Under the pieces are notes generated by a model. It did no database searches. It worked only from the letters and a program-made list of their open reading frames with translations, and was not told the origin of the DNA. 64,000 nt of DNA from assembly GCA_903813345.2 (NCBI GenBank), contig CAIIXF020000003.1, positions 28,039,248 through 28,103,247 of the forward strand, read 5' to 3'. The DNA comes from Owenia fusiformis. Lineage: Eukaryota; Annelida; Polychaeta; Sabellida; Oweniidae. Of this stretch, positions 1 to 64,000 are shown piece after piece; the stretch's first letter is position 1; each line of letters begins with the position of its first letter. The position numbers were made by a program, and so were the translations under genes.

Positions 1-400
1 TTCCTAATGAACTTGAAGTGTTATTTCCAGTAACATTTCCTTCATGTTTGCTTATTTGATTTGCATTGATTAATCTGCTTCTTTTCATATCTACCATAGG
101 TAGATGATCCCATTTTTGACCTTTTGAGGCTTGTTGTACTGTTGGAATCGTGTTATTATTTCTCTGGGGTTCATTTCTTTCACTTGTATTAGTGTCAGAT
201 GCACTCCCTTGATGTTCCTTTATTCCATTTTCGTAAATAATTGTTCCTCTTCTAGTACGTCCCACCGATAGTTGATCTAGTTGGCCTCTTGAGACTTTTT
301 GTACTGTCTGAATCTTTTGGTATAAGCTTAGTCCTAGTAACGCAAACGTAATTGATTGTATACATAAGACTAACATAAATATCTTATGAATCCATAACAT
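1..400 (-). CDS. N-terminal part of a GT31-like type II membrane protein (paralogue, cut by window edge)
   Basis: Read on the minus strand from the ATG at 400, the frame stays open to base 1. It begins with a short cytoplasmic stretch and a hydrophobic anchor (about residues 5-25), followed by QLDQLSVGRTRRG. This lines up with MDQLSVGYTRRGK in the complete gene at 2974-4236, and the next ~80 residues form a polar, Asn/Ser/Thr-rich stem. The 5' flanks of the two genes also align (see findings), so this is a tandem duplicate. The catalytic domain lies outside the window, so whether the gene is intact cannot be judged. By homology it would be a Golgi beta-1,3-glycosyltransferase. Confidence 0.75.
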   Translation of the reverse strand, partial: MLWIHKIFMLVLCIQSITFALLGLSLYQKIQTVQKVSRGQLDQLSVGRTRRGTIIYENGIKEHQGSASDTNTSERNEPQRNNNTIPTVQQASKGQKWDHLPMVDMKRSRLINANQISKHEGNVTGNNTSSSLG

Positions 401-2039
401 GATTGATGACACTCCTTGTGTTCTCCCAAAATATCTGAATTGCTAAATCTATTCATCAGAAATATCCTGTGTTCTTTTTCTGTCGTCACTAGAGATGATC
501 AAAAAACTCTACAGATGCTTTGTTAAGGGTTGATGTCCTATTGCAGGACCACTGTTTTCAAAACTTTGAATCAGTTATAAAGGCATTCCTTGATTTGAGA
601 AATTTAGCCAAATCCCTTGGAGTTTTAATAAGGGATGAAGGAGTTAAGCAGGGGACCCTTTAAGAGCAAACTCTTTACAAAAACATCCAATATATAGATT
701 CGAAAATCCCTTTATAAGTAACTACACACTTTATCACTAGGAAGCAATAATTCTAAGCAAATATTTCATTCTATGGAAGGCATTACTTGTTCATCTTTCA
801 ATGATTTCTGCAGTATGTATTGCCCACAGCCTGTAGGGATAGGGAAATACATATACATGCTGGAAAAATTAAAGGAAGTGCAACAGGTATGTCCATATGT
901 TGCATATCAATCTATAATTTAGGTAATTACAGTGTCCATTGTCCCTTACGTGAATTTGATATGTATGTTTGGCAATTACAAACAATAAAATGAAGAATGC
1001 AAATGAGTTTTATTTCCAAGAAGCACCTTTTTTGTCATGCCATAATTTAAAACGGGTTCATGTGATTAATTATCGGATGAAAATGGCCAATAAAAATTCT
1101 GGTTTCCTCTTCATGTGAATGGTGTCATTTATAAATTAACCAACATTCCTTATACTCTAGACTATTTGTCAAACTATTTTATTAATGAAGTCTGACAAAT
1201 ACATGAATGACAAATAAGTGAGATATGAAGTAAAATGAGGTTTTTTAAGATAAGAAATTATAAAACATGAAATGTTAACTTTGATCTTCAATAGCACATC
1301 TTGTTCTTTACAGTTAAGCTGTGAACCTTATTCATTATTTAATGCAATTGGTTTGTTATCATATTACTACAGTTATCAAAATTATGAAGAAGAAACATTT
1401 ATACTAGAATTGATTTGATTAGTATGCAAGATTCTGACCTTTAATAAGGTCAAGGTCATTTTGAAAAAAATTGTTTTGGATATTAATGTAATACAGTAGT
1501 ATAGATATTTTCTTATGATACAAGTTACATTTTGTCTTGTTATTGATGTATGAATAAATGTTGGAATATTTTTGTTTTACTCAAAATGACCCCTTGTTGA
1601 TGGAAACAATTTTTTTTCATGGACATTTAGATTGAAAATAGAAAATAATAACGCAAATGCGAGTAGGTAGTTACAAGTTTCACCACCAGGTGGCTCACTT
1701 GGGTCAGATAGCATGGCGGGTATAGTAGAAAGTTCCCTTTAACTTAAATTACATAGGTTTTAGTGGTTCAATTTTCATATATCCCTTATGTATCAAATAG
1801 TTATGATTTATATGTCCAATACAAGAAAAGATTTCACTTTTTGTGATTTTGTAATATGGGGTCTATGGGGAATCAACCCGAACTAGAAGTTACATTTTCA
1901 AAAAATATTAAATTTTCTAAGTTGATAAACAATTTTCGAAACAATATTTTTAGATGTATTTTTACATCTAGATTTCAAATATGACATCACAAAGTGCAGA
2001 TCTTAACTGTTTTTCGAAAAAACCGTTTCTGTAACTTCA
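401..2039. other. intergenic stretch between the GT31 paralogues and the Penelope relic
   Basis: No gene was recognised. Bases 401-480 are the duplicated 5' flank of the truncated GT31 gene. About 1655-1800 is a dispersed repeat centred on CACCACCAGGTGGC, which also occurs in reverse at about 9165-9300 and 32549-32680. The rest is AT-rich sequence without long open frames. Confidence 0.5.
1655..1800 (+). repeat. dispersed repeat B, copy 1 (core CACCACCAGGTGGC)
   Basis: Contains TGCGAGTAGGTAGT, then TTTCACCACCAGGTGGCTCA, AGAAAGTTCCCTTTAACTT and TTTTAGTGGTTCAATTTTCA. Reverse copies in the same motif order are at about 9165-9300 and 32549-32680. Boundaries are approximate. The core is a palindrome. 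Confidence 0.65.
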
Positions 2040-2307
2040 GTTTTGTAAATTAACAACGTCAAGAAAAATAGAAACAATAAAAAAAGATTCTTTTAACAGC
2101 TTTAATAAATCAGCGATTACAGATCATATTCTCCAAGAAAACCACGAAATTGATTGGAACAATTATAAAATAGTTAGCAAAGAAAGGAACAGAAACAATA
2201 GGTTCATAAGAGAAGCCATTCACATTAGAAAACATAATAAAAACTTCAATAGAGACATGGGCAACTTCAATCTAGATCACTTGTGGGATGAAGTTATATT
2301 GCCATAG
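2040..2307 (+). pseudogene. Penelope-like element relic, C-terminal end of the endonuclease ORF
   Basis: An open frame without a start ends at TAG 2305-2307. It encodes the typical tail of GIY-YIG endonuclease proteins of Penelope-like retroelements: KSAITDHILQENHEIDW, then RFIREAIHIRKHNKNFNRD and LWDEV just before the stop. No reverse transcriptase part is recognisable upstream, so this is a 5'-truncated, dead copy, as is common for these elements. The A-rich DNA and the hammerhead-like stem-loop that follow fit the element's 3' region. The family assignment is from memory of the motif, not a search. Confidence 0.6.
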
Positions 2308-2394
2308 CAATTAATTAATTATTTTTTGACGTAAAGGTTTAATGACGTAATAGTAGATTAACCTGTATTTTTTCAACTGTTTTCAATTTAAATT

Positions 2395-2432
2395 TAGTGA
2401 TCATGGATGCAGTTTGCATTCGAAACGTCTAA
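2395..2432 (+). ncRNA. degenerate hammerhead-ribozyme-like stem-loop downstream of the Penelope relic
   Basis: After the ORF end, a TGATCAT stretch is followed by a stem GGATGC / loop AGTTT / GCATTC and then GAAACGTC. A hammerhead core is CUGAUGA - stem II - GAAA with a GUC-type cleavage site, and Penelope-like elements are known to carry such ribozymes. Two core positions differ from the consensus, so this copy is probably inactive. Confidence 0.35.
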
Positions 2433-2973
2433 AACAAAAAATTGTAATGAGGTCTGTGACAATGAACACTAATAAATGGATTTATATTACCAGACTATGA
2501 ACTATTTAATGTTATTATTTTACATGGACTAGAAAATTGTTTAAAAAGTTGAAAAAAGTGTCACATTTTGATAACATTGGGTAAGATCACAGAGTAGCTG
2601 AAAGCTTTTAAAATTGGATTTTGGAAATCAGGTTGTATCAAAGAGGCCAATTCATCATCACAAAGTTATTTTAAGAAAGTGTCTAAGTAGAACATCATAT
2701 TCATAAAACTTATGAAAGCAATCCAGAAACAACTGAAATAATGTCAGACACAAATCTGAATTTCACAAAAATTGAATTTTCTGAATGCTTGAATAAAATA
2801 GCATACAAAATAGAAAACATGATTAATCTAAAAGCCAGTCTTAGGTGCAATACAAGTGCAATTATTTTTGTTCAATCGAATGTTTATCTACACAGGAAGA
2901 TCCAAGAAATTACTTTCAAAATTAAGAAAGATTCCACAGTCAGATAATTGCATTTTGTGGCCACCCTATATAT

Positions 2974-4236
2974 TCAATGTTTCAATGTTTTATTGTCACA
3001 TTTTGTGTTCCAAATTTTTTCAATTGCACCCCTGGGCATATGGTGACTTGTAATTATTTGTTTATATCCACAAACATTGAATTTGACTCTGTATGCGTGA
3101 AATCCTTTCACTGAGCGTACTTTATATCCTAATGCTTTGTTGCAAAGTCCCACATAGATGTCTTCGAGGAAGAAGAAGGGTATATTGGGTGAAACTTTCA
3201 CAATGTCTTTGACGACCTTCATAGTTGTGACATAGCCAGTGCCTGAGCAAAAGCCAGGGTATGACAAATGAGGGAACTGTTTAGGAGAGACATAATACTT
3301 TGATTTGTTATGTCTGATGGGTTTAGCTTTCTTAGGGCATGTTCCTATTATTTCATTTTTAATTTTGAATGAATCGATGAATTGTAAAAGTCTTGGAGTA
3401 TTCACCCACATATCAGTATCAGTTTTCATAACATATTTAGCATTTGAGCAAAATTCTGCAGCCCATTTAAGACCAGACATTGTCTTTAGAGTCAAATGTT
3501 TGTACTCATCCATGAAGTCTTTGATGAGGATATCCCCATATTTTTTAGCTTCTGCGAGAGCTCTAACATTCCACTTTGGGTCTCTAGTATGCTTTCCCAA
3601 CAGGAAAACATACCTCATTTCTTTTGTATTAAGGTTAGAAATACTTGTCCAAGTTTTGCGCAATGAGTTCCTGGTTCTCATATCATGGTGAACTGTAAAA
3701 ATGATTACCAGAAGCTTAACCTGAGTTGTTGAATTTTTCGTTGAGCACAAGTTATCATTTTTGTAGATGTATGAAGATTGCGGGAAACATGCGTCACACT
3801 TATCTGGTCGCAGTTCTGAAATGTTAACTGATTGGTTCGCAGAAAAATTACCATTTTTTAAAACTTGTCGATAATCCAGGAATATGGAACTTGTTATATG
3901 TGACTTTGTCTGTTTGTCTTTATTTTCCTTGTTATTTCCTAATGATATGGAATTGTTTTTAGTAACATCAGATCCTCTTTTGGCTGTTCTTAAAGTAATT
4001 GAATCACTGTTGGTGTTATTTGCTTTTGTGTTATTTCCATCATTATCAATAACATTTCCTTTTATTACATTTCCAGAAATAAATTTTCCTCTTCTAGTAT
4101 ACCCAACTGATAGTTGATCCATTAGTTCACCATCTGAAACTTGTACTTCCTGATTCTCAGGATATAGTCCTAGTAATGTGAACATAATAGATGCTGAACA
4201 TAAGACAAACATAAATATCCTATATATCCTTAACAT
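2974..4236 (-). CDS. beta-1,3-galactosyltransferase-like protein (GT31), intronless
   Basis: This is a 420-residue single-exon type II Golgi protein. It has a short cytoplasmic N-terminus, a signal anchor at about residues 7-24 and a long low-complexity stem rich in Asn, Lys and Ser to about residue 125. A GT31 catalytic domain follows. Family landmarks in order: RTRNSLRKTWTS, YVFLLGK, the DF(M)DEY..LTLKT block with GLKWAAEFC, KTDTDMWVN (the metal-binding DxD, here DTD rather than the usual DDD), YPGFCSGTGYV and FFLEDIYVGLC. The predicted reaction is transfer of Gal (or GlcNAc/GalNAc) in beta-1,3 linkage from a UDP-sugar to glycoprotein or glycolipid acceptors. Acceptor specificity cannot be read. 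The ATG at 4236 is chosen because the anchor follows at once and the paralogue at 1-400 starts at the same place. Confidence 0.9.
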   Translation of the reverse strand: MLRIYRIFMFVLCSASIMFTLLGLYPENQEVQVSDGELMDQLSVGYTRRGKFISGNVIKGNVIDNDGNNTKANNTNSDSITLRTAKRGSDVTKNNSISLGNNKENKDKQTKSHITSSIFLDYRQVLKNGNFSANQSVNISELRPDKCDACFPQSSYIYKNDNLCSTKNSTTQVKLLVIIFTVHHDMRTRNSLRKTWTSISNLNTKEMRYVFLLGKHTRDPKWNVRALAEAKKYGDILIKDFMDEYKHLTLKTMSGLKWAAEFCSNAKYVMKTDTDMWVNTPRLLQFIDSFKIKNEIIGTCPKKAKPIRHNKSKYYVSPKQFPHLSYPGFCSGTGYVTTMKVVKDIVKVSPNIPFFFLEDIYVGLCNKALGYKVRSVKGFHAYRVKFNVCGYKQIITSHHMPRGAIEKIWNTKCDNKTLKH

Positions 4237-4607
4237 ATTGAACTATTGACTGATGAGAATGTTTATGTTCTCCCAAAATATCTTAATTGCTTAATCTTTT
4301 TATCAGAAATATCCTGTCTTTTTACATTCTTTTTTTATTGGTTTTGGTCCAACAAGTAGAATGTACATTTTGCATTCCTTTGAGGGTTGATCAAAAAGTT
4401 ATCATAATGATATTTTATTCTTTTGATAGAAATAATAGTGGATGCTGTCCTATCATTTAAATATTTTCATTTGTATACAACATCAAACGTATCATCACTT
4501 TAGTTAAAGATAGTAGATATTTTAGCTTTTTAGGATAATTGTGCGAGAAATAGGACAATAAGGATTGTGCTAGACCATTTTCTTGACGAAAAAAGTTGTT
4601 ACCCTTT

Positions 4608-5042
4608 GATCGAACTCCCGTGCAGTGATATATCACTGCGGCGGGCAAGTGTCTCACCGTAAGCATGGTAACATCGTAATAAACAACTGACGTGATTGGT
4701 TCTAGTCCCATGCTCAGGTCGCGTGATTGTAAAATTTAGACAATTTCATTGGTTGAATTGCGCGTATTAACTAATAAACAACACGTGCGGTAAACTTTTA
4801 TCAACACAACTTTTACTCAGAATTCCCTCCGCGGGGATTTGCTCCTATATTTCATTGATTTTGGAATATTTTGACAAAATAATTATTGGTGAACATAAAA
4901 GAACATATATTTTATAAGTTGTGTGAAAAACAAGTACATCTGTGACAAAAAGGGGGACTATCTTCCCCAAATTTTGGGGATTCCATAATCTGCCCGCCGC
5001 AGTGTCTATACCGAGACACTGCATAGGAGTTCGCCCTTTGAT
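4608..5042. mobile_element. inverted-repeat element whose two ends are each hairpins
   Basis: The left end (about 4601-4647) carries CCTTTGATCGAACTCC, the perfect hairpin GCAGTGATATATCACTGC (4622-4639) and GGCGGGC. The right end (about 4992-5042) carries the same order reversed: GCCCGCC, a hairpin GCAGTGTCT..AGACACTGC (4999-5022), GGAGTTCG and CCCTTTGAT. About 350 bp of unremarkable DNA lie between. This looks like a non-autonomous element with structured ends, and no transposase is present. Confidence 0.45.
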
Positions 5043-5214
5043 ATTTGCCTCAATTTATATTTTGAGTACAATTCATATATCTACAGGTATTTCTTTGATT
5101 CATTCTCATATGTTTTTGAATGAACATGTTTATGACAAAATAGATAATAAGGTTGATGTTAAGAATGCATTTAATGTTGATTATGGTGTTAAAGACCCTA
5201 ATGTTGCTGATTGA

Positions 5215-6414
5215 TTAAAAGTTTTTGTTAATAGGTATTTTGAACTAAACTGAAGCAATCTTACTTCTGTATCTATTCTAAAAAAATTGATGCGGAATGA
5301 ATGGGGAGCTTCATGGGATTAATCCTACATAATTATATAACATTATATAAATAATATATATTATAAGAGGCCCGATCAGAAAGTAAGTAACCAACTGCTC
5401 TTATTTCTTCATACCTTATTCAATTACATTGAAATTTTCACAGATGATGTAGAAAATATTAAACTATTAAACAGGACCAAGGACAATGGGTTAGCATCAA
5501 GTCCATTGTTATTGCTGTTGCTATGGTGACAATTGTTTTGGGTAGGTGGGACACCCTGTTTTAAGTTGCGTTTGAAGATAATTTATAGAGTTTTTCTACA
5601 TGTTGTAATACCTCCAATATATTCAGATTATTAGAAAAAGATTCAAGGAGGTGCAAATGAATATCATATCACTTTTTGCCTCCTTCCAAAATTTTAATAG
5701 TGCAAAGTTGAGTATAACACAATGATCAACCCTCGTATTCAAGGAAAGAGTTTTTTAAACCTCTGAAAAAATCTTACATTGCTCTTTTTGTAAAATACAA
5801 AATAAAGATAAAATATTTTTATTGTTCTGAAATATATTCACTGGACATAAAGTTTATATTCTGAGTTGTCCAGAAATTCGAGAAAATCAGATGCTTTAAG
5901 TAAATTCTAGAGATCATGATTATGGACACATATGACCATGGAACATTTTAAGCAGAGGAAGCTGGGTTGTCATGAAGATACAGGCTACTGAGCTCAGTGA
6001 ATGGAGTTGACATCTTCCTCCCTCCTCTTCAATTTATGGTCCTGTGAATAAAACAAAAAGTGAATGTTAACTTGCTGATTACCATTCTTACTGAAATTAA
6101 TAACTTTCTGGAAGTTTATAATGACTTAAAAGTTTTGACCATTTATTCGTTTACTTTATTTTTAATTTTTTTTTCTTTCTTAGAATTGTTTATTTTTTAC
6201 ATACAAGATTACCACCATGTTATTATATTCTAGGGTTATAGCACATCAATAGCACAGAGTAAAGTTGAAATTTTAACTTTACAGAAAAAAGATCAAGTTT
6301 CTTTTAGCTCCCTTTTGATAAGGTCACATTATTGTTCTTTCATTCATTTAGATATGTATACCAAGTTGAAGTTATTTTGAATATAAAGTTCTATGGAAGC
6401 TATTTGATATTGGA
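5215..6414. other. non-coding stretch
   Basis: AT-rich sequence without a supportable gene. Open frames here are short and have no recognisable motif. Confidence 0.4.
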
Positions 6415-6595
6415 CAGGCCCGTAGCCAGAATTTTCCAAGGGGGTTCACTTTTCCAAAAAATTCTAGGGGGGTTCACTTTGGCAAATTTGGCCAAAAATC
6501 ACTCAAACAAATAGTCAGAATGGTGAAAAACTGCATGATTTTGAAAGAAATTTTGGCCAGAGTGTTCGCCCAACCCCCCCCTGGCTACAGGCCTG
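6415..6595 (+). mobile_element. MITE-like element A, copy 1
   Basis: The terminal inverted repeats are CAGGCCCGTAGCCAG and CTGGCTACAGGCCTG. The interior has GGGGGGTTCACTTT and GGTGAAAAACTGCATGATTTTG. Further copies are at 23107-23291, 44943-45137 and, shortened and inverted, 58310-58403. No coding capacity. Confidence 0.8.
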
Positions 6596-6972
6596 TTGGA
6601 TATTAATTAAGGAAAGATATTATATCTGAAGGTCTACCAGTGAAGATTTCATATCCCCCACAATGATGATAGGCATTTGTATATACAGTAGAACCCACAT
6701 ATCCAAACACCTCTCTAATCCAAACATCTCTTGATATGAACATTTTTTCTCATTTTTGTTCAGATAAGCTTAAATCAAATAAAATACAGTAAACTGCATA
6801 ACAATTGTGAAACATAACTAGAAAATAAAAATCATCTTAAATCTAGATAAATAATTAATAATGTATTCAAGAAATATAAAAGGCAAATTATGGCACTGTT
6901 CAAAGTGTCGCCATCATTAGAGTAGACATGGAATGAGCTCCATCTATTGACCTGTACCAATATTCAATTGTT
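6596..6972. other. non-coding stretch with a TACAGTAGAACCC repeat start
   Basis: TACAGTAGAACCCACATATCC at about 6687 is followed by repeated CTAATCCAAACATCTC-type words. Related text (TATATGAACACCTTTCTAATC, GAACATCTCTCGATGTGAAC) is at about 27200-27330. It resembles termini of pogo/Tigger-like elements; tentative. Confidence 0.35.
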
Positions 6973-7632
6973 GGATTTACACTAGAGCCCTAAGACGTCT
7001 TGGCCAAAACGTTTTAACGTTAAAACATTTCACAAATGTAATGTAAATCCAGATTTTCTCAAGAGCTCTCGGCTAAGAGCGCTTAGCTAAAACGTTTTAG
7101 TACCCTAGTCATAGCCAAGACGTCTTAGCGTTAAAATGTTTTACAAGCGAGTGTAAATCCATCGGTTTTAGCTAAGAGTGCTTAGCCTGGTTTTATGCGT
7201 TGCGCTTAACGAAAAATTCCTGATTACATGTGTAGCATGGTCGTTTCTCTTGTCTCATCCATTTGTTACCAATATCATCCAAAAAATATCGAGAAGAGCT
7301 AATTCGCCTAGAGTTCTATCATAATCCTAATATATGCACAAAATCTTCCTGCCCCCTTTCATGCTTTTAACAATGCTGTGTTTAGGACATATTTTTTTTG
7401 AAACCGATGCATTCTTAAGCAGAAAGTATAGAAGCGGGAAAGGAATAGCTATGTGTCGAACTGCTTTTTTCATTTTACATGTATGCCTACATATCTCTAA
7501 GACGTTTTAGAAAAACAGGTGTAAACTCAATCATATTTCGTAAGACGTCTTGAAAATGGTGGTGTAAACTCAACATGATTTTACTAAAACATTTTAGCTA
7601 AGACGTCTTGAAATATTGCATGTAGTGTAAAT
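6973..7632. mobile_element. non-autonomous element built of CG-containing palindromes
   Basis: It starts GGATTTACACT and ends AGTGTAAAT, giving short inverted termini. Inside are four copies of AAGACGTCTT (6992, 7117, 7542, 7600), plus AAAACGTTTTA, TTAACGTTAA and CTAAGAGCGCTTAG-type palindromes, separated by repeated GTGTAAAtcc/GTGTAAActc motifs. The palindromes cluster in the outer parts on both sides, as expected for subterminal transposase-binding sites. No open frame. Confidence 0.55.
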
Positions 7633-8098
7633 AGGGTTAATATCATCTTATACAATATATTGATATTGTGTTTTTTTATTATTATCTTTTTGTTTGAAAG
7701 AATACATTTATGATTTATTTATTTAGGAGATGTATTTGCAACAAACAAGCAGGCCTTGTTAAATTCAGTACTGTATCAGTACAGTGTATGTATGTCAACA
7801 TGACACTGAAAAGTTTATTCAAGATAATTAATTGATGAAGTCACAATGAATAGAACAATTGAAATGAAATATGTGGCTGCTGACTAATATGAGTTTAGTG
7901 AGTTTTGAGTGAGTAATGAGTTTTTATACAACTTTAGATTTTATTCTGCCCTTTGTCAAAGTCCTCAATCCATTCAATGATCAGTAAAATCATTGATCAT
8001 CAGGGTTCAGCTGCCTTAGTTCCAATGGCAACCGTTTTTTTTGCCCTTTTCATTGGCATTGCCTGTATGTTTTTTTTATTTGTGGCAGTATTGTTTTT

Positions 8099-9030
8099 GG
8101 CTCACACAGTGAGCCTATGGGATCAACCAGGCGTCCGTCCGTCCGTCCGTCCGTCCGTCAACATTGGCCGCACGAATTAAAACTACTATTCGGATTGAGT
8201 CATATCTACAGTCATTTTATGCATATCAATAATGCCTATTTGACCTATCATCGCCATTTCCCAAGTTCGCCCGGTTTCCGAGAAATTGCTGATTTTGACG
8301 TCAAAAAGTCCAATTTTCTGTAAATACTAGACACTTTGTTGAAGTAGAACTTTCAAATAACTTGAAGTAGTTGCTGTATATGCAACTTATGTCCTCTGAA
8401 GATTTCAAAGCTCTTGGAATTACAGTTTTTGGTCCTTACTCTATAAAATTTGACAAAAAGTAGGACTTATTTCAGGAAACTTTCTTATGTATAAAGTCAA
8501 TGGCAGGTCAATGAAGGTTCATTTCTTACAATGAATTACATCATAACTAGATTTAAGCATTCCCTACATATTGCTCAATATATGTCAGCATCAAATTTTT
8601 ACCGTTTTTAGATATTTGACGTCAAAAAAACAGTTAAAATAAGTTATTTTTTAACTTGCTTCAATTTGACCAAATTTTTTTTTGAAAATCATCTACAAGT
8701 TACCAGGAGTTCAAATCTGACATTCGTTTTAGGATTTGACCTTTACTTGACCTTCAGTGACCTTTGAAAGGTCAAAAAGGTTGATTTTTCAAATTGATTT
8801 TTGGATGTAAATTTTGGTCAGCTTAATCACAAAAGACCTTACTGAGCTCTAAATAAGTAAAATTTTCAAGGTCAAGGTCATCAAACTAGGTCACACAACT
8901 GTGCTGTCCTGTCTAAGTTTCTCAAAGTTCGAGACTACAAATCCAAATCAATATTTTTGTTTGAAAGTCAGGATATACATTCCTCTGAAGGTTCCAAACT
9001 GTGTGAGCACAGGACCGTGGGTCCTATTTT
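8099..9030 (+). repeat. dispersed repeat D, copy 1, with hairpin head and (GTCC)n
   Basis: The head is the palindrome GGCTCACACAGTGAGCC (8099-8115), followed by a CGTC/GTCC tetranucleotide run at about 8131-8160. A body holds GGTCAAGGTCA-type and GTTCAAATCTGAC motifs. A tail CTGTGTGAGCACAGGACC (9000-9017) repeats one arm of the head. Related heads occur at 22411 and 30727. It is non-coding. The layout resembles pearl/CvA-type non-autonomous Helentron-like repeats of bivalves, which is an inference. Confidence 0.65.
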
Positions 9031-9164
9031 TATTAACCTTAGTCTGAACCATGGTCATCAAATATTGCCCAATACATCATATAATCTTGGTCTTTTAATT
9101 CATTGAATCACATGACAATGTAGAAATATGAGTATAAATAATCTTCATTATGTATCAGATAAGG

Positions 9165-9300
9165 GTAATATTATAATTGAACCACTAAAACTGATGAATA
9201 TTCAAGTTTAAGGGAACTTTCTGAAATACCCTGCTATGGTATCTTCCCTGAATCAGCCACCTGGTGGTGAAAATGGTACTACCTACTCGCATCTGGGTAA
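9165..9300 (-). repeat. dispersed repeat B, copy 2
   Basis: Reverse orientation of the repeat at 1655-1800: TTGAACCACTAAAA, AAGGGAACTTTCT, GCCACCTGGTGGTGAAA, CTACCTACTCGCA. Confidence 0.65.
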
Positions 9301-9356
9301 TTATTCAAAATAATACAAAATGTAAATTTTTCATTTGTTTATTTATTTGGTTGCAG

Positions 9357-10071
9357 TCAGTTGTCTATGTGGACAAGAAGATCTGTGGATGTGAAATGGA
9401 TGGGAGAATTGTGCTCAGGTAAGGGACCATCTCATTATTTGTCCCATTGAGCAAAGTTCAAATGGGATATAGTGAATCCCTCTGTCCATCTGTCAGTCCA
9501 TCTCTCCTAAAATTTAAATACTGTGTGTTATTCTGTATATTGATCATCCCTAAGTTTCTAGAAAGCCTTCCATTATACTTTTGTTGTTTTCTTGAAAAAA
9601 GAAATAACAGCATGATGTAATTCAGTGAAAATTTATGGTGATTTTGGTTCAGTCAAATGAAAGCATCAGTTCAACATAGATTAATTCAATTCAATCTATT
9701 TAATGTCCCTTCACCTTTTATTCTGGTTAATATGTTGATATGAAAGACATGTCGGAAGGGTGAAATATTGTAATGCCAAAACAGGTAAAATTATGTTTTA
9801 CATGTTGAGTAGAAAATATAGGAGATCACTGAATTACATAAAGATTTTCAATTCTCTGTTCCAGTCTGAACAACACACTTTGGTTAGACCCTCTAGTCCA
9901 CCGTGAATACCTCCCAACATTGAAAATGACAACAAATGCTTATGAGTTGAGACGTGAAATCTTACAGAACAATCTTGCCATTGAGAACCCTGACCACATT
10001 AACCTACTGTACAAACAGTGTGAGGGCAGGATTGAGCTACCTGACACGACACCACCAAAGAAAGAAGATAG
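9357..10071 (+). CDS. Tudor gene exons 1-2 of the visible part: second half of a first extended Tudor unit
   Basis: Exon 9357-9418 follows TTGCAG and encodes VYVDKKICGCEMDGRIVL. Exon 9865-10071 continues with LNNTLWLDPLV, REYLPTLKM and ELRREILQNNLAIENPDHI, ending in a charged KKED linker. The pattern of beta strands followed by a helix ending in an LxxNxLA-type motif fits the staphylococcal-nuclease-like half of an extended Tudor domain. The canonical aromatic-cage half should lie in unseen upstream exons. Confidence 0.7.
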
Positions 10072-13000
10072 GTAAAAATATGCTGTAGGGGTATTGCTTT
10101 ATTGGATACTGTCTGTGTAAGAGTTATAGAGGGGGACAATTATGCTTCTTTCTGGGATATTGTCCTCCCTACCAGTTTTTATGTCCCCACCACATAGTGT
10201 GGGGCCATATTGTCGGCCTAGGCGCGTCCGTCTGTCCGTCTGTCCGTCTGTCTGTCCGTCTGTCTGTCCGTACGTCCGGCAGTTTTCTCCAAAACCGCTA
10301 CAGATATCACCTTCAAATTTTCAGGGATAACCTATGAGTGCATACAGATGTGGATGAAAAAAAATTAACTCGATACCTACTTCCTGTCGGCCATTTTGAA
10401 GTCAAATGCTAAAATCCTTGTCTGCAAACTTTAAGAAAAACTGCTTCACAGTTGCTTTTAAAACTTTAACATCTTGTTCAGCTCACTTCATTCTAGATCT
10501 GATTAGGTTTTGGACCTGCTAGCTCAGTCATGTCAGCCATTTTGAATGTCTTAAGAAAAGTTAGCGCGCGATAATACTTTGTATCATATTGAATGGTGTT
10601 TTTGAGTTTTCATACTTTAACTATTTAGTAGCTTTATAAATAATTTCAGATGTACTTTGCTGTAAAAGCCTACTTTATTGTTAACAGTAGTTATATGTGA
10701 TAATTTTGTAAAAAGAAATCAGCAAAAACTCATAAGGACTTTTTTATTGTCGGCCATTTTGGATTTTTCGGTCCTAAAATCTTGTCTGTGAAGTCTTGTC
10801 TGTGCGTTTTCAGGTGAACCGTTTGGTGGATCAATTTCAAATTTTCAGGGATGATTCTTAGTATAAAAATCTAGATCTCATTAGTTTTTTGGCATTCTGG
10901 GTAAATGTCAAGGCAGCCATTTTGGATTTTCCGTCCTAAAATCTTGTCTGTAAAGTCTTGTCTACTCGTTTTCAGGTGAACCGTTTTGTAGATCAATTTC
11001 AAATTTTCAGGAATGATTCTTAGTATGAAAATCTAGAACTGATTAGTTTTTTTGCATTCTGGGTAAATGTCAAGGCAGCCATTTTGGATTTTCTGCTTAA
11101 AATCTTGCCTGTAAAGTCTTGTCTACGCGTTTTTAGGAGAATGGTTTGATAGATCAATTTCAAATTTTCAGGGATGATTCTTTGTATGAAAATCTACATC
11201 TGATTACTTTTTTTGCATTCTGCGTAAATGTTAAGGCAGCCATTTTGGATTTTCTGTCCTAAAATCTTGTCTGTAAAGTCTTGTCTACCCGTTTTCAGGT
11301 GAACCGTTTGGTAGATCAATTTCATATTTTCAGGGATGATTCTTAGTATGAAAATCTACAAACAGATTAGTTTTTTGACATTCTGGGTAAATGTCAAGGC
11401 AGCCATTTTGGATTTTCCATCCTGAAATCTTGTCTGTAAAGTCTTGTTTACATGTTTTCTGGTTAACTGAGTGACAGATCAATTTCAAATTTTCAGGGGT
11501 GGTTCTTAGTATGAAAATCTAGAACTGACTAAATTTTGGGCATTCTGGGTTAATTTTAAGGTGGCCACTTTGGATTTTCCGTCCTCAAATTGTGTTGGTA
11601 AAGTCTTGTCTACTCATTTTCAGGATAACCATTTCACGGGATCACCACTTGGTGGGGACATTTTGTACACATTTGTGTTCTTGTGATAAAATGTAAAGGA
11701 AAATTATCATTTTACAATAAAATTGATGACCTTTTGCTATAGTGAATCGATTCTTATATTATAAAACATGTAATACTCAATTTTACAATATTTATCAGAA
11801 CGTTATTATTGAAATCTTATTTCATATTAAAACAGAAAATTATTTTTGCCCCTTCTTTTTGTCTGTTCCTAGATTACACAATTTCAGTATTTTTGTTTAC
11901 ATTTGGTGAACAATCATATCATTCTTAAAGACTGTGATACTAAAGTATGTTTTGTCCCCAGGGCAAAGATCCCAGAAACTGAAGTCCTACCAGAAGGAGA
12001 ACAGGACCATATTGTCCAGATTTCTTATGTGGCCTCACCAGGATGTTTCTTTGTACACAAGAGGGAGAACATCCAGAGGTGAGAAATAAGTCTGTTTATT
12101 ACTTTTAAAAAGGCAGAATCAGATCTTATAGAGGATGACAAAATTGTAGGCAATATGTACAATTGACCTATCAATGTATTTATTACAATCTCAATGTCTC
12201 CCAAAATATTTGTGATATGTTATCAATTGGTGTGAAAATGGGAAAAAGTATTCTCCCAAATAGTAAAAATGGAAATCTTATTCATAGAAAAATGAATGCA
12301 TATTGTAAAAATCTTTATTTTTCCTCAACTAAAGTTAGAAACTAAACTAAAGAAATCAAAGTATTGAGAAGAGAAAATTTTGCCATACTTCTAGCCACTT
12401 TTATAGCAATCAAATGGGGAGGGGGTTAATTATTTCAAACTGTGCAATTTACTGCAAGTTTAACTGGATTAAGTTTGTATTAAAATATACTAAATAACTG
12501 AACCTGTTAAACCTATTATGCTATCTTATTATAGTAGTTAAAAATTAGATTCCAATAATTGGACATTTCATCAAGTGCAAAAACTTCAATCAATGTTTGT
12601 CAAATCTTGTTAATTTTGATAAGTGAACCACACAGGTGTACTTTTGTGAAATGGGTCATTAATGGTTCATTTATAAGATGTGCTTTGACAAGTGGCGATA
12701 TTTCTTTATTTCTCAATGTATATAGGTGTTGAACAATATCCTTTTTGCTGTTTAATAAGTTTATTCTTCTTTTTTTATTGATGGTTTAACCATGCTGTTT
12801 TGTTGCTACACGTCATGATTTTACATAAAATCAACAAATTTTGTTTGACATTCAAATGAATTATTGCATTTTTCCCAGTTTTTTTTATGTCACTACCACC
12901 ACCACCACAAGTGCTGACATATTGTTATAGTCTCCAACTTTTCTGATGGCAAATGTTGACATTTTGCATGTTTGCAACCAATTCTGTAATGTTTAGTCGA

Positions 13001-16000
13001 TGTGTTGATGTATTGTCCCATATATTATTGTACCATATTTATGTATTGCACCATATTTATACTAGTTAACTAACCAAGATGTACTTTTAAACATAATAAA
13101 TCTATTTTGGATCTCAAAGGCTCTTTCAACAGAAATTAAGATAAATTACATACTGTTACATTTTAAGGGCTCATTGGGTTTAGCTACTTGACTCGAGTAT
13201 GGTACATGTTTGCACTATTACATTGATTATGGTATATGTTTGTAACATTACAATATGTATGGTACATGTTTACACTGTTACATTGTGTATGGTACATGTT
13301 TGTAACATTACAATATATATGGTACATGTTTACACTATTACATTGTGTATGGTACATGTTTGTAACATTACAATATGTATGGTACATGTTTACACTATTA
13401 CATTGTGTATGGTACATGTTTGTAACATTACAATATGTATGGTACATGTTTACACTATTACATTGTGTATGGTACATGTTTGTAACATGACAATATGTAT
13501 TGTACATGTTTCTACTGTTACATCGTGTTCATATACTGGTTAACATTGCTACTGTAAAATGTCATATCATATTGTGCATTAAGATTTCTCGCAACAGGAA
13601 GTTTAGTTCCAGCTGCTGTGTAGCGAATTGAATGTTGCACACTGGATGTTTTATCCTGAACAATGTCTGATATTTGATCAAATATATTATCGAGCATGTT
13701 GTATTGTTTCCCATGTCCTTCATGGATCATATCTTTACATATAGAGTTAAGTTTCTGTTCCAGTTGACGTTGTTGACGCTTTGGTCGTGTGTTGAAGGTC
13801 CTGTTACGTTTGTTCGCAAACCATGCTTTGACTTGCGCGATTGTGATTCCTCCTTCATCTGCCATCTTTTGCTTTTGTTCTTCTGTGGGGTATGGCTGGT
13901 CGGTGTGCTTCTCGTACCATTTGGACATTATTTCTATGGCTCTTGAGTTTAATTGCCGTGATTTTTTCTGTTCTTTTCCTGAGAGGGCAAAGCTTGATTT
14001 CAGAAGTTCTAGACTCTGGCTGACTCGTGTCACAAGATGATGAGTTTGTTCATTGAAATGTTTGTTCACTTCTGATTCCGTCTCACCAAAATTGGTCTTT
14101 CCAACTTTAAGACCACTTAGTGCATCGCTTCGTTGAGTTTCAATCGTAACTGATTGTGTCTGGTAAAAAGTTTCTAATTCACTGACTTTTGAGTTTTTCA
14201 ATGACGACAAGTTTGAAAATTCATCCAATAGTTCACCTTCGTCAAGTCCCTTATTTTCTTTGGCCTTATTTGGAAGAACAGTAAATGGCGATTCCATTTT
14301 TGAGATATCATCTGCAAGAGTTTTCTTAAGGTCCAAGAACATTGGATGTTGAGTAAGCTGCGACAGTAAATGTTTCTCTTTTGGAAGAACAGTGGTATCT
14401 CCTTTCAAAATGGCAGCCATTTTGTTAAATGATGACGTCTACTTATATTCCTCTTTACAGCTATTTCCAGAGTTTTTTACTATCAGATTTATTAAATTTT
14501 TAATATCCTAAAGTATAATCTCATGTAAATCTTCTTGTATAACCGATTCAGTTAATTCCAAGTTCAAAGTAAATTATAATCTAAAATAAATCCTTAATGT
14601 TAACACCAATGTTAAAATCACTTTTACTCCATAGTTTAAAACACTTCTGTGATCTGTGTTAGAAACATTAGTCTTACTTCTTGGAGAAAAAGTTGCGGAA
14701 TAATTGTAATCAAGTGTGTCACATGTTTTATCTATGCCACCAGGATGTTGCGGGCTAACTTACATTTTCGATTGCAAAGTTATAATTAAGCCAAAAGTTT
14801 GTCTTTTTCCAAAATTAGCCTTTTTGATAGCAACTATATGTTTGTATCTAGATCTGGTAATTTGATATTTTTTTTGAAGAGGAATAATTTAAATGATGAT
14901 TGTAAATGGATTAAGGAGAAAACATTGGGAAATGTATCTGTTTTGTTAACGAAGCATTGTACAATTGTTGTCCTGTATAGATATAGAAAATTGGGAGAGG
15001 AAAATAATACAAAAATCTATCTATCTTTTTAATTAAGAAAAATATGTTAGTTTTGATTAATGCACTTTTTTCTGACTAAAAATGAAAATAAATTGATTTT
15101 TATTAATCGAAGAGTTAAAAAGTCTTTTAGCTGTTTCACATTCACACAACCTCTAGACACGTCATTCATGCAGTCGCAAAAATACAAAGATTAAATTTTT
15201 TTGAATATCAAGGTTTCTGAATAGGTAAACCTCAAATTCAGTATTGCTCTCCCATCTTTAAAAACAGATATTTTAAATCATCTTTTATTGTGACTTTGTC
15301 AGCAAATAAATTCAAGATCATGGATTTGATTGATGTTTTCACATGAAATGAGGATGACTATTCTTTTGGGGGAAACTATTTTTATTGCAGCCAACTCAGG
15401 ACACTCACTGTACTGTGTAAGCTCAAACTGAATAATTGAGATACAGTACATGATGGTAAAATATAATGGCCTATCCTCCTATTCATAATGTCAGTTTATA
15501 AATAATGATATAATTTTTCTTGATCTGTATACTTGAAATTAAACATTATTTTTATGTGGCTTTGGTTTTAAATGCTTTGAGTTAGGATACAATATTATAA
15601 CGCATCAATGAATGTCTTTGTGATGTAAGATATTCGCTCGTAAACTTATAAAACAAACTTTGTTGTCAAGTTATGGGATGTATTCAGTATACCTACATGT
15701 TACATTGATTTTGGAAACTATGAAACTTGATGATCCTTGTTTGTTGTTGAAAATTTATGTAAATGTTTGTTTGTTGTGATAGTTTGAAGTAATTGTCTAT
15801 GAAGGATATTTGAGTAGATAAGTTTTTAATTGTTTGATTCTAAAGTTGAGGAAGTTGGTTTGAATATCATATTTTTGAGTGTTCACACACGTGGCCATTC
15901 TTTTTTCATTCAGTTTATATGTAAAACAGTTGATTTTATGATATTTCTGTATGAATTAGTGTATTTTCTACATGCATGGTTAACTTTATTCCTTGCTAAT

Positions 16001-19000
16001 TCCATTTTTTAAACTTGGCCCTTATTTGGAAATTCAGTTTTTAAAACAACAAAGGAAGTTAGCTTCAGATGTTTGGATGTCATGACAACCATGTTTTGCT
16101 GAAATTCAAAATGCTTTTATGAGATAAACATTTAGAGTTTCAATCAAGAAAATGTCAAAAATAGTTAAAAAATCATAGATGATATATTCAGACAGAACAG
16201 CTCTTTGGAATAATTATCAGTTTGATGAATGAGGTACAGACAGACTGTTCTTTAACACCACATTAGCCTATAAGACCTTTTGTATTATTACACATCCCAC
16301 CTCTCAATTATATGCCTTAGATTCCTTTAGCAATCTCTGTATGGAGTCCTAACACCCCTCTGGTTTTACTGATGACATTAACTTGGACGCGTCCACTATT
16401 GAATAAAGTAGTTTGTACACGTGCCAACGTCCTCAATTTCCCCATACATTAGTGCAATCAACACACGTTTTTGTTTGAAACAAAAAATTTATATGGAGAA
16501 CAACAAGTCGTCAGTTGTAAAGGATATTAACCTTAATTCAACAATGAACTACAATGTCAATGAACAACTGGAAGATGGACAAATTCCTGACTTTTCAAGT
16601 CAACTTCAAAGGGATACTTCAAATTTGCTGCAAGGGAACATTTTCTCTGGCGAGGAAAATCCAACTCCGGGTAGCATGCCATCCCACACCATCACCAGCG
16701 GCATAGACATTGACAACAACATCAACAGTGACTTCATGAATCGTGGGCTCATTCCACCAGGAAATGAGGGGCATGATATGAACTCACAAGGGAAGGACTT
16801 GACTTGCCAGTCAAATTTCAACCCTACTTTGGATACTCGTGATTCTGGGCTCACCTCCCTACCCGGGACTGAGGTGCAGGACACATCCAACTTTCAACAT
16901 CACCACCCTACAACAGGGAGAGACTTCATACAGTCTAATAGTCTGAATTCAATAGGATTCAGAGCAACAAACACTTTACCATCTAAGAGGTTTTCAAAAT
17001 CTCAACAACAACAACACTCCGAACTGCGGACCTATCAAAATCAACAACCAGGGCTAGCCTCAAGTATATCGCCAGATATGGTCCAAGATATTATCAAAGG
17101 ACTGACTCCAACTCTTGAATTGCTCGTAGCAAACAAACAACTTGACGTTGAACTTCTAGGTGAAACAACCAACAGAAGCAGGTCCGCTAAAAGAAGGGAG
17201 GTACAAAGAGCGAAAAAGCGAACTGTTTCGCCGTCTAGTCTACAGTATGTTTCCCCGGACCGGGCATCTAGCCCCAAACGGGCAAGAAGTGATCATCCCT
17301 ACAGCGAAGTGGACTCGCCCGTGACCTCTCCTGCGCACATGCGCCATGACAGCAATAACCCGGAAGACTCGGATTCTTCCAATTCCGACAACGATCATGA
17401 CTTAATTTGTTGGAAGAACTGTGTTAAACTAATTAAAAATGCCTTTCCGAGTCATTTTAAAACAACTACAGACTATAACACAGAAACACAAACGGAAAAT
17501 AGACCGCTAGGACTTCAAACTTTGGGTAAGAAATCTACTTCTTCAGACACAACAAAAGGCTTACCGATCGGGCCTTCAGTGCTACAGAATTTCGCCAACA
17601 TTAACCAGGAATTAGCCAACAAGAAAAACATGAATGACACTACCTTCCTGTTAAGACCAAAACGATCGTTCACGTCCCTCAAAGAAGATGAACACTTCTA
17701 TAAAAAATCCATTTTGAATGGGACAACTAAGGAACTTGTTCCACATTCCATGAAACTATCAGATTTGGCTTCAACTTCTTACCAGCTTCCAGCCAAACAC
17801 CACAAACTGTTGGAAGAATCAGCGAGAGCTCCTCTTCGTCATCTGTCTCACACTGAATGGATTCTAGGGACAACAGGGAAAATCATTGCGGAGAATTTCC
17901 CTGAAAATGAGGATCTCGTCAATCTTATTACAACAGCTTCAACTATGGTAAATAAAGCTACAAGGGACACCATTTCAAATGTCACAAACGTCATACTGAC
18001 TCAAAGGGACAGGGTAAGCTCCAAGTTCAGGAAGTCAGACGCTGAAGCCCTTAGGAATCTCCCCATCGACACAAAATTTTTATTTCCTGAAGAGGATTTA
18101 AAAAATATCTGTGAAGGGTCGGATAAATCTAAAACCTCAAAAGCGCTACAAGATTTAGCTTCAAACTGGAAAAATCGAAAACAGAATTATGATAAATCCA
18201 GTAATAACAACTCCAACAGAAGTAGTAATCAACATTCCAACTTTAACAGGAACAACTTCAACAACAACAACAACAACAACAGAAACAACAACAGAAACAA
18301 CAACAGAGGAAACTTCTCTGACCGTTCTACTTCTACAAAATCCAACAACAATAACAACAAATCAGGCTTTAAGAAGCGTAAATGACACTTCAATAACATC
18401 AATGTCCCAGCCCCGCCTCCCCCCGTTCTCACCTATGTCCCAGCTGGGACCAGTGGGAGGCAGGATTCAACTACACTTAAAAAACTGGGAACTCATCACA
18501 AAGGACCAATGGATTTTAAATGTGATAAAACATGGCTACATGCCACAACTAGTGAACAATCCACCTTTGACAAAAAACTTCAACAACTTCGAATCGGCAT
18601 CAAAAACAAAAGCTCTACTGCTTCAAAACATAGTAGATCTCCTAATTCAAAAACAAGCTGTGGAGGAAACAGACTACAACACACCGGGCCACTACAGCAT
18701 CATATTCTTACGCCAAAAGCCAAACGGAGATTACAGACCCATAATAGACCTGTCTCTCCTCAACAAACACATAATATGCCCAAAGTTCAAAATGGAAACT
18801 TCAGCCAAAATATCAAACTCTCTACAAAAGGGCGAATGGGCCACATCCATCGATTATCGGGATGCTTACTACCATATACCGATAGCCAAACCATTCAGGA
18901 AGTTTCTTCGCTTCGTGATCAACAACAAAGTGTACCAATTCAAAACACTTCCATTCGGAATGTCCACCAGCCCTTATGTTTTCACAAGAGTGACATTAGC

Positions 19001-22000
19001 AATCGGTGCCTTCCTACACTTCCAAGGGATATTAACACACCAATATCTCGACGATTGGCTAATACGAGCCCCATCTGCACAACAGTGCCAAATATGGACA
19101 CAAACAGTACTATCAGTGACGGAAAAACTCGGTTTTGTGATCAACAGAGAAAAATCCGAACTGATCCCAACACAGATTTTCAAGTACATAGGCACCCAAT
19201 ACAACCTAATACTAGGCCTAACATATCCTCCGCAAGACAGGATCCAGAAAATCTTAGAAATCGCACAATTATTCACCAATACCCTTTCTCAACCAACAAG
19301 GCAGTGGATGAAACTACAAGGCCTACTAGCCTCAGCAGAGAAAAATATACCCTGGGGCAGACTATACATGAGACCAATTCAACAGTGCCTAGCCAGCCAG
19401 ATGTCTCCTACAAAATCACTAGAGACACCAATCTACATCAACCAAGAAGTAATAAACACACTGAAATGGTGGATGGACGAGCAGAATCTACTCATGGGTC
19501 AACCTCTGGGAATGTTTGTTCCAGATCACACAATCTTCACGGATGCATCGGAGACTATGTGGGGTGCACACATGGACTCTGTGGAAATCAATGGATTCTG
19601 GTCCCCATCGGAAATGAGAAACCACATCAACTGGCTAGAACTAGCGGCAGTATTGAAAGTTCTACACAAACTGAACCATCTACTGGTACCTCAAGCAAAC
19701 ATTCTAGTTTGCCTGGACAACACAACAGCCCTAAGCTACATAAACAAACAAGGCGGGACAAAATCGAAAAGTCTTCTGACCCTAAGCCAGGAAATCCTAA
19801 TCTGGTGCAAAAACCACCAAATAAACATAAGAGCTCAACATATAGCAGGATCCCTAAACCGACGGGCAGACGCACTATCTCGGGACAGGATAGTGAACAC
19901 AGAATGGTCTCTACTCCCACAAATAGTGAAACGACTGTGGCAAATATGGGAGACTCCTCAGTTAGATTTGATGGCGACATGTCACAACAACAAACTACCA
20001 CTATATGTATCCCCAGTACCAGACCAAAACAGCTTGGGAACAGACGCAATGTCAATCCCGTGGGACAATCTCAACTTCTACATATTCCCACCAACAAGCA
20101 TGATCGACAAAGTTCTAACAAAAATGAGAACACACAATTGCGAAGCCATAATGATAGCTCCAAAATGGCCAAATCAACCTTGGTTCACGCAAATTCTGGA
20201 ACTTCTAACGGACTACCCAAGAACGCTTCCAGTGTCTCAAAAACTACTAAAAATGCCAAAGACAAGCATGTTTCACCAGACTCCGGAAATATTTGCCCTT
20301 CACGCCTGCAAATTGTCAACGACACCCTCAAAAAACAAGGCTTTTCTACAGAAGTGTCTCTTCGAATCTCAGAATCACCAAGGAGGAAATCCACAAATAA
20401 ACTCTATGATTCCAGGTGGAACACCTTCACTGTTTGGTGTTATGAACGGAATTCAGATCCATGCCAAGCAGATATTCCTCTAGTGGCAGAGTTTCTACTA
20501 TATCTTCACCAGACTAAGAAACTTTCAATTCCTACCATTGAAGGATACAGAACTGCCATTAATACAGTACTGAAAAAATCATCTGATATCGACCTGACTG
20601 ATAATTCCCTCATAGGCGATCTTATCAGATCTTTTAAACTGGAAAACCTGACACCAAGGAACATGGTACCTAAATGGAATCTTGTATTTGTTCTTAATGC
20701 TTTATCCAAAGCACCCTTCGAACCTATGGCCACAGCGGAACTTAAATTCACATCATGGAAAACACTCTTTCTTTTACTCATGGCTTCAGGGAAGAGAAGA
20801 AGCGATATACATGCACTCGACTTCAGACGTTTAAAATGGTCAGAATCCAGGGACCAAGTAACTATGTATCCCTTCATAGGATTTCTACCAAAGTCACTAT
20901 CAGCTGCAGAAGGAGAATCTCGCTTTCAACCAATCCTCATTAAAGCTCTCACCACACTGGTGAATAGAGACTCTCCAGACAGGACACTTTGCCCCCTCAG
21001 AGCTCTACGTTACTACCTTCAAGCCACAGTCTCAACAAGGGGCAACCGAAATAGACTGTTTATACCATACAAAGCCGGATATACTGGAGATATACACGTA
21101 AACACTATATCTTCTTGGGTGAAAAATCTGATCTTGTATACTTACAAAAATTCACAAGAAACAGATTACCAAATCAACTCTATTAAAACCCACGAAACCA
21201 GGGCCTTATCTGCAAGCCTTGCTGTTCAAGCAAATCTGTCAGTTACTGCAGTTCTCAAAGCCTGCTCATGGGCAAATCACAACACATTCACCAGCTTCTA
21301 CCTACGAGATACTTCAGTGATCGAGGGAGAACTGCGGAAATTAGGCCCTATGATGGTTGCAGGCTCACTATACAACATATAGCATCTTCAACAGCCTTGT
21401 GGTGAGTCATCATCATTAAACATTCTCATGATTTTATAATGTAAATTATTTAGAATGTTCTACTTGTTGGTTTGTGGGTCCCTCTGGTTTAACTGAATTC
21501 ACCCACCTCCTTTTCGGCTACATTCAGGCATATAATTGAGAGGTGGGATGTGTAATAATACTGGGAAAATCCTTTTTTAATTGATTTTCCTGTTTATAAA
21601 CATACCCACCTCTCAATTACCAAAGTCCCACCCGACCTCCCCACTATTCATTAGGGGGAATAGGGAAATTGAGGACGTTGGCACGTGTACAAACTACTTT
21701 ATTCAATAGTGGACGCGTCCAAGTTAATGTCATCAGTAAAACCAGAGGGGTGTTAGGACTCCATACAGAGATTGCTAAAGGAATCTAAGGCATATAATTG
21801 AGAGGTGGGTATGTTTATAAACAGGAAAATCAATTAAAAAAAGGATTTTCCCAATCTAAGAAACTCTGAGTGATCATTGGCGTAGCATCCGGTATGCCTG
21901 GTAAACACAGGCGTACCAGATGATTGCAGATATACTCAAAATACAACCAAATTTCAAATTTTCTGGGGAACTTTCCCCAGATCCCCTGGACGTTCATTTT

Positions 22001-25000
22001 TCGCTTTGTTAAATTTGTGTTCCGGTGGTGTTGTACTACTCATAAAAATAGCGCTACGCCCATGTTGATTGTCTATTATGATTAATATGATGATGTTGAA
22101 AGCCCATGGTTACAAGTATATATAATGGTATCATAGTGTGTTGACTGCTCTAATTTCAATTTATTTCAGTTTACCTGGAAAGCTTAAAATCTTTGCATCC
22201 CCCTCCATCTAAAACCTAAGAACATCTGATTTTTATGAGTTTCTTCAATTCCAAGGTTCCGTATCATTTATTCCTCAGTTCTATTATGTTTACTGCTGTC
22301 ATAAAAAAATTTACCGTCTACCATAATGTAACATTATTGTATCCAAAGTTCCAACAATTTATTCATGAATTATTAACTTTATGAAGTTTTTGCATAGTGA
22401 CTCCTTTTTTAGCTCACATGGTGAGCTTTTGCAATCGCTCACTTGTCCGTCTGTCTGTCTGTCCCTCCGTCTGTCCGTCCGTTTGTCTGTCCGTCAACAA
22501 TAGTGGCACGTTTTAAAGCCTCTGTCGATAGGATTCCTGTTTTAAGTTATTTCTGTTCAACATCAATACAGAAAACTCCCCTATGACTCCTGGTTCAAAA
22601 GCTCGCCTATTTTCAAAATGGTTTTATTAATTGTCTAATTAGGTCAATATGGATCTTTTAAAGTTTTCATACAAAGCTGAATTAAGCTATATCAAAGAAT
22701 TTATACTGTGATATGTGATTCAAGTTTTTCTTGCGGTTTTCAAAATGGTTGTCTTTTATAGTCCCCCCCCCACCTCACCCTCTGTCTACTTCACATTCTG
22801 TGGATATGAGGGGATCACTGTTTAGGGGGATGGGGTAATACACTTAAATACAGCCTACAAGGGCTTGATACAAGACTATTGGAAATGGCAATTTTGTCTT
22901 ATATCAGTTATTCTATTGTGTGGTATTCCTGGCATTGGTTCCCTTTTACAGGTTTAGGAAAAAGATAAGTTGGGATTGACAATGATCTGATGTTCAACCT
23001 ACTATTTTCAAAATCTACAAGTAGCCATAGCAAACTATAGTAACAATAGAGAGAATTTGCATAAAGAGACTTAAGTGAACAAAAGATCATGCTACACATA
23101 GACTAACAGGCCCGTAGCCAGGATTTCCCAAGGGGGAGTTCAGTTTTCAAAAATTTCCAGGGGAGGTTCACATTTGACAATTTTGGCCCAAATATGGCCA
23201 AAATCACCTGAAAACTGCATGATTTTGAAAGAATTTTTGGCCAGGGGGGGGGGTTCGCCCATACCTTGCGAACCTCCCTGGCTACGGGCATGCTACAGTA
23301 TGCCCACCTTAACACGTTGTGCTTCATTAATTACAGCCTGAATGATCTTACTGACGACATTAACACACGCATAGAGGAGGCAAGGAATCTTAACATACCC
23401 ATCAGCACTGGTATGCTATGTATCGCAAAGTTTGATGAGGATGAGGAAAATGATGCAGTAGAAGCTGATCAAGCACAGTAAGTTAAAGATCACATGTTAG
23501 CTATTAAAGGTGTAGTGTAGTTAAACACCAGCAAAAGATATGGTTGCAATGATTATAGGGAAAATTCAAAATGATTTCCTTGACCTGAAGTGAATCTCAG
23601 ATTTGCCAGGTTTTGTGATGGAATGTGTTTTCTTTTTCTTTTTGATAAATCAATTTTTCAATAAATTAATCAACAAACTATGAATTTGACTCAGTTATTG
23701 TTTTTTTCGATGAATAAGTTTTGATTTGCTTTACTGTGCTAAAAATAGAATTTGAAGTTCAATATTTTCTTTCAAATAGGTCATGATGACCTTTATAATC
23801 AATTACTTTTTTACAAGTTAACAAATCAAATCTTGAATATATAGGTCTGCTTATATCAAGGTCAGCTTATGTGATCAGTAATACTTTTCTCTTCCATGCA
23901 GGTCATGTTTGATTGACAGTTCTATTTTTGCACCTTCCATATTTGGGAGTGAAATTGATGGCCTTTGTTAGAACTCCAAGGTCAAGCTGATCTGGTCACT
24001 CTTTAAGACAAATTAAAAATAAAATTTGGACTGAAAAAGATTGATTCTACCTTAATTTTTCTCAGCTAATACATATTTTTAGGAAAGATTACCTTTCAAA
24101 TCACTCTTGGCTACCTTATATTAGTTTATTTGAGAGGTTTTGTCACAATCATTTTTATTTGGAATGAGGTTTTTGCAGCATTTTATACAACCATTTTGTC
24201 AAGGAATTTCTCTGGAAAGAATATGTGCAATCTTCACAAGGGTTTCATTTGAATTTTTGTAAAATGAGAACAGTCATTAATATTTGATAAATTATAAGAC
24301 CCCGCCAAACAATGGTAATTTCTTAAGAGTGTTATTCAATACGATGTTACAATCTGTTTAAAATAAATGTATGTCAAAACTCCATGTTTTAATTTTAGAT
24401 GTGAGTGGTATAGAGGAGTCACATTAGCATGTAGGAACAGCATAGAGTTTGAAGTGTTCTTCCTTGACTATGGAGAAAGAAGCTGGGTGAAGAAGAATGA
24501 CATTTTGCCCATACTCGATGCCCATAGAGAACTCCCATTCCAAGCCATTGAGTGCTGCATTGCAGATGTCCAACCAAGAGGTAGGTACATTCAAGGTTGA
24601 AAACATGACTTTCATATATAACATACAAGCATATAGTCAAGAATGCCCAAAGGTTTTTTTCTCAACAGGTTGCTCAATCCTTACATGTACCTCTTCTTGA
24701 TAAAATATCTCCATTATAGGTGGCATTCATTTTCAGATTTTTAATTTGTTGCAGGACTCAGTTAATTTAAAGCTGGGTATATCACTGCAAGCTATTGTAG
24801 GAGGCACTGATGATAGTGAATGAATAGTTTAAGTTGAAGTTGAAGTGTGAAATAAACAAGGAATTGTTAAAGTAATTGCTCTCTAATACTGACCTCTTAA
24901 TGAAATAGAAACTAGAAAACCAAAGATGAGTGTACATGTACTAGCCATTCGTTTAACAACTATTACTTTCATTTCAAATTGTAGATTCAAGTTGGTCTGA

Positions 25001-28000
25001 AGAGAGTGGTGACTATTTACACAGTCTTGGTCGACGTGTGAATACAGATGATGAAGAAGAAGCAATAAACCTGGTTGCTAGACTCACACAGACATCTACT
25101 CCTGAATTTGCTGGTTGCCTTGGTCACAGTCAGAAGAACCATATAGAGTTGATTGATACAACATCAACTAGTGACATCTATTTGGGTCAACAGTTGGTCA
25201 TTGCAGGACACGCCATTGGCTCCAAACCTGAGGCTATACAGGTATACTGAATTTGATAGTGTTGTATTGTATTTTTGTTAACAACCATATTTTGTGAGTG
25301 TTATCTCCTGTACGCTCTAGATGACAGACACAGAGCATTGTGAGAGAAAGTGCAGGCCACTGCAAATGGGAGGCTAGTCCCGGGTGGGCAGTAATGTTTG
25401 GAAGGTGCAACTTAGGTGGTCCAAAACCAGGCCAAATTGTAGAAAATGGCAAAATGAATTTAAGGGAGTCAATCAGAAAATATCCACTTATCCAAACATT
25501 CAAATTTCTCTATTTTTACTCATATTCTCCCTCACAATATGATTTTCTTCATTTTATATGTAAAAAGAAATTGTGATCATTATTATTATTTGTAGGCATT
25601 ATTCCCTGGTGCTACTGAACTGACAGTGTATGATGACTACAGAAAGATACCAAGTCTCTGCAAAGCTATCTGTGAGGCGGAGGTTAGTAATACATGTACA
25701 TGTACTGTAGTTGAGAATTTATATGTACTCTGAACATGCTACAGTATTTTAATTAAAGTCTAGTTCTTTGTGAAATGTCACAGATCTGTTTAAAAGTAAA
25801 TTGAAAATTGGAAAATTTGGAATCCTGTAAGGCTTGGATGAAACAATAAAATAAATAGACAACTACTCTTTTTAGTACTTCTTTTTTGAATCAGCTAACT
25901 TAAGATTCCTCGAGCACTACAATGTTTATTTTCTTCTGAGCTTTGGCGATCAATGTTTATCTTATTAATTTTGGCCCAAAAAGATCTTACAAAGTGTTTT
26001 TTGGTAAACCAATAAAATCAAAACATTTTTTAAGGTAAGTTTAGTACAAACAGATTTAAACTTTTCCCACTGATGCCTGAAATGTCTTGTATATGAACTT
26101 AGATAAAATGTTTTGACATGTGTTCCCATTTAACTTTTCAGGATGATAACATTTGCTTGGAGTTTGCCCGAGAGTTATTTGAGTTGGTGAGAAGCAGCCA
26201 TGTGGATGAAGTATGTGACTCAGGAGGCTTAAAGTCATTGTGTAGTCTGGCTGGAGTACCGAAGTCTGTAGAGACACTGTGCTGCGTGGTTCTTAGTCTC
26301 ACGTTTTTAGCCATGAATAGTCAAAGGTTAATTTTATGAATTATTTTTCACTGACAATATTAGTACGTTTTAGTTCTTTTTTTATGTCACCACCAGAAGT
26401 GTTATTGTTATAGTCTCCAACTTTCTTGTGGATAGTGTTCAGCTTTGGTGGTTAGTGTCTTGCTTGGTGTCTGTAACAAATGACAGGTGGTGACACATAT
26501 ATATGGTAGTTGTAATTTGATACATCCAATCTTCTACATCAAAATATATTGGGTGTCCCAAAAAATGAATCACTTTTGGCAAATATTTTCTCGACAATTG
26601 ATGAATTAGATTTTCTCATTGCGTTGCTCAGGTACGGGATCTTTTGACATACTATCTTGAATTTAATAGTACTCACATAATATTTACCCTATATTTTTAT
26701 TTGTTAATGATACTCCTGGGCTACTTTGTATGAATTTTCATTGAATTTGGTTTATCAATTTCTGAGAAAAAACTTGTCAAAAAGCGATTCATTTTTTGGG
26801 ACACCCGATAAATAATATCGTATTGCAGGTTTTAAGTATCAAGGCGAAAGTCACAATTGTTGGAGGAAAACAAGAATAAACAATGCTAGTTAATGTATAA
26901 AAGATAAAATGACCTCTATGTATAATAAAAGTATATCATTAACAACATTTTTTCAGAAACTGTGACCAAATTCGCTCAGATGGTGGATTAAAGACACTCT
27001 GCAACTTACTGTGTAAATGTGAGGATCCAAGACTACAGAGTGACGTGGCTATTACCTTAGAGAAGCTGGCTCTCCACAGTGAACAGTACGTTAAGCAGAT
27101 CATTCCAAAATGCAGTTCAGTTGAAATATCTGTAGTATTTGACTTACATATTATCTTTATTTATTGGACAAATAGTTTCCTAGTACAGCAAAATATGTAT
27201 ATATGAACACCTTTCTAATCTGAACATCTCTCGATGTGAACAGTTTTTTGGTCTGATTTCAAATCTGCAATAAATTTCAATGTTAAAAACCTCTAAATGT
27301 GAACATCTGCCAATCTGAAAACTTTTGAATAAATGGCATTTGAATGAGATGTGGTACTATTGGTTACTTTGCTCAGGAAAATGTATCGGAATATATTAAA
27401 GCATTTTTCCATTTGTGAATAATTCAACCTCAGAGTTTTATTCCATTCCATCTGAATTTTCCCTTTAATTCTCTCTTAGAAATCGCAAAGAAATCAAAGA
27501 GTTCCAAGGAGTGAAGACTCTGTGTCGTATCATTGGTGAATCCACAGATACTAAAGTGAGTATTTAGTACACTCAGAACATTCAAAACACTCAACACTAA
27601 AACTGTTACAAATACTGGAAAATGTGTACATCTACTTGTAAGTCCTCCTCCAGTTTAATACAATTGCCATGATCTGATTCAGTTTTATCATACACCACAT
27701 TATGTGATAGTCTTTGATGAATAGGGCTGGCACAGAACAGAATTACAATTGTTATAAGTCTTTTAACTGAAACATTCTCTTGCAAGGCCTATCAATGAAG
27801 TAAAATGCTGATTTGGTGGCATACAAGCACCAATATATAATGTAATACAATTAGTACCAGTTAACTGTAGATTTTGTGTGACATATATAAAATGTAAGAA
27901 TTGTTTGCAGGTTAGAAAAACATGTTCTACAACCCTAGCACAGTTATGTAAGGGATCACCAGGGTAAGTATTAAGTTCAATGCAGTGTACTAGGTTTTAT

Positions 28001-31000
28001 CACACTTGAAAAGTGCTGTATTGTAGTTGTTTTGTGCTGATTGGCATATGGATAGGCCAATGGGCCTGGGGAAACATCCCAAGAAATCTCATCAGGATAT
28101 CAAGAAAACTTTTCATATTTAAATTTGATGCAAAAGCAGAGCAGTGCCAAGATCTGAATAGATTTTAAGACATGATGACCATGATGGGTCACTTACAAGG
28201 CAGCTATTTTGAATTTTATGTTTGATGTACTTCACATAAGGAATATTGTTAATTTCCCTATTATGACTGGTTGAGCTTTTCGATGTTTCTTTATCTGGTT
28301 ATGTTTTGTTTTTCCCCTCTTTTGCAATTGTGTTTTCTAATTAAACATTTCCTTGTTTAAAGGTTTCAGTAAAACATGTTTTCATAATTATAGGAACTGC
28401 AAACTGGTTGAGCTTTTCGATGTTTCTTTATCCGGTTATGTTTTGTTTTTCCCCTCTTTTGCAATTGTGTTTTCTAATTAAACATTTCTTTGTTTAAAGG
28501 TTTCAGTAAGACTTGTTTTCATAATTGTAGGAACTGCAAACTTGTGAAGAGTCTAGGAGGATTAAAGACATTATCAAGTCTCGTTGGATGTACTGCTGAT
28601 CACGATGCCCTAGTTGCCATAACAACAGTCTTAGGAGTGCTTGCGGCAAGTTCTTCGTAAGTTAAACTTTTGTTGGAGCTTTGGATTTAGATTACATTTT
28701 CTTCTCTTTGGTGACATTTGAATTCTGTGCATATTTCCTATTAGAAGAACTTACAGAGTTATTTTATTCAATTTGCAAGGAGTTTTTGCAAGGGTTGGAC
28801 TAAATCCCCATTGATACAATGTAAAAATATTTTAAAAAGTTTATTCATTATTGAAGGATAACTATTTTAAGGGTATATCTGCCTCTCTGGTCAATTAAAT
28901 GCCTCATACTACTGAGAATTATGGCTGCATTCTATTACAGGAACAAGGAGACCATCAGGAGAGAAGGAGGTTTAAAGTCTATGTGCGACAACCTGGAAAA
29001 CACACCCAGCATTAAGGTAGCTAATGAGAAAAATAACACAATAGACAAATATGAGGAACAGTTGAGGATTCGCAGCAGACTTGCTTTTTATTATGTCACA
29101 ACCAGAAGTGTGTGACATATTGTTATAGTCTCATTGTTTTTTGTGGTTGGTGTTCGCCCGGGGTGTTTGGCACTGTTTGGTGTCTGTAACAGCGTCTGTA
29201 ACAGCGGTCAGCATCTGTAACTAATGGCAGGTGGCGACATTTTGCATGTTAATGCCTTGTTAGAATTATTAAAGAAAATGAATCAATTATGTGTGTCTTT
29301 CTCTTTTTTAAGTATTATATTGCAAATTCAAACATGACTGTATTCACGCCTTCTATAAACTGTGAACAAAGTCAAAATTTCACCCACGTTTTATTTGCGA
29401 ACAAAACCCCTGTTAATACGAGTAATGTGTCATGTCATAACGGCAGGCCATAGTAATGACGGACTATTAAATGAATACATGTATTTGAAAAAATGTTGGT
29501 GCCTTCATGTTCGAATCATGATAGACCTCAGAGCAGGTGTAATTGACGAATCTTAGGGCTTGGCACAAAAACTTTGAACCCTGAACGACCGACTGAAAAC
29601 GTTTGTGCCTAGCCCTGCAGGGTGTATTCGTCAATATAACACCTGCTCTTCAGTCTATATCTTTCTTAGATAATGTACTGATATCTTTAAAATGGCATGG
29701 AAATAATGATAGAAAGAGGTAGACACATAATCTTTTCAATATTTTAATTTCTGAATACATTATTTAGGTGCAGGCTGCGACATTAAAAACATTGAAACAT
29801 GTTGTGACCAAGAATAAATGGAACAGAGACCTTGCAATACAGCTGGGAGTGTCCAAGGTCATTAATAGGTGGGTTCAACTTTACTTTATGCAGTATATGA
29901 ATATATATATAATGTTTAAGAATAAATGGAACAGGGAAGAGAGCTCTTGCGATACAGCTTGGAGTATCCAAGGTCATTAATAGGTGGGTTCAACTTTACT
30001 TTATGCAGTATATGAATATATATATATAATGTTTAAGAATAAATGGAACAGGGAAGAGAGCTCTTGCGATACAGCTTGGAGTATCCAAGGTCATTAATAG
30101 GTGGGTTCAACTTTACTTTATACAGTTGAATAAGTTTATATGTCTGTATATTTTTGTAGCCTTTATTTTTTGTTACCATCGTCAGTGTCATCATTAAGCA
30201 TCTGTAACAAACCATACACTTTTCTAACCAGTTTGTAACCATGGTGACATCTTGTTAATTCCTTGTATTTATTGCAGGATCATAGAGTCACAGGACAATG
30301 AGAAACTTGTCACTTTATGTGCAGATCTTCAAAAAAAGATGGCGCCAGCTGTATCTCCCACCAAAGGTCACTCTAAACATAGTGAGCACAACATCAGGTA
30401 GGTAATGTAGTCGCAATGCAATATGGAGATGACCCTGCCATCTTTCTTTCAACATGATGTTTATTTGTCAGGCAATAAATATGTTCAGTGCCATAGTGTG
30501 AAACTTTGTTCAGATTGGATAGGAGATAAAAACATGAACGAGAAGCAAGGGATTTAATTTTAAGTGCATTGTTACAATTTCAGATCTGCATTGACTTTAA
30601 AATTAATGATATACAGGGTGTTTATAAAGTCTCTTTACAATTATAAAACAAAGTACGAAGTCTGTGTAAAGTGTAAAGAGACTTCATCGAAACCCTGTAG
30701 ATTATTGTTGGGGAGTGCTGGATTGTTAGCTCACATGGTGAGCTTTTGCAATCGCTCACTTGTTATCAGTCTGTTGTAAGAGGACCCTTAATACCATTGT
30801 GTCGAAGGAATTATATTATTTACAATTAATAGTGAGATTGACAATATGTTCAATGTACTGTGTTCTTATGTCACCACCAAAAATGGTGACATATTGTTAT
30901 GGTCTTCGTTTTTTTTTGATGGCGGTTGGTGAACGGCATCTGTAACAAATTCTTACAACTTGCAATAACTTGAAAAATACTGTTTAGACCGACTTTAATT

Positions 31001-34000
31001 TTTTTCGAAATCATCTACAAATTTTCAGAAGTTCAAATCTGACTTTATATATAAGATTTGAGATTTGACCTTCAATGACCTTCTCAAGGTCAAAAAAAGG
31101 TCAAAATAAGTATTTTTTAACTTGCTTCAAATTTACCAATTTTTTTCAAAATCATCTACAAGTTCACAAGAGTTCAAATCTGACTATAGATTTGACCTTA
31201 AATGACATTCTCAAGGTCAAAAAAGATTTGACCTTCAATGACCTTCTCAAGGTCAAGAAGGTCTTTTTCATCTTGCTTCAAATTGACCAATTTTTTTTCA
31301 ATTAAAAATCATCTACAAATTCAAGATGACTTTAGATTTGGAATTTCACCTTCTATGACCTTCTCAGGGTCAAAAAGGTCTTTTTTCAACTTTCTTCAAA
31401 ATCATTTACAGAGTTATCAGAAATTCAAATCTGACTTAAGTTTGAACTAATAATATTGAGAGCAACAAGGTGGTGACATTTTTTCATATTAATGCCTTGT
31501 TTTTTGTATACAATGATTAAGAAATACAACACATACACTGCCATGTCTTGTATAAACGTAAATAAATGTTAATATTTGAACTGTTGATAAATGGCAGATG
31601 CTACATTTTCAATTTCATGTGTGATTCTTGAATTATACATATGTCATCTGTCATTAATGAAATGTAATTTAATATCAAGGCAGCAGTGCATATTTCTTTT
31701 ATCTAGTCTAAATATACTCTAAAAGTGTTGGGAGGAAAGATATATGATATGTCAGTCATATTTCACTAACATTGAGTCACGCTTGCTTGCCGTGGCAAGG
31801 TTCTTTTCCATCAATTTCTTCCATTTGGAGTATTTCTTGCTAGAGACCTTCTCTATTGTACAACCAAGAGTGATCCTTAATGGACAGTTTGGGTCTTGTC
31901 TGTATTGCGGATAAGGCAGCGGCAGAGTTGATTGGAGAACGTTTATTTGAGCTCCTTTGTATCTCAGATCTCGCAACCACCGGATGAAATGGTACACACC
32001 CATCTTATCTAAAGCATTATGGTAGTCATAAAGCCTGAATATGACTTCCTCCAGCTCCAATTCTTTCATGTTATATCTACATATCAACTGGAGAAACAAA
32101 GACGCAATGTCTTTGGTACTTACAAGATCAACAGCCTCTGGACAAGATTCCAAAAACTTTATTAAGGTGTATAGCATGGCTGTGAATAGAACATCCATTG
32201 ATTTTAGTTCTTCTCCTTTATGAATAATAAAACCTGGTGGGTAGTCAAAATTGTGAAGGTTATATCGCCACTCTGAACTGAAGTGAACATATCTGCAATA
32301 GAGTAGATGCAAGTAGAAATAATCCTAGAAATAACAATGTCTTAGTAAATATTCAAAATTTAGGTAATATCTTCTTTGAAATCTACAGTACATATAAAAC
32401 TACATTTATAGATGTTGTTATAGAAATTGTTTATCGATTTTGAAAATCGGACTTCTACAAGTAGGTTGGGTAGATTCCCCAGAATATTTTCTTTTGCTTG
32501 ACATATTGTCAATTGTATAATTATCAAAAGATAATCAGAAGATTATATTAAAATTGATCCACTAAATCTAATGAAAATTCAAGTTTAGTGGAATGTTTTC
32601 CTTTATTATTAGGCCATGAGCTGTGATGTTATCTGACCCGAATTAGCCACCTGGTGGTGAAACTGGTATTTATTACCTTCTGGCACCATGGTAACTGTAC
32701 TCATTAATAGCATCTGCATTCGTGCTCGAGAGTCTGAATATGTGTCTAGCCACCTTTTGGAAGCAACTGCCTAGAGATGTTTTCCCATCACATATTCGCT
32801 CATGTTGGCCAATGATGGTCTTCATTGTATGGGAGTTGTAAGTTAGATATCTGCCATATTTCCTACATGCTTGCAAACAATACTTCAGTATGACTAAAAT
32901 CTTGCGATGGTGTTTGTCAAGTTCTTTGAACCCTGATCCAGTTGTGTATTTCGTGGTTATCCATGCCTCAGTTTTTTCTGAAGGTAGGATAAAGTATTGC
33001 TCATTTCCTTTACTTTCTTGGGTATAGTCTTCAAGACAGAATGTTATGTCAACATGTGTAGTACATAGAATGCCCCCAACCGCGAAGGTTACACATGGTC
33101 CCCTTTTGCTTTCATCTAGTATGACTTCATTGTACATCAATGTTATCTGTTCTTTATGATTTTCTTTATTTACTTTTCTAAGCTCACTACCTATAAAGTA
33201 GCATTCACCTTTGTAAATAAGCCCACCCTCCTTGTCTAGCTGCTTCAGTGTCTTCTTGACAGCAAGGTGAATTATTTCTAGTATGTACCAAGGATAAATT
33301 TCATTGGGGGTAACATTTACAAAACTATATTTATTAAAGTCAAACTCAGGAGGTTTGTAGTATTCGCTGGAGGGTTCTTCGGCATCATTGTGTGCAATGG
33401 CATCATCTTTACTATCAGGAGGCTTATAGTGTTCATTTGAGGATTCCATAGCATCAATGTGTGCAATGGCAACATCTTCACTGTCAGGAGGCTTATAGTG
33501 TTCATTTGAGGATTCCATAGCATCAATGTGTGCAATGGCATCATCTTCACTATCAGGAGGCTTAAAGTGTTCATTTGAGGATTCCATAGCATTAATGTGT
33601 GCAATTGCATCATGTTCACTATCAGGAGGCTTATAGTGTTCATTTGAGGATTCCATAGCATCAATGTGTGCAATGGCAACATCTTCACTGTCAGGAGGCT
33701 TATAGTGTTCATTTGAGGATTCCATAGCATCAATGTGTGCAATGGCATCATCCTCACTATCAGAAAGCTCATAGTATTCGTTGGAGTCTTCCACAGCATC
33801 AACATGTGCATTGGCATCACCTTCACTATCAGAAAGCTCATAGTATTCGTTGGAGTCTTCCACAGCATCAACATGTGCAATGGCATCGTCTTCACTATCA
33901 GGAGGCTTATAATATTCATTGGAGTGTTTCATAGCATCAATATGTGAAATGGTATCTTCTTCACTATCATCCATTTCATTTTGACAGTCTTCTAATAATT

Positions 34001-37000
34001 TCATCAAAGATTCACTGATCACTGTCTTATTACCTTTAGGGTTAAGTCTACTAGGTTCATGTATAATAGTAAAGTCCTCTTTTGAGATTTTCAAAGGAGC
34101 TAAAAAGTCAAACTCGGCTGGCTCGAGAAGTTTAGTTTTTTGGTAAAAACTTCCATTTGGAAGTTTATTATGTGTTCTAAATACAGGAAATAGTTCACCG
34201 ACCTTTGCTCTTATGCTGTCCACCATGTTCTCTATGTGTTCTTGATGTTGTTGAATATCTATAGAGTCATAGTCAAGAGATATCAGTTTGTGGAGTTCAG
34301 TTAAGTAAAATGTCAATCTGACTTCGAGACATTCTTCGCATCTACAGGCACTTATGTTAGCACTATGTTCCTTTGTACTTGGCTTCGAAAGAACACTTGG
34401 CATTTTTAAATAAAATTTTCCAAGTTCAAGATCATCCTTTTCATCCTAATCATGGATATTTAATGTTCTCATGTTTGTATCCCAGGAACTCATTGAGTAA
34501 GGTCACAAAGACCACAATATATGAATACAAATAATCCACTGTATTACACTATAAAGTATGTATGTATTTATGCCTTTCTTTTCCTCTTTTCCTTTCTTTA
34601 CAGTTTGCTATATAATATTTTATAAGTACATCCAGAAAGTTTTCTTGTTTAGTAGTTAGTATCATTGTGTCTAAGTTACATATTTGTATTAGAAAAATGA
34701 ACAGATTCATATTGCTGCCTACTATACTGCCTGTGAAGCTTCCAATTCTCCGAAGTATAGGTCAACTTGTATTCCTAGGTTATATTGTTTTCTAGCTTGT
34801 TTGTGTATCATTTACCACGTTAGTAGTTAATAGTGTCATGTTGACCTTCGGAGCAATCCTGATCTTACAAAAATATTGTGACTTTATCATTTCTGTAGTT
34901 CACAAACTTCAAACAGAGTTAGATGTCATTTAACCCCCCCCCCCCACCCACACACACACTTAACCTGACTGAACTATTTCTATAATTAACATTGACTTGG
35001 ATAGAAGCCAACTTTTTTCTTAAAATGGAAAGTAACCATCAGTATGCCAAAAATCAGTTTTTTTGAAAAGATTTAATTCAAATATCAACTGATCGGTGCC
35101 GATTTGATTGCTATTTTCCAGCCAACTCATTCAGAAATGAGAGAAATACCTTGAGAGATGTATATGATTCAATGGAGTATACAGTAGCAATTTGCTATTC
35201 TCCTCTTATCTTACGGATGGAGAGACAGTCATTATGAAACCAGGGGTTTCATTAGCAGCAGGCAACAGGTGATTTTCACCAGTTGTTTTCACAAAATGCC
35301 TGTTGTTTTTCATGACTTTTTAACTTTTGTATGTTAAATTTATGATTTCCTTTAATTTTGCCTGTTGTTTTCATTTATTTAGCCTGTTGTGAGAAATTCT
35401 AGTGAGACTCCTGGAAACACTCTGTACATTGAAGAAATCTGCTTTATTCTACTCAAACTTTCTGCTTGAGTGTTGTATTTATATTATATAACATGTCTTT
35501 CACTTATGTTTTATCTTCCAGGTCATCCAGTCAGGTTATCACTGCCAAACCACTTGAAAAGTCTGACCTTATGTGTCACATTGATTTTACAAAAGTTGAT
35601 GTCGGAGCAGCGTGAGTAGATCATCAATTTCTAATTAATGAAAAATATCAATAAGGTTTAGTTTATATAACATTTATTTACATTCATTATACAGTAGAAA
35701 CTGCTAAGTGGAACACCTCACAAGTGGAACAGGAATTTGCAACCCATCGACTCCATGCTAATGAGCCTCTGTATGTCATTTGTTCATATCTGATCATGGA
35801 CCACTGAAAAATCATTGTTTTTTCGTACATGGATGAAAAGGCCTTTGTGCCAAGTTACTAAATACCAGTCAACTGATCCTTATTGTGCAATCAGGTAAAT
35901 CATTATGTTATTTACTGGGGATTAAATTCTTGTCACAAGATAACTTTAAGTCTTCATTAGTATCCTTGTTGGTTCAGTAAATGAAACATATGGAAAAAGA
36001 AGTGGCATAAACAGTTGTTGTCTGTCATTTTATGAAAGATTATTCATAAAAGATTATATTCCATGCCCTTTCACATGACCACTGTTTCTCTACACACAGA
36101 GACTGGCTTGTGTCTCCATGTCGTACACCTCTTTGAATAATCTGGGGCTCTGGCGGAGAGCAGCAACCTCATTGGTGACTGTTTGTTAACTGTTATAATG
36201 TCTAAAACTTGGTCCAGAGCAGATTTTGACCCTTTGTGCAAAAGGAATGATTATTCAGTGGTCTGTGGTCGTATATGAATAATTGACATACCATTGAAAA
36301 GGAGACATGTGGCTTCCTGGTAACCTAAATCAAATTGCTTTCAGAGCTCCACTCCTTTACATTTGCAGCTTATTGTTATAGCAATGCAAAATACATTAAC
36401 ATGACTCGAATGAAAGGTGTACAGAATACAAAGACTTTATGTGTGATATTTTATTGAATTGAAGGAGAGAGCAGAGAAATCATTTACGTAGGAATATCCC
36501 AATTTACACTGTCTACTTAATACATTTTATATCATCGTTAATGTCATCATATCCTACCCTTTTAGCTAATCACACTTTGTTTCATGTTGCAACACAAATG
36601 AATTGATAATTTAGTTGAAGTAGGCAAGACAGTCAACCAGGGCATAGAACACAATCTTGGCAAAGAAATTTTTCCTGGGTGAAAATATTTTGTATATTCA
36701 GTTCATGTATAAAACAGCCTTGTTTTTTGAGGTTGATTCAAAGACATAATACTCAGCACAACAGAAAACAAAGAATAAAAAATTGGCACTGCCAGGTTCT
36801 GAATAATTGAAAACTAATTATGAAAGCTTAAAACTTCAACCTTATATGATGCATTCTTTTAGAAGAACACTAGTATTTTTTAATTCCTGGACACCCTGTA
36901 ATGATAAAACAGAACAATGGTTAACAAGTCTCATACACAATTTATTTAAGATTTCAATTTAAAATGTTTTTGACTAAAGATTCCACAATAGATGGCTCAT

Positions 37001-40000
37001 ATTTGTGCTATTCATTTATTGCTGTCCTATTACAACAAAAGCATTTAGACTTACTTACAAAGGTGACAAACATTTTCCGAAAGATATGTCTAAATTCGTT
37101 AATTCTCCAGGCATATATTATAGGGTTCAGTCCCGCTTGAATCATTATTAGAATTGTTGGCCAATAAGGAAAACCAAAATTATCATTTTTATGGGACATT
37201 ATTACAAGATTTATAAAGACTGGTAACCATGTAATATAAAAAACTCCTAGTATAAGTGAACTTGTTTTGACAATTTTAAAAATGCAGCCTTTCCTTGGAC
37301 ATGAATAATGGCATTTAACATTTTGTGGCTTTTGGACATTCTTCTTTGTCTCCTCTCTATCTTTATATATTTTTGGAAGTCTTGTTTTTGGTGTGTCATT
37401 GTTTCTATTTGGTGGTTCATTGTCATTAGAAGATAATTGTTGCATTTCCACTGTTGTTGTTGTTTCAGCCAATGTTGTAATGTTCTCAAGGTTTTGCGAA
37501 ATACTGGCTAATCTTTTCTGATCAGTTTTTATCTTGAAGCATTGTTTATATGCAACCCTAAAAATTCTGACGTAGCAAAATGTTGTAACCAGCAAAGTAG
37601 CACTTGCAAACGATTGTAGCATAATAAGATATTCCTTCGGGATTAAGAAATATGAATTACAATTAAAATCGTCAAACTCTGCTCGTAAGTTCCAACCCAT
37701 GAGAGGTAAGAATGCAACTATTGCACAAATGAATAATTCAAGTAAAATGGCTGCCAAACATCGTTTAGGTGTAATCTTGTATCCCCAATATGGGTGAAGT
37801 ATGTTAATGTAGCGCTCTATTGCGATAAAAAGCAAGCAAGTTCCAGAGGCCGAGACAGTAAATCCGAACATAGACTTTCCAAGCAAACACAAAGTTGCAT
37901 CATTCACTAGATCAGTATCGATAAACTGTGATGCTGACATCAGTGGAAAAGTCACGATCGCTGTTAGAATGTCGGCAACTGCTAAAAATGACGTGAAAAC
38001 AGGGTTGACTGCACCCAAATGTCTGAGTTTCTTACTCTTGTAGAAAGTGACCAAAACTAAAATGTTCCCATGTAGAATAAAAGGAACTAGAATTAATCCT
38101 ATCCAAAAAACAACTTTTATCTCTGGCATCCTGCTACTCTGCTTCTCAAGACAAAAACTCAACAGTTAATGTACAGTAGTTGTCTATAATTGTCAGTTTT
38201 TATGGGGGTAGTATAAAAAATCAGAATAAGTTCATCATCTCTAAACAATCCTAATCCTGTTCTTATTATCCCAATTAATGTAGATCTTGAGGGATACAGA
38301 AAAGCCTTCCATCCATCTATCCAACTAAATGTACAGTCGTCAGATTTGGTTCAGATTTTATGTGTTGATTACTTATAGACATAGACTACTGCTTAAGAAG
38401 GAATTTCAAAATGGTTTCTGAATTTAAGTGATTCACCAAAGTTTGTTTTGTATGATGAGATTTGTTCCTCCTGTGAGTTGCTGTTTTTCTAGTCTTATGA
38501 CAAATATTCTTCTTATATTATCAGCATTGTACTCAAATGAATTTTTCTTTCGTTTCTCTCCACATCATCACCTTAGGTTCCACGAGATGTAGTACTTTTA
38601 TATGGTCCCTTTCGTAGAGTCACTCCCTTTAGTAATGCTATGAGAGTGAATCTGAAACATTAAGCTAATATAGAGAGATAGTTCTACTACTCTGCACCGA
38701 TTAAGGTAGTCATCCAATTAAACAACATTCTAGAAGGACTAGCTGTCCATTTGTATGTCCAGGCGATAACTCAAATATAGTGTTGACAGATACATGTAGG
38801 GTACAAATTATAAATACGTAATTTGGGTGGATTTAATGAGTAATGATTTATGAGTGGAGGGATTTGGTTCAAATTTTATTTACTGATGCCTATAGGCTCA
38901 AATCTGTCGCAAAATTCACGTTTAGACCATTTGCTAGCTTCATAAATAATTTCAGGTGTCCAGCATCGTAAAAAGCCATGTAACTGTAAAAAGTAGTTGT
39001 ATTAAATAATTTTGTTGCAAAATAGGCAAAAAAATATCCTTTTTTTAACTTCTGCCATTTTAGCCATCATTCACTTTTGAGCAACACAATGTGAGCCCAG
39101 TACCCATGGTACTATTTATTTAAGCTGGGCAAACTGGTAGTTGTCAGGTCTTAATGTCATCATATGGTACTCTGGGTGAACTTCAAGGATGTATATTTCA
39201 TAGAGCATTCCTACTTATACAAGGTGATCCAGAAGTATGGCAACATCTTTGATCTTACTTATGGATCACCCTGTAATTTCAAGTTTTTAACAAGACTTAA
39301 CAAATTTACCTTTTTACTTCAGTTCAGTTTTGAACAAATTAGTAATAATTTTATTTCATACGTTCTTGATATATATATATCTTTTATTGACTCTTTAGAT
39401 GTCATGACCTGACATATTAGTCATTACAAAATGAAATTTTACAAAAACTACACTACACTACACTACACTAATATATACAATTTATACAAAAAACTTGTTA
39501 TTTACATATGTTATAATATACTTTAGGTGTGATGCATCCAAAATGTTAATCCCCAGGCAAGTTTAAGTTTTTGAATGATTTCGTAATAAAACTTCCAACT
39601 TGCTTTTGCACATATTTATCTTTTGAAGAAATTAACATAATGAATGTATTTTCAGGATCATGTTGATCAACATTAATTTTGCTAGTGATGTTGTCAAACA
39701 ATATTCTTCTATTTTCTCTATGTATTGCAAAATACTACCCTGATCTCTGGGTTTGTTTAAATGTTTTGGTATATTTAGTTCGATAAATGTCACTGTAACT
39801 TAAGGAATGTAGTTGTTTGTCTGTTTAGTAAGTTATAAATCCAGGGATTTTGGCGAACGAGGATACAAAATGTCAAAAATTACTACCTATTCCCTCAAAT
39901 TAAAGGTTTCCACATGAAATAAGTAATCATGCTGGACGTAAATGATATGGCATGTAAAAAACTATTCCATTTTGTGGAACGATCAATTACACAGGCTACC

Positions 40001-43000
40001 CTACCTTAAAGGCCTACCTTAAATAACTTGATGATATCATGATTAATTGCTACATCCTGTCTAATTAACTAATTATGCTATTTTATTTCACGAAGCATTA
40101 CTGACTAAGAATGAGGTCTGACCTTGAAGAAGACATAAACAAGAGTTTATAACTTGAAGTTTGTCACGTTCAATAGGATGTAATTCTGGTCAAGATGATA
40201 TCTCTTTGAGTATCTTTACTTTTACTTTTGATTTGTTTCCATGGTAATTTCTCTCAGAGTGAGGCCCTTTACTTGTTGATTTGTTCCCATGGTAATTCCT
40301 TGCCATTCAATTCTAATTTGCATTTTGAAACGTTTTGCTTCTCAGCAACATGAATCATGTACATGTACTTGATTCTTACAATAACCTTGACAAATTTTCA
40401 CTTATGAAATTAATTATTATGTTGTTTATCGTTATATTAAGGGGACTAGACATTTCGATGTCTGAAGTTTTAATTAGACCTTTTTATTCAGCCTTACTAG
40501 AGTCAGTAATTTTGAATGAAAACATTCATCATTTTGTGGAATATCATTTTGATTAAAAGATACTCGTTCTATGAAAGATGTACAATAGAAGAATTATTCT
40601 GATATTTCTCACATTTTTGTCACCAAAAAGAAATTTTAGGAGATTTGCATATTAAACCTCAAATCACTTACTTTTCCTTATTTCCATATTTGAATACTGT
40701 GAAAAGTTTTCTATAATAATAATTTTGATTTAAAAAAGTGTGGGCAAATTCTCAATTGATGCAATGTTAAAATTCTTTAAAAGCTTGATTTGTTCGTCCA
40801 ACAACCAAAATTTTCATAATTAATCACAATATGTACATTAACGGCGTCTTCCTATAGTATGTCATTTGCTTTTTAGACAGATTCAACCAACACTTCTTGG
40901 ATCATGAAATTAAGTGACTGTTGCAAGTTTTTAACACTAAGTCTATGGCAATCTGGCCCACAAAAACAAAGAAAAACAAGGGCTGGCATCTATTTCTTCA
41001 GCTTTATTTAGCAACTCCTTTATTGTCTGGAAGGGCCAATCCATTATTTAAGGATGATGAAACTACTTAGGATCTTGTCAATATTTATGGCACTTTAGCC
41101 TGTTGCATGATTAATATAATAGATATTGCCCTTCAGTTTGAAGGTGGAGCATATTAGAGCTAGCTTAAAGGTAGAATAAGAGATACAAATTTGAATACTA
41201 GATAACAGCAACGCCAATGTGTAGCAAGTCCCATCAAACAGGCATGGCTGCCATTTTTACAAAATTCCCTACTACATGTACTTTTTATTCAGTTATAGCT
41301 AAAATCGTAATATAACACACATAAAAATTGCACCATTTTTAAAATGGTCGCTCACGAGTCAAATTGTCATAAGAAAGCTAGCCATACACCAATGGGACAT
41401 CAAGGGAGTTATTGAGTAAAAGGGAAAAGTTCGGACATTCCCATGGGACATCAGGGGACATTGTCCCACGTTGTCCCTTTTTGTCCCTTTGTGTCCCTTT
41501 ATGTCCCATGAAAAGAATGAACATGTTGATTCTTTTCGAGGGACATCACAGGACAAATGAGAGGCATTTTATCACGTGATGATTGGTGTACACCCATTGG
41601 TGTACTGCTAGCTTAAGTATTCACATATAACATTTCAACAAATTGCACACAAAATAATTTTTTTCAAAATTGCTGCCTGTCATAAGACAGTATGAAATGC
41701 TTATGAGTATTCACATATCAAATATGAACAAAACTAATCAATTATTTTTTGAGTTGTAGCAAAAAAACATAAAATATCACACGTAAAATGGTGGCTATTT
41801 TAAAAATGGTTCCTTCTAGCCAAATGGCACCTTCAACGCTTTGGTGCTACTGTTATATAGTTCTCTTTAATTGCTTTATCTGATACCACCCATAAGAAAA
41901 GGTATGTGTTAAAAGAAATTTAAATATTTGGAAAGATTGTCCACTATATCTGATTCTCCCTTTTACAATTTAGTACAACATCATTTGTCAATTTCTTTCT
42001 ATATTTATATTCTGATCAGAGATTGGGTGTCTACGAATGTAATTATGTATTGGTTAGAATCAAAAGTCCTCTGAGATTTATAATCATGTGATGACAGAAA
42101 GAGAAAGTAGGAAGCTGTAGATTTTCAGTCTCATGCATTATTAAGTTCAGCTTTTAGTTGTAATTATAATCACTGTTTTCATGGTTATTGCCATGGTGAT
42201 TAATTGATACATTGATGCATTTCTCTTTTATCCACTGTCATATTAGTCATTATTCCAATGTTTGGTAGGGATATAGTGAAGCCCTCCATCCATTATAAGT
42301 CTGTCAGTCAGTCATGCAGTCTGTCCATCCATCCGGAAAATAATTTCAAGATGGCTGGAGTTTTCATTTCTTTTCATTTCTAACCAAAGTAATGATTATT
42401 ACTGTTTGAAACTTTGTTACCTTAGGAATTCAATATAATTTAGAGATCTCTTCAGAGTAAGGTTGCAGTAGGTATATAAAATCAAATGAATTACACTGTC
42501 ATCATGGTTAAATTTGTGAAAATTCTGATATATGTTGTTTTTTGTTGTTTTTTATTTTAAAATATATTGCACATTACATATACATTACATAAGCACTTAG
42601 TGGCTTTGCTAGCGACATTATCAGCCACTTGAAATATATATGATATATGTTCAATGTCTGTCTTTTAATATCTGCAAATGAAGGGTTATATGCGGCCACT
42701 TGCTTTAATGCTTTAATACTAGTAAGAGATCTTCCCATTGAGACCATTTCATTTTGCTCCGGAGCTTGTTACTGACTCTGACTTTCAACATGATGCAACA
42801 ATGTGAAATCCCCATACTTTCAGATTTTCTTTGTCCTGCCCTAATGCTTTGACATGACTTTCTTCTTCTACTGTTTGTCTTACTTTCTCCTGCACAATAA
42901 AGCACATTATCATATCATAGAGGAGCATATTGATAAGTGTAATCAAAACTTTAGGAACAGAGTCTTTTTGGTTTTCTTGTGCTGGGATATCAATATTTGA

Positions 43001-45826
43001 TAATTTTACTGTAAGCTCTTGATCTCCTATTTCATTGGCACATTTTCTTACTTTCTGGTCTAATTCTATTGTCTGCACATGCCCTCAGAAATTGACCCAC
43101 AGAAGAAATAGACATCTTTATTATTGTAATGGTATCTGGCAACATACTTCTACGGAATGTTTTATTGAGACCTCGGACTCACCTGGAACTGTCTTTCTTT
43201 TGAATCCTCGTGTCTGAGCCTGTGTGTTAAGTTTTATGTAGCACTGTCTATGCCATTTGGCAATGTTTGTTTTAATTGTTTCATACACACCAGATCCATT
43301 ATTCAACCTTGATAAGTCAGCATCTACATGTATAGGCATGCTTTTTAATTCTGAACATTTTTCCAGATGCTAGTTTTGACATTGGCCTCTTGTTTCAAAT
43401 CGGCTGCCATTTGTGTTGATTTTACAGTGTGAAGTTACAACAGAAATTTTTAATTATGTTATTATTTTAAGCAGCTACTTTGTCTTTTAAATGGGTCTGC
43501 GCAAAACAGTGTCACTTATTTTTTTATTTCAAAGTATATATATTGATGCTTTTCAGAGTTACCCCAAGTGTGCATTGGTCACAGAACAGAGGAAAGGTTG
43601 TTCTCAACATACAACTCAAGGGGGTTGTCCATAAACACATAGAGTTCAAGGAAGACAGATTCATATTCAGGTATTTGGTGAACTTGGACTTGGCGGACAA
43701 AATATAGTTGTCTATTGCAAATAAAAATTTGTGTAAAGAAAACTCAAATCTTATTAAACTTAATATGTAAAAGTTATTCTGTGATTCTTCTGTGATGAAT
43801 TTATGATGCCATCCAAATTTGTTGTGAAATATATCTCAAGATCTGATGGTAAGGTCATCATTTTAACTGAAATGACCAGTTTCCATAATAATGTCAATAA
43901 ACAGTGTGTTATGGATTGTTCTCTTGGAAGAAGTTGTAAGGCCTCTGTTATAGAAAGTTGCACTCTTTTAATTAGAGGTGTTTACGTGACATCAATGCCT
44001 TGTTTTTCATTGTAATTTTTGTAATAGGTTAGTTTTAATGAAGCAAAATATATTGGAGTTATGTTATATTTTAGAGCGTATGTGAACAACAATCTCTACC
44101 AGCTGAACCTAGAGCTCTATGGTGGTCTGAAGCCTGCAGAATGTAAGGTTTCAGTGCGGGCGATGGAAATCCTGGTAGCCATCTATAAATCAACTTTGGG
44201 CAGGTGGCCACGACTTTTGAAGACTTCAGAGAGGGTAATATCTGTTGGTATATTTATATCTATCTATATTTATAGCAGCCATGGCCGTTTGATAGGATTT
44301 GTTACGCCTTGGCGTTGCTATTATCTAGTTCTTGTTTTGGCTCCCCAGATAGGAACTTTTACAATCCTTTAGATCTCATTAAATCACAAATATTTTAAGA
44401 AAAAAATTCCTGCCCACAATCCAAGATCACAAACTCACAAATATAGTTTTTGTAAGTCTGTAAATATGGTTAAATCACAGTTTTGTTGTTATAGCAACCC
44501 TGGTTGAGTGTGGACTTCTCTCGGTTTGTGGACTCATCCTCAGAGGACGAAGAAGACTGGAACAGTTCAGAGGATGAATTATCAACATACCTTGTGTGTA
44601 AAAGTGAGTGTAATCGGAATAAGTTGTTACATGATATCCTCTTGCATCCTGATTTGGTGGCTCAAAGGTTGAATAGACTAATCGAATCATGTCATCTATT
44701 AGTTATGATGTCATTCTTAGTTTGAGTGCAGAAATATACCTGTATTTACTTGAAGATCATTTTGTTTACAAACGTAACTGACTGCTCTGTATAAATCAAG
44801 CAGATATAGTACTTTAGTTGTTTTGGTTTTCTAGAAGGGATTGGGATTTATTGGAAAGATTTATTGTTATCCTAGACCAGACCCCACTGCTGAATATTAA
44901 TTCAAAACTGAATTAGTATACATGTAGATCAGTAATATAAATCAGGTCCATAGCCAGGATTTGCCAAGGGGGGTTCACTTTTTGAAAAATTCCAGGGGGG
45001 TTCACTTGTGACAAAATTGGTCAAAAAATGGCCAAAATCAGTTAAAAAGTGCTCAGAATGGTGAAAAACTGCATGATTTTGTAAGATTTTTTGGCAAGGG
45101 GGGATTGAACCCATCAAACCCCTCTGGCTACGGGCCTAAAAATCACATGAATCTGATATTAAATATTAGAAATAGACAAAATGACACCATCTTGCCGCAC
45201 TTTTTAAAGTATAACAGTTGTCAGACCTTGTTCATTTATCATATACCATTTGCAAAAAGCCATGACTATAAAGATATGTCATCACTTCTTCTCAAGAGTA
45301 ACAAGACTACAATGATGGGATTGCCCCAATATTTTCCCTTTATTCATCATCACATTACACTCGCCTTGTGATAGAGGTGTTATTCCATTGTGGGTTTCAT
45401 AGCCAAATCCATTTCCTTTGGAAGATAGTCCTTTTCAAGCACATTTGATAAAGAGGGAATCTGATAAATTGGGATGCTGTCGTTCAGATTCACAGATTTT
45501 ACCATAGGCCCAGGAACATGTATTTTTAATGCCAAATTGAAGTTTGGCTGGCTGATGTAAGGAAAATTTCCACAAACGTTGATTTGGGATTGGTCATACA
45601 TTACAAGTTCCTGGGCCTATGGGCTATACTGTGCAACTTTTAACACTTTGTTTACATTACAGGGCGATATACACCATCCCCATTTGGCTTAACAAAAGAA
45701 CCGTCCAAGTACCCCACCGGGCAACCAGCAGGCTTAGACGACACCAGCGAATCTGAGAGTGAAGAGGATCGTTTTGATGATCATGATGATTATGACAGAT
45801 TCAATATATTTGATGTAAGATCCTGA
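9357..45826 (+). CDS. Tudor - armadillo-like repeat - CS domain protein (20 exons, 5' end missing)
   Basis: Rebuilt from AG/GT sites with consistent phases. Exons: 9357-9418, 9865-10071, 11962-12078, 23337-23477, 24399-24580, 24985-25241, 25596-25682, 26142-26326, 26957-27085, 27480-27555, 27911-27963, 28531-28656, 28941-29016, 29768-29868, 30278-30397, 35522-35611, 43557-43670, 44075-44234, 44495-44603, 45663-45826 (stop TGA). They join to 2556 nt, 851 residues, without an internal stop. Domain order: C-terminal half of one extended Tudor unit, a complete extended Tudor, armadillo-like repeats, CS (p23/Hsp20-like) fold, acidic tail. Tudor domains bind dimethylated arginine, typically on PIWI proteins in germ granules. 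ARM and CS modules bind proteins or Hsp90-type partners. A role as a piRNA/germ-granule scaffold is inferred. TDRD12-type proteins also end in a CS domain, but the ARM block and the lack of a helicase between the Tudor units differ. Earlier exons should lie upstream and were not recognised. Confidence 0.88.
10181..11672 (+). mobile_element. pearl/CvA-like repeat with (GTCT/GTCC)n and ~162-bp tandem core units
   Basis: The head palindrome CCCCACCACATAGTGTGGGG (10184-10203) is followed by a GTCC/GTCT run at about 10226-10275. About five tandem units of ~162 bp follow (AAGGCAGCCATTTTGG at 10910, 11072, 11233, 11396, and diverged at 11558), and the tail ACCACTTGGTGGGGACAT (11644-11661) echoes the head. 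This head-microsatellite-tandem-core-tail layout matches bivalve pearl/CvA elements and related non-autonomous Helentrons. It sits in an intron of the Tudor gene and encodes no protein. Confidence 0.7.
11962..25241 (+). CDS. Tudor gene exons 3-6: complete extended Tudor domain
   Basis: Exons 11962-12078, 23337-23477, 24399-24580 and 24985-25241 form one domain. HIVQISYVASPGCFFV..REN (first SN-like strands) comes first, then a helix with NDLTDDINTRIEEARN. The Tudor core is WYRGVTLACRNSIEFEVFF, then DYGERSWV and ILPILDAHRELPFQAIECCI. The SN-like second half has SWSEESGDYL, VARLTQTSTPEF and IELIDTTSTSDIYLGQQLV. Aromatic-cage candidates are W and Y of the WYRG motif, F of FFLDYG and Y of DYG. The 11.3-kb intron between exons 3 and 4 holds the homeobox gene and the DIRS element. 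Confidence 0.88.
12079..13195. other. intron sequence before the minisatellite
   Basis: Part of the 11.3-kb intron of the Tudor gene. It holds a degenerate copy of repeat C (about 12885-12975: ATGTCACTACCACC, GACATATTGTTATAGTCTCC, GACATTTTGCATG). No exon or gene was recognised in the remainder. Confidence 0.5.
13196..13517. repeat. 60-bp minisatellite made of two 30-bp half-units
   Basis: Alternating TATGGTACATGTTTACACTA.. and TATGGTACATGTTTGTAACA.. half-units, five to six full periods with very few changes. Because the unit is a multiple of 3, several frames stay open on both strands; these are not genes. The array ends exactly where the homeobox ORF stops. Confidence 0.9.
13518..14420 (-). 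CDS. TALE-class homeodomain protein, intronless, nested antisense in an intron
   Basis: This is a 300-residue single-exon protein. The homeodomain spans about residues 153-213: SRQLNSRAIEIMSKWYEKH, the three-residue TALE loop around DQPYP, EEQKQKMADEGGITIAQVKA and the recognition helix WFANKRNR (residues 200-207). Trp48, Phe49, Asn51 and Arg53 are present, and position 50 is Ala as in IRO/MKX classes, although the rest does not match those. The N-terminal ~150 residues are acidic/polar and helical, with no PBC, MEIS or IRO-box that I can see. A basic run RPKRQQRQ follows the homeodomain. It is predicted to be a nuclear DNA-binding transcription factor. Divergent intronless TALE genes are a known spiralian expansion (SPILE genes active in early cleavage), and membership is an inference. 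The ATG at 14420 opens the frame cleanly. Confidence 0.88.
   Translation of the reverse strand: MAAILKGDTTVLPKEKHLLSQLTQHPMFLDLKKTLADDISKMESPFTVLPNKAKENKGLDEGELLDEFSNLSSLKNSKVSELETFYQTQSVTIETQRSDALSGLKVGKTNFGETESEVNKHFNEQTHHLVTRVSQSLELLKSSFALSGKEQKKSRQLNSRAIEIMSKWYEKHTDQPYPTEEQKQKMADEGGITIAQVKAWFANKRNRTFNTRPKRQQRQLEQKLNSICKDMIHEGHGKQYNMLDNIFDQISDIVQDKTSSVQHSIRYTAAGTKLPVARNLNAQYDMTFYSSNVNQYMNTM
14421..16281. other. intron stretch between homeobox gene and DIRS element
   Basis: This should contain the homeobox gene's promoter and 5' leader, just above 14420 on the minus strand. No TATA box or other element stands out. The rest is AT-rich, with only short uninformative open frames. Confidence 0.4.
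16282..16448 (+). repeat. DIRS left inverted terminal repeat
   Basis: Runs from GTATTATTACACATCCC to CCTCAATTTCCCC. Bases 16296-16443 are the exact reverse complement of 21661-21808. Its outermost ~35 bases are complementary to the first half of the internal region at 21527. Confidence 0.9.
16493..18385 (+). CDS. DIRS ORF1, gag-like protein
   Basis: Open from 16421; the ATG at 16493 (MENNKSS) is preferred because 16421 lies inside the terminal repeat. It encodes about 630 residues. The N-terminal half is polar and Asn/Ser/Gln-rich, with a basic nuclear-localisation-like patch (RSRSAKRREVQRAKKR region) and PKRARS. The central part, about residues 380-560, is a conserved-looking helical region (LLRPKRSF, HTEWILGTTGKIIAENFPE). 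A long Asn/Arg-rich tail ends in KSGFKKRK, likely RNA-binding. No zinc knuckle is seen. It overlaps the RT ORF. Confidence 0.8.
   Translation: MENNKSSVVKDINLNSTMNYNVNEQLEDGQIPDFSSQLQRDTSNLLQGNIFSGEENPTPGSMPSHTITSGIDIDNNINSDFMNRGLIPPGNEGHDMNSQGKDLTCQSNFNPTLDTRDSGLTSLPGTEVQDTSNFQHHHPTTGRDFIQSNSLNSIGFRATNTLPSKRFSKSQQQQHSELRTYQNQQPGLASSISPDMVQDIIKGLTPTLELLVANKQLDVELLGETTNRSRSAKRREVQRAKKRTVSPSSLQYVSPDRASSPKRARSDHPYSEVDSPVTSPAHMRHDSNNPEDSDSSNSDNDHDLICWKNCVKLIKNAFPSHFKTTTDYNTETQTENRPLGLQTLGKKSTSSDTTKGLPIGPSVLQNFANINQELANKKNMNDTTFLLRPKRSFTSLKEDEHFYKKSILNGTTKELVPHSMKLSDLASTSYQLPAKHHKLLEESARAPLRHLSHTEWILGTTGKIIAENFPENEDLVNLITTASTMVNKATRDTISNVTNVILTQRDRVSSKFRKSDAEALRNLPIDTKFLFPEEDLKNICEGSDKSKTSKALQDLASNWKNRKQNYDKSSNNNSNRSSNQHSNFNRNNFNNNNNNNRNNNRNNNRGNFSDRSTSTKSNNNNNKSGFKKRK
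18189..20483 (+). CDS. DIRS ORF2, reverse transcriptase and RNase H
   Basis: 764 codons are open in frame. RT motifs in order: FLRQKPNGDYRPIIDLS, SIDYRDAYYHIPI (motif A), LPFGMSTSPYVFTR (motif B) and QYLDDWL (motif C, YxDD). RNase H follows: FTDASETMWGA, the conserved E in WLELAAV, CLDNTTALSYI and HIAGSLNRRADALSR. The last part (LDLMATCHNNKLPLYVSP..PD, IMIAPKWPNQPWF) is the conserved post-RNase H segment of DIRS proteins. The product copies element RNA into DNA. Its frame differs from ORF1, and translation probably depends on overlap or re-initiation. The first ~70 codons overlap ORF1 and may not be used. Confidence 0.9.
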   Translation: MINPVITTPTEVVINIPTLTGTTSTTTTTTTETTTETTTEETSLTVLLLQNPTTITTNQALRSVNDTSITSMSQPRLPPFSPMSQLGPVGGRIQLHLKNWELITKDQWILNVIKHGYMPQLVNNPPLTKNFNNFESASKTKALLLQNIVDLLIQKQAVEETDYNTPGHYSIIFLRQKPNGDYRPIIDLSLLNKHIICPKFKMETSAKISNSLQKGEWATSIDYRDAYYHIPIAKPFRKFLRFVINNKVYQFKTLPFGMSTSPYVFTRVTLAIGAFLHFQGILTHQYLDDWLIRAPSAQQCQIWTQTVLSVTEKLGFVINREKSELIPTQIFKYIGTQYNLILGLTYPPQDRIQKILEIAQLFTNTLSQPTRQWMKLQGLLASAEKNIPWGRLYMRPIQQCLASQMSPTKSLETPIYINQEVINTLKWWMDEQNLLMGQPLGMFVPDHTIFTDASETMWGAHMDSVEINGFWSPSEMRNHINWLELAAVLKVLHKLNHLLVPQANILVCLDNTTALSYINKQGGTKSKSLLTLSQEILIWCKNHQINIRAQHIAGSLNRRADALSRDRIVNTEWSLLPQIVKRLWQIWETPQLDLMATCHNNKLPLYVSPVPDQNSLGTDAMSIPWDNLNFYIFPPTSMIDKVLTKMRTHNCEAIMIAPKWPNQPWFTQILELLTDYPRTLPVSQKLLKMPKTSMFHQTPEIFALHACKLSTTPSKNKAFLQKCLFESQNHQGGNPQINSMIPGGTPSLFGVMNGIQIHAKQIFL
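20240..21382 (+). CDS. DIRS ORF3, tyrosine recombinase
   Basis: The frame is open from 18509, but its first ~580 codons overlap the RT and look like a shadow. The recombinase reads from about 20240. An N-terminal SAM-like domain has TFTVWCYERN..CQADIPLVAEFLLYL and IEGYRTAINTVL. The catalytic domain has the first Arg in ASGKRRSDIHAL, the H-x-x-R box in KTHETRALSAS and the Tyr in TSFYLRD. This R..HxxR..Y set is complete, so the enzyme could be active. It would integrate the circular cDNA without target duplication. The exact start is uncertain. Confidence 0.85.
   Translation, partial: KTTKNAKDKHVSPDSGNICPSRLQIVNDTLKKQGFSTEVSLRISESPRRKSTNKLYDSRWNTFTVWCYERNSDPCQADIPLVAEFLLYLHQTKKLSIPTIEGYRTAINTVLKKSSDIDLTDNSLIGDLIRSFKLENLTPRNMVPKWNLVFVLNALSKAPFEPMATAELKFTSWKTLFLLLMASGKRRSDIHALDFRRLKWSESRDQVTMYPFIGFLPKSLSAAEGESRFQPILIKALTTLVNRDSPDRTLCPLRALRYYLQATVSTRGNRNRLFIPYKAGYTGDIHVNTISSWVKNLILYTYKNSQETDYQINSIKTHETRALSASLAVQANLSVTAVLKACSWANHNTFTSFYLRDTSVIEGELRKLGPMMVAGSLYNI
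21527..21619 (+). repeat. DIRS internal complementary region
   Basis: Starts GGCATATAATTGAGAGGTGG, passes through ACTGGGAAAATCC and ends TACCCACCTCTCAATTA. Its first half is complementary to the left outer end and its second half to the right outer end. This is the template for joining the termini into a circle. Confidence 0.88.
21656..21853 (+). repeat. DIRS right inverted terminal repeat and right extension
   Basis: Bases 21661-21808 mirror the left terminal repeat exactly. 21809-21853 (TATGTTTATAAACAGG to GGATTTTCCCA) is the right-specific end, complementary to the internal region. Confidence 0.88.
21879..22066. mobile_element. short inverted-repeat element (ATTGGCGTAGC ends)
   Basis: ATTGGCGTAGCATCC at the left and GCTACGCCCAT at the right frame ~190 bp of non-coding DNA beside the DIRS right end. 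Only ~11 bp pair, so the call is tentative. Confidence 0.4.
22411..22800 (+). repeat. dispersed repeat D, copy 2 (partial)
   Basis: TAGCTCACATGGTGAGCTTTTGCAATCGCTCAC is a palindromic head, and a GTCC/GTCT run follows (22446-22495). The right boundary is not defined; a C-rich run at about 22763 may mark it. A short copy of the same head occurs at 30727-30772. Confidence 0.55.
23107..23291 (+). mobile_element. MITE-like element A, copy 2
   Basis: CAGGCCCGTAGCCAGG at the left and CTGGCTACGGGCATG at the right. It ends 45 bp before the start of Tudor exon 4 (23337), so it lies where branch point and polypyrimidine signals are expected. Confidence 0.8.
23478..24398. other. intron between Tudor exons 4 and 5
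   Basis: AT-rich, with no repeat or gene recognised apart from the splice sites. Confidence 0.4.
25596..30397 (+). CDS. Tudor gene exons 7-15: armadillo-like repeat block
   Basis: Nine short exons encode alpha-helical repeats of about 40 residues with a recurring (S/D)GGLKxLCxL signature: CDSGGLKSLCSLAG, RSDGGLKTLCNLLC, EFQGVKTLCRIIG, KSLGGLKTLSSLVG and RREGGLKSMCDNL. The exons cover 25596-25682, 26142-26326, 26957-27085, 27480-27555, 27911-27963, 28531-28656, 28941-29016, 29768-29868 and 30278-30397. The signature matches armadillo-type superhelices that bind partner proteins. Two of these exons sit in local tandem duplications. Confidence 0.82.
26385..26500 (+). repeat. dispersed repeat C, short copy
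   Basis: ATGTCACCACCAGAAG, TTATTGTTATAGTCTCC and a tail AGGTGGTGACA. Same family as 29093-29261, 30868-31503 and 47076-47810. Confidence 0.55.
26551..26806. mobile_element. MITE with GGGTGTCCC ends
   Basis: The terminal inverted repeats GGGTGTCCCAAAAAATGAAT and ATTCATTTTTTGGGACACCC are a perfect 20-bp match. The 256-bp element has no ORF and lies between Tudor exons 8 and 9. Such termini recall Tc1/mariner-type elements, but no transposase is here. Confidence 0.8.
28266..28539 (+). repeat. 137-bp tandem duplication that includes a splice acceptor and exon start
   Basis: Units 28266-28402 and 28403-28539 are near identical. Each ends with ATAATT(A/G)TAG followed by GAACTGCAAAC, i.e. the acceptor and first bases of Tudor exon 12. 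Only the second unit runs on into the real exon (28531). The first is a decoy acceptor. Confidence 0.9.
29093..29261 (+). repeat. dispersed repeat C, copy
   Basis: ATGTCACAACCAGAAGTGTG, GACATATTGTTATAGTCTC, a GTCTGTAACAGC duplication, then GGTGGCGACATTTTGCATG and TTAATGCCTTGTT. Confidence 0.7.
29521..29658. mobile_element. 138-bp long inverted repeat (hairpin MITE)
   Basis: ATAGACCTCAGAGCAGGTGT at the left and ACACCTGCTCTTCAGTCTAT at the right pair with few mismatches. Pairing continues inward through ATTGACGAAT, GGGCT and GGCACAAA. It lies in the intron before Tudor exon 14. Confidence 0.7.
29810..30127 (+). repeat. three tandem copies of an exon 14 end plus its donor site
   Basis: Copy starts are 29810, 29918 and 30035 (AAGAATAAATGGAACAG). 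The first is the real exon end. Copies 2 and 3 each carry the coding end, AATAG and the GTGGGTT donor, but with a 7-nt change that breaks the frame. Copies 2 and 3 resemble each other more than copy 1. Confidence 0.9.
30612..30699. mobile_element. 88-bp MITE
   Basis: TACAGGGTGTTTATAAAGTC and GACTTCATCGAAACCCTGTA are imperfect inverted ends, with TCTCTTTAC and GTAAAGAGA pairing just inside. No ORF. Confidence 0.65.
30868..31503 (+). repeat. dispersed repeat C, long copy with internal tandem units
   Basis: The head is the palindrome ATGTCACCACCAAAAATGGTGACATATTG. The body has about four ~100-bp units with GTTCAAATCTGACTTTA, GACCTTCTCAAGGTCAAAAA and CTTGCTTCAAATTGACC. The tail is GGTGGTGACATTTTTTC then TTAATGCCTTGTTT. 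It is the same family as 47076-47810. Confidence 0.75.
31752..34403 (-). CDS. Mab-21 / cGAS-like receptor (cGLR-type) protein with tandem-repeat insert
   Basis: Two exons on the minus strand: 34403-32677 (donor AGAAG|GTAATA) and 32292-31752 (acceptor ATTGCAG). They join in phase to about 755 residues and lie antisense in the intron between Tudor exons 15 and 16. The nucleotidyltransferase core is visible: helical spine, NGSFY (about residues 83-87), AEFDF with Glu97 and Asp99, and the third metal ligand in HVDITF (about Asp451). The Mab-21 C-lobe shows KILVILKYCLQACRKYG, YLTYNSHTMKTIIG and, over the splice, RYVHFSSEW. With all three acidic ligands present the protein may synthesise a cyclic (oligo)nucleotide on sensing nucleic acid, as cGAS-like receptors do. 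The ligand is unknown. Odd: nine 23-residue acidic repeats sit between the second and third catalytic acids. Confidence 0.85.
32549..32680 (-). repeat. dispersed repeat B, copy 3, overlapping a splice donor
   Basis: GATCCACTAAATC, CAAGTTTAGTGG, GCCACCTGGTGGTGAAAC. Its end coincides with the exon 1 donor of the Mab-21 gene (GT at 32675-32676, read on the minus strand). Confidence 0.65.
33354..33974 (-). repeat. nine in-frame 69-bp (23-residue) repeats in the Mab-21 gene
   Basis: The consensus unit is PDSEDDAIAHIDAMESSNEH followed by YKP. Unit 1 is the most diverged, units 4-8 nearly identical, pointing to recent unequal exchange. The repeats are acidic and probably disordered. The antisense ORF over the same bases is a shadow. 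Confidence 0.92.
35522..44234 (+). CDS. Tudor gene exons 16-18: linker and CS domain
   Basis: Exon 35522-35611 is a linker ending CHIDFTKVDVGAA. Exon 43557-43670 opens the CS fold with VTPSVHWSQNRGKVVLNIQL and exon 44075-44234 completes it with NNNLYQLNLELYGGL, ECKVSVRAMEILV and RWPRLLK. The W..(T/N)....V.L.I.L start and the WPRL end are hallmarks of CS/p23-like domains, which dock Hsp90 or related partners. The intron between exons 16 and 17 (35612-43556) contains the GPCR gene. Confidence 0.83.
35612..37007. other. intron stretch before the GPCR gene
   Basis: No gene seen. TACAGTAGAAACTGCTAAGTGG at about 35691 resembles the start of repeats near 6687 (TACAGTAGAACCC). Most of the stretch has no visible structure. 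Confidence 0.35.
37008..38162 (-). CDS. class A GPCR, adenosine-receptor/MECA-like, intronless, nested antisense
   Basis: 384 residues with seven hydrophobic segments. TM1 includes HGNILVLVTFY (the GN of GNxxV). TM2 has SFLAVADIL (Asp2.50). TM3 is preceded by Cys in DATLCLLG and ends in ERYINILHP (the DRY position reads ERY). TM4 ends in FLPLMGWN, and the loop Cys in FNCNSYF would pair with the TM3 Cys. The third intracellular loop is long and Thr/Lys/Asn-rich (about residues 215-290). TM6 has FYITWLPVF (the CWxP position reads TWLP), and TM7 has LNPIIYAWR, then EFRHIFRKM (helix 8) and a Cys-rich end suited to palmitoylation. LMGWN and NPIIYAWR favour the adenosine/MECA branch. The ligand is unknown. 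It sits in the intron between Tudor exons 16 and 17. A second Met 12 codons in could also start it. Confidence 0.88.
   Translation of the reverse strand: MSFCLEKQSSRMPEIKVVFWIGLILVPFILHGNILVLVTFYKSKKLRHLGAVNPVFTSFLAVADILTAIVTFPLMSASQFIDTDLVNDATLCLLGKSMFGFTVSASGTCLLFIAIERYINILHPYWGYKITPKRCLAAILLELFICAIVAFLPLMGWNLRAEFDDFNCNSYFLIPKEYLIMLQSFASATLLVTTFCYVRIFRVAYKQCFKIKTDQKRLASISQNLENITTLAETTTTVEMQQLSSNDNEPPNRNNDTPKTRLPKIYKDREETKKNVQKPQNVKCHYSCPRKGCIFKIVKTSSLILGVFYITWLPVFINLVIMSHKNDNFGFPYWPTILIMIQAGLNPIIYAWRINEFRHIFRKMFVTFVSKSKCFCCNRTAINE
39218..39275. mobile_element. 58-bp micro-MITE
   Basis: TACAAGGTGATCCA and TGGATCACCCTGTA are inverted ends with one mismatch. It is a solo terminal hairpin or a very short element. 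Confidence 0.55.
41375..41614. mobile_element. 240-bp inverted-repeat element (MITE)
   Basis: AAGCTAGCCATACACCAATGG and CCATTGGTGTACTGCTAGCTT pair over about 21 bp with two mismatches. Inside are repeated TGTCCC/GGGACA words. No ORF. Confidence 0.8.
42705..43339 (-). pseudogene. decayed fragment of a repetitive invertebrate ORF family
   Basis: Minus-strand fragments in different frames carry a familiar order: TIKTNIAKWHRQCYIKLN with FKRKT, then (after frame breaks) VYFFCGS, KVRKCANEIGDQELTVKLSN and IPAQEN. This resembles the CFFCG / VRxCA / KWHxxCY modules of long multi-copy ORFs often annotated as uncharacterised in molluscs and cnidarians. The stops and frame changes mean it is dead. Function unknown; the family recall is tentative. 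Confidence 0.45.
44495..45826 (+). CDS. Tudor gene exons 19-20: acidic C-terminal tail and stop
   Basis: Exon 44495-44603 encodes a short hydrophobic start (PWLSVDFSRFVD) followed by SSSEDEEDWNSSEDELS. Exon 45663-45826 encodes RYTPSPFGL, a proline/glycine linker, and a second acidic run SESESEEDRFDDHDDYDRF, ending NIFDVRS and TGA. Clusters of acidic residues with serines fit casein kinase 2 sites. A GTAAGA lies just before the stop, so a further splice is conceivable but unneeded. Confidence 0.8.
44943..45137 (+). mobile_element. MITE-like element A, copy 3
   Basis: CAGGTCCATAGCCAGGAT at the left and CTCTGGCTACGGGCCT at the right, with GGGGGGTTCACTT and GGTGAAAAACTGCATGATTTTG inside. Confidence 0.8.
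45501..45622. mobile_element. 122-bp inverted-repeat element
   Basis: ACCATAGGCCCAGGAACATGT and ACAAGTTCCTGGGCCTATGGG pair with two mismatches. It lies 40 bp before the last Tudor exon. Confidence 0.65.
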
Positions 45827-46700
45827 AACTGTGCAAGTATGGTGATATAGAAGTAAAGAAATCAGAGTGTGTATCTCATTAATCATTTCAATTACTCCAT
45901 GAAGCATTCTTGAAATTACGCAAGTATAATGATGTTTAGACTGTCTCAAGAAAGATATCTGAGTGCGGTAAAGAGAATGGAGAACTTTGCTAATATGACG
46001 ATGATTGACTCTATGCAAGTTTTACCAATAGAAAGGAAGACAAAGTGAAAACTGATGATTGACTCAAATCTTCTCCAAGGAACAAGTATCATATACCAAT
46101 GTTCGTATGAATCCAATATCTCATCATGAATACTCAAGTGTATCTTCTCAGGAGCAGAATTATAAATCAACTGATATGTGAAATTAAGACACTATGCAAG
46201 AACTCTCTAGATAATATCCGTATATCTTTCATTTTCAGTATTATCATATACTGTAGTTATCCATTTTAAGGATATGATAGTCATATGATAGTCATTATCA
46301 TGGCAGGGATAGGATCGGAGGAATGGGTGAAATTAGTCCTCAGGTATCTTAGTTGTCGTAGAAATATTCAACAAAATGTAAACAGAAAAACAAGAAAATC
46401 TGATGTATTGTAGAGATCAGAAACATGTTGCATAAATAATAACACACAAAATGGTATTTTGTTTTATAGTGCTTGTTTATTAAGCAGTTTTTGTATTACA
46501 TTGCTAAGTGGTGCTATTTTGATTTGCTGATAAAATGTTATTTTACCATTATAATCATTGACAGTCTATACATCTCATGTTAGATTATTGGAAAGAACTT
46601 TATAGACATACTTGCAGAATTGTGTTTTTATAAATTTATTTGATTATGTCATGTTAGTTTATTACAATTGAATAAATGACCATTCTGTTAACGTTCATTG
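45827..46700 (+). other. probable 3' UTR of the Tudor gene
   Basis: Follows the TGA at 45824-45826. A strong AATAAA is at 46671. Short antisense ORFs here are not supported. Confidence 0.5.
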
Positions 46701-48525
46701 TCTGTATATTTTTGCCAAATTAAGAGATTTGTTGCAATTGATATTCAATTTCAATTTTTCATATATTTTACAGTGTTGTGTACGAAATACTGTGTTTTCA
46801 TTGTAACTTAATTTTTCACGTTATTTATTTTCCAAATTTTTACCATAATCTTAAATAGTATATAAACATCACTTGAACTCAAGATGGCTTAATATATAAT
46901 GTTTTTTATATTAAGCAGTTCATGCTTTATGCATATTATTATTTTTTGCTATCCAATATAAAAAATAAAAAGTTAGTTGTACAACAAATACTCTATTTGT
47001 AAAGAGATTGTTTTATAAAAACATACAAGTGTGTGAATGATACTTTATTTACATTGAGTGGTGAATGTTAGTGTTATGTCACCACCAAAAAGTGGTGACA
47101 TATTGTTATCGTCTCCATTTTTTTGACGGCGGTTGGCCGTTGGCGGTTGGCCGTTGGCGTCTGTAACAAATTCTTACAACTTCCAATAACTTAACAAATA
47201 CTGACTTCAATTCTTTTCAAAATCACCTTCGTGTTTTCAGAAGTTCAAATCTGACATTATATTTGAGCTTTGATCTTCAATGACCTTTTCAAGGTAAAAA
47301 AAAGGTCAAAAAGGTCTTTTTTCAACTTGCTTCAAATTGACCAATTTTAAAAAAAAAATCATCTACACATTATCAGAAGTTCAAATCTGACTTTAGATTT
47401 GAGATTTGACCTTCAATGACCTTCTCAAAGTCAAAAAAAGGTCAAAAGGGTATTTTTTCAACTTTGCTCTAAATTAACCAATTTTTTTTCAAAATCATAG
47501 ACAAATTCTCAACAGTTCAAATCTGACTATAGATTTGACCTTCAATGACATTCTCAAGGTCAAAAAGGTATTTTTTCATCTTGCTTCAAATTGACCAATT
47601 TTTTTTCAAATCTGACTTCAGATTTGAGATTTCACCTTCAATGACATTCTCAGGGTCAAAAAAGGTCTGTTTTCAACTTGCTTCAAATTGACCAATTTAT
47701 TTTTTCAAAATCATCTACAAGTTCTCAGAAATTCAAATCTGACTTAAGATTGATCTAATAATATTGTGAACAACTAGGTGGTGACATTTTGTCATGTTAA
47801 TGCCTTGTTTTATTGAATATGATGAATATACATCAATTATTATGTTCTACTACTATAGACTACTTATTTGGCAGTTTATTTGTATGTTAAATCTAAGCAA
47901 TAGATATGTAAAATGTATATGCATTTCATGAATAGATAGGACATAAAATAGAAAAGTATGTAAAGTATTTTTAAAAAAATGATTATTTTTCATAGTTTTT
48001 TGGTCCAAGAATTGGTCCACTGTCGACTTACCCTCTCCTCTACCCTAACGAAAGAATTATTCATTCATCTGAAATATGTCACAATAGGCCTATTAAAAAT
48101 TCTCATCTACTGCTAGAAATCTACATATACAGAAAAATAATGCAATATTATGTTTAACTCAGTAGTGCTTTTAATTTGAGTATGAAATGCCTTTCATTCG
48201 AGAATAATAAAGTACTCCTTGAATGATCTCAAAATTAACAGAAGTTCCTGTTTTACTCATACATGGCCCCTGGGGGTCATCAGGTAGAGAACACAGAAAA
48301 AAAAATTCTGCACAAAACTTTTAACCAACAAAAATCTTTCCACAAAATATTAAGAAATTATGTCCACTAGTATTTGAATTTTTTCTGATGGACAGACTGG
48401 TGAATTAAGGACTAACTGATGGAAAGAGGGCTTCACTATATCCTTTTCGAACTTGAGTTGGATTAATAAAGTCATTTTATAACCATAACTATGGTATCCT
48501 TTTACCGAAAGTACTTGTAGGCTAA
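46701..48525. other. intergenic stretch between the Tudor 3' end and the IDO gene
   Basis: Apart from repeat C (47076-47810) and a reverse piece of the GGATATAGTGAAG repeat near 48430, it is AT-rich and gene-free. Confidence 0.45.
47076..47810 (+). repeat. dispersed repeat C, longest copy
   Basis: The head ATGTCACCACCAAAAAGTGG continues into GTGACATATTGTTATCGTC. A GGCGGTTGGCCGTTGG duplication follows, then about five ~100-bp units with GTTCAAATCTGAC and CAATGACCTTCTCAAGGTC words. The tail AGGTGGTGACATTTTGTCATG is followed by TTAATGCCTTGTTTT. Confidence 0.8.
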
Positions 48526-49722
48526 CTAATTTGAATTAATCTGACTAAAATTGGTTGAGTCCCTTATGCTTTTGAGGAATGGCATAATGGCTGTACCCCC
48601 AGTGCCAGTATCCGATAAACTAGCATGGTCCCTGTTCCTTGCCTCCTGAGCTGCACACACTATATACCTTGCCACAAGATTGATATGGTAGCTGCGGAAT
48701 TCAGCCAGTACTTTGACACAGTTATCATAAGCAGAGGTCAGAGCTTCGGAGTTTGAAGAGTGAACAAAATGTTTGATAGATGGCGCTTGTCTTAGGCATT
48801 GTACAAATGCTCTGTGGGGTGGCAACATGTAATTGAGCATGTCATCAAGGAATGATTGTTTGTCTTTATCATGAGCTATCCCGAGGGCTGCATCGTAGCA
48901 ATGAAGGACGGCACTCTGGGCTGCACTACCCCCAATGTACGCCTGGGGGATCGGAGAGACTCCTTCGTATATTAAACCATCCGGGAGGGTCTTACTTCCA
49001 TTCCCCCAGCCTGAGAGGAATGGTCGGATTTTATTATAAAAAACAGGTGGTTCTAACTTCTCATGCATTCTTGCAACAGAACGTTTCATTTCATTTAAAG
49101 TATCAACCATATTGTCCAAACATGTTATAAGTTTCTCTTCGTTATTTTCCACAACCATTTTGAAGGCATCCAACATATCGGGCAATCCTCTAGCGAATGC
49201 TAACTCAACTAGACATGTTGTGAGCAGGAACCAAGAGATTTGTTGACTAGCCGTCACTTTACAAATACAATATAGGTTTTCAATATCCAAATTTCCTTGG
49301 GGATTGATTTTACGCCAATTCGCAAGCATGACACTAGGGTGACACACTAAGGGAGGAAGCCCAAGGTGTTTGGATACACCACATAGAGGTACACTTATAC
49401 ATTTTGGTAAAACCTTCGCTGGATCATTATCACCATCTTGCCAAACATAAGCCGCTGCCGTGAATGCTAACTGAACATGAGCAAGTCTATACTCTCTATG
49501 GCCCTGTAGTCGAGTATAGTCCAATAATGGTAATTGTTCAACATGCTTACGAACAGTTTTCATCTCAGTAAGGCATTCTAAATTATCCGCAATATCACCC
49601 CATGGTTTAAAATACTCTGGTAAAGATTCTAAGGCATCTGGTAAAAGAAAACCAACTTCCTCAGAAATATGAAAGTCTGATGGTTTTGGTATTATGTTGT
49701 ACATGTCAGTAAATTCTCCCAT
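48526..49722 (-). CDS. IDO: indoleamine 2,3-dioxygenase (IDO family)
   Basis: The frame is open from 49881. I prefer the ATG at 49722 (MGEFTDMYNIIPK), which gives 398 residues, close to the ~400 usual for the family. A cytosolic haem enzyme, it opens the indole ring of tryptophan to N-formylkynurenine. Visible landmarks: SEEVGFLLPDALESLP near the start, PLCGVSKHLGLPPLVCH, SWFLLTTCLVELA (distal haem pocket, Thr where human IDO1 has Ser), PFLSGWGNGSKTLPDGLIYEGV, IGGSAAQSAVLHCYDAALGI, MLPPHRAFVQCLRQ, LAEFRSYHINLVARYI with the proximal haem-ligand His, and GTGGTAIMPFLKSIRDST. It is single-exon here; a TACTTTCAG at about 49790 hints that a short upstream exon may be spliced on. Some molluscs use IDO-derived myoglobins, so oxygen binding is an alternative role. 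Confidence 0.9.
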   Translation of the reverse strand: MGEFTDMYNIIPKPSDFHISEEVGFLLPDALESLPEYFKPWGDIADNLECLTEMKTVRKHVEQLPLLDYTRLQGHREYRLAHVQLAFTAAAYVWQDGDNDPAKVLPKCISVPLCGVSKHLGLPPLVCHPSVMLANWRKINPQGNLDIENLYCICKVTASQQISWFLLTTCLVELAFARGLPDMLDAFKMVVENNEEKLITCLDNMVDTLNEMKRSVARMHEKLEPPVFYNKIRPFLSGWGNGSKTLPDGLIYEGVSPIPQAYIGGSAAQSAVLHCYDAALGIAHDKDKQSFLDDMLNYMLPPHRAFVQCLRQAPSIKHFVHSSNSEALTSAYDNCVKVLAEFRSYHINLVARYIVCAAQEARNRDHASLSDTGTGGTAIMPFLKSIRDSTNFSQINSN

Positions 49723-52182
49723 GATGGTGCTGTAAGCCTGGGTTGTTATGAAGTACGTACCTCTCTGTTTGTGACCTGCTTGTGATCTGAAAGTATACAT
49801 AAAACCATAGGCTTTAAATTGCTGGAAAATAATGGTAAAAAGGACCATCAGACAAGATTTCAAGGATATAAAGAAATACAAAGTACATAGAAATCTTTTC
49901 AGTTATTTGTAAGATGATTAATTGAACAAATTATTGCTAATGATTGCAAATGATTGTTCCAGAGAATTTATACAGTACATGTACACACTACCCACATCCT
50001 ACATTTGCAACTCACTGTACCGTTTCCCTTTTAAATATGGTCATGTGGTAGGGTAGTGTCATGTACAATGAATCTTCATCAGTGCAGCATTCCCTTGTGG
50101 ATAGATTGGGAAAACTGTTAAATTAATCAGACTCCAGTAAAATTCTTCATGACCTTGACATACATGTAATAATTTTTAATTCATGTTTATCACATCTCAA
50201 ACTAGAATGATGGACTGTAATCGGTCAGATCATGTCACATGACCATTTGATAATTCGGTCTAACTCATTGAAAGTCCCGGATGTCCCATTGATATTGCCC
50301 GGATGAACTGTGTGATAATGTCTAGATGCCCAGATGAGCTAGATGTGATATTTTATAGATTATGCGTTCATTCTCGTTATCTAGGCATCAGTCTTAACAG
50401 TCTTTCCAATGAATTTGTGGAATATGATATGATCTGATGTCTCAGGGCATGATAATCAGTAGGCTTTTTGAACTTTGATTGAAGCTAGAATTTGCTGTAT
50501 TGTCTTGTTGAATAGAATAAAAAGCCTGGAGAAAAAGCCCCACTACTGTTCAGAATTAAAAGATGTTTTATATGTTTTCGTTAGATAAACGCATTATTAA
50601 ATGATGAAGAGTGTGATATATCAAATATCATCACTCAGAAAAAATATCACATTCGGATCTGTCTTGTGTGATATTTTATCCCTCAAGGTGTAGATCCGAT
50701 ATATCACACACTCTATCATATTATAATGCTATAATATCTATAGGACCAGATATTGGCTTAAGCCATTCAAACCTCTGAAAAACAATAGGATGTAGTGTAC
50801 AGTGTAACCAGTTTTCCAATGTGAACACTTAACAGGTTAATTTTCAAAATTTGCCATAAAACAGTGTTCCCAGTTGACATGTGTTCCATATACAGAGAGT
50901 GTCCATTTACATGTAAGTCAATGGAAAAATATTTGGTTGTTGAAAGGGGTTCTACACAGGGCTATACAGAAAGGTGTTCCATCAAATGGGTTTTATATGC
51001 AGACTGCTGAACAGATGCCGAACACTGTTACATGCTTCGGAATATTATATCATTAATTCATCTTCAATAACTAAATGCATGTTCTGCAATGTTTGACCGA
51101 TGCTTGAAACCTTGTTAGATATATGGAACCCTGTCTACAAGGAACATTTTTGGCCAGTTCAGAGAACGTTCCTTGTTCGCAGGTCTGAGCCTGGGGATGT
51201 GTTTAACGGTTTAGGTCATTCTCATCATTTTCAGAAAAATTGAAACAAACATATTTTGAGCTTAGGCTGGGTCAGACAAAAGTGCAAGCAATGTGTTTCT
51301 ATTTCTACTAGAGTCACTTTGTGGATTATCGTGAGTCAAGACATTGAAGTCAAAGCTGTCCCTCTCCCCAACAGGTTTACATGATACCACTGTTCTTCCG
51401 GGCGGGTACATGACAGTAAATGCGAGCTGATGACAAAAGTTCCCAGAACAGTTATACGGAATTCTTCATTATGATTTATTCTGACAAGTCCATAATTTTG
51501 ACAAATTCTTTTTTTGTAAAAAGTAAACTATAAAACTAAAATTCCTCACCATACAAACTCTGTGTTGCCCCTGGTACGTAAAATGTGTCTTATCACATGA
51601 TTTCACAGTGTTATCAAATACGCTGCTACACACGATTCAGTGGTAAATGTCAAAATAAAGGTCGAAAGTACGAAGTGTTAAATAATTTCCATTGATTTCT
51701 CAAATGAGAACATCTAATAATTTTTTCGCTATAGCGACTTTCAATTTACACAATGACATAATTATTGGCAACAGCAAGGATGGAGATCTTTACCCAGGCA
51801 ACATACACATAACTTGTAAAAAAGATTGATGATGCATAGTATCAAAAAATTGTTATGTTTTGTTCATCATAATTCCTATAATTTCATCAAATCCTTCCAA
51901 GGCAGTAAAGGACAAGGTGCAATTATTGGCAAATATCCCTATGGCTGTATGGTCAAAATGAATCATTCGTAGGTGTAACATGAAGAATAAAATGTATATA
52001 ATACTTTAGAAAATATTAAAGTGCTCGGACACACATAAGCTGAGATAGGGATCATTTCGTTCAGTAAGGTTGTATTGACTTACATGGGGCTGTGCACCAT
52101 TGACTTAACATGAGGATATCAGCAGATCCCAATAGAGGCCATTGGTTTCCATTGATTATCACAGAAATACCAAAAATACACT
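49723..52182. other. intergenic stretch upstream of IDO
   Basis: Should contain the IDO promoter on the minus strand; no motif stands out. An inverted-repeat element lies at 50607-50715. Otherwise no gene is recognised. Confidence 0.4.
50607..50715. mobile_element. ~109-bp inverted-repeat element
   Basis: AGAGTGTGATATATC at the left and GATATATCACACACTCT at the right, with internal TATCACA/TGTGATA words. No coding potential. Confidence 0.6.
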
Positions 52183-52283
52183 ATGACCTGAATCGATTGC
52201 AAACTTAATAATTTCACAATACGACACAAATGGTTTATCTCATCAAATGTGCAAATATGAAGTTTGCAATCGATTCAGGTCAT
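52183..52283. repeat. perfect 24-bp inverted repeat around a 53-bp loop
   Basis: The arms are 52183-52206 and 52260-52283, starting ATGACCTGAATCGATTGC and ending with its exact complement. The loop is AT-rich and has no ORF. It is either a very young MITE or a transcribed hairpin. Confidence 0.85.
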
Positions 52284-52573
52284 ACTTAAAATTAAAAGAT
52301 TGTACATTTTTTCATCATTTTTTTCCTTACAAAATGGCTATAGAAAAATGCTTCAAAAACAACTTAAACACTTATCAAATATCATACAAGTTTGTAAAAC
52401 CAAAGATTATACTATTATATTTCATTATGTAGTAACATATTTGGATAAGATGCAGGGATGCGTAGGATGTAAATGGATTTTGACAGACACAAAAATACTT
52501 CCTGGTTTGGAATCTATGCCTCTACACTTCACGATTGAATTATGACCCTAATAAGTGGCCTATACATCAATAC

Positions 52574-53362
52574 CAGGGGCGTAGGAAGGTGTAAATTCAA
52601 CACTACGCCAAAAATATGAAAAAATTGTGTCAAATCTTAACGAATCAAAACGCCTCTTTTATGCTCGTAAAAGGTAATTTTTATGGTAATACCTTTCTAA
52701 TTGTGCTTAAAATGTTCGAATGTTTTTCATGATATAAAATCACCATGGAAAGCCGATCTTTTAAATCTCAACAATACAGATTAAAGAAACTAGTATGATC
52801 AATAGAAACATGTCCGTGATCAATGATACAACATAACTCTAATGTCTTCAACTTTTTTTATAAGATAAATAAAGCCCATGCAAAAGTCAACGTGACATTT
52901 TGTGGTAAATTGTTTTTTCCTTTCAAAATAATTATTGGTGCCTAAATGCTTTATTTCCTAAAATAATAATCTATTATATTTCAAATAAAATAGAAATTAG
53001 GGTAATTGCTTTCCTAGAACTGAAGTTGAAATGTACTTTCATTTTTACTGGCTTAAACTTCCAACTATCATAACCCTCTACCCCAAATCAACTTGATTTT
53101 TACGCCAAAAAGTGCCATTTATCGTGGCCGAAGCTAGAAAAAAGTAACAGAGGAACAAAAACCTTGCAAAGAGTACTATTGAAAAAATCGAACATATTAC
53201 TTGGTTTCCAAAAACATTTCTTTAGTGTGCTCGAGATCACAAACAATTTATTAACAATGAGGAAATATGACTAAAGAACATAAGGAAATTATTAAGCTAT
53301 TTCATTCTAGCTTTTCAACACTACGCATTGGCGTTTTGGCGTATATTGTTCCTACGCCACTG
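52574..53362 (+). mobile_element. GGCGTAGGAA-type non-autonomous element, copy 1
   Basis: Ends: CAGGGGCGTAGGAAGG..CAACACTACGCCAAAAAT at the left, and CAACACTACGCATTGGCG..TTCCTACGCCACTG at the right. The body is AT-rich and non-coding. A longer copy lies inverted at 62093-63440 and shares interior words (AAAATCACCaTGGAAAGCC, ATCTTTTAAATC). Confidence 0.8.
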
Positions 53363-53521
53363 AATACAGTGCTGAATATAGGTCAACAAGATACTAGTGT
53401 GCATATAAATGTAATAATTGAAGCAGAATACTCATTTTGAAAAATCAGATAAATTATTTTTTTCCCATGGGGAGATCCCAATGGAGGGTGTATAAGGTCC
53501 TTTAGCTTGTTGCCATAGACT

Positions 53522-53790
53522 ACACTGTCAGTTCCAGAAGATAACAAGGGGGCTCAAATATTGAGTTAGGAAAAAAATCCTCTGCATTTGCGCTGAAAAA
53601 TTTTAGGCCCTATAAACCAAAAATTGGGACCAATTTTGACAACGCTCGGCCTTTTTTTGATAATTTGGGATAAAAAAAAGTCCAAATTATGCCCAAAAGG
53701 CACGTTTTTTTGAGGCCCTAAAATTTTTTTCTGGGCACACAAAAAGGGGAGGCCCGGGCTCCCTCCCCCAAGTGGACTGGAAGTAGAGAC
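53522..53790 (-). mobile_element. MITE-like element H, copy 1 (diverged)
   Basis: Begins ACACTGTCAGTTCCAGAAG followed by AACAAGGGGGCTCAAA, which matches the reverse complement of the right end of the clean copy at 56752-56956. The right boundary is poor. Confidence 0.5.
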
Positions 53791-55477
53791 ATACATGTAT
53801 TCATTGATTCCTGGATCATGCTTCAATCTGTTATACAGTACACCCCCTCAGACATGGACTTATGGACATGGTCCCTGGTAAATACTGGTCTGTGTAACCA
53901 AACACATTTTAAATGGCATCAATCATAAAACATAACATCGATATACTGCATTTAGTACTATTTATTTCTATTGCATGTACCATCATAAATAAAATTGAAT
54001 ATAATTTATATCCACTAGAAAAAGAAATTGGATAATAATGAGCAAAGATTTAAGGGAAAATCTTACAGAGTGCATAAAATCATATTCTCATTTGTAATAC
54101 TGTTAAAGCATATTTCTATTTGGTCATAATGACATAAATGAATAAAGACTTGTTTTAAAACCAAATAAATTCCTTACATCACATTTTGATGATAACGCAT
54201 GTTACAAATGTACATCTCAGTAGCATCCAAAGTTTTCATTTGAGCATGTATTCATTTTTGTTTTTGTTCTTTTAATTTCAATCATTTGTTGTCTTTTTGC
54301 AGTGATGGCGCATATTCAATTTGGCAACCTTTATATAGAATTCACGAAAAAGCATGCAAACATAGCAAGTAAAAAAGAAGTAAAAATGTACATAAGTATC
54401 AAAACTGCAACAAAGCACAAATATTCATTCTAGAACTCACAGTTGATCTGGAATGTGGTAGTAGAATTACTGTCTTATACTTTTATTCCTAACATATTAG
54501 CAATTCACAAATTAAAGGTACAACAATTAGTTCAGAGGGGCCATTCAACGTTCATGGACCAGTGTCAAAATATATTTAAGTTTAGATATTTCATCAAGAC
54601 TATCACATATTTTTATTATCTCCAAAGGAATCCCTGGATGAACATTATTTCAGCTGATATTCCTCTTGAAACATAGTGGATCTTAAAAATCTATAAGTGG
54701 GACTCCCTTTATAAAAGCTTTGAACTGAATTTACACTTCTTAATGCTGAAATTGATAGTTTATCCATACATTTTAAGAAAAAGATGTTGAGCCAAATATT
54801 GACCCGATAGCTCAGAAAAAGTAAAAAATTTTGAATTTTCTCTTTACAGTCCTTGTTGCCCCTTTAAGAATGAATACATTTTAAAGATACACAGTTGTAT
54901 ATGCATAATACTATTTTAAGTTTTTTCATCAGATTTCCTTGGCTGAGTATTAAATAATATCCATGATTGCTCTTAAGATTTTCATGTGCGCTACACTGTA
55001 TTCTCTGTTGTGGTGAGATTGTTGCTATTAAGATATCCAAGGTTGTCCAAGTTCATTACTTATTGATCACCCCCCATACGTTTGTTTATCCAGTTATTTG
55101 AATATACCAAAAGTTGTTATACAGGTATATTACTCCAACATGCTTGTATTGAGCCTAATCTAATCTTTTTGCTGAAAATAAAATATATTTGTTTAAATAT
55201 TTATATCAATATAGTGGACCACTGATGATTTAGATTTCAATGAAGAATTCTTTTGCTGTATAATGCAAATCCAGCCAATTTTGTATCTCAACATATAATC
55301 ATACTGAAATTGTGATGAGTGAAAAATTTGCTCCAAGTAGCTGAAGAGCAAAATTAAATATTAATCAGTATTGATGCAATGTATTGAGTCAAAGAATTTT
55401 AGGACAGGCCTAACCAATGATAATTTCAACCAATTTTTGAGGTGTACAATATTGTCTGTTGACCTGGAATACAAACC
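53791..55477. other. non-coding stretch downstream of RABGGTA
   Basis: Should contain the RABGGTA 3' UTR just below 55478. AT-rich, no other gene seen. Confidence 0.4.
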
Positions 55478-56428
55478 TCATAAAAATTGACCATTTAGCA
55501 GTTTAAGATGCGGAATGTGTTTTTTAATATCTTGTTGGAAGTTCTCTAGTTCACACACTGGATTGTTCATCACATCAAGACATACAAGGCCACTGCAACT
55601 GGATAGTGATGCGAGGCCTTCAATTGTTGATATAGCTGAGTATGGGTTAAAGCTTATAAGTGTTTTATTTTGTATGGTTTATAGGGGATATGAAATTTTA
55701 AAGTATTAATGTTTTCCTTATTTTATTTCTGAAATTTTTTTAGATATGTGATCAAAAATAGAACAATAAAGTCATGCAAAATTCCAACATTAAAAGAATT
55801 TGATTAAGGCAATTTACAAATCTAAAAAGGCATTAACATACAAAACTAAAAAGTTGAATTCCATCACAATATGTCACCACATGAAGTGGTGACAAGAAAC
55901 GTTGATGATAAACAAGGCATTAACATGCAAAATGTCACCACATGCCATTTGTTACAGAAGCCAACCGCTGAACACCAACAGTCCAACAATGTCTACAAAA
56001 AAAGTTGGAGACAATAACAAAATGTCACCACTTACGGTGACATAAAAAGGAGGATACCATTCAGGATGACAATGATGATCGTCACCACACTGCCGTCATG
56101 ACGATTATATCCCACCAGTAGGGTAATAAAATAGATTCTCTCAATAAAAGGATACAGTTATTTGACAGATCCAATTTTTCTAAAATTGGCATTCTTTCTA
56201 GTCCCTCACAATCTTGTATCAGATTGCCTCGTAAATCAATCTCAGCAACACACTGTAGGAGATAAAAATTCTTCAAGGATGTTATCTTATTTGACTTTGC
56301 ACTTAAGTATGTTATAAATGCCATATGACTGAGGTGTGCTATTGAGGTTAACTGTTTATTGTCCAATTCTATGGTTCTGCATTCTGGACCTAGTTGTTCC
56401 AATGTGTTCTCTACTATATACTTGCTTC
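55478..56428 (-). CDS. RABGGTA: RABGGTA exons 12-13: leucine-rich repeats and stop
   Basis: Exon 56428-56156 carries [20 protein letters not shown] and the repeats [39 protein letters not shown] and KLDLSNN. Exon 55635-55478 completes the array ([28 protein letters not shown]) and ends [12 protein letters not shown] before TGA. The donor is GTATCC at 56155; without it the frame would run into a short unrelated end. Confidence 0.88.
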
Positions 56429-59400
56429 CTGGAAAATCAAAAATCTGCAGTTATTATTTTCATTCTATTATGTTTTTGTTTGATTAAAATAGCTATTAAT
56501 ATATATATAAGAAATCTGAGACAGTTAAATAAAACATTCATACATTTTCAAAGAATTTTTTTTATTTCTTATTTATTTATTTATTTGCTATACACTTATA
56601 AAACATTGTGGCACAATGGTTAAATTCGAGTGTGACAGTAAATGTATTTAACAAATTCCTGAACCTGGACATTTCACAGTATTTGGGAGCAAGCACACAG
56701 GCAGCTAGGGGGTACATTTTGGGCCTGGTAAATTTGTATTTTTAAGGTCAGACACTGGCGGATCCAGAAATGGGGTGGGGTCACGAGGTCCCCCCTTGAG
56801 TGAACCCAGAAAATAAAAATTTGGGCCATTTTGGGCATTAGCATTACTTGGCCTTTTTTGGGCCAAATCATAAAAAAATGGGCCTCAAGCAAGCACAAAA
56901 TTTTTTACTGATTTGAAGTTTGGGCCCCCCTTGTTAGCTTCTGGAACCGCCAGTGTTAGGTATATAAGAGGATAGGGAACATTTGTAGCTCCAGTTCATT
57001 TTGGGATGAGGTATATTTCAAGATATGGGAAATTTAAGAGTGGGTACTTTGTAAGGTGAGTTACATTTTGGGTTGGAGATATTGAAAGATGTGGTAAATT
57101 TTGAGTGGTATACATTTATAATTGCGATACATTGTAGGATGGAGTACATTTCGGGTGGGAGATTGAAAGATGAGGTGATATTTTGGGGGTGGCAACCATT
57201 TGAAAAAACTTACGTAAATCTAAGTAGTAGTTGGTTCTGCATGGGTCTACCTGAATGAGTTTGTCAATGTATTCCATTGTTTCTTGTTCATGCTTAAGTG
57301 GATCAATTGCACGCATCAGTGAGACAGTTGTCAATAACACCCCTGGAATTAATGAACTTCCACTAAATCAATGCACATTATAAACTCATTTTGACCTCTA
57401 AAGGTTCAATAAGTTATCCACATTTACTGAAGGTATTAATCTAACTCAGTCTGAGAACAGAATAGAGAGGTTAAATACACACATTTGGGAGATCTTGAAC
57501 GTAAACGTGTAACTTTATGAACCCCAGGATTCGTTGTCCACCTCTCAACCTTATTAAAATACATACTCATACACTACTTCAAAAAGGTGCCAACTTATTA
57601 CTTAACCTCTCTAAAATCTCACCAATTTGTTCTCCTGGACCTGCTGATGAGACGGAACATCCAAATTATTGAAAAATGTTAAACTACCAATAAAGTGAAA
57701 TACTGATGGAAATGAAGTGAAATGGTTCAGATTACTTTAATGGTTAATTAGCATCTAACAGAAACTACTTGTTATCAATTACAATCCTGTCAGTACCCTG
57801 TAAGTAATAAACCTTGATCTGATCAACTTACATTTGTTGTCTGGTTCAAGCTCATGGAGTTGTTGAATGGAGTCTAGTTCTCTGACTAATACGTCACTTG
57901 TGGCTGCACTCAACTCATTACTGAAATAACAGAGATAATATGGGAGTCAACAAAGCATTTTTAAAGACAAAGCATAACTGTCAACTGGTGGTATTAGAGA
58001 ATGAAAACTTAAATGGTTAGAACAGGTATATACAAATATTTTTCCAATTCAACAGCCCATTATCTTGTGATTTCCCTTAATGTCATAGATATTTTTGACA
58101 TACCTGGTTCTGGTTTGGTGGCAGCCATTTTGAATTTGCCACAACAGCCCAATTTAACATTGCCAGGAAAAATACATAAAATCTGTTCATGAACATGTTC
58201 TAATGGATTCATTCACTCTAAACTGATAAATTTGAATGATATGCAATTCTGTGCATGGACTTATCTATTTCCCTTGTTTCTAACTCATTTTATCATTTTC
58301 CTCACTACTCAGGCCCATAGTCAGGGGGGGGTTGTCAAACGTGAACCCCCCTGGAAATTTTTGAAAACTGAACCCCCCTTGGCAAATCCTGGCTATGGGC
58401 CTGCTACTTTACACTTCATTGACTGCTACACAAGTTTATGGTTGTTAAACTGCTCTACTTTTGTCATTAAGAGTAGAGCTCTGATATATTACCAAAATAA
58501 AGTTCCAGGTTTAGTAATCTTCCGACTAAATACTTCATCACAGAAAGGCATCAGCACAAAGTTCCTGTTGTTATGGTGATCACCATGCTGTATTGTGACA
58601 TCAATTGTTGTGTCCTGATAATAACTGGTTAACTTGTCCTTTATGTCACATACCTAAAATTATGAAAATCTGATACCTTGATGGAAGTCAAGTATATTTA
58701 AGTCCCGTTTATGTGATAAAACTAGGATTCTGTTTATGTGATAAAACTAGGACCCTGTTTGTGATAAAACTAGGATTCTGTTTATGTGATAAAACTAAGA
58801 TTCTGTTGATGTGATAAAACTAGGATTCCGTTTGTGATAAAACTAGGATTCTGTTTATGTGATAAAACTAGGATTCTGTTTATGTGATAAAACTAAGATT
58901 CTGTTGATGTGATAAAACTAAGATTCTGTTGATGTGATAAAACTTGGGTTAATTAATATCTATTTTACTCATCTTTCTAAAAATTGCATACTATTTAACT
59001 CCCCATAAATCGATTCTTCAAATAATCTACAATTTGTTTAAATTTCTTACCCATACTGTGCTGACTTTAGATTTGAAGGGGTTTTCCCATGAGCAAGTCA
59101 CAATCTCAGAATTTATCTTCAAACTCAGCCGATACCCTCGTCCTACCTACAAACATAGTCTATTGACAATGGGAGTTTTAAATTTTTGTGGACGCTTGCT
59201 TACATCATACACAGTACAAAAATAACATGAATCAGAATAACTTAGTCAATTACATTATTCTTTTGGTCAAAGCTTAAACAGCATGAATGATTGTTATTTC
59301 ACATGTTCTATGGTGCATAACTTTACCTCTACTGGGCGAGTCAAACCAGCGACTAGACGTCCTGTTTTCCTGGTCGTACAGATAGTATATACTTCCAAAG

Positions 59401-62400
59401 GCATCTCACCTGACATAGAAATACAGTATACAGTAAATAAATTCTCAAAATCATTCTTGAAAAAAAATTGTAGTAATATTAAAGGATTTTATGACGATTC
59501 AATCCTTTACATAAATGCATAATAGAAATTGTATTCACTGATTATTTTCAATAATCTAAAAGTGAGTGACTTTTCTATGTACAGTATAATGTTAACCTTG
59601 ACTGACCCCTGCTGCAAATCTTGATTATACAGAGTTCAACCTATTTTTGTTCAATTACAGGGTTAAAGAATGTAAGAGAAGGTTAAAGAGTGTAAAGTGT
59701 TGGTCAAAGGTGTCTTTTCAAAAAGCCTTCCAATATTTCCCATTTAACCCTGGTTACTGAAATGAAACATCTGAAGTATTATGGAAGTACTTGAAGTTTG
59801 AACTTAAATGTCAAATGTCCTAATTCAGGAGTCTAAAAATCTGTGCACTTGTTGCATTATCCCTACACTTATATTGCACCCTCCCTGTGCTCATGATGAC
59901 CCTACCTGTATTTATGTTGCACCCTCCCTGTACTTATGTTGCACCCTCGCTGTAATTATGTTGCACCCTCCCTGTACTTATGTTGCACCCTCCCTGTGCT
60001 CATGATGACCCTACCTGTATTTATGTTGCATTTTCCCTGTACTTATGTTGCACCCTTCCTGTACTTATGTTGCACCCTCCCTGTACTATCTTGCACCCTC
60101 CCTGTACTTATCTTGCACCCTCCCTGTGCTCATGATGACCCTACCTGTATTTATGTTGCACCCTCCCTGTACTTATGTTGCACCCTCGCTGTAATTATGT
60201 TGCACCCTCCCTGTACTTATGTTGCACCCTTCCTGTACTTATGTTGCACCCTCCCTGTACTATTTTGCACCCTCCCTGTACTTATGTTGCACCCTCCCTG
60301 TGCTCATGATGACCCTACCTGTATTTATGTTGCACCCTCCCTGTACTTATGTTGCACCCTGCATTCATATTGCACCCTGACCTACCTCTGCCCAAAAGCC
60401 ATCTATGGTAGAACCAGGCACTTTGGTCACTAGGGTCTGTGAAGAAGGCATTCTGGGCAAGCTCAAACTCTGAAAAACAAAACAGATTATATTTCAAAGG
60501 ACAACAAGCCAAAGACACTGCACCAAACTGACTCAAATAAAATATACTGCACCCCTTCAGGTTAGCTGAGGATTCAATTGTCTTTAATTTTTTGATATTT
60601 TGTGAGTACCTGGCCAATTCTTGACTTTTTTAGTCAACAGAAGCAAAAATAAGAGATCAAGGAGAGTATTCAAATTTAAAAATCAAGAATTATCAAACAA
60701 AAACCACATTTCTGGTGGGGGACAGGACAAAGAAAAGCATTACCATTAAGAAGTATGTCCTCCTTGACACCAACAGGGTGTTGTTGGTCAGGATGCAGTT
60801 CGGGTAAAAGTTTACTCCGGTAGTGCCAGGATGAGTAATTTGAAAAGTTAGAACTAATTTTATTTGTTGTATAATCTAATTCATCACTCTTTGGTACACT
60901 GGATTGCTTGACGACAAATCTTCTGTAGTCCCAGCAATGAACTGAAACAATGAAAATACATTATTTATCGAAAATTGATAAATAAATTAAATAAATAATG
61001 AAAAACATGACACGTGACATCATGAATAGAATGATTGACAACCTGGAAACTGGGCATGTAAGACATGGTTGCAATGCTATATATGCAATGTTGATGTGCA
61101 AAAGCCAGTCGGCCCTATAGCTCAGTGGTAGAGCAATTGCCTTGTAAGCGAGGGATCGTGGGTTCGATCCCCAATGGGGTGGACTGACTTTTTCACACCA
61201 TCCCTTAGCACAGGATTTCCTTCACTTATCATTGGACACCCTGTGGTGTTAATTAATACTTACAATTCCTTTCATCATATTCTAAAAATTTATTGCATAG
61301 AAATAATTCATGCTTCCAATCTTGTTTGGGGTGTCTCATGAGCATCCAACAGCGATGTTCCCAAGTGCCGTATGATTTTGGGTTGCCACGGAGACAGGTT
61401 TCAAGGAAGTCCAGTTCATCATCAAACAATTTAATAAGCGCATCTGAATCTCTAAAAAAAAGAAAATATTTAAGAAAAATATGTAACAAGAACAGTCCGT
61501 AATTTGCTTGATTGATTGACTTATCAAATATTATCATCAATATGGATGTGACAATCAATAGTCTACTTTTAAATTTCCATATAATAATTATGTGAGTCTG
61601 AAAATAATACATTCATTGAAGGCTATTCATAACGTGGGAACCATATCTTAAAACCTGAATAAGTCATAATAAAAACATGTCATTGTCTGCACACAAGCAT
61701 TTGCACCTCATGTTTTACTCAAGCTGGATTTTTGAAACTTACTTGGTACCCCTAAAATGAGTGAAGATTTCTTTGCGTATGTTCCAAAGAGTGTAGAAAT
61801 CTGAGTTCTGTGCCAGGATTTGTCCAGTCAGCATGAGAAGCTCATCATCAAATTCCTGCTTCGCACGCTGAAAAACATCAAAATTCATTTTTACCTGACA
61901 TAATGTATTTTGCTATAACCATGGGTGGTAGAGCCCATGCTATAACATAAAGTGCATAAGAAAAATAAGGCCTTTATTATTTGTAAATCCCCCAAAATAT
62001 CAATGTCTTCCCCATATAGAGCCAATTTTTCTTATTTCAAACTCGATTGTATAGTAGATAGCTAGTAAGCCTATCAGGAACTCCAACAATTGCAGTGGCG
62101 TAGGAACAATGTACGCCAAAACGCCAGTGCGTAGTGTTGAAAAGTGAGAATAAAAAAGAATTTTCCTATGTTCTTTAGTCATATTTTCTCATTGTTCATA
62201 AATTGTAAAAGTAATCTCGAGCCTAAAGAAATGTTTTGTGGATACCATATCATTATTGGTCTGTCTGGAAAATATCATTTAACAGATTTAATTCCCTTAG
62301 CAACATGCTTTATTTCATGAAAATCGAGCCACTATTGAATGTCTTATGAATACAATTTTGCCAAATATTCGTGAATCGCGTTCTCTTCACGAATTTGAGA

Positions 62401-63578
62401 GGAAAACTGTTTTTTTTTCAAAAACTACTTGATAAATACCTTTGACATTTTTTCTGCATTTTCCGTAATGCTTATTCAAACTATGGTATCATATAATTAT
62501 AATGATGAACCTCTTTAAATTTAGATGTACATTTTTTTATTCTCCCCTACCCCAATTTTTCAATTTCACTATCGATTTATATTCCGTTGCTATGCAAAAT
62601 CATAGACACGAAATTATAGTTAAGTCAACAATTATCTATTTTCTTACTAAATCACTAATTGTTATTGGTAGTACTTTTTGAAATATGGATGTTAAAGACA
62701 AAAACAACTTGAAAATGCTGATTATTCAATTACACGTTCCATTGATTTCAGTTCTAGAAAAGCGATTACCTATTTTTTTTCATTTGAAAAATAATAGATT
62801 CTTGTTTTATAACATTTTTGGCACCCCCTAAGTCACGTTGACCTCGATTTGACCTTTGCGGTGGGTGTATTTATTTGTTTCATTGATCACGAATGCGTTT
62901 CTTTATATCAATTGATCAAACTAGTTTCTTTAATCTGTACGTATTGTATTGCATGGTACACGATGGAATCAGACAATACTATATATCTGTATATCTTAAT
63001 TCAATTATTCGAAAATGATTAAAAAATCTCTAATTGTTTTTTTGGAAATTGGTCGTCTCAATCGTTCGAGACATTAGCAAAGTGAGAATGATTTGTGTCG
63101 TGATTTAAAAGATAGGCTTTCCAAGGTGATTTTAAATGATGAAAATCATTCGAACATATTAAAGCACATTAAAAAGGTATCAGGGATTTAAAGCTTGCAT
63201 ATAAAATCGAAACGCCAACCTATACGTATGCCCAATCGCCCATATAAATGCATCGCTTAAGTATTTCCGTTCACATTTAGTTTGTGAAAAACATTGCAAG
63301 CTTAAAATCTCTGTTACCATAAAATGACGTTTTACAAGCATAATATAGGCGTTTTGCTATAGAATATTGACACAATTGTTTCATATTTTTTTGGCGGGAT
63401 TTTTGGCGTAGTGTTGCATTTACACCTTCCTACGCCCCTGAATTGATTTTGTTATGGCAACATTTACCTTTTGAAAAATTTTCTGAGTTGCACCATTGTA
63501 AAGCTTCAATTTCTTTTCACGTTCTTTTCTTTTTGCCTCTTGTTGTTCAGCAGTGGTTTTAACTTTGAGACGTCCATG
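55478..63578 (-). CDS. RABGGTA: Rab geranylgeranyltransferase alpha subunit (12 coding exons; initiator Met exon not placed)
   Basis: Minus-strand exons: 63578-63468, 61867-61743, 61451-61264, 60941-60744, 60469-60386, 59409-59327, 59146-59051, 58653-58493, 57920-57832, 57342-57214, 56428-56156, 55635-55478 (TGA at 55480-55478). All junction phases agree and give 564 residues, starting [17 protein letters not shown]. With the Met supplied by an unseen first exon this is 565, against about 567 in vertebrates. With the beta subunit and the Rab escort protein, the product adds geranylgeranyl groups to C-terminal cysteines of Rab GTPases in the cytosol. Prenyltransferase-alpha repeats ([46 protein letters not shown]) are followed by an Ig-like insert and leucine-rich repeats, the full metazoan layout. 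The missing first codon probably lies above 63578 or beyond the window. Confidence 0.95.
55871..56045 (-). repeat. dispersed repeat C, inverted copy, in the last RABGGTA intron
   Basis: ATGTCACCACATGAAGTGGTGAC, then AACAAGGCATTAACATGCAA, AATGTCACCACATGCC and a head AATGTCACCACTTACGGTGACAT reading in reverse. It lies between the last two coding exons. Confidence 0.7.
56752..56956 (+). mobile_element. MITE-like element H, copy 2
   Basis: ACACTGGCGGATCCAGAA and TTCTGGAACCGCCAGTGT are terminal inverted repeats with one mismatch, 205 bp overall. The interior is rich in TTGGGCC words. A diverged inverted copy is at 53522. Confidence 0.82.
57214..59409 (-). CDS. RABGGTA: RABGGTA exons 7-11: Ig-like insert and second helical part
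   Basis: Exons 59409-59327 and 59146-59051 encode beta strands ([40 protein letters not shown]). Exon 58653-58493 encodes [17 protein letters not shown] and ends TLF with the donor TTG|GTAATA, joining to [16 protein letters not shown] in 57920-57832, then HELEPDNKW. Exon 57342-57214 has [12 protein letters not shown] and [14 protein letters not shown]. The choice of donor at 58493 rests on phase and on similarity to the vertebrate protein at LFxxELS. Confidence 0.88.
58310..58403 (-). mobile_element. MITE-like element A, copy 4 (short, inverted)
   Basis: CAGGCCCATAGTCAGG at the left and CCTGGCTATGGGCCTG at the right with AACCCCCCTGGAAATTTTTG inside. Only half the length of the other copies. 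It lies in an intron just downstream of exon 9 of RABGGTA. Confidence 0.75.
58703..58950. repeat. 25-bp minisatellite in a RABGGTA intron
   Basis: About ten units of CTGTTTATGTGATAAAACTA followed by GGATT, some shortened by 2 bp. It starts ~50 bp from the exon 9 acceptor. Confidence 0.9.
59860..60385. repeat. GTACTTATGTTGCACCCTCCCT minisatellite with higher-order units
   Basis: About 22-bp units with GTACTTATGTTGCACCCTCC, grouped into blocks that each contain TGCTCATGATGACCCTACC. The array ends at the donor of RABGGTA exon 6 (60386). Open frames across it are an artefact. Confidence 0.88.
60386..63578 (-). CDS. RABGGTA: RABGGTA exons 2-6: prenyltransferase alpha helical domain
   Basis: Exons 63578-63468, 61867-61743, 61451-61264, 60941-60744 and 60469-60386. 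They encode five helical-pair repeats with the W/Y-rich signatures [45 protein letters not shown] and [18 protein letters not shown]. The acceptor TTTCAG directly precedes CATGGACGT, so the start Met must be the last codon of exon 1. Confidence 0.93.
61111..61182 (+). tRNA. tRNA-Thr(TGT)-like gene
   Basis: Folds into a cloverleaf: acceptor GGCCCTA/TGGGGTG (first pair G-G mismatched), D arm GCTC..GAGC, anticodon loop CTTGTAA with anticodon TGT, variable GGATC, T arm with TTCGATC loop (outer pair mismatched). The A box TAGCTCAGTGG and B box GGTTCGATCC are intact and a TTTTT terminator follows at about 61189. Mismatches in the acceptor, T and anticodon stems suggest a degenerate gene or a SINE head. 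It lies in a RABGGTA intron, opposite strand. Confidence 0.6.
61868..62092. other. RABGGTA intron part before the long element
   Basis: No feature recognised besides the splice site. 62093 onward is the inverted-repeat element. Confidence 0.4.
62093..63440 (-). mobile_element. GGCGTAGGAA-type non-autonomous element, copy 2 (long, inverted)
   Basis: CAGTGGCGTAGGAACAATGTACGCC at the left, and TTGGCGTAGTGTTGCATTTACACC..TTCCTACGCCCCTG at the right. It is the reverse orientation of 52574-53362 and ~1.35 kb long. It ends 27 bp before RABGGTA exon 2 (63468). No transposase ORF. Confidence 0.8.
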
Positions 63579-64000
63579 CTGAAATATGTAAAACATTGCA
63601 AATGTAGTAATGTACTCTATAAATAAGTGCATGAACATGCAGTATTAATATGATGTTATTTATTATCCCTGTTTATTTGACTTCCAAATAGGAATCAAGG
63701 GATCAAACCATATCATACATATTACAGTACATATAAACTTTATACATGAACTCAAGAAATCAGATGCTTTAGATGTCAGCAAAGTGGCCAAACATATCAA
63801 TTATTTCTCACATACTTAAGAGTGATATAGAGGTCCTTTGTCTGGCCCGTAGCCATAAATTTATTGAATATTTTAAAAATCGCCAGATAAATAAATCATT
63901 GATTAAAATGGGACCGGCTCTGCTTCTTGGCGAGATATTGCATGATTTCATCAGGATTTCGTCTAAAATTAAAACAAAATGTCTCTAAGAAAAATGGCAA
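63579..64000. other. probable first intron of RABGGTA
   Basis: No exon recognised. The only weak candidate for the Met exon is an ATG followed by GTTTG on the minus strand near 63705, which is a poor donor. The true first exon may lie beyond the window. Confidence 0.35.

Follow-up and report, generated by a model that had tools for sequence, protein, structure and literature searches.

Known TDRD12 proteins carry a crystallin/CS domain at the C terminus, and their helicase precedes the Tudor-2 unit rather than lying between that unit and the CS domain. As far as the available text of the sources goes, zebrafish Tdrd12 is a protein of 1362 amino acids (aa) with two Tudor domains, one DEXDc domain, and one ACD, listed without their order (PMC5485951); BoYb has 1059 aa with a DEAD-box domain and an eTud (PMC12014135); and a survey of 111 holozoan proteomes describes TDRD12/Yb as a single T3 Tudor with a DEAD domain (PMC12147562). 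The word "armadillo" is absent from the main text of that survey, in so far as this text is available. We found no description of a TDRD12 with armadillo (ARM) repeats in the open-licence literature searched, a scope limited to publications. In the available parts of PMC3654919 and PMC8277629, both terms occur in unrelated places or in the reference list.

piRNA production involves Hsp90 in flies, silkworm, and mouse, together with the co-chaperones Shutdown/FKBP6 and Hop, and mice mutant for Hsp90alpha, Fkbp6, or Tdrd12 share a failure of MIWI2 nuclear entry, as described in the available portion of PMC4231750. It is poorly understood what TDRD12 contributes to piRNA production, and the literature we searched says little about its crystallin/CS domain.

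Gene model and domain order

Using open frames and splice sites, we assembled a plus-strand gene at 9357-45826 of the window, by which we mean the whole 64-kb stretch of DNA analyzed. Its 18 exons join in frame to encode 808 residues followed by a stop codon, with GT-AG sites at 17/17 introns and agreement of phase at 17/17 joins. The splice sites were picked by eye for GT-AG and phase, so the phase agreement is partly by construction. Family alignments cross joins 3/4, 4/5, 5/6, 8/9 to 11/12, 15/16, and 16/17 and marginally cross joins 7/8 and 12/13, and join 1/2 is crossed by an alignment to a provisional human TDRD12 sequence. Joins 2/3, 6/7, 13/14, 14/15, and 17/18 were set by splice sites, phase, and order only. 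On the joined protein, Pfam returned TUDOR (4.2e-19), Arm (9e-10), Arm_2 (2.1e-6), and CS (1.4e-4), as well as ARMC5 at 3.8e-9, which is under the cut-off, and a PDB sequence search returned beta-catenin, Vac8, TDRKH, TDRD1, and p23 chains among the best 60 of 108 matches. We confirmed that a gene combining Tudor, armadillo, and CS domains at 9357-45826 is real, and its 18 exons probably belong to one transcript. The visible order is a Tudor-2 unit, an extra complete extended Tudor, an armadillo superhelix, a p23-type CS domain, and an acidic tail.

The original prediction had the same coordinates as our model, which starts at 9357 and has a stop codon ending at 45826, and it had proposed a domain search of the joined exons, in which Tudor, Arm, and CS are now all recognized by Pfam. 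Each domain that it named was recovered: the extended Tudor by PF00567 and TDRKH/TDRD1 matches, the GGLK armadillo-like block by Pfam Arm models and beta-catenin/Vac8 matches, and the C-terminal CS domain with its acidic tail by PF04969 and p23 matches. The surface of Hsp90-co-chaperone type that it foresaw is borne out by sequence as p23/Sba1 type, the p23 matches being the best. Its count of 20 exons was corrected to 18; as a guess, the two surplus exons may represent copies of part of exon 12 in a tandem array.

The complete extended Tudor starts in exon 3 (11962-12078) and continues through exons 4 (23337-23477), 5 (24399-24580), and 6 (24985-25241). The match to PF00567 (4.2e-19) spans residues 106-231, beginning in exon 3 and including exon 4, and the PDB sequence matches are to TDRKH and TDRD1 (1.6e-8 to 4.3e-8). 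Exon 5 carries the Tudor core (FEVFFLDYGE and LPFQAIEC) and is recognized on its own as TUDOR (1.8e-13), and exon 6 carries the remainder of the domain, with a TDRKH match at residues 177-320 among the 60 of 108 matches listed. Extended Tudor domains that bind methyl-arginine have an aromatic cage plus an asparagine. When aligned to TDRD1 (4b9w), the domain keeps the aromatic residues and has a Glu where TDRD1 has the cage Asn, so the predicted methyl-arginine binding is uncertain and the Tudor may bind unmodified peptides.

Two further elements are found in the intron that separates exons 3 and 4. Nested in it on the minus strand is an intact, single-exon TALE-type homeobox gene (13521-14438; Homeobox_KN, 1.6e-14), which we take to be reminiscent of spiralian TALE genes and which would presumably fit a spiralian origin. 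A retrotransposon at 16289-21817 has long open frames (16412-21382, plus strand), a reverse transcriptase (PF00078, 9.2e-23), and a weak SAM match of integrase type (0.081). It is flanked by inverted repeats of 158 bp (98%) and is presumably a DIRS element.

Exon 7 (25596-25682; GT-AG, in phase) links the Tudor to the armadillo block, which occupies exons 8 (26142-26326), 9 (26957-27085), 10 (28531-28656), 11 (28941-29016), 12 (29768-29868), and 13 (30278-30397), the last of which holds the end of the block and a linker. The block matches PF00514 (9e-10) and PF04826 (2.1e-6) and, among the 60 of 108 PDB matches listed, beta-catenin (2.6e-8) and Vac8 (6e-8), with the Vac8 match running from residue 345 in exon 7 to residue 561 in exon 13. 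The block contains four GGLK motifs. Exon 8, where the block starts, has the first GGLK at 81 nucleotides (nt) in phase 0; each of exons 9 to 11 begins, in phase 2, 25 nt ahead of a GGLK; and exon 12, which lies within the ARM matches and encodes the second half of the repeat begun in exon 11, has none. Exon 9 alone is recognized as Arm (1.7e-4), and exons 8 and 10 alone gave no Pfam match. The common 25-nt offset and phase 2 of exons 9 to 11 indicate that part of the block has one repeat per exon, a layout that is direct evidence for the reality of these exons and for their origin by duplication.

All six pairs among repeats 1 to 4 exceed shuffles (6/6; 0/1000 shuffles reaching the score in five pairs and 1/1000 in one), and at least four ARM repeats stand ahead of the p23-type domain. 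A fifth repeat in exon 13 was rejected, as 4/4 of its pairs with repeats 1 to 4 failed, with 661, 528, 75, and 550 shuffles per 1000 reaching the score. The protein is also not an ARMC5, since PF24768 scored 36.8 bits against a cut-off of 79.9. Two local duplications touch this part of the gene on the plus strand. One, of 137 bp at 28266-28542, covers the acceptor region of exon 10 and the first bases of that exon, and the other, a 117-bp tandem array of 2.6 copies at 29820-30126, covers the 3' half of exon 12 and yields partial extra copies of that exon.

Exon 14 (35522-35611) encodes a linker placed by GT-AG sites and phase only and contains an in-frame Met. The CS domain follows in exons 15 (43557-43670; first part), 16 (44075-44234; second part, with WPRL-LK), and 17 (44495-44603), where the p23 signature WLSVDF is followed by an acidic stretch, and exon 18 (45663-45826; GT-AG, in phase) encodes the acidic C-terminal tail and the stop codon at 45824-45826. 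The domain matches PF04969 (1.4e-4) over residues 630-703, a match that, like those to p23, covers exon 15, and the p23 matches also take in exon 16. Nine PDB sequences matched to an E value of 1, and the five best were p23 proteins, including plant At3g03773 (8.3e-9), human PTGES3 (4.2e-7 to 9.6e-7), and yeast Sba1 (3.5e-6). We rejected an SGT1-type CS, which reached an E value of 0.058-0.074 versus 8e-9 for p23. The domain is identical to human p23 at 30/112 positions and at 11/18 over WPRL...LSVDF. These matches assign the CS domain to the p23/Sba1 type, and it is predicted to bind Hsp90. p23 itself is a stand-alone small protein; the CS domain here is joined in phase to the ARM exons, and neither join 13/14 nor join 14/15 is spanned by an alignment.

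Several minus-strand genes lie within or beyond this end of the locus. An open frame of 590 aa at 32676-34445, between exons 13 and 14, includes a coding repeat of 69 bp, present in about 8.5 copies (33382-33969), and its best Pfam match, Mab-21 at 0.13, is under the cut-off. A rhodopsin-type G protein-coupled receptor gene (37011-38165; 7tm_1, 2.8e-34) lies inside the intron that separates exons 14 and 15. An open frame resembling indoleamine 2,3-dioxygenase (48529-49902; PF01231, 1.7e-117) lies mostly in one exon, and exons at 56085-61612, which we take to encode a Rab geranylgeranyltransferase alpha, have LRR_4 (1.6e-6, in 56085-56450) as their only Pfam match. A tRNA-Thr(TGT) is located on the plus strand at 61110-61184.

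Exons 1 and 2 and the region to their left

Exon 1 (9357-9418; GT-AG, entered in phase 0), the first visible exon, holds the beginning of the C-terminal half of a Tudor-2 unit of TDRD12 type, and exon 2 (9865-10071) holds the end of that unit and a linker. We compared these exons with a provisional human TDRD12 sequence, reconstructed without a database after the window had been read. The two exons align with the provisional sequence without gaps, at 43% over 68 aa just past the second Tudor, with a blastp E value of 4e-16 in a search of one protein and a score of 156 versus at most 51 in 2000 shuffles. A tblastn search of the 64-kb window with the provisional protein matched exon 2 at 45% over 51 aa (5.8e-10). 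The Tudor-2 core of the provisional sequence also matches the complete Tudor of the window (0.028 by tblastn and 2e-5 by blastp), as is usual among Tudor domains. Exons 1 and 2 alone gave no relevant Pfam match, with one chance match at 0.12, and no PDB sequence match to an E value of 10. Relative to the provisional human sequence, the C-terminal half only of the TDRD12-type Tudor-2 unit is present.

Because exons 1 and 2 match TDRD12 past Tudor 2, what is visible resembles the 3' half of a gene of the TDRD12 family that is cut by the window edge. The original prediction saw the remains of another Tudor here; according to the alignment with the provisional sequence, this is the TDRD12 segment after the second Tudor. 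Since the helicase precedes that Tudor unit in TDRD12 and is expected earlier in the protein, its absence from the visible part is uninformative, and the earlier argument that a protein with no helicase is not TDRD12/Yb is unsupported.

A motif scan of 1-9356 in three plus-strand frames found no helicase, Tudor-1, or Tudor-2 core, and the open pieces of the same region (strings of 1547, 1685, and 1685 aa) matched no Pfam family at E values to 10. The provisional Tudor-2 core gave nothing better than an E value of 7 by tblastn upstream of exon 1. As a sensitivity control, we searched with nine single-exon or exon-pair pieces of known domains, and 3/9 found their own family (Tudor, 1.8e-13; Arm, 1.7e-4; CS, 0.023), so that a Tudor core exon in 1-9356 would be expected to show up and other exons might be missed. 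The gene has introns of 11.3, 7.9, and 5.1 kb, which makes it plausible that a further one longer than 9.3 kb lies to the left, and a canonical acceptor at 9356 precedes exon 1. The frame ahead of exon 1 is open and runs into it with an in-frame ATG at 9273; exon 1 could be the first exon, or this ATG could open a short, helicase-free product. Most likely, the exons for the helicase and first Tudor sit left of the window. Also left of exon 1 is a galactosyltransferase gene on the minus strand (2977-4242; PF01762, 1.2e-49).

Competing readings and a predicted function

We consider it probable that this is a TDRD12/Yb-family gene, visible in its 3' half, with an added Tudor and an ARM block and with its helicase exons left of the window. 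This reading draws on the match of exons 1 and 2 to the provisional TDRD12 sequence and the fit of the p23-type CS to the ACD of zebrafish Tdrd12, and on the Tudor, ARM, and CS parts that lie between in order, on one strand, with 17/17 joins in phase. It also draws on the phase and GGLK offset shared by exons 9, 10, and 11 and on the ties of Hsp90, its co-chaperones, Fkbp6, and Tdrd12 to piRNA production given in the available text of PMC4231750. Counted against it are the lack of a helicase, Tudor-1, and Tudor-2 core in 1-9356 with the ATG at 9273, the use of a provisional human sequence for exons that have no relevant Pfam or PDB match of their own, the absence of ARM repeats from known TDRD12 descriptions, and the Glu in place of the Tudor cage asparagine. 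The original proposal of a piRNA-type Tudor protein with an ARM superhelix and an Hsp90-type CS is supported, but not its placement outside TDRD12/Yb.

A helicase-free derivative of TDRD12, either a truncated paralogue or an alternative-promoter product, starting near exon 1 and acting purely as a scaffold, would come close to the original view and would fit both the failure to detect a helicase or Tudor-2 core in 1-9356 and the open frame with its ATG at 9273 leading into exon 1. We think this unlikely, as exon 1 starts in the middle of the Tudor-2 unit and the product would therefore carry half a fold, a canonical acceptor is present at 9356, and a 9.3-kb intron would not be out of range for this gene. 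There is also a small chance that two or three adjacent genes were read as one, with a small p23-like gene that starts in exon 14 lying behind a gene of Tudor or Tudor-ARM type. Introns 13 and 14 measure 5.1 and 7.9 kb and contain minus-strand genes, exon 14 offers an in-frame Met, and neither 13/14 nor 14/15 is bridged by a homologous alignment. However, zebrafish Tdrd12 also carries a CS-type end, phase matches at every join, and 30/112 identical positions would be low for an ordinary p23 gene. That the locus is decayed or misassembled and holds no working gene is very improbable: its introns contain a transposon and tandem repeats, one of which duplicates part of exon 12, but 808 residues stay open in frame across 18 exons with GT-AG sites and curated models recognize the folds.

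If the locus is a TDRD12/Yb-family gene as we favor, its TDRD12 part would engage piRNA intermediates and PIWI partners in germ granules. The p23-type domain would dock on closed-state Hsp90 and help to load or recycle PIWI proteins, and the ARM superhelix would be an added docking groove for a further factor. PIWI loading would thereby happen at the site of RNA processing, where the p23-type end of such a TDRD12 form would position a co-chaperone of this sort, and a germ-granule function of the protein is predicted. We tentatively suggest that a helicase, a methyl-arginine reader, an ARM groove, and a p23-type co-chaperone may be united in one chain that couples RNA handling to Hsp90-driven PIWI loading, although we give this somewhat less than even weight. 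The CS domain keeps the p23 signature, so a direct link to Hsp90 can be put to the test, and the ARM block suggests an additional partner. This block could be an old part of TDRD12 that was lost toward vertebrates and flies, or it could be a new gain. Should this layout prove widespread, the well-studied proteins of vertebrates and flies would be reduced versions.

Comparison with known systems

Pattern searches of two collections without animals gave 4 matches among viral contigs and 37 among genome contigs, with 0 relatives in either. Compared with TDRKH and TDRD1, the extended Tudor has the same fold and core motif but no KH or MYND domain attached to it, and a Glu stands here at the position of the cage Asn of TDRD1. 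The armadillo block has GGLK-type turns like those of the ARM repeats of beta-catenin, Vac8, and the ARMC5 model, but here it is four repeats only that support one another. Like p23/Sba1/PTGES3, the C-terminal region has a CS fold, the WPRL-K...WLSVDF signature, and an acidic tail; unlike in those proteins, the CS domain ends a large Tudor protein and shares 30/112 identical residues with human p23.

The closest likeness is to vertebrate TDRD12 and fly Yb, BoYb, and SoYb. The sequence past the second Tudor is alike, as judged from the provisional human sequence, and so is the crystallin/CS-type domain, which is called ACD in zebrafish Tdrd12 in the available text of PMC5485951. As far as the available text of PMC5485951 and PMC12147562 goes, known TDRD12/Yb layouts are without ARM repeats and without a third Tudor, and the helicase that they contain is out of view here. 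The unusual part is most likely the additional extended Tudor and the ARM repeats before the p23-type domain in a TDRD12-like protein, a kind of protein that is itself known.
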